Assembly: GCF_900312815.1 (NCBI RefSeq)
Contig: NZ_OMPE01000005.1
Location: forward strand, 186,001-250,000
DNA length: 64,000 nucleotides
Reading direction: 5' to 3'
Source of the DNA: Aquimarina sp. AU474
Lineage (GTDB): Bacteria > Bacteroidota > Bacteroidia > Flavobacteriales > Flavobacteriaceae
Each line of letters begins with the position of its first letter. The first letter of the stretch is position 1. Below are positions 1 to 64,000 of this stretch, piece after piece. The notes below the pieces were generated by a model. That model worked only from the letters and a program-made list of their open reading frames with translations, made no database searches and was not told the DNA's origin. The position numbers and the translations under genes were made by a program.

Positions 1-784
1 TCATTAACCGCTCGATTTCAAATTTGGGGAGTGCTGCTTGCATTGTAGTTTTTTCATTAATAAATCTAGACATCTGCAAAGCGCCTAGGGGGTTTCTAAA
101 TTTGATTAACATAGAAGTAATTTCTCGTAGTTCTTCTTCCTCTTCTTCTTCATGATGATCGTGCGTATCTTTATGCTCATGCACCTCCCAAATACTTTCT
201 AGATTAGTAATAATAAGGTGATCAATAATAGTGCCTGTTGGTTTTAATATTCCGGTAACAGTAAAAGGTTGCTCATCATGGGTTTCTAATTCATTTTCGG
301 CTAGGCCATGAGCACTAGCAAAAGTATCTCCTATTAGTAGATTAGTTTTTTTTGCTACAGCATTTCCCAAGACTACTTCAAATGATTTTTTATGCAACTC
401 CCCCTCTTGCAGGACCGCATTATATTTAGTTAAATATTCATTTGATGTGCCTAAAATTCTATTTCCTTTATAATTATCACCATAAGAAACGGGTATCATT
501 TCTTTAACCATAGGGTTTTTACCAATTTTCAGGGCTTCCTCTAGTGATATGTTTCCGGTAGGATTATCAATATGTAAAAGAGAAGATAGCACAAGTTGCA
601 ACGGACTTCCTTTTGCACCGACAACCATATCAAATGGCTTACAATTATTTTCTAAATGTTCGTTAAGCTGATCTCTTACTTGCAATACAAAAATTGCTAA
701 CGAAATACTTAGCAGCAATAACGAAACACTTAAAAAAGCATTCAATGGTTTAGAAATCAGATTTTTGTAGGCTAGATATAACAA
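1..784 (-). CDS. FtsX/MacB-type ABC transporter permease (5' part, runs off the window)
   Basis: This is the membrane subunit of an ABC exporter of the FtsX/MacB class, paired with the ATPase just upstream. The frame stays open from a TTG start at 784, three bases after the ATPase stop, to base 1. A hydrophobic segment (SLLLLSISLAIFVL) near residues 17-30 is the first membrane helix. It is followed by an extracytoplasmic MacB-like domain containing VVGAKGSPLQL. Around residues 205-220 there is a run of His, Asp and Glu (HDHHEEEEEE), which suggests divalent metal binding. The C-terminal helices lie outside the window. The family and partner are clear. The substrate is not, and a metal-linked role is inferred from the acidic/His stretch and the neighbours. 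Confidence 0.8.
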   Translation of the reverse strand, partial: MLYLAYKNLISKPLNAFLSVSLLLLSISLAIFVLQVRDQLNEHLENNCKPFDMVVGAKGSPLQLVLSSLLHIDNPTGNISLEEALKIGKNPMVKEMIPVSYGDNYKGNRILGTSNEYLTKYNAVLQEGELHKKSFEVVLGNAVAKKTNLLIGDTFASAHGLAENELETHDEQPFTVTGILKPTGTIIDHLIITNLESIWEVHEHKDTHDHHEEEEEEELREITSMLIKFRNPLGALQMSRFINEKTTMQAALPKFEIERLM

Positions 785-787
785 CTT

Positions 788-1420
788 TTATAAAATTATA
801 TGATTATCAAAATGAGATTTAACCCTTTGATCATGGGTTATAATCACTAAATTACTTTTACAGATTTGAGCTTCTTTTTTCAGCAGAGAAATAACCTTTT
901 CACAATTAGTATCGTCCAAATTTGATGTAGGTTCATCTGCCAATATAACCTTAGGCTTATGTATTACTCCTAAGGCAATAGACAGGCGTTGTTGTTGCCC
1001 TTCACTTAATTGATAAACTCTTTTATCTTGAAGATCTGAGAGTCCTAAATGTATAATTAATTCCTCTTTTCGATACCGATCATTTTTCTTTCCAGAAAGT
1101 CGTTCACGTATGGTTAAATTCTCTAGTAATGTTAGAGATTTAATAAAACAAGTTCGTTGAAAAATCAGTCCTATATGTCGCCCCCTGAAATCATCCAATT
1201 GCTTTCTCGTAAGTTTATTCAAATACGTATTAGAAATAGAAATACTTCCTTCTTTTGGAGGTAAAAGTCCTGCCAAAAGATGCAACAATGTCGTTTTACC
1301 TACACCTGAGGGACCCAAAATCAATATATCTTCCTTTGAGGGCAAATTAATATCTGGAAAACGAAAATTGTGATTTTCTGTATCTCGATATGTAAACTGA
1401 AGCGAATCGGTTCGTATCAT
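788..1420 (-). CDS. ABC transporter ATP-binding protein (LolD/MacB class)
   Basis: This is the cytoplasmic ATPase of an ABC exporter and drives the FtsX-type permease encoded directly downstream. It shows Walker A GPSGVGKTT (about residues 36-44), the signature LSEGQQQR (about 138), Walker B VILADEPTSNLDD (about 157) and the H-loop THD (about 195). At 210 residues it has the usual length of the LolD/MacB/YknY ATPase group. The signature has Glu in place of the second Gly, which is tolerated in the group. The ATG at 1420 is only 37 bases from the operator shared with the divergent MerC-like gene, so the two units are probably co-regulated. Confidence 0.9.
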   Translation of the reverse strand: MIRTDSLQFTYRDTENHNFRFPDINLPSKEDILILGPSGVGKTTLLHLLAGLLPPKEGSISISNTYLNKLTRKQLDDFRGRHIGLIFQRTCFIKSLTLLENLTIRERLSGKKNDRYRKEELIIHLGLSDLQDKRVYQLSEGQQQRLSIALGVIHKPKVILADEPTSNLDDTNCEKVISLLKKEAQICKSNLVIITHDQRVKSHFDNHIIL

Positions 1421-1433
1421 AACATGATTTTGT

Positions 1434-1494
1434 CAAAAATATATAAATATTACTAAAGCAACAAAGTTGCATTTATAAAATAATACTATCTTTG
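1434..1494. promoter_or_regulatory. Divergent promoter pair sharing a GCAAC-AAA-GTTGC operator
   Basis: A 13-bp perfect inverted repeat, GCAAC-AAA-GTTGC, lies at 1458-1470. To its right a -7 box TATCTTTG (1487-1494) serves the MerC-like gene. To its left, on the minus strand, TATTTTTG (1434-1441) serves the ABC ATPase gene. Each -7 box lies about 16-17 bases from one arm of the repeat, so each arm supplies the GTTG of a -33 element for one direction. A repressor bound here would block both promoters. The neighbours suggest a Zur/Fur-type regulator, but this is inferred. Confidence 0.7.
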
Positions 1495-1519
1495 CCTGAC
1501 TAGACAAATACTTTTTCTT

Positions 1520-1924
1520 TTGAATATATCACACATACGTCGTAACTCAGACACTTTAGGAATTATAGCAAGCAGCTTGTGCGTAATACATTGCTTGGTT
1601 ACCCCATTCTTTTTTATAGCTCATACAGGATCAATAATTCTTAAAGATTTACATCCTTTTTGGTGGAGATCATTAGACTTTATTTTTCTAGGGCTTTCTT
1701 TTATGGCGATCCGTAGATCGACCAAAACCAGTTCTAAACCAGAAATGAAATATGCATTTTGGATAAGTTGGCTACTCTTGTTTATTATTGTTGTAAATGA
1801 AAAGCTTGGCATAGTCCCTTTGCCGGAAGAAGCAATTTATATAACCTCTTTGTCATTGGTAGCGTTACATTTCTACAATCTAATATTCTGCCAATGTGAA
1901 CAAAAATGTTGTAAACCTAATTAA
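1520..1924 (+). CDS. MerC-domain membrane protein
   Basis: This small integral membrane protein of about 134 residues has four predicted helices. The first helix carries SLCVIHCLVTPF, the Cys-containing signature of MerC-like proteins. The C-terminus is Cys-rich (FCQCEQKCCK). MerC proteins move mercury in mercury operons. The chromosomal flavobacterial copies are usually uncharacterised and found in metal-regulated contexts. Translation seems to start at TTG 1520, about 25 bases after the -7 box, because no ATG precedes the conserved region. It overlaps or abuts folE and is divergent from a metal-type exporter, which supports a role in metal homeostasis. The transported ion is unknown. Confidence 0.8.
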   Translation: MNISHIRRNSDTLGIIASSLCVIHCLVTPFFFIAHTGSIILKDLHPFWWRSLDFIFLGLSFMAIRRSTKTSSKPEMKYAFWISWLLLFIIVVNEKLGIVPLPEEAIYITSLSLVALHFYNLIFCQCEQKCCKPN

Positions 1925-1931
1925 TAGTATT

Positions 1932-2594
1932 ATGAAAAGTAAGGAAATAGAATTGATAGGAGACGCACATATTTCTAATACCACAGAAACTCCTTTACGA
2001 CATGATGCTTTCGAGAAATCAGATTCTGATAAAATCAAGAACATCCAATATCATTTTTCGGAGATAATGAAAGAATTAGGGCTTGATTTAACAGATGATA
2101 GTCTTTCGGGAACTCCCTACAGAGTTGCCAAAATGTATGTAAAAGAACTTTTTTATGGTTTGAACCCAAAAAACCGCCCTAAACTTTCAACTTTTGAAAA
2201 TAAGTATAAGTATCAAAAGATACTAGTTGAGCAAGACATAACGATTGATTCATCATGCGAGCATCATTTCTTACCTATAGTCGGAACCGCTCATGTGGCA
2301 TATATTCCTAAAGACAAGGTAATAGGATTGTCAAAAATTAATAGATTGGTAGACTATTATTCACATCGCCCTCAAGTGCAAGAAAGACTTTGTCTTCAAA
2401 TTCTAAAAGACCTACAACAAACTTTAGAAACAGAAGATGTAATTATTGTAGTACATGCTAAACACTTATGTGTTTCTGCGCGAGGAATTAAGGATAAAAG
2501 TAGTTTTACTACTACAATTGAGTATGGAGGTAAATTTACAGAACCCTCTCTAAGAAATGAGTTTCTTGGCATTATTAAAAACAATGGTAACTAG
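1932..2594 (+). CDS. folE: GTP cyclohydrolase I (FolE)
   Basis: The enzyme converts GTP to 7,8-dihydroneopterin triphosphate, the first step of tetrahydrofolate and pterin synthesis. The GTP-CH-I zinc ligands are visible in SSCEHHFLP (Cys and His) and KHLCVSARG (Cys). Other conserved blocks are VIGLSKINRLV and RPQVQERL. I start at ATG 1932. An in-frame GTG at 1896 would add 12 unlike residues and overlap the MerC-like gene. FolE normally sits with folate genes. Placement behind a MerC-like gene and a palindromic operator resembles zinc-responsive folE copies, so this may be a second, metal-regulated paralogue. That point is inference. Confidence 0.93.
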   Translation: MKSKEIELIGDAHISNTTETPLRHDAFEKSDSDKIKNIQYHFSEIMKELGLDLTDDSLSGTPYRVAKMYVKELFYGLNPKNRPKLSTFENKYKYQKILVEQDITIDSSCEHHFLPIVGTAHVAYIPKDKVIGLSKINRLVDYYSHRPQVQERLCLQILKDLQQTLETEDVIIVVHAKHLCVSARGIKDKSSFTTTIEYGGKFTEPSLRNEFLGIIKNNGN

Positions 2595-2738
2595 TTTTTT
2601 TATTGGATAACAAAACGTCATACTTCTCATATAAATCTGAAAATAAAGTTTTAAGGTTTTTTTTAGATGAACCTGTATTACTACCTAAAGTTTTGTTAAA
2701 ACAAAAAATCTTATTTTAATATTTCTGATCTTTCTACA

Positions 2739-3044
2739 ATGTACCAACGAGTACTCGCACATATCATTACTTTATTAGTTACGGCTGCATTCCTTGTTCC
2801 CAGGGTTGTAAACCTGCACGCTTTAAGTCACTTATCCGATGATGATATATCCATTTCTTGTGAACTTTGCGATATTTTGGTGCATTCTCATCAACTTGAT
2901 TTCATTGAAGAGGACATCTTTAATTTGGAATATGAACTACAAAATATACCGAGTTCATTTGTTGTATTAGTTCAATATAATGCTCCACAAGAAAAGATTG
3001 TTTCTCCAACTTCAATTTATAATAAACCTCCGCCTCTTTTATAA
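2739..3044 (+). CDS. Small exported protein with His and CxxC motifs
   Basis: I do not recognise a named family. The 101-residue product starts with a hydrophobic stretch (ITLLVTAAFLVPRVV, residues 9-23) that could be a signal or anchor. It is followed by HALSHLSDDD, CELC and HSHQ, then an acidic middle and a Pro-rich C-terminus. The clustered His, Asp and Cys residues look like a metal site and would face the periplasm. A 16-base imperfect repeat (TTTTGT-N4-ACAAAA, 2691-2706) lies upstream and may be regulatory. The gene sits between folE and the ABC/TonB operon in the same direction, so it probably belongs to the metal island. Confidence 0.65.
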   Translation: MYQRVLAHIITLLVTAAFLVPRVVNLHALSHLSDDDISISCELCDILVHSHQLDFIEEDIFNLEYELQNIPSSFVVLVQYNAPQEKIVSPTSIYNKPPPLL

Positions 3045-3285
3045 GGAATACATCTTCTATTTCAAGAAACCTTCCATAATCTGAATTTATATTCGCGTGG
3101 CACTTTTATATATACCAATATAGTATCTGTACATACATATTTGTTGAATTACTTATTGCAAATCAACTGGTAATAAAAGACTTATAATCTGGAACGGAGT
3201 ATTATTTAGTTGACCAAGGTATTCCTTTATATCTAATCAATTTTCGGTTTTAATCGAATTACAACTAATCTTCAATCTTATTTTT

Positions 3286-3981
3286 ATGCTTAAAGCAATA
3301 AATCTTACCAAAACATATGGTAAGCATCAAGCACTTAGTCAGTTAAATTTATCCGTCGATAAAGGCGAAATTTTTTGCTTACTAGGTCAAAATGGTGCAG
3401 GTAAAACGACAACAATTAACCTCTTTTTAGGATTAATAAAACCTACGAGTGGTGAAGCATTGGTTAACGGAATCACTGTTACGCCAAATAGTAGTAAAAC
3501 CACTAAAATGATTGCTTATATCCCTGAAATTGTACAATTATATGGGAACCTATCTGGTATTGAAAACCTAAATTTCTTCAGTAGATTAGCGGGTTTTAAA
3601 TACACCAACAAAGAGCTTTCTGACTTTTTATCAAAAGCTGGACTACAAGAAAACGCACATCAAAATAAGCTATCCTCTTACTCGAAAGGAATGAGACAGA
3701 AAGTCGGTATTGCTATCGCGCTCTCAAAAAATGCAGATTACATTTTTATGGATGAACCCATCTCAGGTTTGGACCCCAAAGCCACACTTGAATTTACCAA
3801 AATCTGCAAAGAATTAAGCAACGATGGTAAAGCTATTTTCATGGCTACTCATGACATTTTTAATGCAGTAAGCGTAGGAACCAAAATTGGCATTATGAAA
3901 GAAGGACAACTAGTTCATACTTCAAACACCGATACTATCAATGCAACTCAATTACAAGATTTATACTTAAAAACTATCTAA
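3286..3981 (+). CDS. ABC transporter ATP-binding protein (ABC-2/NosF-like)
   Basis: This is the cytoplasmic ATPase that should power the two ABC-2 permeases encoded after the TonB receptor. It shows Walker A GQNGAGKTT (about 35-43), signature YSKGMRQKV (about 133), Walker B YIFMDEPISGLDP (about 153) and H-loop ATHD (about 186). Its 231 residues fit the NosF/CcmA-like drug or copper exporter ATPases. It is the first gene of a tight operon with gaps of 21 and 16 bases and then an overlap. The 241 bases upstream hold the promoter, but I could not fix one confidently. The substrate is unknown. Confidence 0.88.
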   Translation: MLKAINLTKTYGKHQALSQLNLSVDKGEIFCLLGQNGAGKTTTINLFLGLIKPTSGEALVNGITVTPNSSKTTKMIAYIPEIVQLYGNLSGIENLNFFSRLAGFKYTNKELSDFLSKAGLQENAHQNKLSSYSKGMRQKVGIAIALSKNADYIFMDEPISGLDPKATLEFTKICKELSNDGKAIFMATHDIFNAVSVGTKIGIMKEGQLVHTSNTDTINATQLQDLYLKTI

Positions 3982-4002
3982 AAACAAATCAATTAACACA
4001 CA

Positions 4003-6501
4003 ATGAAACTTTTTAAATTATTACCCACACTTTTATTTATACTATTTGGTTGTGCCACATTCGCACAAGTAAAAGTAACAGGAACCATCGTCGATACCGA
4101 AAACACTCCAATAATTGGAGCTACAATTTTATTAAAGAATACCGAAAATGATTTTGGAAAATTAACTGATAAATCTGGACAATTTGAAATAGATGCTCCT
4201 TCTGGAAATTACAACCTAGAAGTACGATATTTAGGATTTCAATCGTATAAGAAAAGTATTGAAATTAGCGATAATTCAACATTTGATGTAGGAACTATTC
4301 AATTAGAAGAAGGTACCGAACAATTACAAACTGTCGAAATTGTCGGTCGTGTAAGAAAAGATTATAATAGTGATTATTCATTCTCTGCCACTAAAGTAGC
4401 TATTAAAAATAAAGAATTACCGCAAGCAGTAGCTACAGTAACCAAAGAGCTTATTGCAGATCGACAAGCGTTTCAGTTGCCAGATGCTGTAAAAACAGTA
4501 AGTAATGTTGCGATTACAGGTTTGTACAACCATTATAACATACGTGGTATTACTCAAGCTGATGATGGACAAATACTTAACGGTATGCGTACACGCCAGT
4601 ACTACTTTTTACAACCTATTACCTCTCACCTTGAGCGTGTAGAAGTTATTAAAGGCCCTTCATCAGTAACATTTTCTAGCGCTGATCCTGGTGGAACTGT
4701 AAATATGGTAACTAAAAAGCCATTAACTGAAAAGCGTAATGAAGTTTCAGTCTCTGCAGGTAGTTTTGGAACATTAAGAGCTACCGCAGATTTTACAGGA
4801 CCATTAAACGATTCTGAGACTTTGTTATATCGTTTCAATGCAGCAATTCAAGAAGCCGGTTCTTTTAGAGATATTGTAAACAACAATGCTATTTTAATTT
4901 CTCCATCTTTAAGTTATATCCCTAACGATAATACATCACTTAATGTAGAAATGATTTATAATAATGCTGATGGTAATTTGGATAGAGGGCAACCAATTTT
5001 TGATGCTGTTGATGATAATTATAATCCAAACAGTACAGCACTTACTTTGAATCCAGGAGCAATTAATGACTTTTACAAGACCAAAGAAATTATATTTATG
5101 ACAAGTTTTAGTAAAAAGTTTACTGAAAACTTTGGATTCAACGCTCAGTATATGAAACAAACCTGGGATGAAGATTTACAAGAACATAGAGCAGACGCAT
5201 TTCGTCAAGCTTATGATATCGATGGAAATGTCGTTCCTAATCTTATAGCAATGAGATATGCAGAAAGACAACAAAATTGGAATACTGATAATTTTAGCGG
5301 CTATTTTAATTATGATATCAAGACAAATAACATTACTAATAAAATACTAGTTGGATATGATGCAACACGTTGGAAAAGAAATATAGGTGGAGCAAATAGT
5401 TCAAGAAATTATTTGTTAAATGATGGTTCTACTGCAAGATTTAGACCTGGAACAAGTGATCCAAATGATTTTCAGCAAACAGCAGATGGACTATTAGTTC
5501 CTGCTGTACCACATTTAGATTTAACCAATCCTTTTAACGGAATTAGAAATACTAACAATTATGTGCTTTCACAATTTGAAATTCCCGCAAACCTAACAAC
5601 CTCAGATGGTATCTATATTCAAAATCAATTTAAGATTGGGAAATTCTCAGCTTTACTAAACTTAAGATATGAGTGGTTCACAGATATTTTTGATTATGAT
5701 GGTAGAAATGAAGAAGAGTTTAAAACCAATGCTATTGTACCTAGACTAGGTTTAACTTATGAAGTTACTAAGGATATTAGTGCGTACGCTACTTATCTAG
5801 AAGGTTTTCAGCCACATACAAATACGGTTTCATTATCTCCAACTGCTGAAGGTTTCTTTTGGGCTGCTTCGCCAAGTAGATTTGACCCATTAGAAAGTAG
5901 CTTAATAGAAGTCGGTGCTAAAGGAGAATTTTTAAATGGTAAAATATTTGCAAACATTGCTTTTTTCGAAGTCACTCAAAAAAATATTATCCTTGGAGAC
6001 ATATTTGATCCAGATAACTTAACAACAAGAGGTGAACAACGCAGTAGAGGTTTTGAAATGGATATTTCTGGGTATATTTTACCTAATTTTCAACTTATAG
6101 CGTCTTACGGTTATAATGATGCTGAAATTGTAGAAGATTTTATAGAAGATTTTGTTGGAGAACGAATTGGTGGAGCTCCAGAGCATAACGCAAACTTTTG
6201 GGGACGTTATGATTTTATGAATAAAACCTTAAAAGGTATTGGAATTGGTTTTGGTGCTCAATATATAGACGAGAGATATACTTGGTACAATCCCTCATAT
6301 AATACTGCTAGAGTATTATTGCCCGAATACACGGTATTTGATGGGGCTGTATATTACAAGCCAAATAATACAAATATGCAGTTAACACTAAAAATAAACA
6401 ACTTATTTAATGACACGTATTGGTTAGGTGGTCTAAGTCCTTCTAGGTTAGGACCGGGTGCACCAAGAAATATTTTGTTAAATGCAACGTATATATTTTA
6501 A
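4003..6501 (+). CDS. TonB-dependent outer-membrane receptor, siderophore type
   Basis: This 832-residue outer-membrane receptor takes up a ligand using TonB energy. A signal peptide ends near CATFAQ (residue 22). It is followed by a carboxypeptidase-regulatory-like beta domain (VTGTIVDTENTPIIGAT, about 25-105). The plug domain (about 125-240, with YNIRGI and VEVIKGPSSV) is followed by a 22-strand-type barrel ending in LNATYIF with a terminal Phe. The plug resembles the FhuE/FpvA siderophore class. It lies inside an ABC-2 operon between the ATPase and the permeases, so ligand and exporter are probably linked. Metallophore or metal uptake is likely, but the ligand cannot be read from sequence. 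Confidence 0.9.
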   Translation: MKLFKLLPTLLFILFGCATFAQVKVTGTIVDTENTPIIGATILLKNTENDFGKLTDKSGQFEIDAPSGNYNLEVRYLGFQSYKKSIEISDNSTFDVGTIQLEEGTEQLQTVEIVGRVRKDYNSDYSFSATKVAIKNKELPQAVATVTKELIADRQAFQLPDAVKTVSNVAITGLYNHYNIRGITQADDGQILNGMRTRQYYFLQPITSHLERVEVIKGPSSVTFSSADPGGTVNMVTKKPLTEKRNEVSVSAGSFGTLRATADFTGPLNDSETLLYRFNAAIQEAGSFRDIVNNNAILISPSLSYIPNDNTSLNVEMIYNNADGNLDRGQPIFDAVDDNYNPNSTALTLNPGAINDFYKTKEIIFMTSFSKKFTENFGFNAQYMKQTWDEDLQEHRADAFRQAYDIDGNVVPNLIAMRYAERQQNWNTDNFSGYFNYDIKTNNITNKILVGYDATRWKRNIGGANSSRNYLLNDGSTARFRPGTSDPNDFQQTADGLLVPAVPHLDLTNPFNGIRNTNNYVLSQFEIPANLTTSDGIYIQNQFKIGKFSALLNLRYEWFTDIFDYDGRNEEEFKTNAIVPRLGLTYEVTKDISAYATYLEGFQPHTNTVSLSPTAEGFFWAASPSRFDPLESSLIEVGAKGEFLNGKIFANIAFFEVTQKNIILGDIFDPDNLTTRGEQRSRGFEMDISGYILPNFQLIASYGYNDAEIVEDFIEDFVGERIGGAPEHNANFWGRYDFMNKTLKGIGIGFGAQYIDERYTWYNPSYNTARVLLPEYTVFDGAVYYKPNNTNMQLTLKINNLFNDTYWLGGLSPSRLGPGAPRNILLNATYIF

Positions 6502-6517
6502 CACTAAGTAGTAACAA

Positions 6518-7969
6518 ATGAAATGGACTAACGTTCGGTTATTCGCAATGAACTTTTGGCACAATGCGACTACACTAAAAACTTTTTATTTCTTATATCT
6601 AATTTTTATACTACTAACAGCTTTTGCGGCTGTTAGTGGTATTCAAAATCATATCACTCAAAATGATATCCGAGAAGAACATCAAACCAAAGCCAGACAA
6701 AGTTGGGAAGCAAACCCTGATAAACATCCGCATCGAATGGCTCATTTTGGAACTTTTGCTTTTAGAATAAATGCTGCCTTAGGAATCTTTGATTATGGAT
6801 TAGAAAGCTTTACAGGAAATACCGTTTTTTTAGAAGCCCATCGACAAAACAGTGTAAACTTTTCTGAAGCTACTTTTTCAACAGGTATGTTACGATTCGG
6901 AGAATTAAGCTTATCGTTATTATTACAATTAGTACTTCCATTAATCCTATTTTTTTTAGGATTTTCTAGTGTTGCAAAAGATCGACAAAATGGAACGCTT
7001 AAAATGTTATTGTCACAAGGTGCTACCTGGAAAGAGATTCTATTCGGAAAATCCATAGGGCTTTTTACAATTTCTATGCTATTTTTTATTCCAATTTTTT
7101 TAGCAGTAATCATTGCTCTTTTGATATTTGGGCAACAAGCAGCTAATGATTTTCTTTGGTTACGGTTGCTATTAATAAGCTGTGGATATTTATCTTTTTT
7201 ATTTATCATATCTTCCATAACCATTATAGTTTCTGCAAGTACCGGTACTTCAAAAAATGCCTTACTTCGACTATTGGGTATCTGGTTACTATTGGTCGTA
7301 TTATTACCAAAATCTGCCCAAGCCATGGGAAATTATTGGTTTCCTACGCCTAGTAAATTAGCTTTTCAATCCGCTATTGAGAAAGAAGTAATTAAGAAAG
7401 GAGATAGCCATAACCCAAATGACCCTCACTACAACAATCTAAAAGATTCTGTATTAAGTGTTCATAATGTTAATAAGGTAACAGATTTACCCTTTAATTA
7501 TTCGGGTTTTGTAATGCGAGAAGGAGAAAAAATTACATCTTCCTTATATAGAAAACATCATAAGAAGTTGATCAATATCTATAAAAGCCAAAATGATATC
7601 ACTCAGTTTTCATCATTTATCAACCCTTTTATAGCTATCAAACAGTTATCAATGACAATGTCTGGAACAGATTTTTCCTCCTATATAGATTTTCAGAACC
7701 AAGCCGATAATTATCGCTATCAACTAGCCCAAACTATGAATGAATTACAAATGGAATATATAAGCCCCAAAAAAAAGAGTGGTTCTGAAGGAAAAACCCA
7801 TGTAGTAAATCATGAACATTGGGAAGAATTTAAAGATTTTAACCATCAACCTATGGCTTTTTCTAAATCAATAAAAGAAGCTTTTCTTGCATTGATTTCT
7901 ATAGTATTATGGATACTATTTACCTTCTGGTTATTGTTATTCACATCAAAAAAAGCAAAGGCAATATGA
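6518..7969 (+). CDS. ABC-2 type permease, DUF3526-like (first of pair)
   Basis: This 483-residue membrane protein has one N-terminal helix (residues about 22-42) and a large extracytoplasmic loop rich in His (HPHRMAHFG). A cluster of about five helices (about 140-280) contains VAKDRQNGTLKMLLSQG, the ABC-2 permease signature that contacts the ATPase. A second large loop and a C-terminal helix (about 450-475) follow. The layout fits DUF3526/NosY-like permeases. Its stop overlaps the start of the next permease (ATGA), so the two are translationally coupled and probably form a heterodimer driven by the ATPase at 3286. Confidence 0.82.
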   Translation: MKWTNVRLFAMNFWHNATTLKTFYFLYLIFILLTAFAAVSGIQNHITQNDIREEHQTKARQSWEANPDKHPHRMAHFGTFAFRINAALGIFDYGLESFTGNTVFLEAHRQNSVNFSEATFSTGMLRFGELSLSLLLQLVLPLILFFLGFSSVAKDRQNGTLKMLLSQGATWKEILFGKSIGLFTISMLFFIPIFLAVIIALLIFGQQAANDFLWLRLLLISCGYLSFLFIISSITIIVSASTGTSKNALLRLLGIWLLLVVLLPKSAQAMGNYWFPTPSKLAFQSAIEKEVIKKGDSHNPNDPHYNNLKDSVLSVHNVNKVTDLPFNYSGFVMREGEKITSSLYRKHHKKLINIYKSQNDITQFSSFINPFIAIKQLSMTMSGTDFSSYIDFQNQADNYRYQLAQTMNELQMEYISPKKKSGSEGKTHVVNHEHWEEFKDFNHQPMAFSKSIKEAFLALISIVLWILFTFWLLLFTSKKAKAI

Positions 7970-9312
7970 CAACATTTAAGTTATTTTTACAACAGTGTAT
8001 AAGATCCAAAGAGGTCTGGATAAGTTTATTGCTCATTACTCTTTTAGGTATAACAAGTATTATTATTGGCAACAAACACCTTAAAAGACAGCAAGATGCA
8101 ATTGCCGAAGTGAATACATATCAAGCACAACATTTTGATCGACAAGTAGCACTTCATAATGAAGACCTAGGATTGTTACTGTATTATGCAAAATTTGCCT
8201 ACATAAACACCTTAAATCCATTAGCTGGATTATCCATTGGTCAAGCAGATGTAAATCCTACAGTAAAACGAATTACTATTAAGACTTTTGAAGCACAAAA
8301 ATATGATACCGATTTAGTGAACCCAATGAATTTGCAATCCGGTAATCTGGATCTATCTTTTGTAATCATTTATCTATTTCCCTTATTAGTCATTGTATTA
8401 TCTTTTAATGTACTTTCTGAAGAAACAGAAACCGGTACTTGGCGATTGGTAACTATCCAAGCGAGATCCAAATTAAGGTTTATTATTTCCAAGCTTTTAA
8501 TCCGATTAGTCCTATTGTATGTCATACTAATGTTTCTTTTTTTCATAGCAAAACTAGTTCTCAACTTAACTTTCAATAGTAACTTTTTTTGGATGTTGGG
8601 ATTATCTATGCTTTATACCCTATTTTGGTTTACACTTACTTTTTTCATCATTATATTTAAGAAATCTTCTGGTTTTAATGCCTTATTACTTTTGTCGGTT
8701 TGGTTGATATTAATTATTCTTTTACCAGCTGGAATCAATGCATATGTATCCTCCAAACACCCAGTACCAGAAGCCTTAAGCACAGCAATAGCACAACGAG
8801 ATGGATATCATACTAAATGGGATACCGATAAATTAGCAACCATAGAGAAGTTTTATAAGCACTATCCTCAATTTAAAAAATATGGATACCCTACGGATGG
8901 ATTCAACTGGTTATGGTATTACGCCATGCAGCAGATGGGAGATGATGACTCAAAAAACCAACAGGAAGCTCTAAATGAAAAGATAAAATTACGTGAAGAG
9001 ACCAGTAGACAGATCGCATCCCTAATTCCAAATATGCATTTACAACTTGTTTTTAATCGATTATCTGGAACAAGTATGAGTCAACAAATGGATTATCTAG
9101 ATGCAACTGATGCATTTCATGAAAAACTAAGATTGTTTTTTTATCCAAAAATATTTGAAAAACAACATGCGGATATTATCGATTGGAACCAATTTACTCC
9201 AGAATATCACGAAACCACGTCTGATGTATCTCCTGTACAAAGCATGATACCAATCGTAATTGCGTCAATATTTATGATTTTGATTTCTATACCAATGATA
9301 AGACGATTATGA
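7966..9312 (+). CDS. ABC-2 type permease, DUF3526-like (second of pair)
   Basis: Its plan matches the preceding permease: an N-terminal helix (about 17-36), an extracytoplasmic domain, a helix cluster (about 130-265) with SEETETGTWRLVTIQARS, and a C-terminal helix. I place the start at ATG 7966, which overlaps the previous stop by four bases. A longer frame from 7909 would add 19 residues inside the neighbour and is unlikely. At 448 residues it is close in size to its partner. The gene ends the operon, and the convergent M14-like gene begins its end 20 bases later. Confidence 0.82.
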   Translation: MTTFKLFLQQCIRSKEVWISLLLITLLGITSIIIGNKHLKRQQDAIAEVNTYQAQHFDRQVALHNEDLGLLLYYAKFAYINTLNPLAGLSIGQADVNPTVKRITIKTFEAQKYDTDLVNPMNLQSGNLDLSFVIIYLFPLLVIVLSFNVLSEETETGTWRLVTIQARSKLRFIISKLLIRLVLLYVILMFLFFIAKLVLNLTFNSNFFWMLGLSMLYTLFWFTLTFFIIIFKKSSGFNALLLLSVWLILIILLPAGINAYVSSKHPVPEALSTAIAQRDGYHTKWDTDKLATIEKFYKHYPQFKKYGYPTDGFNWLWYYAMQQMGDDDSKNQQEALNEKIKLREETSRQIASLIPNMHLQLVFNRLSGTSMSQQMDYLDATDAFHEKLRLFFYPKIFEKQHADIIDWNQFTPEYHETTSDVSPVQSMIPIVIASIFMILISIPMIRRL

Positions 9313-9331
9313 CACGGAATCATTCAAAAAC

Positions 9332-10378
9332 CTAAGGAATACGACCAATATTCATTATAGTTTCACCCTTATTGATAGGTGGAGTACCTATCATATAAAG
9401 AATCATTCCGTTTTGTTCTGCTTTAATATCTTCTAATTTTTTACCAAAAAAATTAGTAATGTAACCGACCAACTCTCCTTTTTTAACTAAATCACCGGCT
9501 TTTTTTTCAGTATAGAAAAGTCCGGTTGATTTACTTTTTATGGTAAATCGTTTAGCTATGATTATTGGTTTTATTGAAGTAGATTGTTTCTTAGAATCCA
9601 TCATCTGTAAGTGAACCAATAGTGATAACATTCCATTTACGATTCGATCAGTTTCAGTTTTATCAGGAATACCCATTCTCCCACATTCAATATCTACTGA
9701 TGGTATCTTACGATGAAAAGCTTCTTGCGAACAATACAAACTAGGCTTTTTAAATCTTTCTTTGGGGATATTAAAAATGATCGAATAATCATACCCCATT
9801 GCCAACGCCATATCTCGTCCTTTTTGAGAAACTTCTGGAAATGCATCACTATGATACCATGCATTATAAGGTCGTAAATCTTCTGGAGCATCACCTGCGT
9901 GCATATCCACAAAGAAATCAGATCTTGCTATTATTTTGGAAGTAATACTGTGCGCAAGTCGCTCCGTTATAGATCCGTTTGGTTTTCCAGGAAAAGATCG
10001 ATTTAGGTTTTTACCATCTAAAGGATTTAAAAATGGGCTCCTACCTAAAAATGCAGGCACATTGGCTATTTGTACTAGAATAATAGTACCAGATAATTGT
10101 TTAGGGTCAATTTTTTGATTCAATTGTTGAGCAGCCAATATTGGTGGATACTCGTAGCCATGGATTCCTGCAGTTATTCCTAATACTGGTCCTGATTTTG
10201 AACCATGAAATACGGTTACAGGAATAAAAGTACTATCCTTTTCACTGATAACAGGTATCTCAAAATGATTTTTGGTTCCTGGTTTAATAGATGTATTTAA
10301 GAAAACAAAAGGCTGTTGAGCTAGCACAAAATTACAAGTAAATATAATTGTACATAAAAAAAATATGGGTTTTATCAT
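9332..10378 (-). CDS. Secreted succinylglutamate desuccinylase/aspartoacylase-family protein (M14-like)
   Basis: This 348-residue zinc hydrolase of the AstE/AspA group carries a signal peptide ending near FVLAQQ. The zinc triad is visible as H73 and E76 in GIHGYEYPP and H160 in VDMHAGDA. The substrate-side loop DGKNLNRSFPG (about 121-131) is typical. The C-terminal part (about 270-348) is a lipoyl-like beta barrel (FYTEKKAGDLVKKGELVG), as in this subfamily. It should remove acyl or amino-acyl groups from small substrates in the periplasm. The true substrate is unknown. It is monocistronic and convergent with the ABC operon. Confidence 0.85.
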   Translation of the reverse strand: MIKPIFFLCTIIFTCNFVLAQQPFVFLNTSIKPGTKNHFEIPVISEKDSTFIPVTVFHGSKSGPVLGITAGIHGYEYPPILAAQQLNQKIDPKQLSGTIILVQIANVPAFLGRSPFLNPLDGKNLNRSFPGKPNGSITERLAHSITSKIIARSDFFVDMHAGDAPEDLRPYNAWYHSDAFPEVSQKGRDMALAMGYDYSIIFNIPKERFKKPSLYCSQEAFHRKIPSVDIECGRMGIPDKTETDRIVNGMLSLLVHLQMMDSKKQSTSIKPIIIAKRFTIKSKSTGLFYTEKKAGDLVKKGELVGYITNFFGKKLEDIKAEQNGMILYMIGTPPINKGETIMNIGRIP

Positions 10379-10594
10379 ATGAATAAAGGTAACTATACTT
10401 TACTACATATGGTAGTCTGTATTTGGATTTTTGACATTACATTTAGTATTCTAAATATTCAATCATAATTCATCAATTAAAAAAGCATTACCGAGAAATA
10501 TTTGTTTTTTAAAACAAACAAAATAAATGTATGCTGCACAGTGCCGTAATACAAAACCCTCTATGTAATCCACATATTTCTAGGGCAATAGTAC

Positions 10595-10637
10595 TGACAA
10601 ATATCATAGTTTACAGATAATTTCATGGTTACTTTTG
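10595..10637 (+). promoter_or_regulatory. CRP/FNR-type site plus -7 box for the usp-cls operon
   Basis: TGACAAATATCA (10595-10606) is an inverted repeat of the type TGAY-N4-RTCA. A -7 box TACTTTTG (10630-10637) follows after a 23-base gap, and the usp gene starts 20 bases later. The same arrangement recurs before many genes in this island. The proposed binder is the response regulator-CRP fusion encoded at 32167-33222 (inference). Confidence 0.75.
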
Positions 10638-10656
10638 GAATATTAAAATCAATTCC

Positions 10657-11496
10657 ATGAAAAATATTCTATTACCAACTGACTTTTCTCCAAATTCAAG
10701 AAACGCTATTAATTATGCAATGGAATTCTTCAAAAAGGAATTGTGTACGTTTCATATTCTTCATGTACAAAAAGTATCAAATTACACCTCTGACGATCTA
10801 ATGGCAGCTCCTGCCAATACTTCCGTTCATCAATCGGTAATTCATGAAGTAAAAGAAAAACTTACCGTTTTAAATCAAGAATTACAGAAAAAATTTGATC
10901 AAGAAAACTACAGTTTCGATACACATGTAGATTATGATGTTTTTACCGATGCTATTAAACAAATCGTAAAATCCCAAAACATTGATCTTATTGTTATGGG
11001 AACTAATGGTGCTACAGGGTCTAAAGAAGTTATTTTTGGCAGCAACACTTTGCATGTAATTCGTAAAATTGATTGTCCTGTTTTTATCATTCCCGAAAAT
11101 TATGCATATAAAACTCCAAAAAAAATTCTGTATACAATCGATTATAATGATAACTTTACTACGTCGGGCATAACACCTTTAACAGATCTATTAATTAAGC
11201 ACAAAGCTTCATTGAAAATTTTAAAAATCAAGGAAGATGAGACTATTACTATTTCAGAATTTGATGATAAAAAAAATATGAACGTTTTTTTTAAAGAAAT
11301 AAATCATACGTTTCATACTATTACAAATGTCCCTACTACGCTTGCGATAGAGAGTTTTGTACAGATTATGAATATCGATATTAATACAATGTTTGTTAAA
11401 AGGGAGACATTTCTTGAACGTTTTTTTTACGGCTCGAAGACTTCAAAAATAAATTATGGAACCAGAATACCTCTACTCATTATGCATAAGTCTTAA
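10657..11496 (+). CDS. Universal stress protein, two-domain
   Basis: This 279-residue cytoplasmic protein has two tandem UspA folds. The first half (1-150) has ILLPTDFS at the start and the nucleotide-binding motif G-x2-G-x9-GS in GTNGATG...FGSNT, so it should bind ATP. The second half (about 155-279) keeps the fold outline, starting ILYTIDY, but has lost that motif and ends LLIMHKS. It is the most diverged of the eight Usp genes in the window in its C-terminal half. It is probably co-transcribed with the cardiolipin synthase gene 15 bases downstream, from the promoter at 10595-10637. Confidence 0.88.
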   Translation: MKNILLPTDFSPNSRNAINYAMEFFKKELCTFHILHVQKVSNYTSDDLMAAPANTSVHQSVIHEVKEKLTVLNQELQKKFDQENYSFDTHVDYDVFTDAIKQIVKSQNIDLIVMGTNGATGSKEVIFGSNTLHVIRKIDCPVFIIPENYAYKTPKKILYTIDYNDNFTTSGITPLTDLLIKHKASLKILKIKEDETITISEFDDKKNMNVFFKEINHTFHTITNVPTTLAIESFVQIMNIDINTMFVKRETFLERFFYGSKTSKINYGTRIPLLIMHKS

Positions 11497-11511
11497 ACGT
11501 AATAAAAAAAC

Positions 11512-12933
11512 ATGACCTCAGCAATTATTCTTAGTATTTACATCATCATAGGAATAATCATTGTAGGAAGATTGTTATTATATGGTATGCGACCTACCAA
11601 AACCTTAGGGTGGCTACTCGTCATTTTTACAATCCCAGTTGGAGGCATATTACTATATCTATTATTGGGTAGGAATCGTAGAAAAAACAAATTATTCAAA
11701 CTACAGCAAACTGATGAAATCATTTCATCTCTGAATAATGAAAAACTATTAGCTTCTCCCATTAAACAGAAAGATTACAAAGAACACATTAAGGTAATTA
11801 AGCTTATTGTTCAAAACTCTGGTTTTATTTCATCTTCAGGAAATCGTCTTAAAATTCTTAAAAATGGCAATGCTACTTTTACAGCAATATTTGAGAGTCT
11901 TAAAAAGGCTGAAAAATTTATTCATCTAGAATATTACATCTTTGAAGAAGGCAGATTAGCAGATAATCTTTTTCAACTCTTTGAGATAAAAGTAAAAGAA
12001 GGTGTTGAGATTCGTATTTTATATGATGGTATTGGTAGCAGGCATCTTAGCAATCAATATATCCAAAAATTAAAAAATATAGGAGTAGAAGTTTGTAGTT
12101 TTTTACCCATTAGATTTGGGAAATTTTTGTCTTCATTAAACTACAGAAATCATCGCAAAATCATTGTTATAGACAATAAAATTGCATTTACAGGTGGGAT
12201 TAATGTTTCTGATAAGTATGTAACAGGAGATTCCTATTTAGGAATATGGAACGACATGCATTTGCAACTCGAAGGCCCTATTATTCATAGTTTACAAGCT
12301 ATCTTCATTATGGATTGGAATCTTATAAATAGTACCACTCCCCTCCTCGCTTCAGAATATTTTTCTCCAGTTATTGAAATGGGAGATATTGCTGCTCAAA
12401 TTGTTCATAGTGGTCCCGATGAAGATTTTTCGGCAACTCAACAACTGTATTTTTCACTTATAAATGAAGCCAAAGACTATGTATATATTACAAATCCTTA
12501 TATCATTCCTGGCGAAGCTATATTAGAAGCTCTAAAAGTGGCCGCTTTAAGTGGTGTTGATGTGCGATTATTACTCTCGGACAAATCAGACAATTTTATT
12601 GTACGTTGGTGCGTAAGGTCATATTTTGAGAGTTTACTCCAAGCTGGCGTAAAAATTTATTTATTTTTAGATGGTTTTGTACACAGTAAAACCATAGTAG
12701 TAGATGACACAATTTGTTCGATTGGTACAACTAATCTTGATATTAGGAGTTTTGAACAAAACTATGAAGTAAATGTGGCCATTTATGATGATGACTTTTC
12801 TATAGCGCTTAAAAACGATTTTATATCTGACCTTAAAAAAGGATATCAACTCAACTACCAAAAATTTATCAATAGACCTTTGAAGGAAAAATTAAAAGAA
12901 GGAATCGCAAAAATCTTTAGCCCTGTCTTATAA
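11512..12933 (+). CDS. cls: Cardiolipin synthase
   Basis: This membrane-bound phospholipase-D-family enzyme joins two phosphatidylglycerols into cardiolipin. Two N-terminal helices (about 3-23 and 33-53, the PLDc_N region) anchor it. The two HKD motifs are HRKIIVID (about 212) and HSKTIVVDD (about 388). Each is followed by the usual GG or GTTNLDIRSF block. Its length of 473 residues is normal for ClsA-type enzymes. It lies directly behind a usp gene under a CRP/FNR-type site, so membrane remodelling seems to be part of the island's response. Confidence 0.92.
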   Translation: MTSAIILSIYIIIGIIIVGRLLLYGMRPTKTLGWLLVIFTIPVGGILLYLLLGRNRRKNKLFKLQQTDEIISSLNNEKLLASPIKQKDYKEHIKVIKLIVQNSGFISSSGNRLKILKNGNATFTAIFESLKKAEKFIHLEYYIFEEGRLADNLFQLFEIKVKEGVEIRILYDGIGSRHLSNQYIQKLKNIGVEVCSFLPIRFGKFLSSLNYRNHRKIIVIDNKIAFTGGINVSDKYVTGDSYLGIWNDMHLQLEGPIIHSLQAIFIMDWNLINSTTPLLASEYFSPVIEMGDIAAQIVHSGPDEDFSATQQLYFSLINEAKDYVYITNPYIIPGEAILEALKVAALSGVDVRLLLSDKSDNFIVRWCVRSYFESLLQAGVKIYLFLDGFVHSKTIVVDDTICSIGTTNLDIRSFEQNYEVNVAIYDDDFSIALKNDFISDLKKGYQLNYQKFINRPLKEKLKEGIAKIFSPVL

Positions 12934-12955
12934 AAAACTTCAAGATTGTTGGGTA

Positions 12956-13633
12956 TTATAAATCAATACCTTCATAATAGAATTCGTCTTTAGCAATTTT
13001 AGTAATTAGAAGTTTTTGTTCTTTGAGCGCCCAAACAAGTATTTTTATGTAATCCCCAACGGCTTTTCTTATATTATCAGGTTCTGTAACATCAATAGCA
13101 GCTTTCCAAATTAACTCTCTTTCTTTATCCGGGCAAATGCAATATAATGATGTTTCTGCGTGATATACTTCATATTCTTCGTAATACTCATCATACTGAT
13201 AGATCTCCTGAGATTGATAATAATCATCTCTAAACGTTCTAGAATTGTCATCAAAGTTTCTGTACGCCTGTGCCATAGTAACTCTATCTTCTACAGCGAG
13301 TACTTTGGAAAGTAATATAGCATCAAAACCAGCTTGGATAAGTCTATCTTCTATTGCCTTAAGATCTTCTTCTGTTTTTGGAGAATCTGTGAAAGACTTT
13401 TCAAAAAAATCAAGACTCCTTTCTCCTGATACTCCATTCTTTTTTAAGACCGAAACAAGTTTTCTTTCAAATACCTTTCTTCCTTCTGTATCTGCAGTCA
13501 TACCTATTACCAAAACTTTATTTGCTTCGAATGTTTCAATATCCGGATTTTTCCAATTTTCAACCAACTCGCTAGATGTACAACTTGTACATAAAACGAT
13601 TAACACAAGGATATATAAATAAGGCTTATTCAT
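12956..13633 (-). CDS. Putative lipoprotein, unknown function
   Basis: I do not recognise the family beyond a resemblance to lipoproteins of the DUF4136 kind. The 225-residue product has a lipoprotein signal (LIVLCTSC, Cys near 18). A domain with VLVIGMTADTEGRKVFERKLVSVL (residues about 40-62) looks like an alpha/beta fold. A Tyr/Asp/Glu-rich stretch (about 130-160, with many Tyr) separates it from the C-terminal segment. Its start overlaps the stop of the upstream flavodoxin-like gene by four bases, so the two form an operon. It is probably anchored in the outer or inner membrane facing the periplasm. Confidence 0.6.
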   Translation of the reverse strand: MNKPYLYILVLIVLCTSCTSSELVENWKNPDIETFEANKVLVIGMTADTEGRKVFERKLVSVLKKNGVSGERSLDFFEKSFTDSPKTEEDLKAIEDRLIQAGFDAILLSKVLAVEDRVTMAQAYRNFDDNSRTFRDDYYQSQEIYQYDEYYEEYEVYHAETSLYCICPDKERELIWKAAIDVTEPDNIRKAVGDYIKILVWALKEQKLLITKIAKDEFYYEGIDL

Positions 13634-14136
13634 TTTTTATTTATTATTTGATTAAGTTGATTTACTACTATTTTTGTGTAATCTGGTACTTTTTCGATAA
13701 TCGATTCTCCAGAAATCACATCGATATCTTTTAAAGTAATATGACTACTCCCAACAGTGGATAGAACAATAATTTTCTCCAATTGATCCGGATAATTTTT
13801 AATGAAATTTTTTATGTTTCTTGGTGGGCTTCCGTACTCCCAAGAATTAATGAATATCATTGCATCCCATTTATCAAGATTTATGGTAAATAATGTATAT
13901 ACATCTACTACCTTAAAATAAATTGTGTCCTTTTCATAAGTCCTTAGAATTTCTTTAACCAAAGAATCTTTAAACTTACTACCTTGAGAAGCTATCAAAA
14001 CTTTCGTATTCAATCTGGGGTTATTTAATTCGAAAGGAATTACAGTATCCATGGAATACGTATACTCGTACCAAATCCAAAACCCAACAAAAAGAAGTAC
14101 AATTATGAACGTTATTTTTTTTATTACTTTAATCAA
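13630..14136 (-). CDS. Membrane-anchored flavodoxin-like protein, unknown function
   Basis: This 168-residue protein has an N-terminal helix (residues about 8-24). It continues as an alpha/beta domain with VLIASQGSKFKDSLVKEI (about 47-64) and AMIFINSWEYGSPP (about 91-104), which resemble the phosphate- and flavin-binding loops of flavodoxins. A phosphate loop of the classic T/S-x-T-G-x-T form is not obvious, so FMN binding is uncertain. It is the first gene of a two-gene operon with the lipoprotein at 12956. No CRP/FNR-type site precedes it, so it may be outside the island's regulon. Confidence 0.5.
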   Translation of the reverse strand: MIKVIKKITFIIVLLFVGFWIWYEYTYSMDTVIPFELNNPRLNTKVLIASQGSKFKDSLVKEILRTYEKDTIYFKVVDVYTLFTINLDKWDAMIFINSWEYGSPPRNIKNFIKNYPDQLEKIIVLSTVGSSHITLKDIDVISGESIIEKVPDYTKIVVNQLNQIINKK

Positions 14137-14229
14137 AATATCTTATTATTATTTTTAATTACGTTCATTGATTAAGTTATCCGTATTCCTATACACTGCC
14201 CTAATACTTTACTAGTTTTAAAGAAAATA

Positions 14230-14270
14230 AAGAAGGTAAAATATACTCCCCAAAGCTATTTTGCCTTCTT
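14230..14270 (-). terminator. Rho-independent terminator of hsp20
   Basis: A 14-bp stem (14230-14243 with 14257-14270, one G-U pair) has a 13-base loop and is followed on the minus strand by a T-rich tract. It lies 10 bases past the hsp20 stop. Confidence 0.75.
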
Positions 14271-14279
14271 GAATCGAGA

Positions 14280-14723
14280 TTAATCAATTTCTATTACTTT
14301 TTTGGGTTGTTCCTTTACCTCTTCTTTTTTCAGGACATTAAGAGTCAAGATCCCATTTTTGTATGCAGCTTTAACCTCTTCATTCTGATCTACACTTCCT
14401 GGTAATTGTATCTTTCTATCAAACGAATTATAGCTAAATTCTTTGCGCGTATATCCACTCTCTTCTTTTGATTCTTCCGTATCCTTTTCGGCACAAATAT
14501 GCAATACGTCCTCTTCTATAGTTACTTCTATGTCTTCTTTTGAAAATCCAGGAACAGCAAGTTCTATTTCAAAATCATCCTTGTGTTCTTTTACATTCAT
14601 CGCTGGTAATCCTCTTTCTTTTAGAAAAAAATCATCTACAAAAAAGTTATCCGTATCGAGATAATTTGCAATGGTATCATTGAACCAAGGAAATCTGTTT
14701 CTATTAAATTTAATTAATGACAT
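14280..14723 (-). CDS. Small heat shock protein, Hsp20/alpha-crystallin family
   Basis: This ATP-independent holdase chaperone binds unfolding proteins in the cytoplasm. The 147 residues comprise a short N-terminal arm (PWFNDTIANYLD), the alpha-crystallin domain (about 40-130, with VPGFSKEDIEVTIEEDVLHI and the closing YKNGILTLNVLK) and a C-terminal tail. The A-x-x-x-G-I-L-T-L hallmark of the family is present in variant form. The gene stands alone between a terminator and a CRP/FNR-type site 74 bases upstream. Its coupling to Usp genes recalls the HspX/Usp pairing of the mycobacterial DosR regulon. Confidence 0.93.
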   Translation of the reverse strand: MSLIKFNRNRFPWFNDTIANYLDTDNFFVDDFFLKERGLPAMNVKEHKDDFEIELAVPGFSKEDIEVTIEEDVLHICAEKDTEESKEESGYTRKEFSYNSFDRKIQLPGSVDQNEEVKAAYKNGILTLNVLKKEEVKEQPKKVIEID

Positions 14724-14765
14724 AATGTTTAGGTTTTAATTATTAAAATTTTCTTTTAAACACTT

Positions 14766-14808
14766 TAAATGTACTTTCTTCATGGAAAAAGAAAAATGAC
14801 TTTCATCA
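14766..14808 (-). promoter_or_regulatory. CRP/FNR-type site plus -7 box for hsp20
   Basis: TGACTTTCATCA (14797-14808) is followed on the minus strand, after 23 bases, by TACATTTA (14766-14773), a near match to TAnnTTTG. The geometry equals that at the other sites of the island. Confidence 0.7.
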
Positions 14809-14824
14809 GTTTCCTTAAATTTTA

Positions 14825-15241
14825 CTACTTCATCTTATTGTTCTTTAGAATTCCCCCAGTATACCCAAACACTTCAGATTTTAGCATACGAAAGCGTTTA
14901 TAGAAATTACTAAAATGTTTCTTTAATATTTCATGCTCTTTGTAATAATAATGATCACAAGAAATTGTATCACATTCAAAAACACCACTCAATTGATTTT
15001 CATGTTTTTGTATTTCTTCATGAAGCTTTTCTTTTTGTTTTTCTATATTTTTAATTTCTAACTTAAATTCTTGCAATCGCTCAAAAAGATTTGGAGTAGT
15101 TGGTTCAAACACATAGGAATGTAGTAGTTGATTAATAAACAACATCTCCTCTTCTATAAATTGGAGGGTTGATTTCCACTCTAATGCATCAAAATGCATT
15201 TCTTTTAAATCCTTTTCTTTACTATTTGATGATATAACCAT
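14825..15241 (-). CDS. Coiled-coil protein, unknown function
   Basis: I do not recognise this 138-residue protein. It has no signal peptide or membrane helix. Much of it (residues about 15-130) is predicted helical, with heptad-like patterns such as EIKNIEKQKEKLHEEIQKHE. A short segment with two Cys and His (CDTISCDHYYY) interrupts it and could bind metal. It lies 82 bases behind the 140-residue gene at 15324 on the same strand and may belong to that operon. No promoter of the island type was found directly before it. Confidence 0.6.
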   Translation of the reverse strand: MVISSNSKEKDLKEMHFDALEWKSTLQFIEEEMLFINQLLHSYVFEPTTPNLFERLQEFKLEIKNIEKQKEKLHEEIQKHENQLSGVFECDTISCDHYYYKEHEILKKHFSNFYKRFRMLKSEVFGYTGGILKNNKMK

Positions 15242-15323
15242 TTTATTAGATTTTAGAATAAGTAGGGATAACAGTCATATCCGAATTCACCAGTAAAAAA
15301 CCAGCTAAATGCAGATATAATAT

Positions 15324-15746
15324 CTAGACGGCTTGCGATTTATATTTTTTATAGTAATCTCGAATCAAAGCTATTGTCTGATTTTTTGTCATATGTCCCA
15401 CCTTGAGCACTTCTTTTACTTTTTCGCTAATCGTTTTATAATTTTCTTTCAATTCTTTATTGAATTTTTCTCCAGCCTCTGCTGGGCCATAAATAACTAT
15501 CCTATCTGCATTTTGAACGTGAGGAATTATTTCTTTAAAATAAGCTTTAAACTGATGTTTTTCGCGTTCTAAATATTTACTGTCTTGAACTACATCTTGT
15601 GGTCCCCCTTTTAATTTAGTTCCCGACCCTCCATGAATACGATAATTTTCAACTTTCGAGTTTATGGTTAAAAAAATTTCTTTATTTTCTTGTATATCAA
15701 TGATGTGAGCTTTTTCTCGATCCATCCAAATTCCTATATTTTTCAT
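15324..15746 (-). CDS. Soluble protein resembling the eRF1-like/host-attachment family
   Basis: This 140-residue cytoplasmic protein begins MKNIGIWMDREKAHIIDI, a pattern seen in small eRF1-domain-like proteins sometimes annotated as host attachment or translational machinery proteins. The phrase ADRIVIYGPAEAGEKFNKEL (about 80-99) resembles the core of that fold. The assignment is weak, from memory of the family pattern. It starts 12 bases after the stop of a usp gene and is surely co-transcribed with it. In this setting it may act on ribosomes during stress, but there is no direct evidence. Confidence 0.6.
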   Translation of the reverse strand: MKNIGIWMDREKAHIIDIQENKEIFLTINSKVENYRIHGGSGTKLKGGPQDVVQDSKYLEREKHQFKAYFKEIIPHVQNADRIVIYGPAEAGEKFNKELKENYKTISEKVKEVLKVGHMTKNQTIALIRDYYKKYKSQAV

Positions 15747-15758
15747 ATTCTTTTTTTA

Positions 15759-16610
15759 TTAGTTTTTAAAATCATGTAAAGCCAATACCGGTACTTTAGA
15801 ATGGTATCCTAAATCTTTGACCATAGGCCTAGAAAATATACTTCCAAAGAAGCTATGCTTTCTATTTATAAAAGTGATCATATCGCTACTGCGACTTTCT
15901 ACAAATGCACTAAGCCCTCCCTTTACATCTACATTATGCAAAGTGTGAAATTCGTGAGGTATTCCTTCAAAACTTTCTTGTAACAATCTTTTATTGTTCT
16001 CTTGTTCGGCATTTAATGTTTCGTCATTGGTGACATACAATACTCGGATCGTAGCATCACTGATTTTTGCGATTTCACCTAAATATTGTAACTCTCTTCG
16101 CTTAAAACGTGTTTTATAATCGGTAGGAAAGACAATTTCCTTAGGTTCTGTATATATTACCTCACCTGGAATTGCCATTACAGGGCAGTTTCTTATTTTT
16201 TCCATAACTAATATGGTATTACTGCCATAAATAATATTATTAGCATCAGTAGATCCTTTGGTACCCATTACAACCATTTCTATATCTTGCTTATCTACCA
16301 TATCTTTTATCCCTTCAAGTAGACTATTAAATTGTGAAACCATAAAAAATTTATGATCCGGATAGTTATCCCTAAAGGCAAGTCGATCTAAAATTTTGGA
16401 TAGACCTTTTTCAGATTTTTCTTTCACATCTTCATAAATTCGTTCACCAGGTTCTGGAACCATCATACTTTCTAATCCGTATCCAGTAACATTAAATGTA
16501 TTAAGCACATAAAAATCACATGCAAAATTTTTATAGAGTTCTATAGCATAACTGATAGCATTCCAAGAATTTTTAGAAAAATCAGTTGGTAATAATATCT
16601 TCTTTTTCAT
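15759..16610 (-). CDS. Universal stress protein, two-domain
   Basis: This is a 283-residue tandem UspA protein. The N-half has ILLPTDFSKNSW and an intact nucleotide motif (GTKGSTD...YGSNT, about 118-131). In the C-half that motif is replaced by the block FINRKHSFFGSIF, which recurs in several paralogues here, and the chain ends VPVLALHDF. It should act as an ATP-binding stress regulator in the cytoplasm; the partner is unknown. It has its own CRP/FNR-type promoter and leads a unit with the 140-residue gene downstream. Confidence 0.88.
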   Translation of the reverse strand: MKKKILLPTDFSKNSWNAISYAIELYKNFACDFYVLNTFNVTGYGLESMMVPEPGERIYEDVKEKSEKGLSKILDRLAFRDNYPDHKFFMVSQFNSLLEGIKDMVDKQDIEMVVMGTKGSTDANNIIYGSNTILVMEKIRNCPVMAIPGEVIYTEPKEIVFPTDYKTRFKRRELQYLGEIAKISDATIRVLYVTNDETLNAEQENNKRLLQESFEGIPHEFHTLHNVDVKGGLSAFVESRSSDMITFINRKHSFFGSIFSRPMVKDLGYHSKVPVLALHDFKN

Positions 16611-16637
16611 GAGATAGGTTTTTATAAATTAATGATA

Positions 16638-16680
16638 TAAATGTATTATCATTATAGCAGGTAAACTATGATAATTATCA
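16638..16680 (-). promoter_or_regulatory. CRP/FNR-type site plus -7 box for usp (16610)
   Basis: TGATAATTATCA (16669-16680) is a perfect 12-bp palindrome. TACATTTA (16638-16645, minus strand) follows after 23 bases. The palindrome overlaps the stop codon of the upstream usp gene. Confidence 0.75.
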
Positions 16681-17529
16681 GTTTACATCTGGTATTATTA
16701 AAAAAGGTACTGATGAACGAAATCCCAATTTTTTGATAACCGGTTCATGAGCTATGGTTTCGATGAGACTATGTCGATAATTGATCATAGCCAATAAATC
16801 AATGTCTAATTGATCTATAAAATCATTAATAAGAAATGCTTTTTGATTCAATTTTGATATCCAATGAATACTATAAGTAAAATCTTCTAAATACTTTTTA
16901 AGTGTATGGTAATTATACTCCTGTATCTCATCTAATTTTTCTTCTTCATGAATATGAAAAACCCTTATGTTAGCATCAAATAAAGAAGCTATGTACATTA
17001 ATGGTTTCAAATCTTCTGGAATATAAAACCTATTGAAATCTGTCGGAAAAGCTATCTCCGTTGGTGTTTTAAAATCAAACTCATTAGGTATGAGTAATAC
17101 TGGACAATTTTTAACTTTTTGAATGACTTTAACGGCATTACTACCCATAAAAAGAGCAGAAGCCCCTGTAGCTCCTTTAGTTCCCATAACCACTAGATCA
17201 ATATTCTTACTATCTATAGTTTTTAGAATAGTCTGGGTTAGACCTTTCGAAACAGAAATAGTTTCGAAAGTATGTGCAAGATCATCTGTATCTCTCACAA
17301 TCGAATGAAAAACTTTGTCTAGCCCTTCTTGAGACTCTACACTCAATTTTTGATATAAAAGATCTCCTTTTTTTGTGTCTATCCTGCCTGTTAACACAGG
17401 TGTATGTACTTCAAATGTATTTAATATATAGAATTGACATACTTGATTTTGAAACAATCTAGTAGCATAACAAAGAGCACTATAAGCATTATTCGAAAAA
17501 TCCGTAGGAACAAGTATTCTTTTCATCAT
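16678..17529 (-). CDS. Universal stress protein, two-domain
   Basis: This is a 283-residue tandem UspA protein. The N-terminal domain starts RILVPTDFSNNAY and keeps GTKGATG...MGSNA for ATP binding. The C-terminal domain starts EIAFPTDF, contains MINYRHSLIETIA in place of the nucleotide loop, and ends VPFLIIPDVN. It is one of six adjacent paralogues (counting the gene at 15759) that all point the same way, evidently from repeated duplication. It has its own CRP/FNR-type site 55 bases upstream, with one mismatch. Confidence 0.88.
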   Translation of the reverse strand: MMKRILVPTDFSNNAYSALCYATRLFQNQVCQFYILNTFEVHTPVLTGRIDTKKGDLLYQKLSVESQEGLDKVFHSIVRDTDDLAHTFETISVSKGLTQTILKTIDSKNIDLVVMGTKGATGASALFMGSNAVKVIQKVKNCPVLLIPNEFDFKTPTEIAFPTDFNRFYIPEDLKPLMYIASLFDANIRVFHIHEEEKLDEIQEYNYHTLKKYLEDFTYSIHWISKLNQKAFLINDFIDQLDIDLLAMINYRHSLIETIAHEPVIKKLGFRSSVPFLIIPDVN

Positions 17530-17552
17530 GGTTTGTTTTATAAATTACATCA

Positions 17553-17595
17553 TAAAACTATTTCCATTTTTTATGGAATACTATGACAATTCTCA
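17553..17595 (-). promoter_or_regulatory. CRP/FNR-type site (one mismatch) plus -7 box for usp (17529)
   Basis: On the minus strand TGAGAATTGTCA (17584-17595) departs from TGAY-N4-RTCA at one base. TAGTTTTA (17553-17560) follows after exactly 23 bases. The site overlaps the stop of the upstream usp gene. Confidence 0.6.
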
Positions 17596-18441
17596 GTAAT
17601 CAGCCGGAATGACTAAGAAAGGAATTTTGGTATGAAATGTTATCTTTTTTATAACTGCTTCTCTTGTTAGTCGTTCAATAAAACTATGCTCGTAGTTTAT
17701 CATAATCAACATATTGATTTCTAACTCTTCTATATACACTTGAATACTTTTTTTTATTGAAGTGAATTCGGGTATTACGTGAAAATCATTTTTAATATGT
17801 CTAAAAAATTCTTCTAATCTTTTAGAATTATAATTTTGAGTCAAACTTAGTTTTGGTTGATCGTGAACATGTATCATTCGTATAGCGGCATTATTGATTT
17901 TTGCCAAATCAATAATTGGTTTAATTTCTGATCTATAGTAGATACGTTCGAAATCTGTGGCGAATGCGATATTGGTGATTCTTTCAAAATAAGCATCTTC
18001 AGGCACAATAAGAACTGGTGTATTAAATTTACTTTGTAATACTCTTATCGCATTACTACCTATAAATACCTCTTTGGCACCAGTCATACCCTTGGTACTC
18101 ATTAAAATTAAATCAAAAGAATCCGCTACTGTCATTTGCATCAAAACCTCTGTTAAAGATCCCAGTTTCGAAATTGTTTTAAAAACATGATGTGATGCTG
18201 GGTTAGAATTATTAATATCTTCTAAAGTCATTTCTAACCCTTCTTCTGATCCTAATTTTATCGAATCATAAAAATACCCAACGCGCTGTGAACTTACAGT
18301 AGTTAATAATTGAGTACTATTAAGCTCATACGTATTAAGGATGGTAAACAAACATGGAACGTTTTTATATAATTCTATGGCATAGATCAGTGCGTTCCAA
18401 GCTTTATCAGAAAAATCTGTTGTCACCAATATTCGTTTCAT
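17593..18441 (-). CDS. Universal stress protein, two-domain
   Basis: This is a 282-residue tandem UspA protein. RILVTTDFSDKAW opens the first domain, and STKGMTG...IGSNA is its nucleotide motif, with Ser in place of the first Gly of the usual GTKG. The second domain starts IAFATDF, carries MINYEHSFIERLT and ends PFLVIPADY. Only 17 bases separate it from the usp gene upstream, so it is the third gene of an operon of three usp genes beginning at 20176. The altered first Gly makes ATP binding less certain than in the paralogues. Confidence 0.87.
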   Translation of the reverse strand: MKRILVTTDFSDKAWNALIYAIELYKNVPCLFTILNTYELNSTQLLTTVSSQRVGYFYDSIKLGSEEGLEMTLEDINNSNPASHHVFKTISKLGSLTEVLMQMTVADSFDLILMSTKGMTGAKEVFIGSNAIRVLQSKFNTPVLIVPEDAYFERITNIAFATDFERIYYRSEIKPIIDLAKINNAAIRMIHVHDQPKLSLTQNYNSKRLEEFFRHIKNDFHVIPEFTSIKKSIQVYIEELEINMLIMINYEHSFIERLTREAVIKKITFHTKIPFLVIPADY

Positions 18442-18458
18442 CTGTTTATTATTTATAA

Positions 18459-19313
18459 TTATCTCTGTATTCTCTTTTCAGAAGGAATGACTAAAAAGGG
18501 AATATTAGTACGATAGGCAATCTGATTAACTACCGGTTTAAATAAGAGGTTTTCAAAAAATGAATGTCGATTATGTACCATCACTAATAAATTAACGATG
18601 TGCATTTCCTGAAAATCTTCAATCGCCTGAAGTACATCCATACAATCTACTACATGAAAAACATGAGCGTTTTCTTGAAAATAATTATCCAAAAAAACCT
18701 TTGTTTCTTCTTTATCTTGGTTTAATGCAACTCCATAATATGCATTAAGAATATTAAGTCTAGAATCATGACTATTACAAATATCTTTAAGTAAAGGCAA
18801 AAATTTATTTGTTGTACTAAGCTGATAATCTGTTGGAAATAAAATTTCTTTTGGTTTTTCGTATTCAAAATTAGAAGGAACCGCTATTACTGGACACTTA
18901 ACTTTTTTAAGGGTATACATAGTGTTCGTACCTATAAAGATTTCCTTTGCTCCTGTAGCTCCCTTGGTGCCCATGACAATAAGGTCTATATCATACTTTT
19001 GTACAGTAGCATTGATCTGATCAATAAGTAAATTAAATATAGAAATCTTCTTGAAACGATGTTTGGGATTATTAAACTCCTCTTTTATCTTTTCTTCTAT
19101 ACGATCCATTTCCTTTTTTGAATTCATCATCGCGATGTCTTCTAGGCCATATGGTATTGGATTTTCTACAAAATATCCTACATGATAAGATGCAGGAGTA
19201 AAGGTGTTGAGTATATAAAAAGTACATTCTTCATTTTCAAAAAAATGTAGCGCATAACAAATTGCATTAAATGCATTATCAGAAAAATCGGTTGGCAACA
19301 GGATACGTTTCAT
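18459..19313 (-). CDS. Universal stress protein, two-domain
   Basis: This is a 284-residue tandem UspA protein. The first domain begins RILLPTDFSDNAF and has GTKGATG...IGTNT, where Thr replaces the Ser of the motif, an accepted variant. The second domain begins EILFPTDY, includes MVHNRHSFFENLLF and ends PFLVIPSEKR. It is the middle gene of the three-gene usp operon, 17 bases from each neighbour, and is presumably driven by the CRP/FNR-type promoter at 20201-20243. Confidence 0.88.
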   Translation of the reverse strand: MKRILLPTDFSDNAFNAICYALHFFENEECTFYILNTFTPASYHVGYFVENPIPYGLEDIAMMNSKKEMDRIEEKIKEEFNNPKHRFKKISIFNLLIDQINATVQKYDIDLIVMGTKGATGAKEIFIGTNTMYTLKKVKCPVIAVPSNFEYEKPKEILFPTDYQLSTTNKFLPLLKDICNSHDSRLNILNAYYGVALNQDKEETKVFLDNYFQENAHVFHVVDCMDVLQAIEDFQEMHIVNLLVMVHNRHSFFENLLFKPVVNQIAYRTNIPFLVIPSEKRIQR

Positions 19314-19330
19314 TTTACTTTTTTATTAAT

Positions 19331-20176
19331 TTATCGCTGTAGATTTTGTATCGTTAAAAAAGGTATTTTGATATATAAGCCTATCCTATCTATTGTAGAT
19401 TGATATAAGATATTCTCTAGATATGTATGCCTAGAATTTATCATTACTAAAAGATCTATTCTATTCTTTACCAAAAAACTATTAATGGCAGTGGTAATAT
19501 TATCTGCCTCTTTAACATGAAACGATAATTCTATATCCGGCAAACAATCTTTTAAAAATGCTTTATTGTCTTCTTGGCGTATTGAAAGTTTTTTGAAAGT
19601 TGTGATATACAAAAAATTAATAGTAGATCTAAAACTTTTACTCATTGTACGTATTAGTTTTAACTCTCTCCTTTTGTACGGTAACATATAATCCGTAGGA
19701 AAAAGAATATTCTTTGGCGAACTATAAAAACACCCTTCAGGAATTGCTAATACAGGACATTTCACATATTTAAGCACCTGTAAAGTATTACTTCCAAAGG
19801 TAAGTTTACGATCATCAGTTTTTCCTTTTGTTCCCATAACTACAATATCAATATTCTCTTCATCTACAAAATCATTTGCCTTATCTATCAGAGTCCCAAA
19901 TACCGATATCATCTTATACGTATGTCTTGGGTTTGGGGAAATTGCTTTTACATTTTCAAAAATCTTTTGTAATCCTTCATTTGATTTTTCTTGCATTATT
20001 TTTTTTACCTCATCAAAAAGTTCTCGTGTAAGAGATGTGCTCTGGTCATAGACCTCATCGGCAAAAGCATGTATAATAAAGAACTCGCTCTCTTCATATT
20101 TAAAAAGTTCTAAGGCATATCGAATTGCATTCATCGCATTCTCTGAAAAGTCCGTAGGTATTAATATTTTTCTCAT
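19331..20176 (-). CDS. Universal stress protein, two-domain (first of operon)
   Basis: This is a 281-residue tandem UspA protein. I place the start at ATG 20176 (MRKILIPTDFS), because the frame upstream of it would run through the promoter and lacks similarity to the paralogues. The first domain has GTKGKTD...FGSNT. The second starts ILFPTDY, contains MINSRHTYLENILY and ends PFLTIQNLQR. It leads the three-gene usp operon and is divergent from ccoI, sharing a single regulatory site with it. Confidence 0.88.
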   Translation of the reverse strand: MRKILIPTDFSENAMNAIRYALELFKYEESEFFIIHAFADEVYDQSTSLTRELFDEVKKIMQEKSNEGLQKIFENVKAISPNPRHTYKMISVFGTLIDKANDFVDEENIDIVVMGTKGKTDDRKLTFGSNTLQVLKYVKCPVLAIPEGCFYSSPKNILFPTDYMLPYKRRELKLIRTMSKSFRSTINFLYITTFKKLSIRQEDNKAFLKDCLPDIELSFHVKEADNITTAINSFLVKNRIDLLVMINSRHTYLENILYQSTIDRIGLYIKIPFLTIQNLQR

Positions 20177-20200
20177 AACATAGAAGTTGTGATATACTCT

Positions 20201-20274
20201 CAAAACTAATTTATCAAAGTAACCCAAACTATGATTTTTATCATATGATATCATATCGGTCTTTATCATTTTTG
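20201..20274. promoter_or_regulatory. CRP/FNR-type site serving divergent usp operon and ccoI
   Basis: The palindrome TGATTTTTATCA (20232-20243) sits between divergent genes. On the minus strand TAGTTTTG (20201-20208) lies 23 bases away. On the plus strand CATTTTTG (20267-20274) also lies exactly 23 bases away, with one mismatch in the -7 box. One bound regulator could activate both operons. Confidence 0.75.
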
Positions 20275-20291
20275 CAACAAACAATATCTAT

Positions 20292-22679
20292 ATGATAATA
20301 GAGTCAACATGTTATCATTGCGGTAGCAATTGTGATAAATTTGTTGTCGCTTTTGATCAAAAAGAATTCTGCTGCAATGGGTGTAAAACTGTATATGAAA
20401 TTTTTTCAAGTCATGATCTATCCTGTTATTATGACTTACAATCTACTCCTGGTTCCATCCCTAAAGAAATCGAAGGAAAATTTGATTACCTCGATAATAA
20501 AGCTATTGCTCAAAAATTAATTGAGTTTAGTAATAATGATATTCAAATTATCACACTGTACATACCTCATATACATTGTAGTTCTTGCATCTGGATATTA
20601 GAAAACCTAAACAAACTCCAATCCAACATAGTAGTATCTCAAGTTGATTTCCCGAAAAAAAATGTTCGTATTACATTTAATTCTGCTCATGTTTCACTTA
20701 AAGAAATTGCCAATTTATTAACAAGAATAGGTTATGAACCTTATATAAGTTTGGATGATTTTTCTGAAGGTAAAAAGAAGATGGATAGAAGCCTTATCTA
20801 CAAACTTGGTATTGCGAGTTTCGCATTTGGCAATATTATGTTTTTATCTTTTCCCGAATACTTCGAAATATCTGAGTATTGGTTAGAAAAATATAAATAC
20901 TTATTCCGATGGTTAATGTTTGTATTTTCATTACCCGTAGTCCTTTATGCAGCAAAAGATTACTTTATCTCTGCATATAAAGGGTTACGATCAAGAATAT
21001 TAAATATTGATGTGCCTATAGTTTTAGGAATTTTAGTTTTATTTTTTCGAAGCACCTTGGAAATCATATTTAATTGGGGAACTGGTTTTTTTGATAGTCT
21101 TACTGGATTAATATTCTTCTTATTACTCGGAAAATTCTTTCAACAAAAAACCTATTCTTTTTTGTCATTTGAAAGAGATTACAAATCTTATTTCCCTATA
21201 GCTGTAACCCGAATAGCATTTCACAAAAACAAAAAAACAGAAGAAAACATCCAGGTATATGATATTAAAAAAGGAGATCGACTTCTTATTAGACATGAAG
21301 AACTAATACCTGTTGATGCCATACTCATTAATGGTAATGCTCAGGTTGATTATAGCTTTGTGACCGGTGAAAGTGAGTCTGTTTCCAAAAAATCTGGGGA
21401 TCAAATTTTTGCTGGCGGGAAACAGCTATATGGTGCTATAGAAATCGAAGCTACAAAATCAGTCAAGCAAAGTTATCTCACTCAGTTATGGAGTAATGAT
21501 ATTTTTAACAACAATAGATCATTAGTCTTTAATAATCTTACAGATAGTATAAGTAAATATTTTACAATTGTGATCTTATGCATAGCCATATTTTCAACTA
21601 CTTTTTGGTTATTTATAGATTCATCAAAAGCTATACACGTATTTACAGCTGTACTTATTATCGCTTGTCCTTGCGCTCTAGCACTCACAAGGCCGTTTGC
21701 GCTAGGAAATATGCTTCGAATTTTTGGAAGAAATAAATTTTACTTAAAAAACATTGATGTTATTGAACGATTAGCCAATATTGATACCGTGATTTTTGAT
21801 AAGACAGGAACCATAACAATTAATAAAAAAAGTGATATTGACTATTGTGGACTACAATTAACAGTTGATGAAAAACTACTATTAAAAAATACACTTCGTT
21901 CCTCAAATCATCCACTAAGCAGAGCTTTATATAATATGCTTGCAGAACAAGAAATAATTACGCTTGATGAATATCAAGAACACTTAGGAAAAGGAATTGA
22001 AGCGAGGCTTAAAGATCATTCTATTAAAGTAGGGTCAGCAAATTTTATAGGCTCCAGCAGTATTAAAAAAGAGCAAAACACAACGGTACACATTAGTACA
22101 AATAATACCTATAAAGGGTATTTTACTTTTCACAATCGATATCGTAAAGGTGTTAAAAAATTATTCGATACGCTTGACAAAACGTATGATCTTTCTATAC
22201 TTTCGGGAGATAATACTGGCGAAAAAAAATATTTAAAACAATTACTCCCAAAACATACCTCTCTGTTTTTTGATCAAAAGCCAGAAAATAAATTAAGGCA
22301 TATTAAATACCTACAAGAAAACCACAAAAATGTACTTATGATCGGTGATGGCCTAAACGATGCAGGGGCTTTGGCACAAAGTGATGTGGGAATTGCTATT
22401 TCCGAAAATGTTAACGTGTTCTCACCCGCTTGTGATGGAATTTTAGATGCTACTAAATTTGAGTGGCTTCATAAATATTTAAACGCATCAAAAAGTACCA
22501 TGAAAATTATTAGATCGAGTTTTATTCTCTCTTTTTTATACAACCTAATTGGACTTTATTTTGCGGTTACAGGTCAACTTTCACCAGTTATTGCTGCAAT
22601 TTTAATGCCCTTAAGTTCAATTTCTATAGTTATATATGTAACATTATTAACGAATTGGGAAGGAAGAAAACTAGCTTAA
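20292..22679 (+). CDS. ccoI: Copper-transporting P1B-type ATPase for cbb3 assembly (CcoI/FixI)
   Basis: This integral membrane pump moves copper needed for the CuB centre of cbb3 oxidase. The 795 residues contain an N-terminal Cys cluster (C7, C10, C14, C27, C28, C31) and an HMA-like domain with CSSC (C96, C99). They also show the transmembrane CPC motif (IIACPCALAL), phosphorylation DKTGT, and the hinge GDGLNDAGAL. The Cys-rich N-terminus before the HMA domain is typical of CcoI rather than CopA. It is divergent from the usp operon, three genes ahead of ccoS and ccoN, and shares a CRP/FNR-type site. Confidence 0.92.
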   Translation: MIIESTCYHCGSNCDKFVVAFDQKEFCCNGCKTVYEIFSSHDLSCYYDLQSTPGSIPKEIEGKFDYLDNKAIAQKLIEFSNNDIQIITLYIPHIHCSSCIWILENLNKLQSNIVVSQVDFPKKNVRITFNSAHVSLKEIANLLTRIGYEPYISLDDFSEGKKKMDRSLIYKLGIASFAFGNIMFLSFPEYFEISEYWLEKYKYLFRWLMFVFSLPVVLYAAKDYFISAYKGLRSRILNIDVPIVLGILVLFFRSTLEIIFNWGTGFFDSLTGLIFFLLLGKFFQQKTYSFLSFERDYKSYFPIAVTRIAFHKNKKTEENIQVYDIKKGDRLLIRHEELIPVDAILINGNAQVDYSFVTGESESVSKKSGDQIFAGGKQLYGAIEIEATKSVKQSYLTQLWSNDIFNNNRSLVFNNLTDSISKYFTIVILCIAIFSTTFWLFIDSSKAIHVFTAVLIIACPCALALTRPFALGNMLRIFGRNKFYLKNIDVIERLANIDTVIFDKTGTITINKKSDIDYCGLQLTVDEKLLLKNTLRSSNHPLSRALYNMLAEQEIITLDEYQEHLGKGIEARLKDHSIKVGSANFIGSSSIKKEQNTTVHISTNNTYKGYFTFHNRYRKGVKKLFDTLDKTYDLSILSGDNTGEKKYLKQLLPKHTSLFFDQKPENKLRHIKYLQENHKNVLMIGDGLNDAGALAQSDVGIAISENVNVFSPACDGILDATKFEWLHKYLNASKSTMKIIRSSFILSFLYNLIGLYFAVTGQLSPVIAAILMPLSSISIVIYVTLLTNWEGRKLA

Positions 22680-22688
22680 ATAGAGTTT

Positions 22689-23303
22689 ATGATAACCATG
22701 AATGACAATAATAATCCTATTGAACACTTTCAAAAATGGTTTTATGAGATTGATAAAAATCATCCAGAGGAAGAGACTAATGCCATGTTACTTTCTACCA
22801 TTGGCTTAGATGGTTTTCCGAAAAGTAGAATAGTTTTACTCAAACGCTTTACTTGGGAAGGTTTTATATTTTTCACTAACTACAATAGCGAAAAAGGTAA
22901 AGCAATTGAAAATAATAATAATGTTTGCATCAATTTTAATTGGAATATATCCGGGCGAGAAGTACTCATTTTAGGAAAAGTAAAAAAAATCGCTAAGAAC
23001 TTATCTGAAGGTTATTTTGATTCTCGACCAGAAGCAAGTAAGCTAAGCGCTTGGGTTTCTCATCAAAGTGACATAATTTCTTCTCGTACAATACTAGAAA
23101 ATCGATTAAAAAAGTATGAAATCAAATTTAAAAACAAAGCAATTCCTAAACCCAAATATTGGGGTGGTTATATCATCAAACCATCTCAAATAGAATTTAT
23201 TGAAACTCATGAACTGCAAGGTTATAAAACGGTGATCAACTATAAGCTCCAATCTGATTATAATTGGTCTAAGAAGATTTCTTATACCCGCATTAATAAT
23301 TAA
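22689..23303 (+). CDS. Pyridoxamine-phosphate oxidase-like flavoprotein, substrate motif missing
   Basis: This 204-residue protein of the PdxH family would oxidise pyridoxine or pyridoxamine 5'-phosphate using FMN. The FMN-binding half is well kept (SRIVLLKRF, FFTNYNSEKGKAI). The Tyr, Arg and Ser of the phosphate site are also kept (GYFDSRPEAS). The C-terminal RLHDR-type motif, which holds the catalytic Arg and His in E. coli PdxH, is absent; the region reads ETHELQGYK. It may thus be a PdxH-like protein with a different substrate. It begins 9 bases after ccoI and is probably co-transcribed. Its end overlaps the convergent DUF2892 gene by four bases. Confidence 0.78.
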   Translation: MITMNDNNNPIEHFQKWFYEIDKNHPEEETNAMLLSTIGLDGFPKSRIVLLKRFTWEGFIFFTNYNSEKGKAIENNNNVCINFNWNISGREVLILGKVKKIAKNLSEGYFDSRPEASKLSAWVSHQSDIISSRTILENRLKKYEIKFKNKAIPKPKYWGGYIIKPSQIEFIETHELQGYKTVINYKLQSDYNWSKKISYTRINN

Positions 23304-23524
23304 CGATCTTCTGTAAATCCATGATTAGTTTGGCATGTTCTTAACCCAAATAACCGATACAAAGGACACCAACCCATAAACCCAGTAATTACCAATACAC
23401 CAGAGAGTGATAACAAAACGATTCCTAAAGTATTCGATATATAATTGTTGTAAAACAAATATGCCAAAACAACCCCAATTAAGATTCTTATAATACTATC
23501 TAATTTGCCTAAGTTCTTTTTCAT
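23300..23524 (-). CDS. DUF2892 family inner-membrane protein
   Basis: This 74-residue membrane protein has two helices (about 11-27 and 31-50) and the DUF2892 pattern GWCPLYRLFGLRTC near the C-terminus. DUF2892 is found alone or fused to rhodanese domains (YgaP). Its function is unknown. A CRP/FNR-type site lies 68 bases upstream, shared with the cbb3 operon. Its own candidate -7 box (GAGCTTTG) is weak. Confidence 0.82.
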   Translation of the reverse strand: MKKNLGKLDSIIRILIGVVLAYLFYNNYISNTLGIVLLSLSGVLVITGFMGWCPLYRLFGLRTCQTNHGFTEDR

Positions 23525-23560
23525 ATTGAAATAGATTAAGAGTTAATAATCAACTTATTA

Positions 23561-23634
23561 CAAAGCTCTTAAACAAATAGAAAATAAAACCTGACAAATG
23601 TCATTTTTTAAGAAAACATGCCCTACTACTTTTG
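23561..23634. promoter_or_regulatory. CRP/FNR-type site for the cbb3 oxidase operon
   Basis: TGACAAATGTCA (23592-23603) has both half-sites intact. TACTTTTG (23627-23634) follows 23 bases later and drives ccoS onward. On the minus strand GAGCTTTG (23561-23568) stands at the same 23-base gap before the DUF2892 gene, as a poorer -7 box. Confidence 0.78.
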
Positions 23635-23653
23635 ACCTATAATCAAAATAAGT

Positions 23654-23848
23654 ATGGGTGTTATTTATATACTCTTAACGATAAGTATTATTGTAGCCAT
23701 TATTTTCTTTGTGGCTTTTATTGTTTCAGTTAAGAATGGTCAATACGACGATATCTATACTCCTTCTGTACGAATGCTTTTTGATGATGAAATAGTAAAA
23801 AAAACTAAAAAAGATCCTTCTACATCTGCAAAAACTAAACAATCTTAA
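23654..23848 (+). CDS. ccoS: cbb3 oxidase assembly protein CcoS
   Basis: This 64-residue protein has one N-terminal membrane helix (about 3-25) and a short cytoplasmic tail with YDDIYTPSVRMLFDDE, the conserved CcoS block. It is needed for cofactor insertion into cbb3 oxidase. It is the first gene of the oxidase operon, 51 bases after the regulatory palindrome and one base before ccoN. Confidence 0.9.
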   Translation: MGVIYILLTISIIVAIIFFVAFIVSVKNGQYDDIYTPSVRMLFDDEIVKKTKKDPSTSAKTKQS

Positions 23849-23849
23849 T

Positions 23850-26045
23850 ATGGAAATGGAACAATTCTATTACGATAATAAAATCGTAAAAAATTTCTTA
23901 TATGCCACTATGTTTTGGGGTATTATCGGAATGTCAGTTGGGTTATTATTGGCATTTTTATTTTTATTCCCTAACCTCACAGATGGAATTTCTTGGTTAA
24001 GTTTTGGTCGTTTAAGACCATTACATACCAACGCAGTAATTTTTGCTTTTGTAGGTAATGCCATTTTTGCCGGAGTATATTATTCTACGCAACGATTACT
24101 AAAAACCCGAATGTTTAGTGATTCATTAAGCAAAATAAATTTTTGGGGATGGCAATTAATCATAGTTGGTGCTGCCATATCACTGCCCTTAGGATATACT
24201 ACATCTAAAGAATATGCAGAATTAGAATGGCCATTTGATATAGCGATCGCAATAATTTGGGTAACCTTTGGGTGGAATCTTATAGGTACCATTCTTAAAC
24301 GTAGGCAGAGACATATGTATGTCGCGATCTGGTTTTATATAGCAACTGTGGTTACCGTGGCAGTACTTCATATTTTTAATAGTTTAGAACTTCCGGTAAG
24401 TGCTTTAAAAAGTTATTCAGTTTATGCTGGAGTACAAGATGCATTAGTACAATGGTGGTATGGCCATAATGCAGTAGCTTTTTTTCTTACCACACCCTTT
24501 CTTGGATTGATGTATTATTTTATTCCAAAAGCGGCCAACAGACCTGTTTATTCATATCGATTATCTATTGTGCATTTTTGGTCTCTTATATTTATCTATA
24601 TCTGGGCAGGGCCTCATCACCTTCTCTACTCTTCATTACCGGATTGGGCACAAAATCTTGGAGTAGCCTTTTCTATAATGTTGATCGCACCATCCTGGGG
24701 AGGCATGATTAATGGGTTATTAACACTACGAGGCGCTTGGGATAAAGTACGTACTGATCCTGTTTTAAAATTTATGGTAGTAGCCATTACAGGATATGGT
24801 ATGGCGACTTTTGAAGGTCCTATGCTTTCTCTAAAAAATGTGAATGCAATCGCTCACTTTAGCGATTGGGTAATTGCTCATGTTCATGTTGGCGCATTGG
24901 CCTGGAATGGTTTTATGACCTTCGGTATGGCATATTGGTTGGTTCCCAGATTATTTAAAACCAAACTATGGTCTATCGCACTCGCCAACGTACATTTTTG
25001 GATAGGTACTTTAGGTATAATTCTATACGCACTACCCATGTACGTAGCTGGATTTGTGCAAGCCTCTATGTGGAAACAATTTAATCCAGATGGTAGTTTA
25101 GTTTACGGAAATTTCTTAGAGACTGTAAATGAAATTATCCCTATGTACTGGATGAGAGCTATAGGAGGAAGCATGTTCATTATTGGGATGTTTATAATGC
25201 TCTACAATATCATTAAAACTATTAAATCTGGCAGTAAAGCAACCGATGAGTTAGCTGAAGCTGCTCCTTTGATTAAAGTATCAAAACATAAAACATCCAA
25301 AGAAGGGTATCATACCTGGTTAGAAAGAAGACCTGTTAAATTGACCATTTTTGCTACCATCGCTATTCTTATTGGAGGAGCAGTACAGATTGTACCCACA
25401 TTAATGGTAGAATCTAATATCCCAACAATTACCAGTGTAAAACCATATACACCTCTAGAATTAGAAGGAAGAGATTTATATATCAGAGAAAGTTGTGTCT
25501 CTTGTCATTCTCAAATGATTCGTCCATTTCGTAGTGAAGTAGAAAGATATGGTGAATATTCAAAAGCAGGAGAATATGTTTATGATCATCCTTTTTTATG
25601 GGGTAGTAAACGAACAGGACCAGATTTAATGAGGATAGGCGGTAAATATTCAGACAACTGGCACCTTAATCATTTCTACGATCCGCAAACTACTTCGTCT
25701 GGATCCATTATGCCAAGTTATAAATGGTTAATCAAAAATAAATTAGACCGATCCAATACTGAAACTAAGATGAAAGCGATGGTTACACTTGGAGTACCCT
25801 ATACCACTGAAGAAATTGCAAGAGCACAACAGTGGATGGATGAACAGGCTACCCAGATTGAGAAAAACCTGTACAGTGATCCTGATTTTGCCAAGACGTA
25901 TGAAGCAGATAAAAAATATGCCCAAGAAAACAAAGAAGATTTTATAGAAATGCGTAATCGTGAAGTCATAGCCCTCATAGCATACATTCAACGATTAGGA
26001 ACAGATATAAAGGTTAAAACTAAAGAAGATTTAGGGCAAAATTAA
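23850..26045 (+). CDS. ccoNO: cbb3 cytochrome oxidase, fused CcoN-CcoO subunits
   Basis: This is the catalytic core of the high-affinity terminal oxidase, reducing O2 to water in the inner membrane. Residues about 1-470 are CcoN: about twelve helices with heme and CuB ligands in RPLHTNAVIF, WWYGHNAVAF, AGPHHLLY and HVHVGALAW. Residues about 500-731 are CcoO: a membrane helix, then one c-type heme motif CVSCH at residue 549 and the Met-bearing GSIMPSYKWL. Fusion of the two subunits is common in Bacteroidota. An alternative ATG lies two codons downstream of 23850. Confidence 0.95.
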   Translation: MEMEQFYYDNKIVKNFLYATMFWGIIGMSVGLLLAFLFLFPNLTDGISWLSFGRLRPLHTNAVIFAFVGNAIFAGVYYSTQRLLKTRMFSDSLSKINFWGWQLIIVGAAISLPLGYTTSKEYAELEWPFDIAIAIIWVTFGWNLIGTILKRRQRHMYVAIWFYIATVVTVAVLHIFNSLELPVSALKSYSVYAGVQDALVQWWYGHNAVAFFLTTPFLGLMYYFIPKAANRPVYSYRLSIVHFWSLIFIYIWAGPHHLLYSSLPDWAQNLGVAFSIMLIAPSWGGMINGLLTLRGAWDKVRTDPVLKFMVVAITGYGMATFEGPMLSLKNVNAIAHFSDWVIAHVHVGALAWNGFMTFGMAYWLVPRLFKTKLWSIALANVHFWIGTLGIILYALPMYVAGFVQASMWKQFNPDGSLVYGNFLETVNEIIPMYWMRAIGGSMFIIGMFIMLYNIIKTIKSGSKATDELAEAAPLIKVSKHKTSKEGYHTWLERRPVKLTIFATIAILIGGAVQIVPTLMVESNIPTITSVKPYTPLELEGRDLYIRESCVSCHSQMIRPFRSEVERYGEYSKAGEYVYDHPFLWGSKRTGPDLMRIGGKYSDNWHLNHFYDPQTTSSGSIMPSYKWLIKNKLDRSNTETKMKAMVTLGVPYTTEEIARAQQWMDEQATQIEKNLYSDPDFAKTYEADKKYAQENKEDFIEMRNREVIALIAYIQRLGTDIKVKTKEDLGQN

Positions 26046-26055
26046 AAATAAAACT

Positions 26056-26241
26056 ATGCTAAAATTTATAAAAGGACATATGGAAAGCATTGACGGAATT
26101 GAGATATATCCGATGATATCTCTTTTAATATTCTTCATCTTCTTTGCTGCATTATTCTGGTGGGTAATCACTGCAAAAAAAGAACACATTAAAGAAGTAA
26201 GTAATATTCCATTAGAAAACGAAAAAGAGTTAATACTATGA
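26056..26241 (+). CDS. ccoQ: cbb3 oxidase small subunit CcoQ
   Basis: This 61-residue membrane protein has one helix (about 19-37, ISLLIFFIFFAALFWWV) and a charged cytoplasmic tail. Size and position between ccoNO and ccoP identify it as CcoQ, which stabilises the complex. It overlaps the ccoP start by four bases. Confidence 0.8.
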   Translation: MLKFIKGHMESIDGIEIYPMISLLIFFIFFAALFWWVITAKKEHIKEVSNIPLENEKELIL

Positions 26242-27194
26242 GAAGTACAGCATCCTACATAAGAGTAATTGTTTTTCTACTCATATCATATGTACTAATA
26301 GAGTCGATTATAGAGTCGGGTGAAGAATCAGTATTTATGACACAACCCATTGCATGGTTGGCTATGGGTATAGTTTTATTATTTGCTATTGCCATTGAAA
26401 TATGCTTAGAAGCACTTAAAGTTGTATTGTTTAAGTCTTTAAAACCTAAAGCTCAAGAACGATACCTTATAGCTGAGCAACACCGAAAAGAACAACAATT
26501 TAGAGGAGTTAAAAATATATATCTAAAACTTCTGGACAGTAAACCGGTTGAAGAAGAAGAAGAAATCATATTAGATCATAATTATGACGGAATCAAAGAA
26601 TTGGATAATAACCTCCCTCCTTGGTGGGTATATGGTTTTTATGCTACTATTTTATTTGGAGTAATTTATTTAGCTCGTTTTCATGTATTTAATGATTACA
26701 ATCAAACCGAAGAATATGAGTCTGAAGTAGCTGCAGCACTAATTGCTATAGAAGAATACAAAAAAAATGCTAAGGATTTGGTTGATGCAAATACCGTAAC
26801 CATACTCACTGATGTCTCTGATATCAGTGCAGGAAAAACCATATTTACAGCGAACTGCGTAGCATGCCATAAAGCTGATGGCGGAGGAGGAATTGGGCCT
26901 AACTTAACGGATCCTTATTGGATTTTGGGTGGAGGAATTAAAAACGTTTTCCAAACAATTTCTGAAGGAGGTCGAGATGGCAAAGGAATGGTTGCATGGA
27001 AACAAACTTTAAAACCAGCCGAAATGGCTCAAGTAGCGAGTTATGTAATGACTCTTGGAGGTACAACCCCAGTAGAACCTAAAGAACCTCAAGGAGAAGT
27101 TTGGAGCGATCCTGATACTTCTATAAAAGAAACTCCCTCTGAAGAAACCCCAGAAACAGCTTCTGATTCAACATCAGTTGTAGTAAACGAATAA
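26238..27194 (+). CDS. ccoP: cbb3 oxidase cytochrome c subunit CcoP, single heme
   Basis: This membrane-anchored cytochrome c feeds electrons to the oxidase core. The 318 residues have two N-terminal helices (about 8-25 and 35-60). A PPWWVYGFYATILFGVIYL helix (about 130-150) follows, which is the CcoP hallmark. There is one periplasmic cytochrome domain with CVACH at residue 207 and the axial Met region MVAWKQTLKP. Classical CcoP has two CxxCH motifs and I see only one. The C-terminus is an acidic Glu/Thr/Ser/Pro tail. Confidence 0.92.
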   Translation: MRSTASYIRVIVFLLISYVLIESIIESGEESVFMTQPIAWLAMGIVLLFAIAIEICLEALKVVLFKSLKPKAQERYLIAEQHRKEQQFRGVKNIYLKLLDSKPVEEEEEIILDHNYDGIKELDNNLPPWWVYGFYATILFGVIYLARFHVFNDYNQTEEYESEVAAALIAIEEYKKNAKDLVDANTVTILTDVSDISAGKTIFTANCVACHKADGGGGIGPNLTDPYWILGGGIKNVFQTISEGGRDGKGMVAWKQTLKPAEMAQVASYVMTLGGTTPVEPKEPQGEVWSDPDTSIKETPSEETPETASDSTSVVVNE

Positions 27195-27217
27195 CCCATC
27201 ACAGAAAAAGAGATCCA

Positions 27218-28639
27218 TTGGAAACAACAGGAAAAGAAACATTCAGAGATTCTATCGGAACCATAAATGAAGAGGGGAAACGTGCTTGGGTGTATCCTAA
27301 AAAACCGAGCGGTCGATTTTATAAATATCGTAAATGGGTAAGTTATAGTTTATTAATATTTCTATTTTCTGCACCATTTATTAAAATCAATGGTAATCAA
27401 TTTCTATTGTTTAATGTGCTAGAACGACGTTTCAATATTTTTGGAGCTCCGTTCTGGCCACAAGATTTTCATTTATTCGTTATTTCAATGATCATAGGAA
27501 TAGTATTTATTATACTATTCACAGTAGCTTTTGGTAGAATATTTTGTGGATGGATATGTCCACAAACTATATTCATGGAACTAGTTTTTAGAAGAATCGA
27601 ATATTGGATTGAAGGCGATCGCGGAAAACAAATACGACTGGATAAGCAACCATGGAATATCAATAAAATTAGAAAGAGGCTCACTAAATGGATACTCTTT
27701 TTTATCATTTCTTTCTTGATAGCCAATGTATTTCTAGCATATTTAATCGGTAGTGATCAACTCATAAAATATATTACAGATGGGCCTCTTATACATGTAA
27801 GCACTTTAATCTCTCTTCTTATTTTTACTGCCGTTTTCTACTTTGTATTTGCCTGGTTTAGAGAGCAGGTATGTATTATCGCATGTCCTTATGGTCGTTT
27901 ACAAGGTGTTTTGTTAGATTCAAAATCTATCGTAGTAGCATATGATTATAAACGAGGTGAAAAAGAGATTGGAAGAGCGAAATTTAAAAAAAATGAGAAT
28001 AGATCCACTAGTGGTAAAGGAGATTGCATCGATTGTTTTCAATGTGTTCATGTATGTCCAACGGGGATAGATATCAGAAATGGAACCCAACTAGAATGTG
28101 TAAACTGCACAGCATGTATTGATGCTTGCGATCATATGATGGAAAGTGTGAATCTGCCCAAAGGACTTATTCGATATGCCAGTGAGGAAAACATCGCTAA
28201 AAAAGCAAAATTTACGTTTACTCCTAGGCTAAAAGGATACAGTGCCGTATTATTAATTTTAACAGGTATTTTCTTAGGAATGTCTTTTTTAAGAAATGAC
28301 GTCGAAGCTACTATTTTAAGGTTACCTGGCCAGTTGTATGAGCACAAAGGAGATAATATCATAAGTAATGTATACACATATAAATTAGTAAACAAAACTA
28401 CCCTGGATATAGAAAATATTCATTTTGAATTATTATCTCATACCGGAAAAATTGAAATTGTAACACACAAAAATTTTAGTGTACCTGGGCAAGGACTTGC
28501 AGAAGGAACCCTATTTATTGAAATCAATAACGCCGCCTTAACAGGGGATAAAAATCGATTAAAAATAGGATTATACAGCAAGGACAAATTAATTGAAACA
28601 ACCACCACTGCATTTTTAGGGCCAAGGAGTTATCGCTAA
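27218..28639 (+). CDS. ccoG: Cytochrome oxidase accessory protein CcoG (RdxA/FixG)
   Basis: This is a polyferredoxin in the inner membrane, linked to copper handling during cbb3 assembly. The 473 residues have helices in the first 220 residues, including GRIFCGWICPQTIFMELVFR. Two ferredoxin-type Cys sets follow (CIDCFQCVHVCP and CVNCTACIDAC, about 270-305). After another helix there is a C-terminal immunoglobulin-like domain in the periplasm. Translation appears to start at TTG 27218, 23 bases past ccoP, as no earlier ATG fits. Confidence 0.93.
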   Translation: METTGKETFRDSIGTINEEGKRAWVYPKKPSGRFYKYRKWVSYSLLIFLFSAPFIKINGNQFLLFNVLERRFNIFGAPFWPQDFHLFVISMIIGIVFIILFTVAFGRIFCGWICPQTIFMELVFRRIEYWIEGDRGKQIRLDKQPWNINKIRKRLTKWILFFIISFLIANVFLAYLIGSDQLIKYITDGPLIHVSTLISLLIFTAVFYFVFAWFREQVCIIACPYGRLQGVLLDSKSIVVAYDYKRGEKEIGRAKFKKNENRSTSGKGDCIDCFQCVHVCPTGIDIRNGTQLECVNCTACIDACDHMMESVNLPKGLIRYASEENIAKKAKFTFTPRLKGYSAVLLILTGIFLGMSFLRNDVEATILRLPGQLYEHKGDNIISNVYTYKLVNKTTLDIENIHFELLSHTGKIEIVTHKNFSVPGQGLAEGTLFIEINNAALTGDKNRLKIGLYSKDKLIETTTTAFLGPRSYR

Positions 28640-28692
28640 CAAATTGTTTTTAATAGTTAAAACCATATTCAGAATCTTAAAAAATAGAAATC

Positions 28693-29139
28693 ATGAAAAT
28701 AAACTGGGGCACAGCCATTGTATTCGTATTCATAGGATTTATAAGTTTCATATTATTTTTTGTAGTGAAAATGAATACTAACAAAAAGTATGAACATGAT
28801 TTAGTTACTGAAGATTATTACAAAAAAGAACTTGCTTTTCAAGAAGAGATCAATGCAGAAAAGAATGCAAATGCCCTAAAGAATAATGTTTCAATTAAAA
28901 AAACTACTAACGGAATAGTAGTAATTTTTCCGGTTGATCAAAACTATACTACAGTGTCTGGAACAATTTCCTTATATCGCCCCTCTAACAAAAATTTAGA
29001 TTTCGAAATTCCCATAGTACTTTCTAATTCAGAAATTCTAATTCCAAAAGATCGTTTAATTGAGGGTCGTTGGGCTATAACAGTACGTTGGAACTTTAAA
29101 AACACTACTTACTTATTTAAAGAATCAATAACATATTAA
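28693..29139 (+). CDS. ccoH: CcoH/FixH-family protein
   Basis: This 148-residue protein has an N-terminal membrane helix (about 8-26). It is followed by a periplasmic beta domain starting HDLVTEDYYKKELAFQEEI, which is the conserved FixH block. FixH is needed for maturation of cbb3 oxidase, probably together with the CcoI copper pump. It ends exactly where the next gene begins and lies in the cbb3 operon. Confidence 0.9.
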   Translation: MKINWGTAIVFVFIGFISFILFFVVKMNTNKKYEHDLVTEDYYKKELAFQEEINAEKNANALKNNVSIKKTTNGIVVIFPVDQNYTTVSGTISLYRPSNKNLDFEIPIVLSNSEILIPKDRLIEGRWAITVRWNFKNTTYLFKESITY

Positions 29140-29844
29140 ATGGTAATTTCTGCATTTATATTAGGGTTATTAGGGAGTTTTCACTGTATAGGAATGTGTG
29201 GTCCTATTGCATTTATGCTACCGCTCGATCATAAAAACAAACTAAAAAAACTGTTTCAGGTTTCTTTATATCACACAGGTCGTTTATTAGCCTACAGCAT
29301 TTTGGGGGTGTTCTTTGGTCTAATTGGTAAAAGCTTATACCTTTTTGGAATGCAACAAATACTATCTATAATAATCGGCATCTTTATGATTATGATGGTC
29401 CTAGTTCCTAAACAAATTTTAAATACATATAATTTTTCAAAGCCGATTTATAAGGTAATATCTAATATCAAAAATGCTTTGGGTAAAGAACTAAGAAAAA
29501 AAACATCTGATACTTTTTTAACTATTGGTTTTTTAAATGGTTTTCTCCCCTGTGGTTTGGTGTATATGGCAATTTTTGGAGCACTTGCCCTAGGTAACTC
29601 CATAGAAAGTAGTATTTATATGCTCTTTTTTGGAATAGGAACCATTCCTTTAATGACCACAGTTGTATATACGAGTAATTTCCTTTCCAGGAATAACATA
29701 CGACCGCACATCCAAAAAATTATTCCCGTTTGTATTATAATTATTGGCTTACTATTCATTCTTCGCGGAATGGGATTGGGTATTCCCTATATCTCACCAA
29801 AACCTATAATAGAGATTGTTTCTACTAATTATAATTGTCACTAA
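29140..29844 (+). CDS. TauE/SafE-like membrane protein with Cys pair
   Basis: This 234-residue protein has six predicted helices and the opening motif LGSFHCIGMCGPIAF, with two Cys close together. A matching block GFLNGFLPCGLVYMA is near residue 140. This is the cytochrome biogenesis/sulfite exporter (TauE/SafE, DsbD-like) group often placed at the end of cbb3 operons. A role in copper or reductant transfer during oxidase assembly is likely but inferred. No gap separates it from ccoH. Confidence 0.85.
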   Translation: MVISAFILGLLGSFHCIGMCGPIAFMLPLDHKNKLKKLFQVSLYHTGRLLAYSILGVFFGLIGKSLYLFGMQQILSIIIGIFMIMMVLVPKQILNTYNFSKPIYKVISNIKNALGKELRKKTSDTFLTIGFLNGFLPCGLVYMAIFGALALGNSIESSIYMLFFGIGTIPLMTTVVYTSNFLSRNNIRPHIQKIIPVCIIIIGLLFILRGMGLGIPYISPKPIIEIVSTNYNCH

Positions 29845-29855
29845 ATCTATAAAAA

Positions 29856-31220
29856 TCAAACTGTCATAGAGAACAATTGTGTTTCGGGTCTATTACGCTG
29901 TAAACGAAGATCAAAAGCCATACAGATATTACGAACAAATGGCTGTCCTTTTTCGGTAATTTTAATACGATGATTTTCAATTTTTACTAAACCATCTTTT
30001 TCCATTTCCTGTAACCTAATAGATACCTCTGTCAACTCATCAAACTGAAGAAAACTTACGCCCCAATCTGTTTCAAAATTACACATCAGATTAAGGATAT
30101 GTTGCCGTATAACTTCATCCTCATCTGTTAACAAATGTCCTCTAAATACAGGAATAATTCCTTCTTTAACCAAATGCTGATATTCTTCAATTCCTTTTAC
30201 ATTTTGAGCAAAACCATACCAACTGTCGCTAATGGATGATACTCCTAATCCTATCATCATTTTAGTTTTTGATGCCGTATATCCCATAAAATTACGGTGT
30301 AACGTTTTATTTTTCATGGATTGATATAACGTATCATTTGGTAATGCAAAATGATCCATTCCAATTTCAGTATATCCAATATCGAATAATAATTTTTTAC
30401 CAATTTCATATTGCTTACGCTTCTGACTACCTGTTGGCAAATCAGATTCATTAAATCCACGCTGCCCATTACCTTTCTGCCAAGGAACATGAGCATAGCT
30501 ATAAAATGCCAATCGATCTGGTAATAATTCTTTTGTTTTTAAGATCGTATCAATAATAGCTTCTTGTGTTTGAAACGGTAATCCAAAAATGATATCATGA
30601 CCTACGGATGTATAGCCTATATCCTTAGCTACTTCTGTAACATATTTTACATTTTTAAACGGTTGTACTCGATGAATTGCTTTTTGAACAGATTCATTAT
30701 AATCCTGTACTCCAAAACTCACTCTTCTAAACCCCATATCATACAGCACTTGTAAATGCTCTTTGGTAGTGTTATTAGGATGTCCTTCAACACTAAACTC
30801 ATAATTATCTGCGAGCTCCGCATATTTCATAATCCCATTAATAAGATATTTCAGATTTACTGCCGAAAAAAAAGTAGGAGTACCACCTCCAAGATGTAGT
30901 TCCTTGATCTTTGGTTTCGTTTTAAAAATATTACAATACATTTTCCATTCGGTCAAAACTGTATCCAAATAAGGCTCCTCGACATCATGTCTTTTTGTGA
31001 TACGTTTATTACAGCCGCAAAACGTGCACATGCTTTCACAAAAAGGCAAATGAATATACAAGCTTATTCCCTCTTTTTCATTACTCTCTTCGAATGATTT
31101 CTGCAATGACCTTGTCCAACTTTTTAATGAAAATGTATTATCATCCCAATACGGAACAGTAGGATAACTGGTATATCTTGGTCCTGGCACATTATATTTA
31201 TTAATTAAGCTCGAGTTCAT
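29856..31220 (-). CDS. hemN: Oxygen-independent coproporphyrinogen III oxidase
   Basis: This radical-SAM enzyme decarboxylates coproporphyrinogen III to protoporphyrinogen IX without oxygen, a step of heme synthesis. The 454 residues include the cluster motif CESMCTFCGC (near 61), GGGTPTF and the HemN C-terminal domain. The CxxxCxxC spacing and the extra following Cys are typical of true HemN rather than the HemW-type look-alikes. It is the second gene of an operon led by a usp gene with a CRP/FNR-type promoter. That fits low-oxygen induction and supply of heme to the neighbouring oxidase. Confidence 0.93.
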   Translation of the reverse strand: MNSSLINKYNVPGPRYTSYPTVPYWDDNTFSLKSWTRSLQKSFEESNEKEGISLYIHLPFCESMCTFCGCNKRITKRHDVEEPYLDTVLTEWKMYCNIFKTKPKIKELHLGGGTPTFFSAVNLKYLINGIMKYAELADNYEFSVEGHPNNTTKEHLQVLYDMGFRRVSFGVQDYNESVQKAIHRVQPFKNVKYVTEVAKDIGYTSVGHDIIFGLPFQTQEAIIDTILKTKELLPDRLAFYSYAHVPWQKGNGQRGFNESDLPTGSQKRKQYEIGKKLLFDIGYTEIGMDHFALPNDTLYQSMKNKTLHRNFMGYTASKTKMMIGLGVSSISDSWYGFAQNVKGIEEYQHLVKEGIIPVFRGHLLTDEDEVIRQHILNLMCNFETDWGVSFLQFDELTEVSIRLQEMEKDGLVKIENHRIKITEKGQPFVRNICMAFDLRLQRNRPETQLFSMTV

Positions 31221-31242
31221 TTATTTGATTTTTATTGGATTC

Positions 31243-32082
31243 TTATTCGTGTAATACTAAAAAAGGAACATTGATATGATAACTTATTTTTTCTACAGTT
31301 GGATGAAATAGAATTCTTTGAAAAAAATTAAGGTTTTTGGCAACCATGGTTATCATATCTATATCTCTACTTTCAACAAAACATTGTATGGCTTCTTCTA
31401 TTTTGGGGTTGGACAAAAAATGGAAACTGTTTTTAATATTGCCTTCAAAATAGTTCTGTAGAAAATCTTTATTCTTTTTTTGCAGGTTGGTAAGTTCTTG
31501 TTCTTTTTTGGCTACATGTATAACTCGTAATGCAGCATGATTTATAGAAAGTATATTGTAAATAGTACTAAGTACTTTACTTTTATAGTAAATATTATAA
31601 TCGGTTGGAAATGCCACTTCCTTAAGCTTTGAATATTTCGCTTCTTCGGGAATAACAAGAACTGGACATTTCACTTTGGTGATAACATCACCTGTATTAC
31701 TACCTATTGTTTTCTCTTTTAGTCCAGAAGCACCTTTGGTTCCCATAACTATAAAATCAATATTTTTTTCTTGGATTTGTTTTCTTATCGTATCCACAAA
31801 GAAGATATATTCGATACTAGTAAAAAAACTATGTTTTTCGTTTAAAGGTAGTTTCTGGATTCTTTTAAGTAGGCGTTCCATTTGCTTTTTATCCCTATCT
31901 ACAACTTTATCCAGAACTTGGTTCTTAGAATCATAGAAAGAGCCATTACCTAACACTTTTTGATGGGGAGAGACGTGTAAAAAATAAAAATTACATCTCA
32001 CTTTTTTAAAAAACGATAGCGCATATGAAATGGCATTCCATGAATTTTCAGAAAAATCTGTTGGAATAAGAATGTTCTTCAT
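31243..32082 (-). CDS. Universal stress protein, two-domain
   Basis: This is a 279-residue tandem UspA protein. The first domain begins NILIPTDFSENSW and has GTKGASG...IGSNT. The second begins EVAFPTDY and has MVAKNLNFFQRILFHP in place of the nucleotide loop. It lacks the Arg-His-Ser seen in most paralogues and ends VPFLVLHE. It leads an operon with hemN, 22 bases away, under a CRP/FNR-type promoter. Its separation from the main usp cluster by the oxidase genes suggests an older or transposed duplicate. Confidence 0.88.
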   Translation of the reverse strand: MKNILIPTDFSENSWNAISYALSFFKKVRCNFYFLHVSPHQKVLGNGSFYDSKNQVLDKVVDRDKKQMERLLKRIQKLPLNEKHSFFTSIEYIFFVDTIRKQIQEKNIDFIVMGTKGASGLKEKTIGSNTGDVITKVKCPVLVIPEEAKYSKLKEVAFPTDYNIYYKSKVLSTIYNILSINHAALRVIHVAKKEQELTNLQKKNKDFLQNYFEGNIKNSFHFLSNPKIEEAIQCFVESRDIDMITMVAKNLNFFQRILFHPTVEKISYHINVPFLVLHE

Positions 32083-32103
32083 TATTAATACTTTCTAATA
32101 AAA

Positions 32104-32146
32104 CAAATGTATTAGGATGCATTAATGAAAAGAATGACAAATATCA
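32104..32146 (-). promoter_or_regulatory. CRP/FNR-type site plus -7 box for usp-hemN operon
   Basis: TGACAAATATCA (32135-32146) is followed on the minus strand after 23 bases by TACATTTG (32104-32111), a full match to TAnnTTTG. The usp ATG begins 22 bases further on. Confidence 0.78.
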
Positions 32147-32166
32147 GTTTATAGGTTTTTACTATA

Positions 32167-33222
32167 TTATTCTATTAATTGAAGTGCGGGTAAATCCAAA
32201 ATTTTAATGGTTCTTCCTTCGATTTCTATAAGTCCATCTTTTTTAAAACTGGATAGTGTGCGTATTAAACTCTCTGTGGCAATACCAGCAACACTGGCTA
32301 GATCATTTCTAGATATCTTGATACTCTCATCAGGTTTTTTGTTTAGTACCTCTACAAATTGTAAGATCGTTTGTGCCGTCTTTTTTCGAACAGAACTATA
32401 AGCCATTTGTAATAATTGCTCTTTTATCTCGGATAGATTATCACTAAGCAACTCCATGAGTTCTAATGAAATATTTTTACTTTTTTCTAATATTTCTTTT
32501 AAATTATTTTTTGATATTCCGGCCAATTCTGTGTCTTCAACGGCAGTTGCAGATTCTTGATACGGGGTATTATCAACGAATGAAGTAAAACCTAGAAAAT
32601 CATCGGCTTTAAACAAAGCAGTAATAAGTTCTTTACCACTTTCATCCATTTTGTGGGTTTTAATCACACCTTTTATAATTAAAAAAATATTGTTAGAATG
32701 ATCTCCTTCTTTAAAAATAGAAACTCCTTTTTTATACTTGGAGATATCACCATGATCATCAAAAAAATTCTTAAGTTCATGTAGGTTTCTAAGGCTATCC
32801 TTAGATTCCTCTTTTGGTGTATGAAATTGATCTTTCAATATTTTAGAAATAATCTCTGCTTTTGCCAGGCGACTTTCTATGGCACTTAATAACTCATCTT
32901 CTTCAAAAGGTTTGGTTAGATAATCATCAGCTCCCATATCCATTCCCTTACGAATTTCTTTATGTTCCGTTTTCGCAGATAAAAAAATAAATGGTATTTG
33001 ATTCGTATTAGTATTATCTGATAATGCTTCCAATACTCCATAGCCATCAACCTCTGGCATCATTATATCACACACAATAATATCTGGTTTTTCTTCTTGT
33101 GCTTTGGCAATACCTACTTTTCCATTTGGAGAAGTAATCACCTTATAATTTGACAGTTCTAGAAGTTCTGCAGTATTTTCTCTTAATGCAGTATCATCCT
33201 CGATTAATAGTATGGTTTTCAT
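32167..33222 (-). CDS. Response regulator fused to a CRP/FNR-type DNA-binding protein
   Basis: This 351-residue transcription factor contains a receiver domain (1-120, acceptor Asp52 in CDIMMPE, Lys in LTKPF). A cyclic-nucleotide-type beta barrel follows (about 150-245) with a linker and dimer helix. A CRP-type winged helix (about 285-345) has IATESLIRTLSSFKKDG as recognition helix. Glu and Arg of the CRP/FNR contact triad are kept. There is no Fe-S Cys cluster as in FNR, and the Arg that binds cAMP phosphate is not seen, so phosphorylation is the likely signal. It is translationally coupled to the kinase upstream (TAATG). It is the best candidate to bind the TGAY-N4-RTCA sites in this island. 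Confidence 0.9.
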   Translation of the reverse strand: MKTILLIEDDTALRENTAELLELSNYKVITSPNGKVGIAKAQEEKPDIIVCDIMMPEVDGYGVLEALSDNTNTNQIPFIFLSAKTEHKEIRKGMDMGADDYLTKPFEEDELLSAIESRLAKAEIISKILKDQFHTPKEESKDSLRNLHELKNFFDDHGDISKYKKGVSIFKEGDHSNNIFLIIKGVIKTHKMDESGKELITALFKADDFLGFTSFVDNTPYQESATAVEDTELAGISKNNLKEILEKSKNISLELMELLSDNLSEIKEQLLQMAYSSVRKKTAQTILQFVEVLNKKPDESIKISRNDLASVAGIATESLIRTLSSFKKDGLIEIEGRTIKILDLPALQLIE

Positions 33223-34457
33223 TATTGGTTATGATTATTAGTAATAGGTATTTGTACTGTGAACGTGGACCCATAATTTTCTTTACTCTTAAAAGTGACA
33301 GTTCCTCCAAGGTTTTCTACATGACTTTTAACAATGTTAAGTCCAATACCCGTTCCTTGATCCAAGAGTGCATTCTCTGCTCTAAAATATCGTTTAAATA
33401 TATATATTTGTTCCTTTTTGGGTATCCCTATACCTTGGTCTACAATATGAAAAGTAAGTAGGTCATTTTCAAAAATCGCTTGCAGGTCGATTGTTGTATT
33501 CTCTCCAGAATATTTTACAGCATTACGTATTAGATTCGTTAATATAAGTTCTAATATTTTCTCATCAAAATCAATAATATGATCATCAATATCTTTTGGG
33601 TATTTAATTCTTTGCCCATCTTTTAGCAACATATTGGCATCATAGACTACCTCATTAACTACCTTACTTAAAGGAAATTTAGTGAATTTATATTTTACTT
33701 TGCCGCTTTCTAAGCGCTCTACAGATAAAAAATCATTAAGAATATTATCCAGAAATTTCACTTTGTTCTTGATTGTAGAAAGGTGTTTATCTCTTTTTTC
33801 TTGTTGTTCAGTTTTGGTATACTTGCCTATTAAAGTTGTAGAAGTAAGAATACCACTTAGTGGTGTTTTAAATTCATGAGATACCAAAGAAAGGAATTTG
33901 GTTTTTAATTCGTTTAAATCTTGCTCTTTTTTCAAAGACTCTTTGATCTTAGCCTCGGCCTCCATTCTAAGTTTTACTTCTTCTTTAAGCTCTTCAATTG
34001 TTTGTCTTAGTTCCTCAGTTCTTTTTTCTATCTTCTTTTCTAATGCTATGTTGAGCTCTTTTATCTGATTTTCCTTTTCTTTTCTCTCAGTAATATCAAT
34101 AACTAAAGCCATAATATAATTATGACCGTATATAGTAAAAGGATTTAAACCAGCTTCTACTGGGAATTCTGTACCATCTTTTCTTATACCATAAAGATCT
34201 CTTCCTTTACCCATTTTTCTTTTTTCTGAGTGTTTTCCAAAGTCTTCAAAATGATTTTTATGGTTATGATGATATTTCTGAGGTATTAATATATTTAGTT
34301 TTTGCCCCACTAACTCTTGTTCCTTATATCCAAAAATATCATTAGCAGAGCCATTAGTTGCTACGATAACTTGCTCTTCATTAACGATAATGATACCTTC
34401 TGAAACTGCCTCAGTTAACAGATTAAAAATGTTGTTGTTTTTTGCAAAAACTTTCAT
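33222..34457 (-). CDS. Soluble PAS-domain sensor histidine kinase, FixL-like
   Basis: This 411-residue kinase has no membrane helix, so it senses an internal signal. A PAS domain (about 12-125) is followed by a long coiled coil (about 125-185). The HisKA domain has phosphoacceptor His194 (LVSHEFKTPL), and a HATPase domain follows (NLIRNAVKYS, GTGIGLNI). In the PAS domain, H66 and R86 fall at the positions of the proximal heme His and the distal Arg of FixL. These residues also occur in PAS domains without heme. It is coupled to the response regulator and lies next to cbb3 oxidase genes. An O2 or redox signal is probable, not proven. Confidence 0.9.
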   Translation of the reverse strand: MKVFAKNNNIFNLLTEAVSEGIIIVNEEQVIVATNGSANDIFGYKEQELVGQKLNILIPQKYHHNHKNHFEDFGKHSEKRKMGKGRDLYGIRKDGTEFPVEAGLNPFTIYGHNYIMALVIDITERKEKENQIKELNIALEKKIEKRTEELRQTIEELKEEVKLRMEAEAKIKESLKKEQDLNELKTKFLSLVSHEFKTPLSGILTSTTLIGKYTKTEQQEKRDKHLSTIKNKVKFLDNILNDFLSVERLESGKVKYKFTKFPLSKVVNEVVYDANMLLKDGQRIKYPKDIDDHIIDFDEKILELILTNLIRNAVKYSGENTTIDLQAIFENDLLTFHIVDQGIGIPKKEQIYIFKRYFRAENALLDQGTGIGLNIVKSHVENLGGTVTFKSKENYGSTFTVQIPITNNHNQ

Positions 34458-34461
34458 ATGT

Positions 34462-34536
34462 CAAATGTAATAATTTTGGACCGTTACTAGACCTGACCAA
34501 TGTCATAAAAAAAAAGACTGTGTCGAATTATCTTAG
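34462..34536. promoter_or_regulatory. CRP/FNR-type site between kinase/regulator operon and TerB-like gene
   Basis: TGACCAATGTCA (34494-34505) lies between divergent genes. To the right TATCTTAG (34529-34536) is 23 bases away. To the left on the minus strand TACATTTG (34462-34469) is 24 bases away. The site would make the kinase/regulator pair autoregulated. Confidence 0.7.
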
Positions 34537-34562
34537 CGCTAACAATAATAAACATTAGCATT

Positions 34563-34967
34563 ATGAATACAACACAAAATATAGGAATCGTTTTTTATCA
34601 AAATCTAGGCAAATTGTTTTATGCCATTGCCGCGTCGGATAAGGTAGTTCGCAAATCTGAATATAATTCACTAAGAAAAATTGTAAAATCACAATGGCTA
34701 GCCGTAGATGATCTAGAAGATGAGTTTGGCGCAGATGCTGCTTTCCAAATCGAGATTGTTTTTGATTGGTTGGATTATACTGCACTTAACGCAGAGACTT
34801 GCTTTGGTGAATTTAAATCTTTTTACAGTGATAACAAATCACTTTTTACAACCAAAATAAAACAATTAATTGGAGATACTGCCAATAGCATAGCCAACGC
34901 TTTTTCTGGTAAAAACAAATCCGAATTAATCATGTTAGGGAAACTTCAATTAATTTTTGAAGATTAA
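34563..34967 (+). CDS. TerB-like protein
   Basis: This 134-residue soluble helical protein resembles the TerB tellurite-resistance fold. It has YAIAASDKVVRKSEYNSLRK near the N-terminus (residues about 20-39), where TerB proteins carry an acidic metal-binding loop. A second helical repeat follows (FEDNKSLF-like, about 85-120). TerB-domain proteins are linked to stress at the membrane, but the role is unclear. It has its own CRP/FNR-type promoter shared with the kinase operon. Confidence 0.6.
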   Translation: MNTTQNIGIVFYQNLGKLFYAIAASDKVVRKSEYNSLRKIVKSQWLAVDDLEDEFGADAAFQIEIVFDWLDYTALNAETCFGEFKSFYSDNKSLFTTKIKQLIGDTANSIANAFSGKNKSELIMLGKLQLIFED

Positions 34968-34996
34968 AACTCTTACAGAGGTATATCGTATTTAAC

Positions 34997-35039
34997 TGAT
35001 TTATATCATATTTTAATACCTACTGTGTTGCTAATTTTA
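34997..35039 (+). promoter_or_regulatory. CRP/FNR-type site plus -7 box for small membrane protein
   Basis: TGATTTATATCA (34997-35008) is followed after 23 bases by TAATTTTA (35032-35039). The gene starts 24 bases later. Confidence 0.7.
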
Positions 35040-35062
35040 CTTCAACATAAAAACACATTATT

Positions 35063-35347
35063 ATGACACTATATGCAAAAATAAATGCGGATTTCTCAGA
35101 AAATTATATAGGATATTCTGCCTTGGCGATCATTGCATCAACCTGTTTGGGTTCAATAGCAATTATGACAACTCTTCTAAATGGAAATGCTCCAATACAA
35201 ATGTTTTTGGTCTTTTTAACTGTTGTTGTCTGTAGTGCTCATAATGCCGCTATATTAACCGTTCAGAAACCTAAATTAGTTCTAGATCTTTTGGTCTTAA
35301 GTTTACTCATAAACACCTTAATAATTATTGGCAACGGGTTGTTTTAA
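35063..35347 (+). CDS. Small membrane protein, unknown function
   Basis: This 94-residue protein has three predicted helices (about 17-37, 47-65 and 73-92), with no charged catalytic residues and one Cys-Ser-Ala-His pair in the middle helix (VVVCSAHNAA). I do not recognise a family. It is preceded by a CRP/FNR-type promoter and followed by a hairpin terminator, so it forms a single-gene unit of the island. A role in the membrane under low oxygen is a guess. Confidence 0.65.
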   Translation: MTLYAKINADFSENYIGYSALAIIASTCLGSIAIMTTLLNGNAPIQMFLVFLTVVVCSAHNAAILTVQKPKLVLDLLVLSLLINTLIIIGNGLF

Positions 35348-35369
35348 TCACTACATATATTATGTCTTT

Positions 35370-35406
35370 AAAAGGGTGAGTTCTTATCTAAGGCTTACTC
35401 TTTTTT
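35370..35406 (+). terminator. Rho-independent terminator
   Basis: An 11-bp stem (35370-35380 with 35394-35404, two G-U pairs) is followed by a T run. It lies 22 bases after the small membrane-protein gene. Confidence 0.7.
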
Positions 35407-35420
35407 ATTAGAGAATGAAC

Positions 35421-35463
35421 TGATTGATGTCATTTTTTATGAATGGCTACTGCTTTACTTTTA
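35421..35463 (+). promoter_or_regulatory. CRP/FNR-type site plus -7 box for lipoprotein-trx-deoC unit
   Basis: TGATTGATGTCA (35421-35432) is followed after 23 bases by TACTTTTA (35456-35463). The lipoprotein gene starts 25 bases later. Confidence 0.7.
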
Positions 35464-35488
35464 TGAATAACATCCTAAAATATATATT

Positions 35489-36373
35489 ATGAAAAAAATA
35501 ACCATTGGTCTCATTTTTTTAAGCTGTATAGCTTGTAAAAATGATATTTCAATTCAAAAAAATACACCAATAAAAGAAACAGAAAACAATTCTAATCTTG
35601 ATAAAAATAGCTTTGATTCTATTACAGTATTCTCTGAAGACAATCTTGATCATGAAAAAACTAAAGAATTAAAAAGAGAACGTCTAATCAAAGCCAAAGA
35701 CGATAAACCAAATTTACAAGAGCTAGTGGTCACAAAAAGTTTTTTTAAAGAAGAAGATCAATATCTTCTAGATTATAGATACCCTTATCTTAATGAAAAA
35801 ATAGATCCTGGATATCAAGTCTTCAATAATTTTATTCAAGAAAACTATCTTGATATCAAAAAAACAGAAAACGAAATACTTGAAGATAAAGAATTGCTTT
35901 GCGATACTTTAAAAATCCATAGGTTTAGAGATAAAAGAATCATTGACTACAAAGTCTACAACACAAGCACTAAAATGTTAAGTACCCTTCTTTATAAAGA
36001 AAATTATTACTCGGGGATGCGATATTCTACTTATCTTTTTGATTGCGTAAATTTCGACTTAGAAAAACACTCTTTTGTTTATTTTAATGATTTTTTTGTG
36101 AGTAACGCCGAAGAGGAAATATATCAAACTATAAATTCAATCATTAGTGAAAATATTACATCAGGAGAGTTTTATCTTGATTGCTGGGAACTCTCTAGAG
36201 GGGACTTTAAAGCGTATAAAAATAATTTTGTCGTAAATGATAGCATTATAGAATTTTACTTTGATGATTGTGTAATCTGTCCATCATATACAGGGACTTA
36301 CTCGGTAGAGATTCCAATTAAAAAAATTATGCACCTCATAAAAAAATATAATGAGCCCAAAGAGGTAAGTTAA
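35489..36373 (+). CDS. Lipoprotein, RsiV/DUF3298-like
   Basis: This 294-residue protein has a lipoprotein signal (FLSCIACKND, Cys near 16). The mature part has a segment with DYRYPYLNEKIDPGYQVFNNFIQ (about 100-122), like the DUF4163 start. A C-terminal segment has FDDCVICPSYTGTYSVEIP (about 262-280), like the end of DUF3298. That pair of domains occurs in RsiV-type anti-sigma factors and related periplasmic proteins. The match is moderate. It starts the unit that leads to trx and deoC and has a CRP/FNR-type promoter. Confidence 0.6.
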   Translation: MKKITIGLIFLSCIACKNDISIQKNTPIKETENNSNLDKNSFDSITVFSEDNLDHEKTKELKRERLIKAKDDKPNLQELVVTKSFFKEEDQYLLDYRYPYLNEKIDPGYQVFNNFIQENYLDIKKTENEILEDKELLCDTLKIHRFRDKRIIDYKVYNTSTKMLSTLLYKENYYSGMRYSTYLFDCVNFDLEKHSFVYFNDFFVSNAEEEIYQTINSIISENITSGEFYLDCWELSRGDFKAYKNNFVVNDSIIEFYFDDCVICPSYTGTYSVEIPIKKIMHLIKKYNEPKEVS

Positions 36374-36426
36374 TTGGATCAACTTTTAATTGTTTGTCTT
36401 AATTTTACATTAAAAAATAAACAATT

Positions 36427-36726
36427 ATGAAAAGTAGTTTTAGTAATATTATAGACTCTAACATTCCTGTACTTGTCGATTTTTATGCAGATTGGTGTGG
36501 TCCGTGCAAAATGCTTGCTCCTATACTCAAGGAAGTCAAAGATGAATTAGGAGAACAAATAAAAATTGTAAAAATAGATGTTGACAAGAATCAAAATTTG
36601 GCTTCAAAATATCAAGTTAGAGGGGTACCTACTATGTTATTGTTTAAAGAAGGAAAACAACTTTGGAGGCAATCTGGAGTGTTACAAAAAATAGATCTCG
36701 TAAACATTATCAATTCGTACAGATAA
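36427..36726 (+). CDS. Thioredoxin
   Basis: This 99-residue cytoplasmic thiol-disulfide reductase has the active site WCGPCKM (about 23-29) and the cis-Pro block RGVPTMLLFKEGK (about 70-82). The length is that of a minimal thioredoxin. It lies 53 bases after the lipoprotein gene and one base before deoC, so it is probably in their transcript. Its presence in the island suggests thiol repair during the low-oxygen or stress response. Confidence 0.93.
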   Translation: MKSSFSNIIDSNIPVLVDFYADWCGPCKMLAPILKEVKDELGEQIKIVKIDVDKNQNLASKYQVRGVPTMLLFKEGKQLWRQSGVLQKIDLVNIINSYR

Positions 36727-36727
36727 A

Positions 36728-37369
36728 ATGCAACTGAACAGATATATAGATCATACTTTACTAAAAGCAAATACAACTGTAGGTGATATTAAAAAACTTT
36801 GCTCTGAAGCCAAAAAATATAACTTTTATGCAGTTTGTGTAAGTAGTTATTATGTTACCTTGGCCAAAACAGAGCTTAGAAATCGTGATGTTCAAGTAGC
36901 CTCGGTAATTGGGTTTCCTTTAGGTTCTACATCATCTGCTATCAAGGTATTTGAAGCTAATGAATGCGTGAATCAAGGTGCTGATGAAATAGATATGGTA
37001 TTAAACATTGGTTTACTTAAATCGGGATATCATAACATTGTAGAAGATGAAATAAAATCTGTAAAAAAGACAATTGAAAATAAGATATTAAAGGTAATAT
37101 TTGAGAACTGTTATCTTACAGATGAAGAAAAGAAAATAGCTTGTAAATTATCAATTAATGCAGGAGCAGACTATATAAAAACCTCAACAGGTTTTGGTAG
37201 TACCGGTGCAACTGTTGAAGATGTTATCCTAATGAAAAAAGAGGTTGGAAATAGTTTAAAGATAAAAGCGTCTGGAGGTATTCGCAATATTGAAACAGCC
37301 AAAAAATTTATAGATTTAGGTGTTTCTAGAATCGGTACTTCATCAGGCATTCATATCGTTAGTCACTAA
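36728..37369 (+). CDS. deoC: Deoxyribose-phosphate aldolase
   Basis: This class I aldolase splits 2-deoxyribose 5-phosphate into acetaldehyde and glyceraldehyde 3-phosphate, linking nucleoside breakdown to glycolysis. The 213 residues start with YIDHTLLKANTT, and the Schiff-base Lys is in DYIKTSTGFG. KASGGIRNIETA and SRIGTSSG complete the TIM-barrel signature. It is one base after thioredoxin. A DNA-salvage enzyme in a stress operon would allow carbon recovery in non-growing cells (inference). Confidence 0.93.
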   Translation: MQLNRYIDHTLLKANTTVGDIKKLCSEAKKYNFYAVCVSSYYVTLAKTELRNRDVQVASVIGFPLGSTSSAIKVFEANECVNQGADEIDMVLNIGLLKSGYHNIVEDEIKSVKKTIENKILKVIFENCYLTDEEKKIACKLSINAGADYIKTSTGFGSTGATVEDVILMKKEVGNSLKIKASGGIRNIETAKKFIDLGVSRIGTSSGIHIVSH

Positions 37370-37372
37370 AAA

Positions 37373-37401
37373 ACCTGCTAAATTATTGTGATTTAACAGG
37401 T
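37373..37401. terminator. Hairpin between convergent deoC and usp
   Basis: An 11-bp stem with one mismatch (37373-37383 with 37391-37401) and a 7-base loop lies between convergent genes. The T tracts are weak, so it is a probable rather than certain bidirectional terminator. Confidence 0.45.
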
Positions 37402-37426
37402 CATTGACCAATAAAAAGTTTTGAAT

Positions 37427-38263
37427 CTAGATTTTGAACGTAATTACAGGTTTATTTGCATGATTAGCTATATCTTCTCCGATACTGCCATTAAAGAAAT
37501 GAGATAAACCTCTTCGTCCGTGAGTAGATAATGCAATAACATCTGCGTTTATTTTTTGGCTATAGTTAAAAACTCCACTCTCTACCGAAAAATCACTTCT
37601 AATCTTCACCTTATCAAAATTTTCAAGATTACCGGAATCTGCTTTGAAAATAAACTCCATAATTCGATCTTCTATTTGATTAGAACTTTTAAATCGCTCT
37701 CCTGGAAGGTTAACGTACAACAAATTTACATTAGCATTGAAAAATTCAAATAATCTAAGAGCATTGAGATAGGGTCTTATATTATCCATTTTAAAATCAC
37801 ATGCAAAAATGGCCTCTTTAATAATAAACTCATCGATATGATCCTTAATCACTAAAACAGGTACATCAGATGTACGTACAACTTTTTCTGTATTAGACCC
37901 AACAAAAATTTCGCTTAACCCACTACTCCCATGAGATCCCATTACGATAAGGTCTACTTGATTTTCCTTTGCTACATCATTTATTTCGCTAAAAATTTTA
38001 TAATTCCTAACAGTTTCGGCTATTTTAATACCTTTTAGATATTCTTTATCTAGGAAACTTATAAAACCTCTTTCGGCTAATTTCATGTAATAAATAGCTT
38101 CTGCTGTTTCTTGACTCTCATCTTTGGTTAAAATCGCTTCAGACAATCCCAACATATGCAGTACTAGTATTTCTGCTTCTTGTTGTTTTGCTATATCTGC
38201 TGCAACTTTTAATGCATATTCTGAATACTTCGAAAAATCAATAGGTACAAGGATCTTTTTCAT
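37427..38263 (-). CDS. Universal stress protein, two-domain with both ATP motifs
   Basis: This 278-residue tandem UspA protein differs from the other seven: both halves keep the nucleotide motif. The first has GSHGSSG...VGSNT and the second STHGRRG...NGSIG. It begins KILVPIDFSKYSEYALKVAADIA and ends NKPVITFKI. This symmetric type is common across Bacteroidota and probably represents the ancestral form, while the others are island-specific derivatives. It is 54 bases downstream of the hibernation factor gene and probably shares its promoter. Confidence 0.9.
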   Translation of the reverse strand: MKKILVPIDFSKYSEYALKVAADIAKQQEAEILVLHMLGLSEAILTKDESQETAEAIYYMKLAERGFISFLDKEYLKGIKIAETVRNYKIFSEINDVAKENQVDLIVMGSHGSSGLSEIFVGSNTEKVVRTSDVPVLVIKDHIDEFIIKEAIFACDFKMDNIRPYLNALRLFEFFNANVNLLYVNLPGERFKSSNQIEDRIMEFIFKADSGNLENFDKVKIRSDFSVESGVFNYSQKINADVIALSTHGRRGLSHFFNGSIGEDIANHANKPVITFKI

Positions 38264-38317
38264 GATAAATTATCTTTTAAGTTTAAAATTTGAACATTTT
38301 TATTTTGATAATGTTCA

Positions 38318-38617
38318 TTATTTCGTTTTGAACAACTTTTTACGTTTCTCAATTTGTTTTTCGATATCCGACAGGGTTTCTTTCACTGCTAATTCAAAGT
38401 TCTCTTCATTAGAAATTGCAAAAACTTGTGAACCTGGCAGATTAAGTTTTATCTCACAAATTTTTCCTTTACCCTTAGGATCATTTTCACGTTTTAAAAA
38501 GACATTACTATCAATAATTTCTTGATTTTTCTTTCCCAGCTTTCCTAATTTATCTAATACATATTGGGATAAAGTCTCGCTAGGAGATATTTTTACATAT
38601 TGAATATTAATAATCAT
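38318..38617 (-). CDS. hpf: Ribosome hibernation promoting factor, short form
   Basis: This small basic protein of 99 residues has the RaiA/HPF beta-alpha fold. It begins INIQYVKISPSETLSQYVLDKLGKL-like and continues to CEIKLNLPGSQVFA and SDIEKQIEKRKKLF. Such factors bind the 30S subunit and pair or silence ribosomes in stationary phase. It lacks the C-terminal dimerisation domain of long HPF. It has a CRP/FNR-type promoter and precedes a usp gene, which supports a dormancy role for the island. A second, housekeeping HPF may exist elsewhere. Confidence 0.88.
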   Translation of the reverse strand: MIINIQYVKISPSETLSQYVLDKLGKLGKKNQEIIDSNVFLKRENDPKGKGKICEIKLNLPGSQVFAISNEENFELAVKETLSDIEKQIEKRKKLFKTK

Positions 38618-38645
38618 AATTTGGGTTTTAATATTAATTATTCAT

Positions 38646-38688
38646 CAAAATTAGGCATAGATAATAGTCCTAGAAATGATAAATATCA
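38646..38688 (-). promoter_or_regulatory. CRP/FNR-type site plus -7 box for hpf
   Basis: TGATAAATATCA (38677-38688) is followed on the minus strand after 23 bases by TAATTTTG (38646-38653), a full -7 match. The hpf start is 29 bases further on. Confidence 0.78.
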
Positions 38689-39127
38689 TAGTTGACCATT
38701 ATATCTAAATCCTTTTTTATAATCTCTAAAACTTACAATAATTAAAACATTAGTTTCTTCACAAAATCCAGGACTTGATTAATAAAAATATCCAAACTAT
38801 GCATGTATTAGTTTGAAAAAAAAACGAGGCTAATAGCTGGTGTATATACTAAAAAAATAGCATTGCATGCCTAAACTATTAGACGAATGCTGAGAATAGA
38901 ATGGGTGCAAAAAAGAACATCCTATATAGTAACGATAAATAAGATTCTTTTTTCATGGTAATCTATAATTATGTCCTTATTTTTATCCTAAGTCGTTTAT
39001 AGCAATGAATTTCGCTACTCTTGAAACGAATTAAAAAACTATTACCCCTAAAAAAATGTATTATATAACGAAGGAATGTCTTTTAAGTAATTCCTTTTTG
39101 GTGTATAGTTAAATTAAAAAAAACTAA
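38689..39127. other. Intergenic stretch without recognised features
   Basis: About 440 AT-rich bases separate the hpf promoter from the HPt gene. I see no open frame of useful length, no tRNA-like fold and no strong repeat. A weak inverted pair GGAAT...ATTCC (around 39073-39092) lies near the HPt gene and may be part of its promoter. Confidence 0.5.
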
Positions 39128-39445
39128 ATGGAGGAACCAAATTTATCAGTAATAAACACTTTATCGGGTGGAGACAAAACTTTTGAAGAAAAAATTTTTA
39201 ATGTTATAAAAAGAGAATTTCCAGAAGAAAAAGATCAGTATTTCGATAATTTAAAAAACGAAAACCTTACTAAAGCGGCCGAAGATGTTCATAAGTTAAA
39301 ACATAAGATTAGTATTTTGGGACTTGAAAAAAGTTATGAAATTGCCACCGATTATGAAAAAAACCTAAAACAAGGAACATTTGGTCTTAAAGAAGATTTT
39401 GAGAAAATCCTACAAACCATCACGCAGTATATAACCACATTATAG
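39128..39445 (+). CDS. HPt (histidine phosphotransfer) domain protein
   Basis: This 105-residue helical protein is a stand-alone HPt carrier. The phosphoacceptor is His55 in AAEDVHKLKHKISILGLEKS, which matches the usual AHxLKGxAxxLG pattern with some drift. It would relay phosphate between a hybrid kinase and a receiver. No hybrid kinase is adjacent. The convergent gene encodes a receiver-glycosyltransferase fusion, which could be its partner (inference). Confidence 0.82.
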   Translation: MEEPNLSVINTLSGGDKTFEEKIFNVIKREFPEEKDQYFDNLKNENLTKAAEDVHKLKHKISILGLEKSYEIATDYEKNLKQGTFGLKEDFEKILQTITQYITTL

Positions 39446-39465
39446 ACCTTAAAGAGTTTTTTACT

Positions 39466-40629
39466 CTAGTTAACTCTTGATTTCACCTTAAATTTATAAT
39501 GGTATGCGATTTGAGCAAGTTGACCTACAATTTTTACAGAATCTTTCATAGATAGTTTAGAACCATCAGCATGTATCCATCGTTTAAGAGGTTGTTCACA
39601 TATGTAGGAAATGGCTTTTTCTTTTCCATAAAATTTTCGCATCTTCATAAAAATCTCTACATCAAATAACCATTTGGTTATAAATTTTTCGTGAAACATT
39701 TCGTTGGCTATATCTCTATCCATAACTTTTGCACCACACTGGGTATCGTTAAAAGACATTCCCAAAATATTTCGAATAATTAGATTGATCGTTTTACTTA
39801 TTATTTTACGTGCAGATTCTTTGGTAATATTTGCTCCCATTCTGCTCATTCTAGAGCCACTTACAATTTTAAATTTTGAAGATTCTATCGTTTTAACCAA
39901 ATCATCAAAATCCTTAAAATCTGTTGATAAATCGGCATCTAAATATCCTATATAATCTAATTGCGGATCTTTTGCCAAATGAAGTACGCCTTGTCTCACT
40001 GCTTCTCCTTTACCTCCATTTTTTGCACAATCATAAACACTAATATTATCCTCTCTACCTTGTGCTAATTTTTGTAATACCTCCAAAGTATTATCTGTAC
40101 TCCCATCATTAACAAAACATAAGTGATATCCTAAATTACTATGGGTAAAATCCGTAAATTCTTTACTTAAAATTCTTGTTTCTTCGTTATAACATGGTAT
40201 TACAACCCCTACACAATGACGTTGTAACATTTGCCCCTTGGAGCCGTTTTCTGAAACTCTTTTTAATTTTATACCAAAAATTCTAGCTATCCGGGCTGAT
40301 ATTTCATTAAGAGACAAAGGCTTCTTCATATAATCATCTATGCCCAAATCGAAACCATCAATAATAGTATCCTCATTAGTATTACCAGACATTACTAAAA
40401 TCTTAACATCAGATTTTCTTTCCTCTCTAATATTTTTTATGACTTCCAGGCCAGACATCCCGTCCATATTAATATCAACAATAAGAATATCGGGTTTAAA
40501 AGTATCAAACAATTCTAATCCCGTGTGGCCATCGCTTGCACATTTTATGTCATATCCCAAATCTAAGAGATGTTTTTCTAATGATAATAAAACAAGTTGT
40601 TGGTCATCTATTGCTAAAATTTTTTTCAT
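39466..40629 (-). CDS. Receiver domain fused to a family 2 glycosyltransferase
   Basis: This 387-residue protein consists of a phosphorylatable receiver (1-120, Asp52 in LIVDINMDGM, Lys in MKKPLSL) and a GT2 domain (about 140-387). The GT2 part resembles dolichyl-phosphate sugar synthases: VVIPCYNEE, FVNDGSTDNT, the metal-binding YLDADLSTD and QCGAKVMDRD. Start ATG 40629 gives MKKILAIDDQ; the longer frame adds 15 unlike residues. It appears to couple a phosphorelay directly to sugar transfer, perhaps to a lipid carrier. No membrane helix is evident. The donor and acceptor are unknown. Confidence 0.88.
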   Translation of the reverse strand: MKKILAIDDQQLVLLSLEKHLLDLGYDIKCASDGHTGLELFDTFKPDILIVDINMDGMSGLEVIKNIREERKSDVKILVMSGNTNEDTIIDGFDLGIDDYMKKPLSLNEISARIARIFGIKLKRVSENGSKGQMLQRHCVGVVIPCYNEETRILSKEFTDFTHSNLGYHLCFVNDGSTDNTLEVLQKLAQGREDNISVYDCAKNGGKGEAVRQGVLHLAKDPQLDYIGYLDADLSTDFKDFDDLVKTIESSKFKIVSGSRMSRMGANITKESARKIISKTINLIIRNILGMSFNDTQCGAKVMDRDIANEMFHEKFITKWLFDVEIFMKMRKFYGKEKAISYICEQPLKRWIHADGSKLSMKDSVKIVGQLAQIAYHYKFKVKSRVN

Positions 40630-41008
40630 GTAATTGTAGGTTTTACGATATAAGTATTCATGATTTAGATACACATATGTGTACTAAAAAAATAAACAGG
40701 GGCAATTAAGAAAAGACGATTTGTTGCTACGAATACGTATAACAAGATGCCGTATTCGATTACATTTTACTAAAAATTGAACTCCTTATTTATTTAAAAA
40801 AGAAGTCCAACAATATTCTAAAATAGGGAATTATTAGTAAATGACCTTTGTCTGGTACTTATTTTTTCACATACAACATGCTATTACGTTATAAAACTAT
40901 ATAGAGTTAAGCAGACATTATGCATAATTTTAAAGAGTTGAATATGATGTTTAAATCACATAAACAAACCTTATAATAATTAAAAAAATCTTAAAATGTT
41001 TTTTTTAA
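40630..41008. other. Intergenic stretch between divergent genes
   Basis: This AT-rich region has no coding potential that I can support. It holds a degenerate CRP/FNR-like sequence TGACCTTTGTCT (40842-40853), with two mismatches from symmetry and only a poor -7 box at the usual spacing. I do not count it as a site. Confidence 0.4.
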
Positions 41009-41030
41009 TTAGGATTCCTTACTATATTTG
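41009..41030 (+). promoter_or_regulatory. Promoter with MarR-type site for the thiol cluster
   Basis: TTAGGATTCCTTA (41009-41021) carries a short AGGA-T-TCCT palindrome and is followed at once by the -7 box TATATTTG (41023-41030). A related AATTAGGA sequence stands just before the -7 box of the marR gene at 43028. Confidence 0.6.
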
Positions 41031-41060
41031 CATTGTATTTATAACTAAAAAAAATTAAAA

Positions 41061-41294
41061 ATGAGTAAATCAACTTTTTATCACGCAGGATGTTCTGTTT
41101 GTATTAGCGCCGAACATGACATTATCGAATTGGTCGGTAGAGATCAAGTAGAGATTGTAAACATTGGTACTACAAGAGATCGTATCTCTGAAGCCGAAAC
41201 GGCAGGTGTTAAATCTGTTCCTGCTTTAGTTACTCCTCAAGGAAACGTCTTACACCTAAATTTTGGCGCATCTATGGCCGATGTTAAAGGGTAA
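41061..41294 (+). CDS. Small thioredoxin-fold protein with CxxC
   Basis: This 77-residue protein begins STFYHAGCSVCISAEHD, a glutaredoxin-like active site with C11 and C14. It also has the cis-Pro block KSVPALVTPQGNVLHLNFG (about 52-70). It is shorter than classical glutaredoxins but has the same motif order. It is the first gene of a cluster of thiol proteins that ends with a Cys-rich MarR regulator. Its substrate is unknown. Confidence 0.75.
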   Translation: MSKSTFYHAGCSVCISAEHDIIELVGRDQVEIVNIGTTRDRISEAETAGVKSVPALVTPQGNVLHLNFGASMADVKG

Positions 41295-41310
41295 TTTTTT
41301 TATCTCTATA

Positions 41311-41346
41311 AGTTAGGAATCCTTATTATGTGATTCCTAACTTTTT
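41311..41346 (+). terminator. Hairpin containing the AGGAATC motif, attenuator-like
   Basis: A perfect 11-bp stem (AGTTAGGAATC 41311-41321 with 41332-41342) with a 10-base loop is followed by a short T run. It can end or attenuate transcription after the first gene. The stem repeats the TTAGGAATCCTTA-like sequence found in the promoter upstream. Confidence 0.6.
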
Positions 41347-41372
41347 ATTAGCAACCATTAAAAACAAATAAA

Positions 41373-42098
41373 ATGAAATTAAGTACATTAACATTGACCA
41401 TAATCGCTCTTCTAGGTATGACTATAGAATCCTGTGCTCAAGAAGAAAGACTTTATAATAATGATGATCATCAAATAACCAAGGTAGCGGTAACCCATCT
41501 TCCGGATCTAGGTATTTCTACATGGACCATCGAAGTAAAAGGAACTGCCGGAAAAACAACTCCAATACCCAACGGAGCATTAGATGGAGCTCCTGTATTA
41601 GGATATGTTTTCCCTACTTCATTAAAACCAACCGATGTAGGTTTCAGTGCTACAGATGGTATTGTTGCCATGGCGCTTACCTCTCACCCTGATTTTGACG
41701 ACACCCCGATTTGGGATGAAAACAATGATGCAGATTTTGCAAATGATGGGATTATATGGCATCCCCATTGGGTGGTGTTGCATGAAGACAAACGTGTTCC
41801 TGGTGGACTTGCTGTAAAACAATTTACAAAAGCAGATAATGTAACGTTACCTCCTACAAATCCAGGTATGCCCATGTATATGGATTCTCCAGGGTTTCCT
41901 GTGACCACAAAAGGGAATTCTATTAAAGTAGTAATACCCGATTATAGAATGAATAATCAAACATCATTTAAATATGATGGTGTAGCAGCATATATGATTG
42001 TAAATACTAGTAAAGAAGATAAACCTATGTTGGGTGTCTATGACGTATTTAGTGTAGCTAGTGGCGATTTATCTCTACCCTACTCTGTAAACAAATAA
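41373..42098 (+). CDS. Secreted protein, unknown function
   Basis: I do not recognise this 241-residue protein with confidence. A signal peptide ends around ESCAQEE (residue about 20-23), either as a lipoprotein (Cys21) or by normal cleavage. The mature part is beta-rich, with a conserved-looking segment WHPHWVVLHEDKRVPGGLAV (about 130-149). Its His residues and the Asp-rich run before it (DDTPIWDENNDADF) could bind metal. It lies inside the thiol cluster between a CxxC protein and DUF2024, on the same strand. Confidence 0.6.
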   Translation: MKLSTLTLTIIALLGMTIESCAQEERLYNNDDHQITKVAVTHLPDLGISTWTIEVKGTAGKTTPIPNGALDGAPVLGYVFPTSLKPTDVGFSATDGIVAMALTSHPDFDDTPIWDENNDADFANDGIIWHPHWVVLHEDKRVPGGLAVKQFTKADNVTLPPTNPGMPMYMDSPGFPVTTKGNSIKVVIPDYRMNNQTSFKYDGVAAYMIVNTSKEDKPMLGVYDVFSVASGDLSLPYSVNK

Positions 42099-42122
42099 CA
42101 ACATTAAAAATAGTATAAAACA

Positions 42123-42386
42123 ATGAAAATATCAGTTTGGGACACCTATGTACAAAGAGAAGATGGTAAAACTATGCATTTTGACATTTTGGTACCAGAT
42201 AACTTGACCGATACAACTAAAATTTTCAATTTCGGGAAATCGTATTTGTCAGAAAAAAAATTCAAAACCGGAGAGTTAACCTCCAAAGAATGCAATTTTT
42301 GTCATATATCTGTAGCGCCTCAAGAAGTGGTAAATGCCATTGCCGAAAAAGGGTTTTCGATAATTGAAATGGAAAATTGTTACTAA
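42123..42386 (+). CDS. DUF2024 family protein
   Basis: This 87-residue protein begins KISVWDTYVQREDGKTMHFDILVP, which is the conserved opening of DUF2024. It has CNFCHIS (about 58-64) near the C-terminus, a possible metal or thiol site. The biochemical function of the family is unknown. It is 24 bases after the secreted-protein gene, and the next start lies one base after its stop codon. Confidence 0.85.
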   Translation: MKISVWDTYVQREDGKTMHFDILVPDNLTDTTKIFNFGKSYLSEKKFKTGELTSKECNFCHISVAPQEVVNAIAEKGFSIIEMENCY

Positions 42387-42387
42387 A

Positions 42388-43008
42388 ATGCAAAAATTAA
42401 CTTTACAATATACCCAAGAACTTAAAGGAAAGTTTAGCCTTAGCAAGCTAAATTTCCTTTTTGTATTTCAGGTTAATTGTCCTGGTTGTTTTTTATATGG
42501 TATCCCGGTGGTTAATAAACTTTTTCAAGAGTTTAAGGACCAGATATCTTTTTTAGGCATATCCACAGCTTTTGAGGATTTTGAATACAACAATATAAAA
42601 AACACCAATCTTTTATTAACCAATAACATAGTAGTTGGTGAAACAAAAAAAGCATTATTGCAGCATGGTTTACTAGATAAACCAATACCTATTGATTTTC
42701 CGGTAGCAATGGATGAAAAAGCTTCTAAAGATTTTGATATTGACTTTGCCGCTAAGCACATTTGCGCAACCCATGATGCATATGTTTCCTGGTCTAAAGA
42801 GGTTCAGGCTTCTGTTTATCATAATGTCATAAGTTATCTCAAAAATCAGAAAACAATTTCAAAAACTTTTACATTAAATCAATTAAAAGGAACACCAACC
42901 ATGATTTTATTTAATGATTCTTATGAGATATTATTACATCAATTCGGCCATGTGCATTATACAGCCCTAAGAACAAAATTGTTGTCGCATATAGAAACAT
43001 CTAATTAG
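42388..43008 (+). CDS. Thioredoxin-like redox protein
   Basis: This 206-residue thioredoxin-fold protein has the active site VNCPGCFLYGIPVVNKLF (about 28-45) and a late cis-Pro block LKGTPTMILFND (about 168-179). The long insertion between them resembles TlpA/peroxiredoxin-like reductases. I use ATG 42388; a start at 42364 would overlap DUF2024 by 23 bases. No signal peptide is seen, so it is probably cytoplasmic. It ends just before the marR promoter. Confidence 0.75.
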   Translation: MQKLTLQYTQELKGKFSLSKLNFLFVFQVNCPGCFLYGIPVVNKLFQEFKDQISFLGISTAFEDFEYNNIKNTNLLLTNNIVVGETKKALLQHGLLDKPIPIDFPVAMDEKASKDFDIDFAAKHICATHDAYVSWSKEVQASVYHNVISYLKNQKTISKTFTLNQLKGTPTMILFNDSYEILLHQFGHVHYTALRTKLLSHIETSN

Positions 43009-43022
43009 GAATGCTAACTTTG
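43005..43022 (+). promoter_or_regulatory. marR promoter with AATTAGGA-type site
   Basis: TTAGGAATGCTAA (43005-43017) overlaps the -7 box TAACTTTG (43015-43022). The marR ATG is six bases further on, so the mRNA may be nearly leaderless. The same half-site occurs before the first gene of the cluster, which suggests self-control by MarR. Confidence 0.6.
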
Positions 43023-43027
43023 TAGTC

Positions 43028-43597
43028 ATGGATTTAAATTCAAAGATTGTCGAAGCTTTAGGAAGAATTTCTGAAGTCTATAAAGTACTACTTTGGGAAC
43101 ACGCCAAGAAATTAAAGCTAAGCCCAATACAAATACAAATACTTAACTTTATTGCATATCATGATATTGATTTGTGTAATGTAAGTCATTTGGCCAAAGA
43201 ATTTAATGTTACCAAACCTACTGTAAGTGATGCAATACGAGTTTTGGTCAATAAAGAATTGTTGATTAAAGATTTCTCTTCTTCGGATAGTAGAAGTTAC
43301 TCATTGTTATTGTCCAAAAAAGGTAAAGATATCGTAAAAGAGACCGAACGTTTCGCAGAACCAGTGGGTAAACGTTTACTATCTTTCTCAGAAAACGATT
43401 TAACATCCTTATATGGTACCCTAAGCACATTAATTTATCAATTAAATCGCGACGGTATCTTAACTGTTCAACGCACCTGTTTTGGATGCAAACATTACAG
43501 CAAAAATGGCAAAAATCATCACTGTAATCTTTTGCAAATTCCGTTACTAGATTCAGACATTAGAATAGACTGTCCAGAATATGCAGAAAAACTGTGA
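43028..43597 (+). CDS. MarR-family regulator with C-terminal four-Cys cluster
   Basis: This 189-residue regulator has a MarR winged helix (about 30-105: VSHLAKEFNVTKPTVSDAIRVL, then DSRSYSLLLSKKGK). A dimer helix follows, and then a tail with C151, C154, C166 and C182 (CFGCKHY, HHCNLLQ, DCPEY). The Cys spacing suggests a zinc or iron-sulfur site that senses redox or metal state. It ends the thiol cluster and may bind the AATTAGGA sites at 41009 and 43005. Confidence 0.88.
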   Translation: MDLNSKIVEALGRISEVYKVLLWEHAKKLKLSPIQIQILNFIAYHDIDLCNVSHLAKEFNVTKPTVSDAIRVLVNKELLIKDFSSSDSRSYSLLLSKKGKDIVKETERFAEPVGKRLLSFSENDLTSLYGTLSTLIYQLNRDGILTVQRTCFGCKHYSKNGKNHHCNLLQIPLLDSDIRIDCPEYAEKL

Positions 43598-43695
43598 ATA
43601 CTATGCTTTTCTCTTTAAAAAGTAGTTCTTTTTATTATCTTGTGTATCATCTATTACTCTAAAACAAAATTATCTCTCACGCTCAAAAAACAAAG

Positions 43696-44166
43696 ATGAA
43701 TTCGACTAAAATTATCGTGCTCAATTTCTCTGAAATAAGAAGACGTAGTATCAAACTTTGGAAAAGTATCCCTAAAGAACATTATCAATGGCGCCCCGAT
43801 AAAAATGCGATGTCTATTATAGAGATGATTCGCCATGTTTTGGAAACCGAACACCTATACCATGTAATTATTCAACGAAGAGGAAATCTAGGGGCATATC
43901 AATCCCCATGGGAAGATTTGGAATATAAAGATCTACAGCACGAACTAGAATTTTCTGAAACATATAGAACATCTTTCATCGATATGATCTTATCGTTTAC
44001 TGAAGAGAATATAGAAAATATTGTCATAAATAGAACAGAAGTTAATCAAAAAAAGCAGTTGGGGGATTACCTAATGCGAACAGCTTATCATGAATCTGTA
44101 CATACCGGCCAATTACTGGATTATTTAAGAAGTGCCAATATTGACAGGCCAATAATTTGGGATTAA
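43696..44166 (+). CDS. DinB-family putative metalloprotein
   Basis: This 156-residue four-helix protein belongs to the DinB/YfiT group. The His residues expected to bind metal are visible in RHVLETEH (about 47-54) and AYHESVHTGQLLDYL (about 135-149). Many such proteins are thiol-dependent transferases using bacillithiol or mycothiol. Here the cofactor and substrate are unknown. It stands alone between marR and the TetR-controlled export system. Confidence 0.82.
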   Translation: MNSTKIIVLNFSEIRRRSIKLWKSIPKEHYQWRPDKNAMSIIEMIRHVLETEHLYHVIIQRRGNLGAYQSPWEDLEYKDLQHELEFSETYRTSFIDMILSFTEENIENIVINRTEVNQKKQLGDYLMRTAYHESVHTGQLLDYLRSANIDRPIIWD

Positions 44167-44348
44167 CAAATTAAATGTTGCAAAAAACTCCCGAAACTAA
44201 AGTAAACCATTATAAAAAATGTGAATTTTTCTTTTAAGGCCATATACTTTTACTACTAATTTTCATTTCGGATAGACTCTTTTATCCAGTTTTAAAGTAG
44301 TTATACTAGTATATAGAAAACTTTAACATTTAAAATTTTGTTTTACTA

Positions 44349-44368
44349 GACGAGTGGTCATATTTTTG
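44349..44368 (+). promoter_or_regulatory. TetR operator and -7 box for tetR
   Basis: GACGAGTGGTC (44349-44359) is an imperfect 11-bp palindrome, one base from the three copies found before the export operon. It abuts the -7 box TATTTTTG (44361-44368). This implies autorepression of tetR. Confidence 0.7.
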
Positions 44369-44386
44369 TATCCCAAAGTAAAAACA

Positions 44387-44983
44387 ATGTCGAAAACGCT
44401 AAAGCATGAGATCAAATCGGATTACCTTATAGAAAAAGGTATGATGTTGCTATGGTCAAAAGGGTATAATGCTACTAGCGTAAATGATATTGTGAAAGCT
44501 GCGGAGGTACCTAAAGGTTCTTTTTATTTTTATTTTGATAGTAAGGAGGATTTTGCTGTAAAGGCAATTGAAAAATATTTTAATATGCGCTTTCCTCCTG
44601 CTTTAGAAATATTACAAAATGAATCTGTTTCACCCAAACAGCGTATACTAGATTTTTATGAATATCACTCTACAATTTTAAAAGAAGAGTTTGATTATAA
44701 GATGGGATGTATGGGTTGTAATTTGGCTAATGAGATGGCAGAACATAGCGAGGCTATTCGAATTGCCGTTCAAACCAAGACAGATATAATAAAAGGATAT
44801 ATCACAGAGATAGTATTAGAAGCACAAGACCTTGGGGAGATAAATAAAACCGTAAAAGCTGAAGATTTAGTAGCCTTTATGGAAGATGCAGGAAGGGGAG
44901 CTATGGTTTCTATGAAAGAAATGGATAGTTCGTATCCTATAGATAATTTTAAGAATATGATCAAAATTTTATTGTCGAAATAA
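44387..44983 (+). CDS. TetR/AcrR-family regulator
   Basis: This 198-residue regulator has an N-terminal TetR DNA-binding domain (about 10-55): GYNATSVNDIVKAAEVPKGS, then FYFYFDSKEDFAVKAI. The C-terminal ligand domain contains MGCMGCNLANEMAE, the pattern of the AcrR/NemR-like subgroup with two close Cys. ATG 44387 gives MSKTLKHEI. A start at 44354 would lie inside the operator. It probably represses itself and the MMPL export operon through the GAC-N5-GTC operators. The ligand is unknown. Confidence 0.9.
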   Translation: MSKTLKHEIKSDYLIEKGMMLLWSKGYNATSVNDIVKAAEVPKGSFYFYFDSKEDFAVKAIEKYFNMRFPPALEILQNESVSPKQRILDFYEYHSTILKEEFDYKMGCMGCNLANEMAEHSEAIRIAVQTKTDIIKGYITEIVLEAQDLGEINKTVKAEDLVAFMEDAGRGAMVSMKEMDSSYPIDNFKNMIKILLSK

Positions 44984-45003
44984 TTTTTTTTTGACAATCA
45001 CAA

Positions 45004-45246
45004 GACGACTGGTCAATTATTAACTTTTAGATAACATTTTTATGATAGATATACGATACCTTGGCAGCGTTTAAAAAAAAAATTTACAATTCAAATAGAC
45101 GACTGGTCAATTTTAAATTTAAAACTCACATAAAGTTATGAATTTGTCCTAATACCAAAATTAAAATCGTCTTACATATAACAACTATTAAAACGTATAA
45201 CAATAACTATTGTATCAGTTTCTTTCAAATTACAAGTCGACTGGTC
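45004..45246 (+). promoter_or_regulatory. Three TetR operators before the MMPL export operon
   Basis: GACGACTGGTC occurs at 45004-45014 and 45098-45108, and GTCGACTGGTC at 45236-45246. The last ends 18 bases before the MMPL start codon. The spacings of 94 and 138 bases are about 9 and 13 turns of the helix, so looping between sites is possible. The region otherwise has no gene. Confidence 0.72.
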
Positions 45247-45264
45247 AACTAACAATTAAAAAAA

Positions 45265-47640
45265 ATGAATGCACTAAAAAAAGCCAGTAACGCTACCAAT
45301 GCGTTTTCTAAAAAATGGGCTGAATTTGTAATCAAATTCAAATGGCCTGTATTAATTGTAGCCATAATTATAGCTATGGGATTAGGGTCTAAAGGAGCTA
45401 TGGAATTTGATGGAGATTATCATGTGTTTTTTAGCGAATCTAATCCCGAACTTGAAGCATTTGATGCTTTACAAGATAAATATACCAAGGATGATAACGT
45501 CGTTATTGTTCTTTCTCCGTCTAACGGAGATGTTTTCACCAAAGATAATTTAATTGCCATCGAAGAGCTTACTGCAGAAGCATGGAATACCCCCTACTCT
45601 TCTCGTGTAGATGCACTTACTAATTTTCAACATACAAGTGCGCAAGAAGATGATCTCTATGTAGATGATTTATCTTATGAATCTGCAAACAAAACAAGTC
45701 TAGAGGTTCAGAAAATTAAAGAAATTGCCTTAAAAGAACCTTTATTAGTAAATCGATTAATTAATGAAACAGGGAGTGTAACCGCTATTAATGTGACCGT
45801 AAGACTTCCTGGAGAGGATAGTGCCAAAGAAATCCCCGAGGTTACAGCTTTTATACGAGGAGCAATTGCCGAATTTCAAGAAAAACATCCAAATTTCGAA
45901 GTACATTCATCTGGTTTAGTACCTCTTAATACGGCATTTTTCGAATCTTCTATGCGAGATTTAATGCTTACCATGATTATGCTCATTATAGTGATCATCA
46001 CCACTCTAGTGCTTACCAGAAATTTCTTTAGCACATTAGCCACTCTGGTTGTAGTATTACTTTCGATCATGAGTGCAGTTGGTTTTGTGGGTATTATGGG
46101 TATAAAACTCACACCTCCTTCTTCGGTTTTTCCAACAATGATATTAACCTTAGCCGTTGCCGATAGTATTCATATTTTGATCACTATGCTACAAAAAATG
46201 CGTAAAGACGGGTACACAAAAAAAGATGCACTTGTAGAGTCATTGCGTCTTAACTTTATGCCAGTATTTATTACTAGTTTAACAACTGTAATTGGTTTCT
46301 TAACCATGAACTTTGGTGATGTTCCTCCGTTCTGGGATCTTGGTAATATTACTGCGTTTGGGATGACCATGGCATTTTTATTTTCTACTACAGCTTTGCC
46401 AGCTCTTATGGCAATACTGCCTGTAAAAGTAAAAGTATCTGAAAAGAAAGAGAAACTGGGATGGTATTCAAATCTTGGCTTATTTGTAGCCAAGCAGCCC
46501 GTTAGATTAACTGTGATTTCCTTAGTAGTTATTAGTGGACTTACATACTTGGCAACAAAAAATCAATTTAACGATGAGTTTATTAATTATTTTGACGAAA
46601 CGGTACAATTTAGGAGTGATACCGATTACATAAGCGAGAACCTAACTGGAATTTATAATGTAGAATTTTCTGTAGGTAGTGGAGAAAGCGGAGGAATTAA
46701 TAACCCTCAATATCTTAATAGTCTAAATGATTTTGAAGATTGGTTAAACGAACAACCTGAAGTAGTTCATGTTAACGCATTTAGTGAGGTTGCCAGAAGA
46801 GTAAACCGCTCCATGCACGGTGATAACCAATCATACTACAATGTACCCAATAGCCGTGAAGAAGCTGCACAATATCTTTTACTATATGAGCTTTCTCTTC
46901 CTTTTGGGTTGGATCTTAATAACCAAATCAATGTTGATAAATCAGAAACTAGAGTTACCGTAACCATTAAGAATATTTCGAGCGCAGAAATGATTTCTTT
47001 TTCAAAGAGAGCAGAACAATGGCTACGAAACAATACACCAACACCTATGCACGCGATCGGTGTTAGTCCAACTCTAATGTTTTCAAAACTTGGATTTAGA
47101 CAAGCCGACAGCATGTTTAAAGGTAACATCATCGCATTAATCCTAATCTCATTAGTATTAATGTTTGCATTACGAAACTTTAAACTTGGTCTTTTAAGTA
47201 TCATTCCTAATGTTACTCCAGTATTGGTTGGATTTGGTTTCTGGGCAATGTATAAAGCTCAAATCAATACAGGTATGGTAATTGTCTTTGGGATGACCTT
47301 AGGAATTATCGTGGATGACACGGTACATTTTATGAGTAAGTTTCTAAGAGCTCGTAGAGAATTGGGTTATGATGCCAAACAAGCCGTGATCTACGCATTT
47401 GAAACTGTAGGTAAAGCTCTTGTTACCACAACAATTGTTCTTTTAGCAGGATTTGCTGTATTATCAACCTCTTCTTTTGCTTTAAATAGTTACATGGCCA
47501 GAATAACGTTAATCATTATCTCATCTGCTTTAATTATAGATTTTATTTTACTCCCTTCACTTCTAATCCTTACCAGCAAAAAAAGTGAAGCAAAGGAGTC
47601 AATAAAAACAACAACACCTCAAATACAATTTGATAAATAA
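45265..47640 (+). CDS. MMPL/RND-family membrane exporter
   Basis: This 791-residue inner-membrane transporter has two repeats, each made of one helix, a large periplasmic domain and five more helices. The first repeat holds VVLLSIMSAVGFVGIMGIKLTPPSSVFPTM-like helices with VADSIHI. The second has GMTLGIIVDDTVHFMSKF; the paired Asp residues carry protons. It resembles HpnN/MmpL-type lipid exporters. It is followed by a LolA-like protein, a small membrane protein and an outer-membrane beta-barrel protein, which fits a lipid or hydrophobic export line. Four TetR operators control the locus. Confidence 0.9.
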   Translation: MNALKKASNATNAFSKKWAEFVIKFKWPVLIVAIIIAMGLGSKGAMEFDGDYHVFFSESNPELEAFDALQDKYTKDDNVVIVLSPSNGDVFTKDNLIAIEELTAEAWNTPYSSRVDALTNFQHTSAQEDDLYVDDLSYESANKTSLEVQKIKEIALKEPLLVNRLINETGSVTAINVTVRLPGEDSAKEIPEVTAFIRGAIAEFQEKHPNFEVHSSGLVPLNTAFFESSMRDLMLTMIMLIIVIITTLVLTRNFFSTLATLVVVLLSIMSAVGFVGIMGIKLTPPSSVFPTMILTLAVADSIHILITMLQKMRKDGYTKKDALVESLRLNFMPVFITSLTTVIGFLTMNFGDVPPFWDLGNITAFGMTMAFLFSTTALPALMAILPVKVKVSEKKEKLGWYSNLGLFVAKQPVRLTVISLVVISGLTYLATKNQFNDEFINYFDETVQFRSDTDYISENLTGIYNVEFSVGSGESGGINNPQYLNSLNDFEDWLNEQPEVVHVNAFSEVARRVNRSMHGDNQSYYNVPNSREEAAQYLLLYELSLPFGLDLNNQINVDKSETRVTVTIKNISSAEMISFSKRAEQWLRNNTPTPMHAIGVSPTLMFSKLGFRQADSMFKGNIIALILISLVLMFALRNFKLGLLSIIPNVTPVLVGFGFWAMYKAQINTGMVIVFGMTLGIIVDDTVHFMSKFLRARRELGYDAKQAVIYAFETVGKALVTTTIVLLAGFAVLSTSSFALNSYMARITLIIISSALIIDFILLPSLLILTSKKSEAKESIKTTTPQIQFDK

Positions 47641-47660
47641 TAAATATAACAAACTATATA

Positions 47661-47712
47661 ACGGTAGGGTTTAGGTTGATTGGCCCGAGACGAATCGCTT
47701 AAATCTTACTGT
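47661..47712 (+). other. Long intercistronic RNA hairpin
   Basis: ACGGTAGGGTTTA (47661-47673) pairs with TAAATCTTACTGT (47700-47712) in a 13-bp stem with three G-U pairs. The 26-base loop contains a possible inner GATT/AATC pair. There is no adjacent T run, so it is not a standard terminator. It may set the ratio of exporter to downstream proteins through RNA processing or stability. Confidence 0.5.
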
Positions 47713-47779
47713 TATTGGGTTTGTCCTTTTTAAAACCTAAAAATTTAAACTTAAAAAAAAACAATAAAATATGTTACCC

Positions 47780-48553
47780 ATGAAAAAATTAATTTTTGCA
47801 ACTATAGCACTATTCGGGATGACCACTTTATCGGCTCAAAGTCCTGAAGAAAAAGGACTACAAATTGCCAAAGCAGCCGAAGAAGCTGATTTGGGTTTTG
47901 GAAGCTCTACAGTTCAATTAAAAATGACCCTAAAAAACAAAAACGGTCAAACGAGTGAGCGATTCTTAGAAACTCGAACACTAGAACTTACCGAAGATGG
48001 CGACAAGTCATTAATTGTTTTTAATAGTCCAAAAGATGTAAAAGGAACCTCGACACTTACTTTTACTCATAAAATAGGCTCTGATGATCAATGGTTATTT
48101 CTGCCCTCTATAAAAAGAGTTAAAAGAATCTCATCAAATAATAAATCCGGACCCTTTGTAGGAAGTGAATTTGCTTATGAAGATCTTTCTTCACAAGAGG
48201 TAGAAAAATATACCTATAAGTTTCTAGAAGAAAAAGGAGACCTGCTCATTGTAGAACAAGATCCTGTAGATCCAAAATCAGGATATACACGAAGAATTGT
48301 GACCTATAACAAAGGTAAAGGATATCGTATTGAAAAAGTAGAGTTTTACGATCGCAAAAATGCGTTACTAAAAACACTTAGCTACAGTAATTATAAACAG
48401 TATAAAAACAAATTTTGGAGAGCAGGAATCTTTACTATGGTAAATCATCAAAGTAATAAAGAAACCACATTAGCATTTAGCGATTATAATTTTAAGGTAA
48501 ACCTTACCGATGAAGATTTCACTCAGGTTGCGCTAAAAAGAGCTGGACAATAA
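47780..48553 (+). CDS. LolA-like outer membrane lipoprotein-sorting protein
   Basis: This 257-residue periplasmic protein has a signal peptide ending near TTLSAQ. The mature part has the LolA/LppX half-barrel pattern: TLTFTHKIGSDDQWLFLPSIKRVKRI (about 95-120), then GSEFAYEDLSSQEVEKY (about 130-147). These are typical of the group annotated outer membrane lipoprotein-sorting protein that accompanies MMPL exporters. It probably carries a lipid between the exporter and the outer membrane. ATG 47780 (MKKLIF) is preferred to 47771, which adds only three residues. Confidence 0.85.
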   Translation: MKKLIFATIALFGMTTLSAQSPEEKGLQIAKAAEEADLGFGSSTVQLKMTLKNKNGQTSERFLETRTLELTEDGDKSLIVFNSPKDVKGTSTLTFTHKIGSDDQWLFLPSIKRVKRISSNNKSGPFVGSEFAYEDLSSQEVEKYTYKFLEEKGDLLIVEQDPVDPKSGYTRRIVTYNKGKGYRIEKVEFYDRKNALLKTLSYSNYKQYKNKFWRAGIFTMVNHQSNKETTLAFSDYNFKVNLTDEDFTQVALKRAGQ

Positions 48554-48576
48554 TATAATTAGTTATCCGTAGAGTA

Positions 48577-48960
48577 ATGCGATACACAAGGCTTAGTTTA
48601 TTATACCCAATAACAGTTCTTTTCATTAGTGGGGTATTATTATTATCAAAACCTAGCCTTGTGTTTTCTATTCTTAAAAGTAACACCAACTATCGTCCCG
48701 AAATTGCAAACTTACTCGGCATGATGTTCGTTGGGCTTGGGTTTTTGATTGCGCTTATTTTTAAGTACCATATTAAAAAAATGTATAGATGAACCATCCC
48801 CATACGCTTGTTTTTTAGCATTTGTACCCTGGTTCTGTATTTGGTGTATCAAAACCCACTCTTTATACTATTATTATTCATAATCCTTATTGGCGTAATG
48901 CTTACCGTTTTGGGGATCGTAAAAGATCAAAGCATTAAAACTATTATACATGAAGATTAA
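48577..48960 (+). pseudogene. Small multi-helix membrane protein gene split by an in-frame TGA
   Basis: From ATG 48577 the frame encodes 71 residues with two helices (ITVLFISGVLLL, MMFVGLGFLIALIF) and stops at TGA 48790-48792. The same frame then stays open for 55 more codons with two further helices (FFSICTLVLYLVY, FILLLFIILIGVMLTVLGI) and ends at TAA 48958-48960. That stop overlaps the next start codon by 11 bases, as expected for a coupled gene. Together the parts look like one 127-residue, four-helix protein. Alternatives are a real two-gene split (TTG start at 48808), stop-codon readthrough, or a sequencing error. Confidence 0.65.
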
Positions 48961-50155
48961 ACATATTTTAGCAGTGTTATCATTGCTTACAGGTTTATTT
49001 ACCTATTCTCAAAATGATGAGAAAAAAACTACAACTCATGAGTTCGAATTAGAACTTGAAGGCGAGTACAGATATTTTTATGATGATGCTCTTTTTGAAG
49101 AACAAGAAGATCATTTTCCTTCTTTGGCTATTCGTCCCGAATACTCTGTAACCTGGAACAAAGGTTATGAGAGTATTAATTTTAAAGGATTTCTTAGAGT
49201 TGATGTTGATGATGAACGTACACATTGGGACATTAGAGAATTATATTATCAGAAAGCCAAAAACAATTGGGAACTCAGTCTGGGATTAAAAAAAGTTTAC
49301 TGGGGAGTCGCTGAGAGTAATCATTTGACAGATATTATCAATCAGACTGATGCTGTAGAAACTTTTGATGGAGAAGAAAAACTGGGGCAACCTATGGCTC
49401 AGTTTACCTGGATCACCGATAAATTTGGAACCTTCGATTTCTTTTACCTCCCCTATCATCGTAAACGTACATTTGCAGGAGAAAAAGGTCGATTACGCTT
49501 CCCAGTAGTTATTGATAAAGACGATTTAAACTATGAAAGCAGTGCCCAAGAATGGCATCAAGATTTTGCTTTTAGATGGAAGCACTATTTTGATATCGTT
49601 GATATTGGTCTATCTCACTTTTATGGAACAGGAAGAGAGCCTCTTTTCTCTTTTGATACCCAAGGCAACATTAATGCCTTTTATCCGGTTATACATCAAA
49701 CAGGGTTAGAATTACAAATTACACATGATGCTTTTTTATGGAAACTAGAATCTATTTATCGTAATGCAGATGCTCAAGATTTTTTTGCTCTCGTAGCTGG
49801 ATTAGAATATACCTTTTCTAATATTGACGGTAATGGATTAGATATTGGTCTTTTGGGAGAATATTTATATGATGAACGTGATGAACTGGCCTTAAATGCA
49901 TTACAAAATGATGTTTTTTTTGGTAGTCGAATTGCATTTAACGATACTCAAGATACTTCGTTCCTGATCGGAGGTATTACAGATTTAGAATCTAGTAGTA
50001 CGATTTTTAGTTTAGAAGCTTCTAGAAGATTTGGAAGCAGTTGGACAGCAGAGATAGAAGCACGTATCTTTAGTGATATTGAAGAAAACGAATTGATCTT
50101 ATCCAACTTTAAAGATGATAGTTTTTTTAGGCTATCTATTTCTAAATACTTTTAA
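48950..50155 (+). CDS. Outer-membrane beta-barrel protein of the export operon
   Basis: This 401-residue protein has a signal peptide ending near LFTYSQ. The mature part is a repeating beta pattern with alternating aromatic residues (YYQKAKNNWELSLGLKKVYWG, YTFSNIDGNGLDIGLLGEYLY) and a C-terminal FRLSISKYF with the terminal Phe of outer-membrane proteins. It resembles alginate-export or DUF1302-like porins that accompany MMPL and LolA-like genes. It may be the outer-membrane end of the route. The start overlaps the interrupted membrane-protein gene. Confidence 0.75.
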   Translation: MKIKHILAVLSLLTGLFTYSQNDEKKTTTHEFELELEGEYRYFYDDALFEEQEDHFPSLAIRPEYSVTWNKGYESINFKGFLRVDVDDERTHWDIRELYYQKAKNNWELSLGLKKVYWGVAESNHLTDIINQTDAVETFDGEEKLGQPMAQFTWITDKFGTFDFFYLPYHRKRTFAGEKGRLRFPVVIDKDDLNYESSAQEWHQDFAFRWKHYFDIVDIGLSHFYGTGREPLFSFDTQGNINAFYPVIHQTGLELQITHDAFLWKLESIYRNADAQDFFALVAGLEYTFSNIDGNGLDIGLLGEYLYDERDELALNALQNDVFFGSRIAFNDTQDTSFLIGGITDLESSSTIFSLEASRRFGSSWTAEIEARIFSDIEENELILSNFKDDSFFRLSISKYF

Positions 50156-50170
50156 CAAATCTTAATCCAA

Positions 50171-51574
50171 TTATAATATTTCTGGATTCAAAGCTAGGCT
50201 ATTAAATAGTCTAGCTTTTGTTTTAAAATAATCATTTTGCAATTTATTTGCTTTAAGTCTAGTATCAATCAAACTTCGTTCTCGGGAGTTTATCAGAAAC
50301 AAAGAGCTTTCTCCAAAACTAAATTTACGTTCTTCGGCGACCAGTAACGAACTATAGTTTTTTACTATATCTTTTATGAGTTGATTTTGTGTTTCAAAAG
50401 ATTCTAACTCTGCAAATATCGTCTTGACTTTATTCTTGATTCTTAGCGCTGTAGTTTCTCTATTAAATTTGGCATCTTGCACTTTGTATTTTGCCAGCTT
50501 AAGTGCTCCTCGTTCTTTTCTTAAAAATAAAGGAAAACGAAATGTTACACCTCCTTTATATTCAGAAGTATTAAAAGATTGAGATAACTCGGGAGTTTCT
50601 GTCAAAAAATTATATTCAATATCTATTGTGGGCAATAATTTATTAGCTTTTAATTTTCTGTCAACCTCAAGCCCTTCAATCTTATAATATAATGCTCTAA
50701 GTTTTGGATGCTCTTTTAATGTAAACCCATCCAATTGTTTGTTCATTATATCCAATGTATTATCTATATCTTCTTCTATATCTCCATCTGGTATTACATT
50801 AGGCCTCAACTCTACAGGGATATCTCCTTCTAACCATAAAAAATTTGATAGCTCTAATGATTCTTTTATTAATTTTACTTTAGCTTGTTCAAAACTGAGC
50901 ATTCTATTTTGTAATGCAATTTTAGCTTCTACAGTATCAATGGCAGCTTTATCACCTGCCAAAGCGCTTTTTTTAATTCCTATAAAGCGTGTTTTTGCGT
51001 TATCCAAAAAACTATGGTATATCTCTTTTTCGTTATATGCCTTTAACCAATCAAAATAGGCCAGCGCAGCTTTATACAAAACCTCATTAACCTGAAGATC
51101 TCGATCCGCCTTCTTTTGTTCTCTAAAAAACTTGGCTTTACGTAAAGTGGCCATTCGATTATTAATAAATAATCCTTGAGCTACAGAAACAGTAATTCCC
51201 GCATTAAAAAGTCCATCTTTGGGCACAGAGTTTTGAGGGTTTAAAAACTCTCCATCGTTTTGCTCAAAACCCGCTTTAAACTCTACACCATACCAAGTAG
51301 GTATTTTAAAAGTTGCATTTAAAAGATCATAATACTCTAATCCTTTAAATTTTTTTCGATCATAATCCATTTCTAACTTTGGATCAAATCCCCCACGCGC
51401 TTTCATCAAATTTGCTTGCCCGATACTAATATTTAACTCTGCTTGTTTTGCAACAGGATGATATTTTTTAACATACCCCAAATATTCTTTAAAATTAAGA
51501 ATAGTATTATTCTCCTGTTGAGAAAATAACGATGTAACTAAAAAATATAATGAATACAATATGCATTTCTTCAT
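50171..51574 (-). CDS. TolC-family outer-membrane efflux protein
   Basis: This 467-residue outer-membrane channel has a signal peptide (YSLYFLVTSLFSQ) and two similar halves of long helices plus beta segments. The first half has KYHPVAKQAELNISIGQANLMKARG and the second HPKLRALYYKIEGLEVDRKL, the TolC repeats. I start at ATG 51574, just one base after the stop of the HlyD gene. An in-frame start at 51610 would overlap that gene. It completes a tripartite exporter with HlyD and the ABC protein upstream. Confidence 0.88.
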   Translation of the reverse strand: MKKCILYSLYFLVTSLFSQQENNTILNFKEYLGYVKKYHPVAKQAELNISIGQANLMKARGGFDPKLEMDYDRKKFKGLEYYDLLNATFKIPTWYGVEFKAGFEQNDGEFLNPQNSVPKDGLFNAGITVSVAQGLFINNRMATLRKAKFFREQKKADRDLQVNEVLYKAALAYFDWLKAYNEKEIYHSFLDNAKTRFIGIKKSALAGDKAAIDTVEAKIALQNRMLSFEQAKVKLIKESLELSNFLWLEGDIPVELRPNVIPDGDIEEDIDNTLDIMNKQLDGFTLKEHPKLRALYYKIEGLEVDRKLKANKLLPTIDIEYNFLTETPELSQSFNTSEYKGGVTFRFPLFLRKERGALKLAKYKVQDAKFNRETTALRIKNKVKTIFAELESFETQNQLIKDIVKNYSSLLVAEERKFSFGESSLFLINSRERSLIDTRLKANKLQNDYFKTKARLFNSLALNPEIL

Positions 51575-51575
51575 T

Positions 51576-52928
51576 TTACTTTTTTTTCGATTTTTGGGTT
51601 TCTTTGCCATTAGGCTGATAATAATTAGGCGGAAAACCGTTTAATTGCCTCCATAGTTCAAACCAAATAGGCACATCTTCTAGTAATGCTAGAGTATTTG
51701 CACCAGAACCAACTTGTATTTTTGGCCATTCATGATCAGATGGATCTGGTGCTATGAGAACTCTGTATTTACCATTATCACTAATAAATGTTTCTATCGC
51801 TACTATTTTACCTCCATAAGTTCCGTAAGACGCGTTAGGCCACCCACTAAACACTATAGCTGGCCACCCATCAAATTGTATTCTTACTTTTTCGCCAATA
51901 TGAATTAACGGAAGATCAATAGGTTTTACATACGTTTCTACTGCCAAATCATAAATAGAAGGCATAATATTTACCAATCGATCTCCCTCCTTAAAAGTTT
52001 CTCCTACACCCGACCGTAATGCCCTATTTATAAAACCACTTTGTGGAGCTTTTATATAATGCATATTGGTTCGCATTTCATAATTGGTATATTGATTTTC
52101 TAATTTTGTGACTTGAGCTTGAGCATCAAATTGGTTTGATCGAGCTGTATATCTATCACTCTGTGATTTTGAGATTTTATCGGTATACTCTGCTCGAACT
52201 CGATTGATTTCCACCTGCGCATTAATGATTCCATTTTTACTTGCCAGAAGTTTATTTTCTTGAGAAATAAGTTTCGCTTGTGTTTCTTGAAGTTTGAGTC
52301 GTTTTTCTTCAACATCGGTCAGTGCTTTTAAACCTTCCTTTTCTAATTGTACAATACGATCGTATTGTCGTTGGGCAATGCTTATATTGGTTTTTGCAGC
52401 TTCGAAATCTATACTATCGCTTTGTACTTTGAGCTTTGATTGTATAAGCTTATTTCGCGCTTGTTGTAACTTTAAATCCCGCTCGTTTGTAATTGCTAAT
52501 AATTGACTCTCGAGGGCTTTTACTTTTCCTTCGTAAGCACTAACAGACAAAGATTTTGCCTTAATTTGCTGCCCAGTTCGTTCTACTAGATTAGGATCAA
52601 AATATGCATTCTTAACTTCAGAAATAAATAAAATAGTATCCCCTGCTTTCACAAAATCTCCTTCTTTAACATACCACTTTTCGATTCGCCCAGGTATGGG
52701 AGACTGAATAGTTTGGGGTCGTTGATCAGGTTTTAGGGTTGTTAAAAAACCATTGCCCGATATATTCTGTGTCCAGGGTATAAACAATATTATGACCACT
52801 ATTACAGTAAATATTTTTAGAAACCGATTAAAGTATTTATAATGCCTTTTATGAAACACTTTTTGAATCGCCGAATACTCAGACAGATCTACTTTTTCGT
52901 TTAGTTTATTGTGTGTTATATTGAGCAT
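51576..52928 (-). CDS. HlyD-family membrane fusion protein
   Basis: This 450-residue periplasmic adaptor has a membrane helix (about 37-55). A biotinyl/lipoyl-like half (IPGRIEKWYVKEGDFVKAGD, about 75-94) is followed by a long coiled-coil hairpin (about 130-270) and a beta-barrel domain with VKPIDLPLIHIGEKVRIQFD. It links the inner-membrane ABC protein to TolC. It lies 6 bases after the ABC gene stop and is in the same transcript. The cargo is unknown. Confidence 0.9.
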   Translation of the reverse strand: MLNITHNKLNEKVDLSEYSAIQKVFHKRHYKYFNRFLKIFTVIVVIILFIPWTQNISGNGFLTTLKPDQRPQTIQSPIPGRIEKWYVKEGDFVKAGDTILFISEVKNAYFDPNLVERTGQQIKAKSLSVSAYEGKVKALESQLLAITNERDLKLQQARNKLIQSKLKVQSDSIDFEAAKTNISIAQRQYDRIVQLEKEGLKALTDVEEKRLKLQETQAKLISQENKLLASKNGIINAQVEINRVRAEYTDKISKSQSDRYTARSNQFDAQAQVTKLENQYTNYEMRTNMHYIKAPQSGFINRALRSGVGETFKEGDRLVNIMPSIYDLAVETYVKPIDLPLIHIGEKVRIQFDGWPAIVFSGWPNASYGTYGGKIVAIETFISDNGKYRVLIAPDPSDHEWPKIQVGSGANTLALLEDVPIWFELWRQLNGFPPNYYQPNGKETQKSKKK

Positions 52929-52934
52929 TATTTA

Positions 52935-54602
52935 CTATTTTTCTCTTACTACTTTACCATTTTCGATATTGATTATTCTACCACATCTCTTAATCCATTT
53001 TGGATTCTGGCTTACCACTACCAAAGCCCATGGATTTGATGGTTCTGTAAGAAAATCCATAATACGAATCACTTCTTTCTCATCAAATTGATCCAAAGGA
53101 TCTTTTAAAATCAATAATTTTGGTTTTCGAACTATACTCCTTGCCAATACTATTTTTTTGGATACGGTATACGATATTTGTTTTCCCTCTGGGTAAATAA
53201 TAGTCTTCAAACCTTTTTCCTGTTCTTTTACGAACTGAGTCAATCCCACTTTTTCTAATGCCCAATACACGTTTTCTAATGGAATCGAAGTATCCCCAAA
53301 AGTGATATTTTCTAATATGGTTCCCTCGAAAGGAGATTCTTCTGTCAAAGATTGACCTAAATGCGCTCTGTAGTAGTTTAAATTGATCCCTCCTAGCGCA
53401 ACATTATTAATATATACATTACCACTATCTGGCGGTAATAAGCCCGCTATCATACGCAAAAGAGTAGATTTACCTGATCCATTGGGTCCTTGTACCAAAA
53501 TGGTACAATTCTCAGAAATATTAAGCGATATATCATCCAGTATTTTCTTTTTTCCCTCGGGAACCGTATACGAAACATGATTTAACTCGACAGTAAAACC
53601 ATTACCTTCCTTAAATGGTTTTTCTCCATCTTGAGGTTCTAATTCTTTATCCACGACTTGACCCAGTTTCTCTATCGAAGTCAGCACATCGTAAAAAGAT
53701 TCTAAACCAAAGATTAATTTCTCTACAGAACCAATAACTAGGACTATTATAATCTCGGCAGCTACAAATTGACCGATATTCATTTCTTGATTGAGCACTA
53801 AAATCCCTCCAATAAGTAATAAACCGGCCGTAACCAATACTTTAAAACCAATCATCTGGATAAATTGTATCACCAATACTTTAAAATGACTCTCTCTGGC
53901 GGCCAAATACTCAGAAACGAGAGTATCATTTTTTTGTAATGCCAAACTTGTTTTTCCAGAAAGTTTAAAACTGACTAGAGAACGTGCTATTTCTTGAATC
54001 CAGTGCGCTACTTTATACTTGTTCTTTGACTCTTTCAAACTTGTTTCTAACCCTCGTCTAGCTGTATACCTAAATACTATATAAACCAACAGTAATAATA
54101 ATAAACCATAAATAATAAAAAAAGGATGGTAGAAAGAAAGCAACATTAAACCGAATATAATCTGCAATAAGGCAGCAGGAAAATCTACCAAAATTTTTGC
54201 TAGTCCTTTTTGAGTTGTAAGCGTATCGAAAAACCGATTTGCCAGTTCTGGCGGGTAAAAATTGCGTAATTCACCCATTTTTATTTTTGGAAAACGATAC
54301 GAAAACTCAAACGAAGCTCTTGTAAATATTTTTTGTTGAACGTTTTCAATTATTCTAATTTGCATTAATTGTAGCATTCCTGCAAATACAACTCCTATAG
54401 TGACCAGAATTACTAATACTATCCATGAAGTACTTATTTGTGCACCTTGTAATAAATTGATAATAGCCTGAATACCTAGAGGAAGAGAAAGATTAACCAA
54501 GCCCGCAAATATTGCATAATAAAATGTTTGTAAAATATCTTTTTTATCCAGTTGCAAAAGCCCTATTAGTCTTTGCCAGGGAGTCAAAACATGTTTAGCC
54601 AT
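52935..54602 (-). CDS. ABC transporter, membrane and ATPase domains fused, degenerate ATPase site
   Basis: This 555-residue exporter half has about six helices (20-310) and a nucleotide-binding domain (about 330-555) but no peptidase domain. Walker A is intact (GPNGSGKSTLLRM). The signature that should read LSGGQ is ISYTVSKK. Walker B ends LLILKDP, where Lys and Asp replace Asp and Glu. The switch His is Gln in VVSQNP. ATP may be bound but poorly hydrolysed, or this subfamily uses other residues. It should pump a small substrate or peptide with the HlyD and TolC proteins downstream. Confidence 0.88.
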   Translation of the reverse strand: MAKHVLTPWQRLIGLLQLDKKDILQTFYYAIFAGLVNLSLPLGIQAIINLLQGAQISTSWIVLVILVTIGVVFAGMLQLMQIRIIENVQQKIFTRASFEFSYRFPKIKMGELRNFYPPELANRFFDTLTTQKGLAKILVDFPAALLQIIFGLMLLSFYHPFFIIYGLLLLLLVYIVFRYTARRGLETSLKESKNKYKVAHWIQEIARSLVSFKLSGKTSLALQKNDTLVSEYLAARESHFKVLVIQFIQMIGFKVLVTAGLLLIGGILVLNQEMNIGQFVAAEIIIVLVIGSVEKLIFGLESFYDVLTSIEKLGQVVDKELEPQDGEKPFKEGNGFTVELNHVSYTVPEGKKKILDDISLNISENCTILVQGPNGSGKSTLLRMIAGLLPPDSGNVYINNVALGGINLNYYRAHLGQSLTEESPFEGTILENITFGDTSIPLENVYWALEKVGLTQFVKEQEKGLKTIIYPEGKQISYTVSKKIVLARSIVRKPKLLILKDPLDQFDEKEVIRIMDFLTEPSNPWALVVVSQNPKWIKRCGRIINIENGKVVREK

Positions 54603-54611
54603 ATAAGAAGG

Positions 54612-55283
54612 TTACTTTAAAGAATTAAAAACCAAATCAGTATAATACGTTGATGGTGTAATTTTATTATTACAATCTGTTAATGACGGAAAGTGTTCTT
54701 TAAGAAAATGTTGATGCAATGCTCCTTCAATAATGGTACTTGCCAAACTCGAGGGATAAGCATATGTATCATTTACTTCATGAATCATATCTTTAAGTCG
54801 AGTAACTAATCGCTTATAAATAGAAAAATACCCTTCTTTGTTTTCTTTATCAACTTCTTTGGTCAGGTATGATTTGGAATATTCGTTAATAACAATCTTA
54901 TTTAAAAGCACCTCATTAATATGAGAAAATGAAGAATCTTGCTTTATAGATTGCGTTATTATTTCAATTGATTTTTTTAACTTTTGTTCGGGCTTTGGGA
55001 TACTATTAGTGGCAAATACTAATTGATACTCTATCCAACCCCAATACCAAGAGGTAAGGTATAATAATAGTTTATGTTTGTTTTCAAAATATCGATATAC
55101 AGAACTCTCATTTGAACCAATTTTTACTCCCAATTTTTTAAATGTAAAACTCTCAAACCCCATCTCATCGATCATTAAGATACTATGCTCAATAATTCGT
55201 TTCCCTAAAGCCGAAGACTCTGGATCTTTAATGTATACTTTATCATTAATTCTAACTTTTAAATCTTGAAGTAAATATTTCAT
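54612..55283 (-). CDS. TetR-family regulator
   Basis: This 223-residue regulator has a TetR DNA-binding domain with FESFTFKKLGVKIGSNESSVYRYFENKHKLL (about 43-73, broken here only for description) and an all-helical ligand domain with WYWGWIEYQLVF. I prefer ATG 55283 (MKYLLQDL); an upstream ATG at 55304 falls in the promoter. The gene is 9 bases before the ABC gene and leads the tripartite exporter operon. A perfect 17-bp palindrome at its promoter is the probable operator, so it should repress the whole unit. Confidence 0.87.
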   Translation of the reverse strand: MKYLLQDLKVRINDKVYIKDPESSALGKRIIEHSILMIDEMGFESFTFKKLGVKIGSNESSVYRYFENKHKLLLYLTSWYWGWIEYQLVFATNSIPKPEQKLKKSIEIITQSIKQDSSFSHINEVLLNKIVINEYSKSYLTKEVDKENKEGYFSIYKRLVTRLKDMIHEVNDTYAYPSSLASTIIEGALHQHFLKEHFPSLTDCNNKITPSTYYTDLVFNSLK

Positions 55284-55301
55284 TATTGATAATTTATAGC
55301 G

Positions 55302-55324
55302 CAAATATAATAGTATTACTATTA
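55302..55324 (-). promoter_or_regulatory. tetR promoter with a perfect 17-bp palindromic operator
   Basis: TAATAGTA-T-TACTATTA (55308-55324) is an odd palindrome with two 8-base arms. It overlaps by two bases the minus-strand -7 box TATATTTG (55302-55309). Repressor binding would block the promoter of the tetR-ABC-HlyD-TolC operon. Confidence 0.75.
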
Positions 55325-55436
55325 ATTAATAATAGTTTAACTTTTATTTAACCACATCCCTATATCCTATCGTATCATAATTATTATTAATTTTATGATC
55401 AGACTAACTCAATATTAATAATACATTAATAACATC

Positions 55437-55793
55437 ATGAAAAACGTACTTATAATTGCATTTTTATCAGTTTTAACAACTTATGGACAAGAAACTAGCA
55501 CAAGTGTACCAAACACAATACACGTAGGAGATGTACTTACTTTGGGCAACCCATCTGCACAGATATTTGAATATGTACATTTTCCTAAAACAAATTTTAT
55601 CATTAAAAAAGGCGGAGTTCCTAACTATAAAAATCTACAAGGAAAAAAAGTAATCGTTACCAAAGTTGAAGAGATTAATAATGGTAAGGTTATCACACTT
55701 AAAAGAAAAGACGGTCTGAAGTTTTTTAACAGTATCCCCAAAGTAAGGGCTAACTTAGAACAAGCTCTTGCCGCTGGCGAAGTAAAGTTTTAG
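55437..55793 (+). CDS. Small secreted protein, unknown function
   Basis: This 118-residue protein has a signal peptide ending near TTYGQE (residue about 18). The mature part is a small beta domain (VGDVLTLGNPSAQIFEYVHFP, then KKVIVTKVEEINNGKVITLKRKDG), perhaps an SH3-like or barwin-like fold. I do not recognise a family. Its start is 153 bases from that of the divergent tetR gene and it ends at a strong terminator. Confidence 0.62.
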   Translation: MKNVLIIAFLSVLTTYGQETSTSVPNTIHVGDVLTLGNPSAQIFEYVHFPKTNFIIKKGGVPNYKNLQGKKVIVTKVEEINNGKVITLKRKDGLKFFNSIPKVRANLEQALAAGEVKF

Positions 55794-55811
55794 GAATAGA
55801 ATTATAAAAAA

Positions 55812-55837
55812 AACCATCCCGATACATCGGGATGGTT
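55812..55837. terminator. Bidirectional terminator
   Basis: An 11-bp GC-rich stem (AACCATCCCGA with its complement, 4-base loop) has an A run on the left and a T-rich run on the right. It can end both the small secreted-protein gene and the convergent protease gene. Confidence 0.85.
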
Positions 55838-55889
55838 CTTTAAAAAGTTCAAAGCTTTCTTATAGTTAATTATATGATTTGTTTAATTC

Positions 55890-56756
55890 TTAGTACAAGA
55901 ATTCTAAGGCAACAACGTCAAAGTTACTGAACTCTCCATCTTCACTCCCGTCAAAACAAGAGATCATTAGAGAACCACTATCAAGACCACTAGCTCCCCA
56001 ACGGTTTTCAGAAGGAGTACCAGGAACATTGATAGCTCCAACACTAGAAGCACCTTCGTTAGCTCCACCACATCTTCTTCTTGCGTAGTCTGTGTGTCTG
56101 AAACCAACAGCGTGACCTATTTCGTGTCCGATTACGTGCTCATTTACGTTATTTACATTACTTCCACCGAAAGTTCCTGTTCCGGCATTAATTTGGATAA
56201 ATTTACCAGGACGTCCTCCACTAGGGAATTCAGCCTGTCCACCTGCACCAGATTGGTTGTTGTTATACACAACCATATCAGCCGCTTGGAAATTAGTTCC
56301 AAAAGTTAATCTAAAGTTAAGTGTAGTATTAATTCTGTTGTAGTTATTAACAGCCCACTGTAACCCAGTACGCATACTTGTAGTAAGCGCATTACCAGAA
56401 CCAGTAAATCCTAATATATCAATAGTTCTGTTACTACTGCTTATTAAGTTATTCGTTCTGTACTGCTTACTATCTCCATCAGCACCTAAAGCTTGTTCGG
56501 CAAGATTTTCTAATGCGATAAAAATTTCTCCATCATTTGCAAAAATACCCTTTCTAACAGGCCCGTCAAAATGCTGAAGTGATCCATACTTCGCTCCATG
56601 GAAATCAACACCGGCAGCGCTTAATCCTGCTTTGTGTTCTTCTGAAAGTTCTACAGATACTTCTGGTGCTGTTTCGCTCGCGATTTCATCTTTTTGACAA
56701 GAAGTAGCAAAACCAGCTACGATAGCGCAAAGCGCTAATAATTTGATTTTTTTCAT
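55890..56756 (-). CDS. Secreted HEIGH-type zinc metalloprotease (M57-like)
   Basis: This 288-residue protease has a lipoprotein signal (FATSCQKDE, Cys near 20) and a zinc site HEIGHAVGFRH (about residues 212-222), the extended HExxHxxGxxH form of metzincins. The C-terminal part is rich in Gly and Ser, with SSVGAINVPGTP and SGSLMISCFDG, where Met of the Met-turn may lie. It resembles the dual-action HEIGH peptidase family found in Bacteroidota. It is probably anchored outside the cell or in the outer membrane. The substrate is unknown. Confidence 0.85.
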   Translation of the reverse strand: MKKIKLLALCAIVAGFATSCQKDEIASETAPEVSVELSEEHKAGLSAAGVDFHGAKYGSLQHFDGPVRKGIFANDGEIFIALENLAEQALGADGDSKQYRTNNLISSSNRTIDILGFTGSGNALTTSMRTGLQWAVNNYNRINTTLNFRLTFGTNFQAADMVVYNNNQSGAGGQAEFPSGGRPGKFIQINAGTGTFGGSNVNNVNEHVIGHEIGHAVGFRHTDYARRRCGGANEGASSVGAINVPGTPSENRWGASGLDSGSLMISCFDGSEDGEFSNFDVVALEFLY

Positions 56757-57260
56757 TTTTAATAAGTTGAGTTTGTGTAGTTACTAATTCAAGATAGAAT
56801 TTTTACATACTACCTTAAATGTAAATATTTAAAAAGCTTTGAACTTTAAAAATTTTGCGGGTTGAAGATATGATATTTTTTTTGATATATCGGTTAATAT
56901 TTTAAACTATTTATTGAAAATACCACCAAACCATAAGATTATTGTAACGAAAACTAGAAATCGTTTCGATTTAATCAATATAAAAATCGATTAAATGCAT
57001 AGTTATTTTACAAGGAAATTCTGGTAGTGATCTTCTAAAAACCATTGTATTCTTACAGTTGTTAAAGGATTCTAAAATAAATATTAGAAAGAACTTAAAA
57101 AATCGACAAAAGAAAGTATTCTCCTACAAATTATAAAACTGAACCTACAAATGTTAAAAAAAATAAAAAATTTAAATATTTAACAATTTTACAAAAAACA
57201 TACTCTCACATAACACAAAATTATATTCGAGTATTTAGAATACATGACACATTAGCACAT
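56757..57260. other. Intergenic stretch upstream of the protease gene
   Basis: About 500 AT-rich bases contain no open frame that I can support. A short palindrome AAATCG-TTT-CGATTT (56958-56972) and the nearby ATCGATTAAAT repeat are the only symmetric elements seen. They may be regulatory for the protease gene, but the promoter itself is not clear. Confidence 0.4.
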
Positions 57261-57284
57261 AAAAAAAACCCTAAAAAAGGGCTT
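57261..57284 (-). terminator. Terminator of clpS
   Basis: A 6-bp stem (57266-57271 with 57279-57284, one G-U pair) and a T run of eight on the minus strand lie about 35-58 bases after the clpS stop. Confidence 0.6.
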
Positions 57285-57318
57285 CTATTTTTTATATCAG
57301 GAGTAAATTCTAATCCTA

Positions 57319-57594
57319 TTATACGATTTCTGCGCTAAGTCCGGCTTGAAGTAATTTTGAACACCTAGGCATTAAGTCTTCATAGGTTCCTGTTTTAACA
57401 ATACATTTACCTTTATAATGCACTAATAAGGCGCATTGTTCTGCTTGTACAGGACTATGCTCACATGTATAAATTAAAGTGTCTATCACATGATCAAAAG
57501 TATTCACATCATCATTATACAACACAATCTCATTGCTACCTTGATCTACAGATTTCTTCTCAACTTCCTCTAAAACTTTCTCTTGAGTACTCAT
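57319..57594 (-). CDS. clpS: ATP-dependent Clp protease adaptor ClpS
   Basis: This adaptor delivers N-end-rule substrates to ClpAP or ClpCP. The 91 residues contain the core block IVLYNDDVNTFDHVIDTLI (about 23-41), followed by CALLVHYKGKCIVKTG and the closing LQAGLSAEIV, all typical of ClpS. I start at ATG 57594 (MSTQEK) rather than 57633. It is adjacent to prmA on the same strand, a common arrangement in Bacteroidota. Confidence 0.93.
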   Translation of the reverse strand: MSTQEKVLEEVEKKSVDQGSNEIVLYNDDVNTFDHVIDTLIYTCEHSPVQAEQCALLVHYKGKCIVKTGTYEDLMPRCSKLLQAGLSAEIV

Positions 57595-57654
57595 GGGGGT
57601 AATAATTTTATACAAATATAATAACTTAAGCAATTAAATAAACTAACAAATAGA

Positions 57655-58494
57655 TTATTTTAACTCATAAGATGCTGCTATCCAATTATTTCGACTACTG
57701 TGATCTATGAAATGCAAATTATGTTTTAAACACTCTGCTGTGATCATATCCAAATCATCGCTATAAAACCCACTTAAAAACAATTTACCATTAGCCTTTA
57801 AGGATTTTGCATAATATTGAATATCATGAAGTAATATGTTTCTATTGATATTAGCAATAACAACATCATAGTTTCTTCCTTGTATCAAAGTTACATCACC
57901 TTCAAACGCACTAATATGACTACAATTGTTGCGTTCAACATTTTCTATTGTATTTAGATAACACCAATTATCAATATCTATAGCCTCAATTTGTGATGCT
58001 CCTCTAATCTCTGTAAGAATAGCCAAAACACCAGTACCACAGCCCATATCTAATACTTTTTTACCCTTCAAATCCATTTTTAGTATATGCTGAATCATCA
58101 TATGGGTGGTTTCGTGATGCCCAGTACCAAAAGACATTTTTGGTTCTATAACAATATCATACTTGGTATCAGGTTTTTCGTGAAATGGAGCTCGAACACT
58201 ACAAATATCATCAACAATAATAGGCTTAAAATTCTTCTCCCATTCTATATTCCAATTTACTTGCTCTATTTCCTCAGAAGTATATTCAATTTTGAATTCG
58301 TTAGATCTCAGAATATGTATATCATCAAGTAAACCTTCTTTCCAGTCTTCTTTTTGCACAAAAGCATTCACTCCATCTTCAGTTTCGACAAAACTTTCAA
58401 AGCCTACATAACCTAATTCTGCAATTAATATTTCGGTAGTTGGTTGAAGTGGTGAAACTTTAAAATAAAAGCCTAAGTATACTGGATTTGACAT
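57655..58494 (-). CDS. prmA: Ribosomal protein L11 methyltransferase
   Basis: PrmA methylates ribosomal protein L11 using S-adenosylmethionine. The 279 residues have an N-terminal substrate-recognition domain (about 1-100). The Rossmann domain shows VLDMGCGTGVLAILTEIRGA (about 150-169), and the catalytic-region motif VIANINRNILL is near 212. FGTGHHETT is the conserved loop before it. Length and motif order are normal. It is 60 bases upstream of clpS. Confidence 0.94.
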   Translation of the reverse strand: MSNPVYLGFYFKVSPLQPTTEILIAELGYVGFESFVETEDGVNAFVQKEDWKEGLLDDIHILRSNEFKIEYTSEEIEQVNWNIEWEKNFKPIIVDDICSVRAPFHEKPDTKYDIVIEPKMSFGTGHHETTHMMIQHILKMDLKGKKVLDMGCGTGVLAILTEIRGASQIEAIDIDNWCYLNTIENVERNNCSHISAFEGDVTLIQGRNYDVVIANINRNILLHDIQYYAKSLKANGKLFLSGFYSDDLDMITAECLKHNLHFIDHSSRNNWIAASYELK

Positions 58495-58532
58495 AATTTC
58501 TTTTTATAAAATGCAAAGGTACTCTTTTACAT

Positions 58533-58568
58533 AAAAAAGCACCTCATTTTACAATGAGATGCTTTTTT
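58533..58568 (-). terminator. Terminator of tpiA
   Basis: A 16-bp stem with one mismatch (58533-58548 with 58553-58568) and a T run on the minus strand lie 22-57 bases after the tpiA stop. Confidence 0.85.
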
Positions 58569-58589
58569 ATTTTTCTAAACTATATGTAT

Positions 58590-59342
58590 TTACAATGCGT
58601 TCGCAATTGCTGTAAAGCTTTCTGCATCCAAAGCTGCACCACCTATTAATCCCCCATCAACATCTTGTTTAGCAAAAATTTCTTCAGCATTATTAGGCTT
58701 TACACTACCACCATACAAAATGGAAACCTCATCTGCTATTGTTTGATCATATGCTTTTGCAATTGCACTACGAATAAACGCATGCATCTCTTGGGCTTGC
58801 TCTGGCGAAGCAGTTTCTCCTGTACCTATAGCCCATACAGGTTCATAAGCCAATACTATATTTTTCCAAGCATTTGTATCTATATGAAATAAACCATTTT
58901 TTAACTGGTTTTCTACTACAGCAAAATGATTCTCGCTTTTTCGGTCTTGTAATTCTTCTCCGAAACAAAAAATTATGGTCATATTATGTGTAAGTGCGGT
59001 ATCAACTTTTTGAGCTAATAATGCATCTGTTTCTCCAAAATATGCTCTACGTTCGCTATGCCCAAGAATCACTGTATCAACTCCTATATTATTAAGCATA
59101 TCTGCAGAGATTTCGCCTGTAAATGCACCATTTTCTGATTGGTGCATATTCTGTGCTGCAACATCAATATTAACTTGTGTTAACTCTTCATTTGCCTTTT
59201 GTAAATTAACAAAGGTTGGTGCCACAATAATTTGTGTTCCAGAGATATTTCCTAATTTGCTCTTTAAATCAGAAAGTAACGCCTCGGTTTCTGCCAGATT
59301 TTTATTCATTTTCCAGTTTCCGGCTACAATTTTTTTTCTCAT
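58590..59342 (-). CDS. tpiA: Triosephosphate isomerase
   Basis: This glycolytic enzyme interconverts dihydroxyacetone phosphate and glyceraldehyde 3-phosphate. The 250 residues have the substrate Lys in GNWKMNK, the catalytic His in LGHSERR, and Glu in VLAYEPVWAIGTG. The flexible phosphate loop and the closing LYGGSVKPNN and GGLIGGAAL follow. All active-site residues are present. It has its own terminator. Confidence 0.97.
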   Translation of the reverse strand: MRKKIVAGNWKMNKNLAETEALLSDLKSKLGNISGTQIIVAPTFVNLQKANEELTQVNIDVAAQNMHQSENGAFTGEISADMLNNIGVDTVILGHSERRAYFGETDALLAQKVDTALTHNMTIIFCFGEELQDRKSENHFAVVENQLKNGLFHIDTNAWKNIVLAYEPVWAIGTGETASPEQAQEMHAFIRSAIAKAYDQTIADEVSILYGGSVKPNNAEEIFAKQDVDGGLIGGAALDAESFTAIANAL

Positions 59343-59405
59343 TAATTTGATTTTTTTTAAGTTTTTTGGTTAAAAGTGTGGTTACATATTATGCATAGAT
59401 TACAA

Positions 59406-60479
59406 CTACATCCGTATTCTTGGATCAAGCCATCCATAAATAATATCGACAAATATATTGATTAGTATAAACATAGTTGCTATTACCAATACAGATCCCA
59501 TAATTACGGGAAGATCTAATGTATTGAGTGCATTTACTATTTCTTTTCCTAGGCCGTTCCAGCCAAAAATATACTCGACAAACACAGCTCCTGCAAGCAT
59601 CGAAGCAAACCAACCCGAAATTGCTGTTATCACAGGATTTAACGAGTTTTTTAACGCATGTCTTCTGATGATTTGAATCATAGATAAACCTTTGGCTTTT
59701 GCGGTTCTAATATAATCTTGACTCATTACCTCAAGTAATGAGTTACGCATTAATTGTGTAACTACAGCTAATGGTCGTATTCCTAAAACTATTGCAGGTA
59801 AAATAAGATTCTTCCATTGTATATAACTGCCTTCTCCAAAATCATCTACTTCATACAAACTTCCTGTCATATTGAGATGTGTATATTCATGTAATACATA
59901 ACCAAATAACCAAGCAAAAATAATAGCGCTAAAAAAAGAAGGCACACTCATCCCAAGGGTACTTAATAACTGTATCATTTTATCTACCCATGTATCTTTA
60001 GTCATTGCACTAATAATTCCCAATAAAATCCCAAGAATTATAGCAATGCATATGGCAGAAACAGCCAAGAGTGCAGTATTGGGTAAAGTTTCTTTAATCA
60101 CATCGCTTACATTTTTATCATTCTTTTGAAAAGAAGTTCTTAAATATGGAAATTTTACTACAGTAGCTGTATTACCTATTGTAAACAATTGAGTATGTGA
60201 ATATTTATTACCTTTTAAATATGAAAAATCTCCTTCATTCATACTATGAAAAGAAATTGGTGAAAGATCATTTATATAATATAAATACTGTTTCGAGATG
60301 GGTTTGTCAAAACCGTATTTTTTCCGAACTGTTTGTAATTGTTCTTCGGTTTCATTTTGCCCCAGCATCATTTGCGCAGGATCTCCCGGAAGCAATGTGA
60401 AAAGTAAAAATATTACAGTTACCACTCCTAATAAAGTAAGTAAAGCATAGCCTATTTTATTAAGAAGATAACTAAACAT
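59406..60479 (-). CDS. Oligopeptide-type ABC transporter permease (DppB/OppB class)
   Basis: This 357-residue inner-membrane protein has an N-terminal helix with LLPGDPAQMMLGQNETEEQ (about 29-47), typical of DppB/OppB. A longer periplasmic insert (about 70-125) is larger than in E. coli. About five more helices carry the EAA loop (SQDYIRTAKAKGLSMIQIIRRHALKNS, described here in parts). It ends WLDPRIRM. The partner permease and binding protein are not adjacent, which is usual for this group. Confidence 0.9.
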   Translation of the reverse strand: MFSYLLNKIGYALLTLLGVVTVIFLLFTLLPGDPAQMMLGQNETEEQLQTVRKKYGFDKPISKQYLYYINDLSPISFHSMNEGDFSYLKGNKYSHTQLFTIGNTATVVKFPYLRTSFQKNDKNVSDVIKETLPNTALLAVSAICIAIILGILLGIISAMTKDTWVDKMIQLLSTLGMSVPSFFSAIIFAWLFGYVLHEYTHLNMTGSLYEVDDFGEGSYIQWKNLILPAIVLGIRPLAVVTQLMRNSLLEVMSQDYIRTAKAKGLSMIQIIRRHALKNSLNPVITAISGWFASMLAGAVFVEYIFGWNGLGKEIVNALNTLDLPVIMGSVLVIATMFILINIFVDIIYGWLDPRIRM

Positions 60480-60500
60480 GAATTATATATATTTTTGTAG

Positions 60501-61595
60501 TTATAGTGATAACTTATCTGCATCATTCCAATGCAATTTCTCTACAATGGTTCCTTTATTAAGTTTTACAATTCCCGGATTAGAACGCAAAATTGTTTTT
60601 AAAGCAGTCTCATCTGTAGTATAAAAATCAAAATTAAGATCGTGCTTTACCTTCACCTCCGAAATATCTTTTGGCGTCGAAGCGGTAAGACCTATAACAT
60701 CATACCCTTGAGCTCTAGCCTTATCAGTAATACCTTTTACGGCATTCCATCCTTCTGCTTCACTTTTTGAGATATTGTAACTAACAATAAGTATGAGTTT
60801 CTCTTTTTGAAGAAATTCTGCTGTATGATCTCCTCCATCTTTTTCTATAGCAAAATCATGGATCGGTGGTTCATACCCTTCTACAACCGTTTCTGTTTCT
60901 ACAGTAATAAATTTCCCTTCAACCGAGGGGTAATCCCCACTTGTCGTCACTATTTTTTCTTCTCCATTTACATCAAATTTCCAATGGTAAGCAAACTCGG
61001 CTTTAGGGGCATCATCTGGAACCTGCATACCTTCTTCGATATTTGTTCCTATTTTATATGCTCTAAAATCAAAAGCTGGTAAATGCATCAATACATAATA
61101 AGCAAACCCTAAACATGCTGTAAATCCAGCAAAAACCACCCATTTATGAGTAGTTACCGGATGAATAGGTGTTATAAAACGCTTCCCAAAAAACAACACC
61201 AATATAAGAGCTAACAAAATAATATCTTTGGTAAAGGATTCCCATGGTGTTAGTGGTAATGCATCCCCAAAACAACCACAATCAGTCACTTTATTAAAAT
61301 AAGCCGAATAAAACGTGAGAAACGTAAAGAATATAATCATTATTAATAATGACCATACCGTAAATTTTGGCAGATATCCTAAAATCAAAGTAATACCAAG
61401 TATAATTTCAAAAATCACCAAAAAAACTGCAATCAGCAGTGCATAAGGGATTAGAAATTCTAAATTAAGCACTCCCTCTCCAAAATATTCTTGAAGTTTA
61501 TATGAAAACCCCAGGGGATCGTTCAATTTTATAAAGCCCGAAAACAAGAAAAGTGCTGCTACAAATATTCTAGAAAAAGTAACTAGTATCTTCAT
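60501..61595 (-). CDS. DoxX/MauE-like membrane protein with periplasmic domain (BT_3928-like)
   Basis: This 364-residue protein has four helices in the first 155 residues. VAALFLFSGFIKLNDPLGFSYK opens the DoxX fold, and the Cys pair in VTDCGCFGDALPLTPWE is typical of MauE-type thiol reductant proteins. The C-terminal half is extracytoplasmic and resembles a degenerate thioredoxin domain (KLILIVSYNISKSEAEG, then DFYTTDETALKTILRSNPG). It lies between the DppB-like gene and DUF1599, a common neighbourhood in flavobacteria. A thiol-redox role is likely. Confidence 0.85.
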   Translation of the reverse strand: MKILVTFSRIFVAALFLFSGFIKLNDPLGFSYKLQEYFGEGVLNLEFLIPYALLIAVFLVIFEIILGITLILGYLPKFTVWSLLIMIIFFTFLTFYSAYFNKVTDCGCFGDALPLTPWESFTKDIILLALILVLFFGKRFITPIHPVTTHKWVVFAGFTACLGFAYYVLMHLPAFDFRAYKIGTNIEEGMQVPDDAPKAEFAYHWKFDVNGEEKIVTTSGDYPSVEGKFITVETETVVEGYEPPIHDFAIEKDGGDHTAEFLQKEKLILIVSYNISKSEAEGWNAVKGITDKARAQGYDVIGLTASTPKDISEVKVKHDLNFDFYTTDETALKTILRSNPGIVKLNKGTIVEKLHWNDADKLSL

Positions 61596-61681
61596 TTTTT
61601 TGTGATGTTATTTTGGTATATCTCGTACAATATAGTGTAGATTATATATTGTTATTTTTAGTTTAACAGTATTTTATATCT

Positions 61682-62230
61682 CTACGCCTTATTTGCTTCG
61701 CCTAAATGAATCATGGCAAACACAGCGTAATTAATCATATCCTGATAATTTGCATCTATCCCTTCACTTACAATTGTTTTCCCTTTATTATCTTCAATTT
61801 GCTTTACACGAAGTAATTTTTGAATAATCAGATCGGTTAAAGAACTTACTCTCATATCTCTCCAGGCCTCTCCATAATCATGATTTTTATTCATCATAAG
61901 CTCCTTGGTAATATTAATATGCTTATCATATAACATTAGAGATTCTTCTGTAGTCAAATCGGGTTGCTCTGCAATGCCCTTCTCTAATTGAATTAAGGCC
62001 ATCAAACAATAATTTACAATACCAATAAATTCTGAAACTTCACCCTCGTCCACTTTTCGAACTTCATTTTCTTGAAGACTTCTGATTCTTTGTGCCTTAA
62101 TAAAAATTTGATCGGTTAATGAAGGAAGTCTTAAGATTCTCCATGCACTACCATAATCTTTCATTTTTCTACCAAAAAGATCGCGGCAATTACTAATAAT
62201 CGTATCATATTGTACAGACGTATCTTGCAT
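61682..62230 (-). CDS. DUF1599 family protein, tandem repeat
   Basis: This 182-residue soluble helical protein is made of two copies of one domain. Each carries KDYG-AWR-LR-SLTD or HDYGEAWRDMRVSSLTD (about residues 18-35 and 117-135), followed by R-R-x-Q-x-E. This is the DUF1599 arrangement, a putative nucleotide-modification or MazG-like fold. No catalytic assignment is safe. It is divergent from folP, 93 bases away. Confidence 0.88.
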   Translation of the reverse strand: MQDTSVQYDTIISNCRDLFGRKMKDYGSAWRILRLPSLTDQIFIKAQRIRSLQENEVRKVDEGEVSEFIGIVNYCLMALIQLEKGIAEQPDLTTEESLMLYDKHINITKELMMNKNHDYGEAWRDMRVSSLTDLIIQKLLRVKQIEDNKGKTIVSEGIDANYQDMINYAVFAMIHLGEANKA

Positions 62231-62323
62231 ATAACTGTTGAATTTTGCGTAAATTTCGCTTTAATATGGGAATTAAAAAAATCATAGCTTAAGTTTAGAA
62301 ACAAAAAACTCGAAATCTCTATA

Positions 62324-63160
62324 ATGACAATAAATTGCAAAGGTTCTTTGATTGACCTATCCACCCCCAAAGTAATGGGGATTTTAAATATAACTCCTGA
62401 TTCTTTTTATGACGGTGGTAAATATAAAAACGAGAGTGACATTGTTAAACAAGTAGAAAAAATGCTCACCGAAGGAGCTACGTTTATCGATATTGGAGCA
62501 TATTCTTCTCGACCTGGAGCAAAGGACATTCCTGTAGAAGAAGAAAAATCAAGAATACTACCCATTGTCGAAATACTAATCGCAAATTTCCCTGAAGTTT
62601 TATTGTCTATAGATACATTTAGAAGCTCTATAGCCAAAACCTGTATAGAATATGGAGCTGCACTCGTAAACGACATATCTGCAGGAAATATGGATGCAAA
62701 CATGATCGAGATTGTTGGTAAATTAAAAGTACCGTACATCATGATGCATATGAAAGGAACTCCCCAAACAATGAAATCATTAGATCGTTACGATAATTTA
62801 ATGCATGAACTAAATTTCTATTTTGCCGAAAAGATTAGGGATGCTAGAAAAAAAGGAATACACGATATTATTATCGATCCCGGATTTGGTTTTGCTAAAA
62901 ACACAAGCCAAAACTTTGAATTACTACAAAATTTAGATCTCTTATCGATACACGAATCACCTATGTTAGCAGGATTATCTAGAAAATCAATGATTTACAA
63001 AACACTGCATATCGACCCTTCTGAAGCTCTAAACGGCACAACATCTTTAAATACCATAGCCTTACTAAACGGAGCATCTATTCTTAGAGTGCATGATGTA
63101 AAAGAAGCTGTAGAATGTATAACCCTGGTAAATTCTATTAAAAAAAGTGAAGCAAACTAA
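62324..63160 (+). CDS. folP: Dihydropteroate synthase
   Basis: FolP condenses 6-hydroxymethyl-dihydropterin diphosphate with p-aminobenzoate in folate synthesis. The 278 residues show MGILNITPDSFYDGG (about 18-32), DIGAYSSRPGA (about 57-67), SIDTFRSSIA, MHMKGTPQTM and DPGFGFAKN, the pterin- and sulfonamide-binding blocks. All key motifs are present. It is 117 bases before cdaA on the same strand; folE at 1932 supplies the pathway's first step. Confidence 0.96.
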   Translation: MTINCKGSLIDLSTPKVMGILNITPDSFYDGGKYKNESDIVKQVEKMLTEGATFIDIGAYSSRPGAKDIPVEEEKSRILPIVEILIANFPEVLLSIDTFRSSIAKTCIEYGAALVNDISAGNMDANMIEIVGKLKVPYIMMHMKGTPQTMKSLDRYDNLMHELNFYFAEKIRDARKKGIHDIIIDPGFGFAKNTSQNFELLQNLDLLSIHESPMLAGLSRKSMIYKTLHIDPSEALNGTTSLNTIALLNGASILRVHDVKEAVECITLVNSIKKSEAN

Positions 63161-63277
63161 TTATTAGAACTTATTTTGTATCGATAATACGCTTAACTAA
63201 TAGATTTACATATGCTTTTTAATCTTTTCAAATCTAAGTTTGCCTAATTTTTCTATTTTTACAAAAACTCCTGACAT

Positions 63278-64000
63278 TTGGATTTAATCAACCTCAGAAT
63301 ACTCGATATACTGGATATTGTACTTGTAGCACTTTTGTTGTACTATATTTATAAGTTGGTTAAAGGTACCGCCGCCATTAATATTTTTATTGGTATTGTT
63401 ATCATTTATTTAGTTTGGAAACTTACACAGTTCTTAGCTATGGAAATGCTAAGTAGTGTGCTTGGCGAGTTTATTGGTGTAGGAATGTTTGCTCTTATTG
63501 TAGTTTTCCAGCAAGAAATACGTAAGTTTTTACTTATGATTGGTTCTACCAATTTTGGAAGAAGGAGAAAATTCTTACGCCAACTTAAATTTATTCGTGA
63601 CACGCCAGAAGATAGTGTTACCAATGTGAAAGCTGTTATTGAAGCTTGTAAAAACATGGGGAATACACATACGGGAGCTCTAATTATTATCAAAAGAAAT
63701 ACACCTTTAGATTTTGTAAAAACATCTGGTGATGCCATGGATGTTATGGTAAACACCCCTATTATCGAAAGCATTTTTTATAAAAACAGTCCGCTTCATG
63801 ATGGCGCAATGATTATAGAAGATAACCATATTCTAGCCACACGAGTTATTCTACCTGTAAGTAATGACAGTAATATACCGTTACGTTTTGGGCTTAGGCA
63901 TAGAGCTGCGGTAGGAATTACCGAAAAAACTGATGCCTTGGCACTAGTAGTTAGCGAAGAAACTGGTAAGCTTTCTTATATCAAAAATAGTGAGTTTGTT
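63278..64000 (+). CDS. cdaA: Diadenylate cyclase CdaA (5' part, runs off the window)
   Basis: This membrane enzyme makes cyclic di-AMP from two ATP. The first 241 residues have three helices (about 12-90) and the DAC domain with DGA in SPLHDGAMIIED (about 170) and RHR in LRFGLRHRAAVGITE (about 207). These are the catalytic and ATP-binding signatures. The start is TTG 63278: an in-frame TGA lies six bases earlier, so no longer start is possible. The C-terminus lies outside the window. Confidence 0.93.
   Translation, partial: MDLINLRILDILDIVLVALLLYYIYKLVKGTAAINIFIGIVIIYLVWKLTQFLAMEMLSSVLGEFIGVGMFALIVVFQQEIRKFLLMIGSTNFGRRRKFLRQLKFIRDTPEDSVTNVKAVIEACKNMGNTHTGALIIIKRNTPLDFVKTSGDAMDVMVNTPIIESIFYKNSPLHDGAMIIEDNHILATRVILPVSNDSNIPLRFGLRHRAAVGITEKTDALALVVSEETGKLSYIKNSEFV

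Follow-up and report, generated by a model that had tools for sequence, protein, structure and literature searches.

A receiver-CRP response regulator with a FixL-like partner kinase as candidate activator of a fixed-spacing, putative low-oxygen regulon in Aquimarina sp. AU474

In a window of 64,000 nucleotides from Aquimarina sp. AU474 (contig NZ_OMPE01000005.1, positions 186,001 to 250,000), a 12-bp palindrome recurs before genes for a cbb3 oxidase, universal stress proteins (usp) and a sensor kinase, which raises the question of which protein reads these sites, how it meets RNA polymerase there and what signal it obeys. A first-pass annotation had described eleven sites of the form TGAYnnnnRTCA, one of them mismatched; ten are exact and the one at 17584 carries a single mismatch. 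The features are listed below, where the gap is the number of bases between the 12-bp site and the start of the box. The strict box pattern is TANNTTTR, and TAnnTTTG is the -7 consensus of the Bacteroidota.

10595..10606, + strand: site and box TACTTTTG, gap 23, preceding usp (10657-11496) and cls (11512-12933)
14797..14808, - strand: site and box TACATTTA, gap 23, preceding hsp20 (14280-14723)
16669..16680, - strand: site and box TACATTTA, gap 23, preceding usp (15759-16610)
17584..17595, - strand: one-mismatch site and box TAGTTTTA, gap 23, preceding usp (16678-17529)
20232..20243, divergent site: - side with TAGTTTTG, gap 23, three usp genes (17593-20284); + side with imperfect CATTTTTG, gap 23, ccoI-like heavy-metal ATPase (20292-22679)
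23592..23603, + strand: site and box TACTTTTG, gap 23, preceding the cbb3 genes
23850..29844, + strand: cbb3 oxidase genes (ccoNO fusion, ccoP, ccoG, a 148-aa protein, a DsbD_2-family membrane protein)
32135..32146, - strand: site and box TACATTTG, gap 23, preceding usp (31243-32082) and hemN (29856-31220)
32167..33222, - strand: response regulator of 351 aa with receiver (REC), cNMP-binding fold and HTH_Crp_2 (Pfam), the proposed activator
33222..34457, - strand: PAS-HisKA-HATPase sensor kinase (Pfam) with a FixL-like PAS, in one unit with the regulator
34494..34505, divergent site: - side with TACATTTG, gap 24, kinase-regulator unit; + side with imperfect TATCTTAG, gap 23, 134-aa protein (34563-34967)
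34997..35008, + strand: site and box TAATTTTA, gap 23, preceding a 94-aa protein (35063-35347)
35421..35432, + strand: site and box TACTTTTA, gap 23, preceding a DUF3298 protein, thioredoxin and a DeoC-like aldolase (35489-37369)
38677..38688, - strand: site and box TAATTTTG, gap 23, preceding an hpf-like gene (38318-38617) and usp (37427-38263); + direction with imperfect CTTTTTTA, doubtful

Most of these sites are intergenic as annotated, with three qualifications: those at 16669 and 17584 each share 3 bases with the end of a usp gene, and that at 20232 lies within an open reading frame as called from a TTG start, in which the Usp domain begins only at residue 37. The name ccoI was given to 20292-22679 from family and context, and the cbb3 genes, with 192 bases between ccoNO and ccoP, would form one operon. 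The annotation placed the box at gap 23 in 13 of 14 promoter directions, a count valid only if imperfect boxes are included, since three of the gap-23 boxes (20232+, 34494+ and 38677+) are imperfect. By the strict pattern gap 23 is found in ten directions (10595+, 14797-, 16669-, 17584-, 20232-, 23592+, 32135-, 34997+, 35421+ and 38677-), while 34494- has its strict box at gap 24. The 38677+ promoter is doubtful, the nearest downstream-starting + strand ORF of at least 80 aa being at 39128.

The palindrome alone was said to arise by chance a few times in such a region, and shuffling agrees, with 4.9 matches to TGAYNNNNRTCA expected in the window; 17 were observed, a number reached in none of 100 shuffles. 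The constant spacing is real. Taking the exact sites in both directions (n=34), 9 have a strict box at gap 23 against 0.07 expected (P ~ 5e-17 at one given gap), and no other gap in the range 0 to 69 has more than one. The seven remaining palindromes of the window (13215, 21965, 22751, 26693, 36582, 41462 and 59669) have no strict box at gap 23 on either side. Furthermore, of the 520 directional sites in 40 related loci, 157 have the box at gap 23 versus 0.9 expected, each other gap from 0 to 69 holding 0 to 7 boxes, and four control palindromes gave 0, 1, 0 and 0 boxes at gap 23. Across 149 genomes of the family, this one included, 1109 strict promoters were found at gap 23 versus 7 at gap 20. 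Among the 30 best-scoring ccoNO matches, 29 loci have a single palindrome within 500 bases upstream, each with its box at gap 23. Since the palindrome centre lies 29.5 bases before the box begins, as far as a -41.5 site centre lies from the start of the -10 box in E. coli, gap 23 equals the classic class II geometry, and the fixed-distance placement proposed earlier stands. The boxes are of the TAnnTTTG -7 type of the Bacteroidota primary sigma factor, with A as last base in 46% of 163 promoters, and no conserved TTG was seen between site and box in the promoter alignment of related loci.

The regulator encoded at 32167-33222 is the best candidate for the activator of these sites. Its Pfam matches are Response_reg (2.1e-28; residues 4-116), cNMP_binding (6.7e-19) and HTH_Crp_2 (4.2e-13). 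The receiver has the acidic pair, phospho-acceptor aspartate, Ser/Thr and lysine of response regulators, D9, D10, D52, S82 and K104 being unchanged in all 14 sequences compared, the window's included, and the recognition helix is strongly conserved across 41 regulators. The earlier label of a FixK/FNR-like activator thus holds for the CRP/FNR-type output but not for the whole protein, which has an N-terminal receiver and a FixL-like partner kinase, so that the signal probably enters via phosphorylation. It is not a FixJ, its output being cNMP_binding plus HTH_Crp_2 instead of a LuxR-type HTH, nor a FixK, a stand-alone CRP/FNR protein, as the receiver rules this out. Iron-sulfur input as in FNR was rejected because none of the six cysteine columns found holds a cysteine in the REC-CRP protein, which shows a gap or a different residue there (28 sequences retrieved, one LytTR regulator set aside, 27 left). 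In CRP, glutamate and arginine of the phosphate-binding cassette bind cAMP; the aligned residues here differ, and a cAMP receptor was likewise rejected. A structure model of the regulator (mean pLDDT 73, pTM 0.53) has low confidence at residues 131-149 and 248-276 and therefore does not reveal how the receiver would control the CRP module.

The partner kinase has the layout of FixL by sequence, with a heme-type PAS carrying the histidine and arginine, HisKA and HATPase_c. The best solved matches of its PAS part are FixL heme PAS domains (1.3e-15, ungapped alignment), followed by DosP, both labelled oxygen sensors. Among 39 kinases, the window's included, H66 and the phospho-acceptor H194 are present in all and R86 in 35; by the residue roles in FixL, we take H66 to be the proximal heme ligand and R86 the distal arginine. 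Binding of heme and O2 by this PAS is accordingly predicted from its residues, and the kinase may act like FixL while lying outside the rhizobial equivalog, since it scores 103.6 bits against the NCBIfam cut-off of 850. By distance, kinase and regulator genes are neighbours in 39 of 41 loci, and in the other two the kinase overlaps a longer regulator ORF.

Each of 66 regulator-carrying genomes of the family, this one included, has at least three strict promoters, and 22 of the 26 family genomes without any match to the regulator's CRP part at E 1e-15 have none; three genomes without a regulator match nonetheless have 7, 8 and 20. At least one gap-23 promoter occurs in 55 of 83 genomes without the REC-CRP regulator. 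These figures are descriptive, genomes being counted individually with kinship ignored. In a named set of loci, the gap-23 promoter was present in 79 of 80 REC-CRP loci (retrieved stretch, up to 5 kb per side), the heme-ligand histidine was kept in 71 of 75 kinases tested and R86 was replaced in 18 of 74. Named carriers of the kinase-regulator pair include Dokdonia pacifica, Nonlabens ulvanivorans, and Maribacter and Aquimarina species. The pair is also present in other families of the class Bacteroidia: in the 20 genomes examined out of 33 such, a kinase is adjacent in 17 loci and absent beside the regulator in 3, the histidine is kept in 16 of 17 kinases, R86 is replaced in 4 of 17, and ccoNO lies in at least 8 of the 20 loci. 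The gap-23 signal in these distant families is weak, with 6 of 168 directional sites and at most 2 at each other gap from 5 to 44.

Within its own genome the regulon appears compact. The genome-wide scan suggested earlier for the site-N23-box arrangement returned nine exact matches to the strict promoter, all inside the 28-kb island, and no regulon was detected outside it, the 17 one-mismatch matches there being near background (14 for a reversed-pattern control) and 13 of them falling within open frames. One possible extra-island site lies upstream of a porin-like gene and another upstream of a 68-aa CxxC peptide. The annotation assigned usp, hsp20, ccoI, the cbb3 operon, hemN, hpf, cls and thioredoxin to one activator: a class II CRP/FNR-type regulon is supported for usp, hsp20, the ccoI-like ATPase, cbb3, hpf and others, whereas hemN, thioredoxin and cls have no site of their own and are placed downstream in units by spacing. 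Autoregulation, also claimed, is weakly supported, as the kinase-side box stands at gap 24 here and at 24, 25, 21 or 26 in relatives, or is absent; on the side divergent from the kinase, 23 of 41 loci keep gap 23.

From architecture, adjacency, motif, spacing, conservation, co-occurrence and FixL alignment, we consider it rather likely that a low-oxygen regulon has its compact core in this island, with a heme-PAS kinase that phosphorylates Asp52 and a REC-CRP protein that works as a class II activator. The soluble kinase would sense oxygen through its FixL-type PAS domain and, with the heme unliganded, phosphorylate Asp52 of the co-encoded regulator, whose CRP/FNR output module would unite the roles of FixJ and FixK in one protein. 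The phosphorylated dimer would then bind (A/C)TGAY-N4-RTCAT and activate with its centre 29.5 bases from the start of the -7 box, and the targets would include the cbb3 oxidase, the CcoI-like ATPase, hemN, universal stress proteins, hsp20 and the hpf-like protein. Heme and O2 binding, phosphotransfer, activation by phosphorylation, direct binding, the operons and the start sites are the parts of this regulon that we infer.

The motif is not unique to REC-CRP, because genomes with an FNR-like stand-alone homologue in its place have the same promoter type. This homologue retains three of the four FNR iron-sulfur ligand positions, whereas REC-CRP has none of those cysteines. In ten hand-chosen genomes with both proteins, TGAT...ATCA makes up 35 of 47 sites near REC-CRP (within 30 kb) and TGAC or GTCA accounts for 18 of the 22 sites lying within 40 kb of the stand-alone gene (p 1.6e-5), a comparison that used 150 of 156 sites, left out 81 far sites and took one stand-alone gene per genome, though some had a second match; this half-site split is suggestive only. 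A takeover of the TGAC-type sites by REC-CRP in genomes lacking the stand-alone protein was not supported, TGAC or GTCA being found in 40 of 67 promoters from 18 REC-only loci versus 53 of 96 from 23 dual loci (p 0.63; sorted by match counts, with many dual loci holding both genes within 20 kb).

That another CRP/FNR protein binds the sites in this genome, the REC-CRP gene being merely nearby, is therefore worth weighing: eight HTH_Crp_2 proteins are encoded, and the promoter type does occur without REC-CRP. It is nevertheless improbable, as nothing else in the genome matches the regulator's CRP part at E 1e-15, all nine exact matches surround the REC-CRP gene, the promoter accompanies nearly every named REC-CRP locus, and the recognition helix of REC-CRP resembles that of the stand-alone type but, by eye, not those of the seven other proteins. 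An input other than oxygen (NO, CO, redox or whatever binds the additional sensor parts of some kinases), with regulator and sites as described, is unlikely but less so. Heme PAS domains can bind several gases, R86 is not universal, and certain relatives' kinases have 500 to 809 aa compared with the window's 411; against this, the targets include the cbb3 oxidase, accessory ccoG and oxygen-independent hemN, and the nearest solved PAS domains are those of oxygen sensors.

Repression from the sites, or a spacing that reflects competition with RNA polymerase and not contact, is very improbable. The box of the kinase's own promoter is 1-2 bases off register in 9 of 41 loci, where repression is possible, but repressors tolerate many positions, and class II activation predicts what is seen, the same distance at all 157 sites and no conserved TTG in the stretch that separates site and box. 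Chance or base composition, which could account for about five core palindromes in the window, is practically negligible and was already refuted by the other gaps, the control palindromes and gap 20.

With the rhizobial FixL-FixJ-FixK (FixK2) cascade the island shares the core TGAY-N4-RTCA, an activator of CRP/FNR type, a kinase with a FixL-like heme PAS, and, among the genes, cbb3 with its accessory genes and hemN. It differs in that FixJ and FixK functions would share one protein, hence with no transcription step between, and in its Bacteroidota -7 box, many usp genes, hsp20 and hpf-like gene; the base after TCA is T in 98% of the promoter alignment, unlike the A of FixK/FNR sites. FNR and the stand-alone homologue share with REC-CRP the output module, class II spacing and low-oxygen targets, but FNR senses O2 by its own iron-sulfur cluster. 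In the mycobacterial DosR-DosS/DosT dormancy regulon, a heme kinase likewise controls universal stress proteins and an Hsp20, although DosR has a LuxR-type output and phylum, site and promoter differ. A comparable REC-CRP regulator was not found among the papers listed in the literature searched (without subscription journals and preprints), and the same searches yielded little on oxygen sensing in aerobic Bacteroidota or on activator contact with their TAnnTTTG-box polymerase; the string TAnnTTTG was absent among the matches listed for the class II, FNR and Crp literature. Galperin's surveys of response-regulator output domains may include the architecture. Related CRP/FNR modules are those of the stand-alone Crp-family protein 2gau of the Bacteroidota, the stand-alone CrpPg of P. 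gingivalis (PMC12040651) and MalR-like homologues of Flavobacteriales with predicted carbon sensing (PMC8510549). All three are described without receiver domain or heme kinase, and other signals are proposed.

If the heme-PAS kinase signals to a response regulator with a CRP/FNR dimer as output, the switch of a CRP module would here be phosphorylation, where other members use cAMP or an iron-sulfur cluster. The chances are about even that this holds across Bacteroidia, that flavobacteria exchange or combine the pair with an FNR-like iron-sulfur protein on the same -41.5 architecture, and that in dual genomes the targets have begun to split by the fourth half-site base (TGAT versus TGAC). With a single regulator, site and spacing and a list of promoters open to direct testing, the system offers a natural case in which phosphorylation may drive a CRP module, and two input types on a single promoter type offer a handle on how sensors may be swapped with the regulon retained.

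The palindrome TGAYNNNNRTCA occurs 17 times in the window (G000:C3:186001-250000 of the 4.84 Mb genome of Aquimarina sp. AU474) against 4.9 expected. The first-pass annotation had singled out eleven intergenic sites, spread over an island of about 28 kb (10595..38688), of which ten are exact and one carries one mismatch. It had also counted 14 promoter directions with a -7 box at a nearly constant gap from the site; the strict box TANNTTTR was found at gap 23 in 10 of these and at gap 24 in one, while the other three are imperfect. At the seven remaining palindromes of the window, a strict box at 23 is absent. Counted over the 34 directional exact sites, the box lies at gap 23 in nine, against 0.07 expected. 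The distance from palindrome centre to first box base is 29.5 bases, which in the E. coli geometry is the distance from -41.5 to -12.

The spacing is not a product of chance. Across 40 loci, each some 20 kb long and lying around relatives of the protein encoded at 32167-33222, gap 23 was observed at 157 of 520 directional sites against 0.9 expected; every other gap from 0 to 69 holds 0 to 7 sites, and four control palindromes gave 0, 1, 0 and 0 at gap 23. Throughout the 149 family genomes, the own genome included, the strict promoter was found in 1109 copies in 121 genomes at gap 23 and in 7 copies in 6 genomes at gap 20. A set of 80 named loci, which may overlap with the other locus set, showed gap 23 at 224 of 688 directional sites, against 8 sites at the next most frequent gap, and at least one gap-23 promoter in 79 loci. 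In the own genome, the genome-wide scan proposed earlier placed all nine exact promoter matches inside the island. With one mismatch, 3 of 20 matches fall there, and the 17 outside are close to background, 13 of them within open frames. Another pattern (gaps 14 to 32 permitted, box required to end in G) matched 24 times: at gap 23 in seven, five of them in the island, and at gap 15 in four. The original observation is upheld, on evidence far stronger than its author could know. Elsewhere, a site with its box at gap 24 was seen at G000:C6:117240 (L009), near another CRP-type gene (C6:116922-117104).

Alignment of 163 gap-23 promoters, the window's included, gave the profile (A/C)TGAY, four A/T-rich bases with T last, RTCAT and, after a T-rich run and some 17 open bases, the box. 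Since the promoters were selected by their core and box, only the positions outside these are informative. There, T follows TCA in 98%, whereas the mirror position has C in 55% and A in 36%. The site is therefore asymmetric, with more constraint on its polymerase side.

The genes after these 163 promoters include usp types (83), the type of a 134-aa protein (19), hpf (10) and ccoNO (9); 24 promoters precede open frames without a match to window genes, and three precede none. Each of the island's eight usp genes stands behind a site, directly or later in a closely spaced unit. Further candidate targets are cls, hsp20, a ccoI-like ATPase, the cbb3 genes, hemN, an hpf-like protein, thioredoxin with aldolase, and small proteins. 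The features concerned here are:

23850-26045, + strand, ccoN and ccoO fused in a single reading frame
33222-34457, - strand, kinase gene, its end coinciding with the first base of the regulator gene
34563-34967, + strand, the 134-aa protein, encoded divergently from the kinase and matching nothing in Pfam or NCBIfam

Further targets may lie at G000:C4:431031 (L164), where the gene product resembles an outer membrane porin by eye, and at G000:C3:116984 (L159), with a membrane peptide of 68 aa that contains CxxC. At 39466-40674 (- strand), a receiver domain and a family-2 glycosyltransferase are fused in one protein, which is unusual as the output of a response regulator.

The 32167-33222 protein joins a receiver (REC), a cNMP-binding fold and HTH_Crp_2 (REC-CRP). 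Its receiver residues are invariant in 14 sequences. In alignment the FNR cysteines are absent, and the residues opposite the cAMP contacts of CRP differ from CRP's. No NCBIfam entry exceeded the cut-off among the 25 of 105 matches listed, and among the 60 of 322 solved-structure matches listed the best stretch was the REC part or the CRP part, never both. At E 1e-40 it was detected in 66 of 149 family genomes, the own included. The phylum search at this threshold found it in 57 of 395 genomes; one matches the REC part only, and the remaining 56 span nine families. Among named genomes, the nearest regulators come from eight Aquimarina records, at 81 to 88% identity, though this set may omit those closest to the window.

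In 39 of 41 loci, the window included, a kinase and the regulator are neighbours with the same orientation; in the other two, the regulator frame begins further upstream and overlaps the kinase. Among solved structures, the PAS part matched FixL best and DosP next; of the 17 distinct sequences matched, the last and weak ones were blue-light and other sensors. The PAS-FixL alignment is gap-free, with H66 and R86 opposite FixL's heme ligand and distal arginine, retained in 39/39 and 35/39 kinases. Outside the family, 33 genomes have a regulator match; in loci from 20 of them, a kinase is adjacent in 17, with H66 in 16 and R86 in 13 of these, and ccoNO is present in at least eight loci. Among the 75 of 80 named loci testable for these residues (five were too short), the histidine stands in 71, a different residue in three and no kinase in one; the arginine is retained in 56/74.

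Autoregulation, also suggested earlier, seems possible from the sequence: in 35 of 41 loci the kinase is preceded by a palindrome (one mismatch permitted, at the fourth base or its mirror), but the kinase-side box is off gap 23 or missing. It stands at gap 24 in three loci (window included), 25 in six, 21 in two and 26 in two, and the rest have none; on the opposite side, gap 23 was found in 23 loci. At 34494-34505 and the equivalent place in relatives, the kinase-side box at 24 or 25 (nine of 41 loci) may reflect a different mode of control.

Another protein may read the same promoter. A stand-alone CRP homologue, roughly 225 to 260 residues long and sharing 30 to 38% identity with the CRP part, was present in many genomes among the matches listed, and all 27 aligned have a like recognition helix, a CxxC in the N-terminal region and a C122-type cysteine. 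For one, the best solved match was 2gau (residues 35-222) and the second FNR (residues 4-221), with three of FNR's four ligand cysteines matched. The 66 REC-CRP genomes have a median of 10 promoters and none has zero; the 57 with only a CRP-part match at E 1e-15, whose cysteines were checked in some, have a median of 4, with zero in six; of the 26 with neither, 22 have zero and the exceptions 1, 7, 8 and 20. Three exceptions without a regulator match at E 1e-15 are G048 (20 promoters, 82% complete), G138 (7, 99%) and G147 (8, 73%). A gap-23 promoter stands at 29 of the 30 best-scoring ccoNO matches, 16/16 with REC-CRP and 13/14 without. These counts and the ccoNO results indicate an architecture broader than REC-CRP, with the cbb3 genes as steady member. 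In ten selected genomes that contain both regulators, half-site preferences seem to differ; between loci with REC-CRP alone and those with both, no difference in half-site preference was found.

Every part of this system has known parallels, and their combination was not found in the literature searched. The proposed class II CRP/FNR-type regulon is supported. Its best candidate regulator is still the 32167-33222 protein, now recognized as a receiver fused to a CRP module and paired with a FixL-like kinase, a connection missing from the first-pass annotation, and from the sequence we infer roles for oxygen, heme and phosphorylation in its control.
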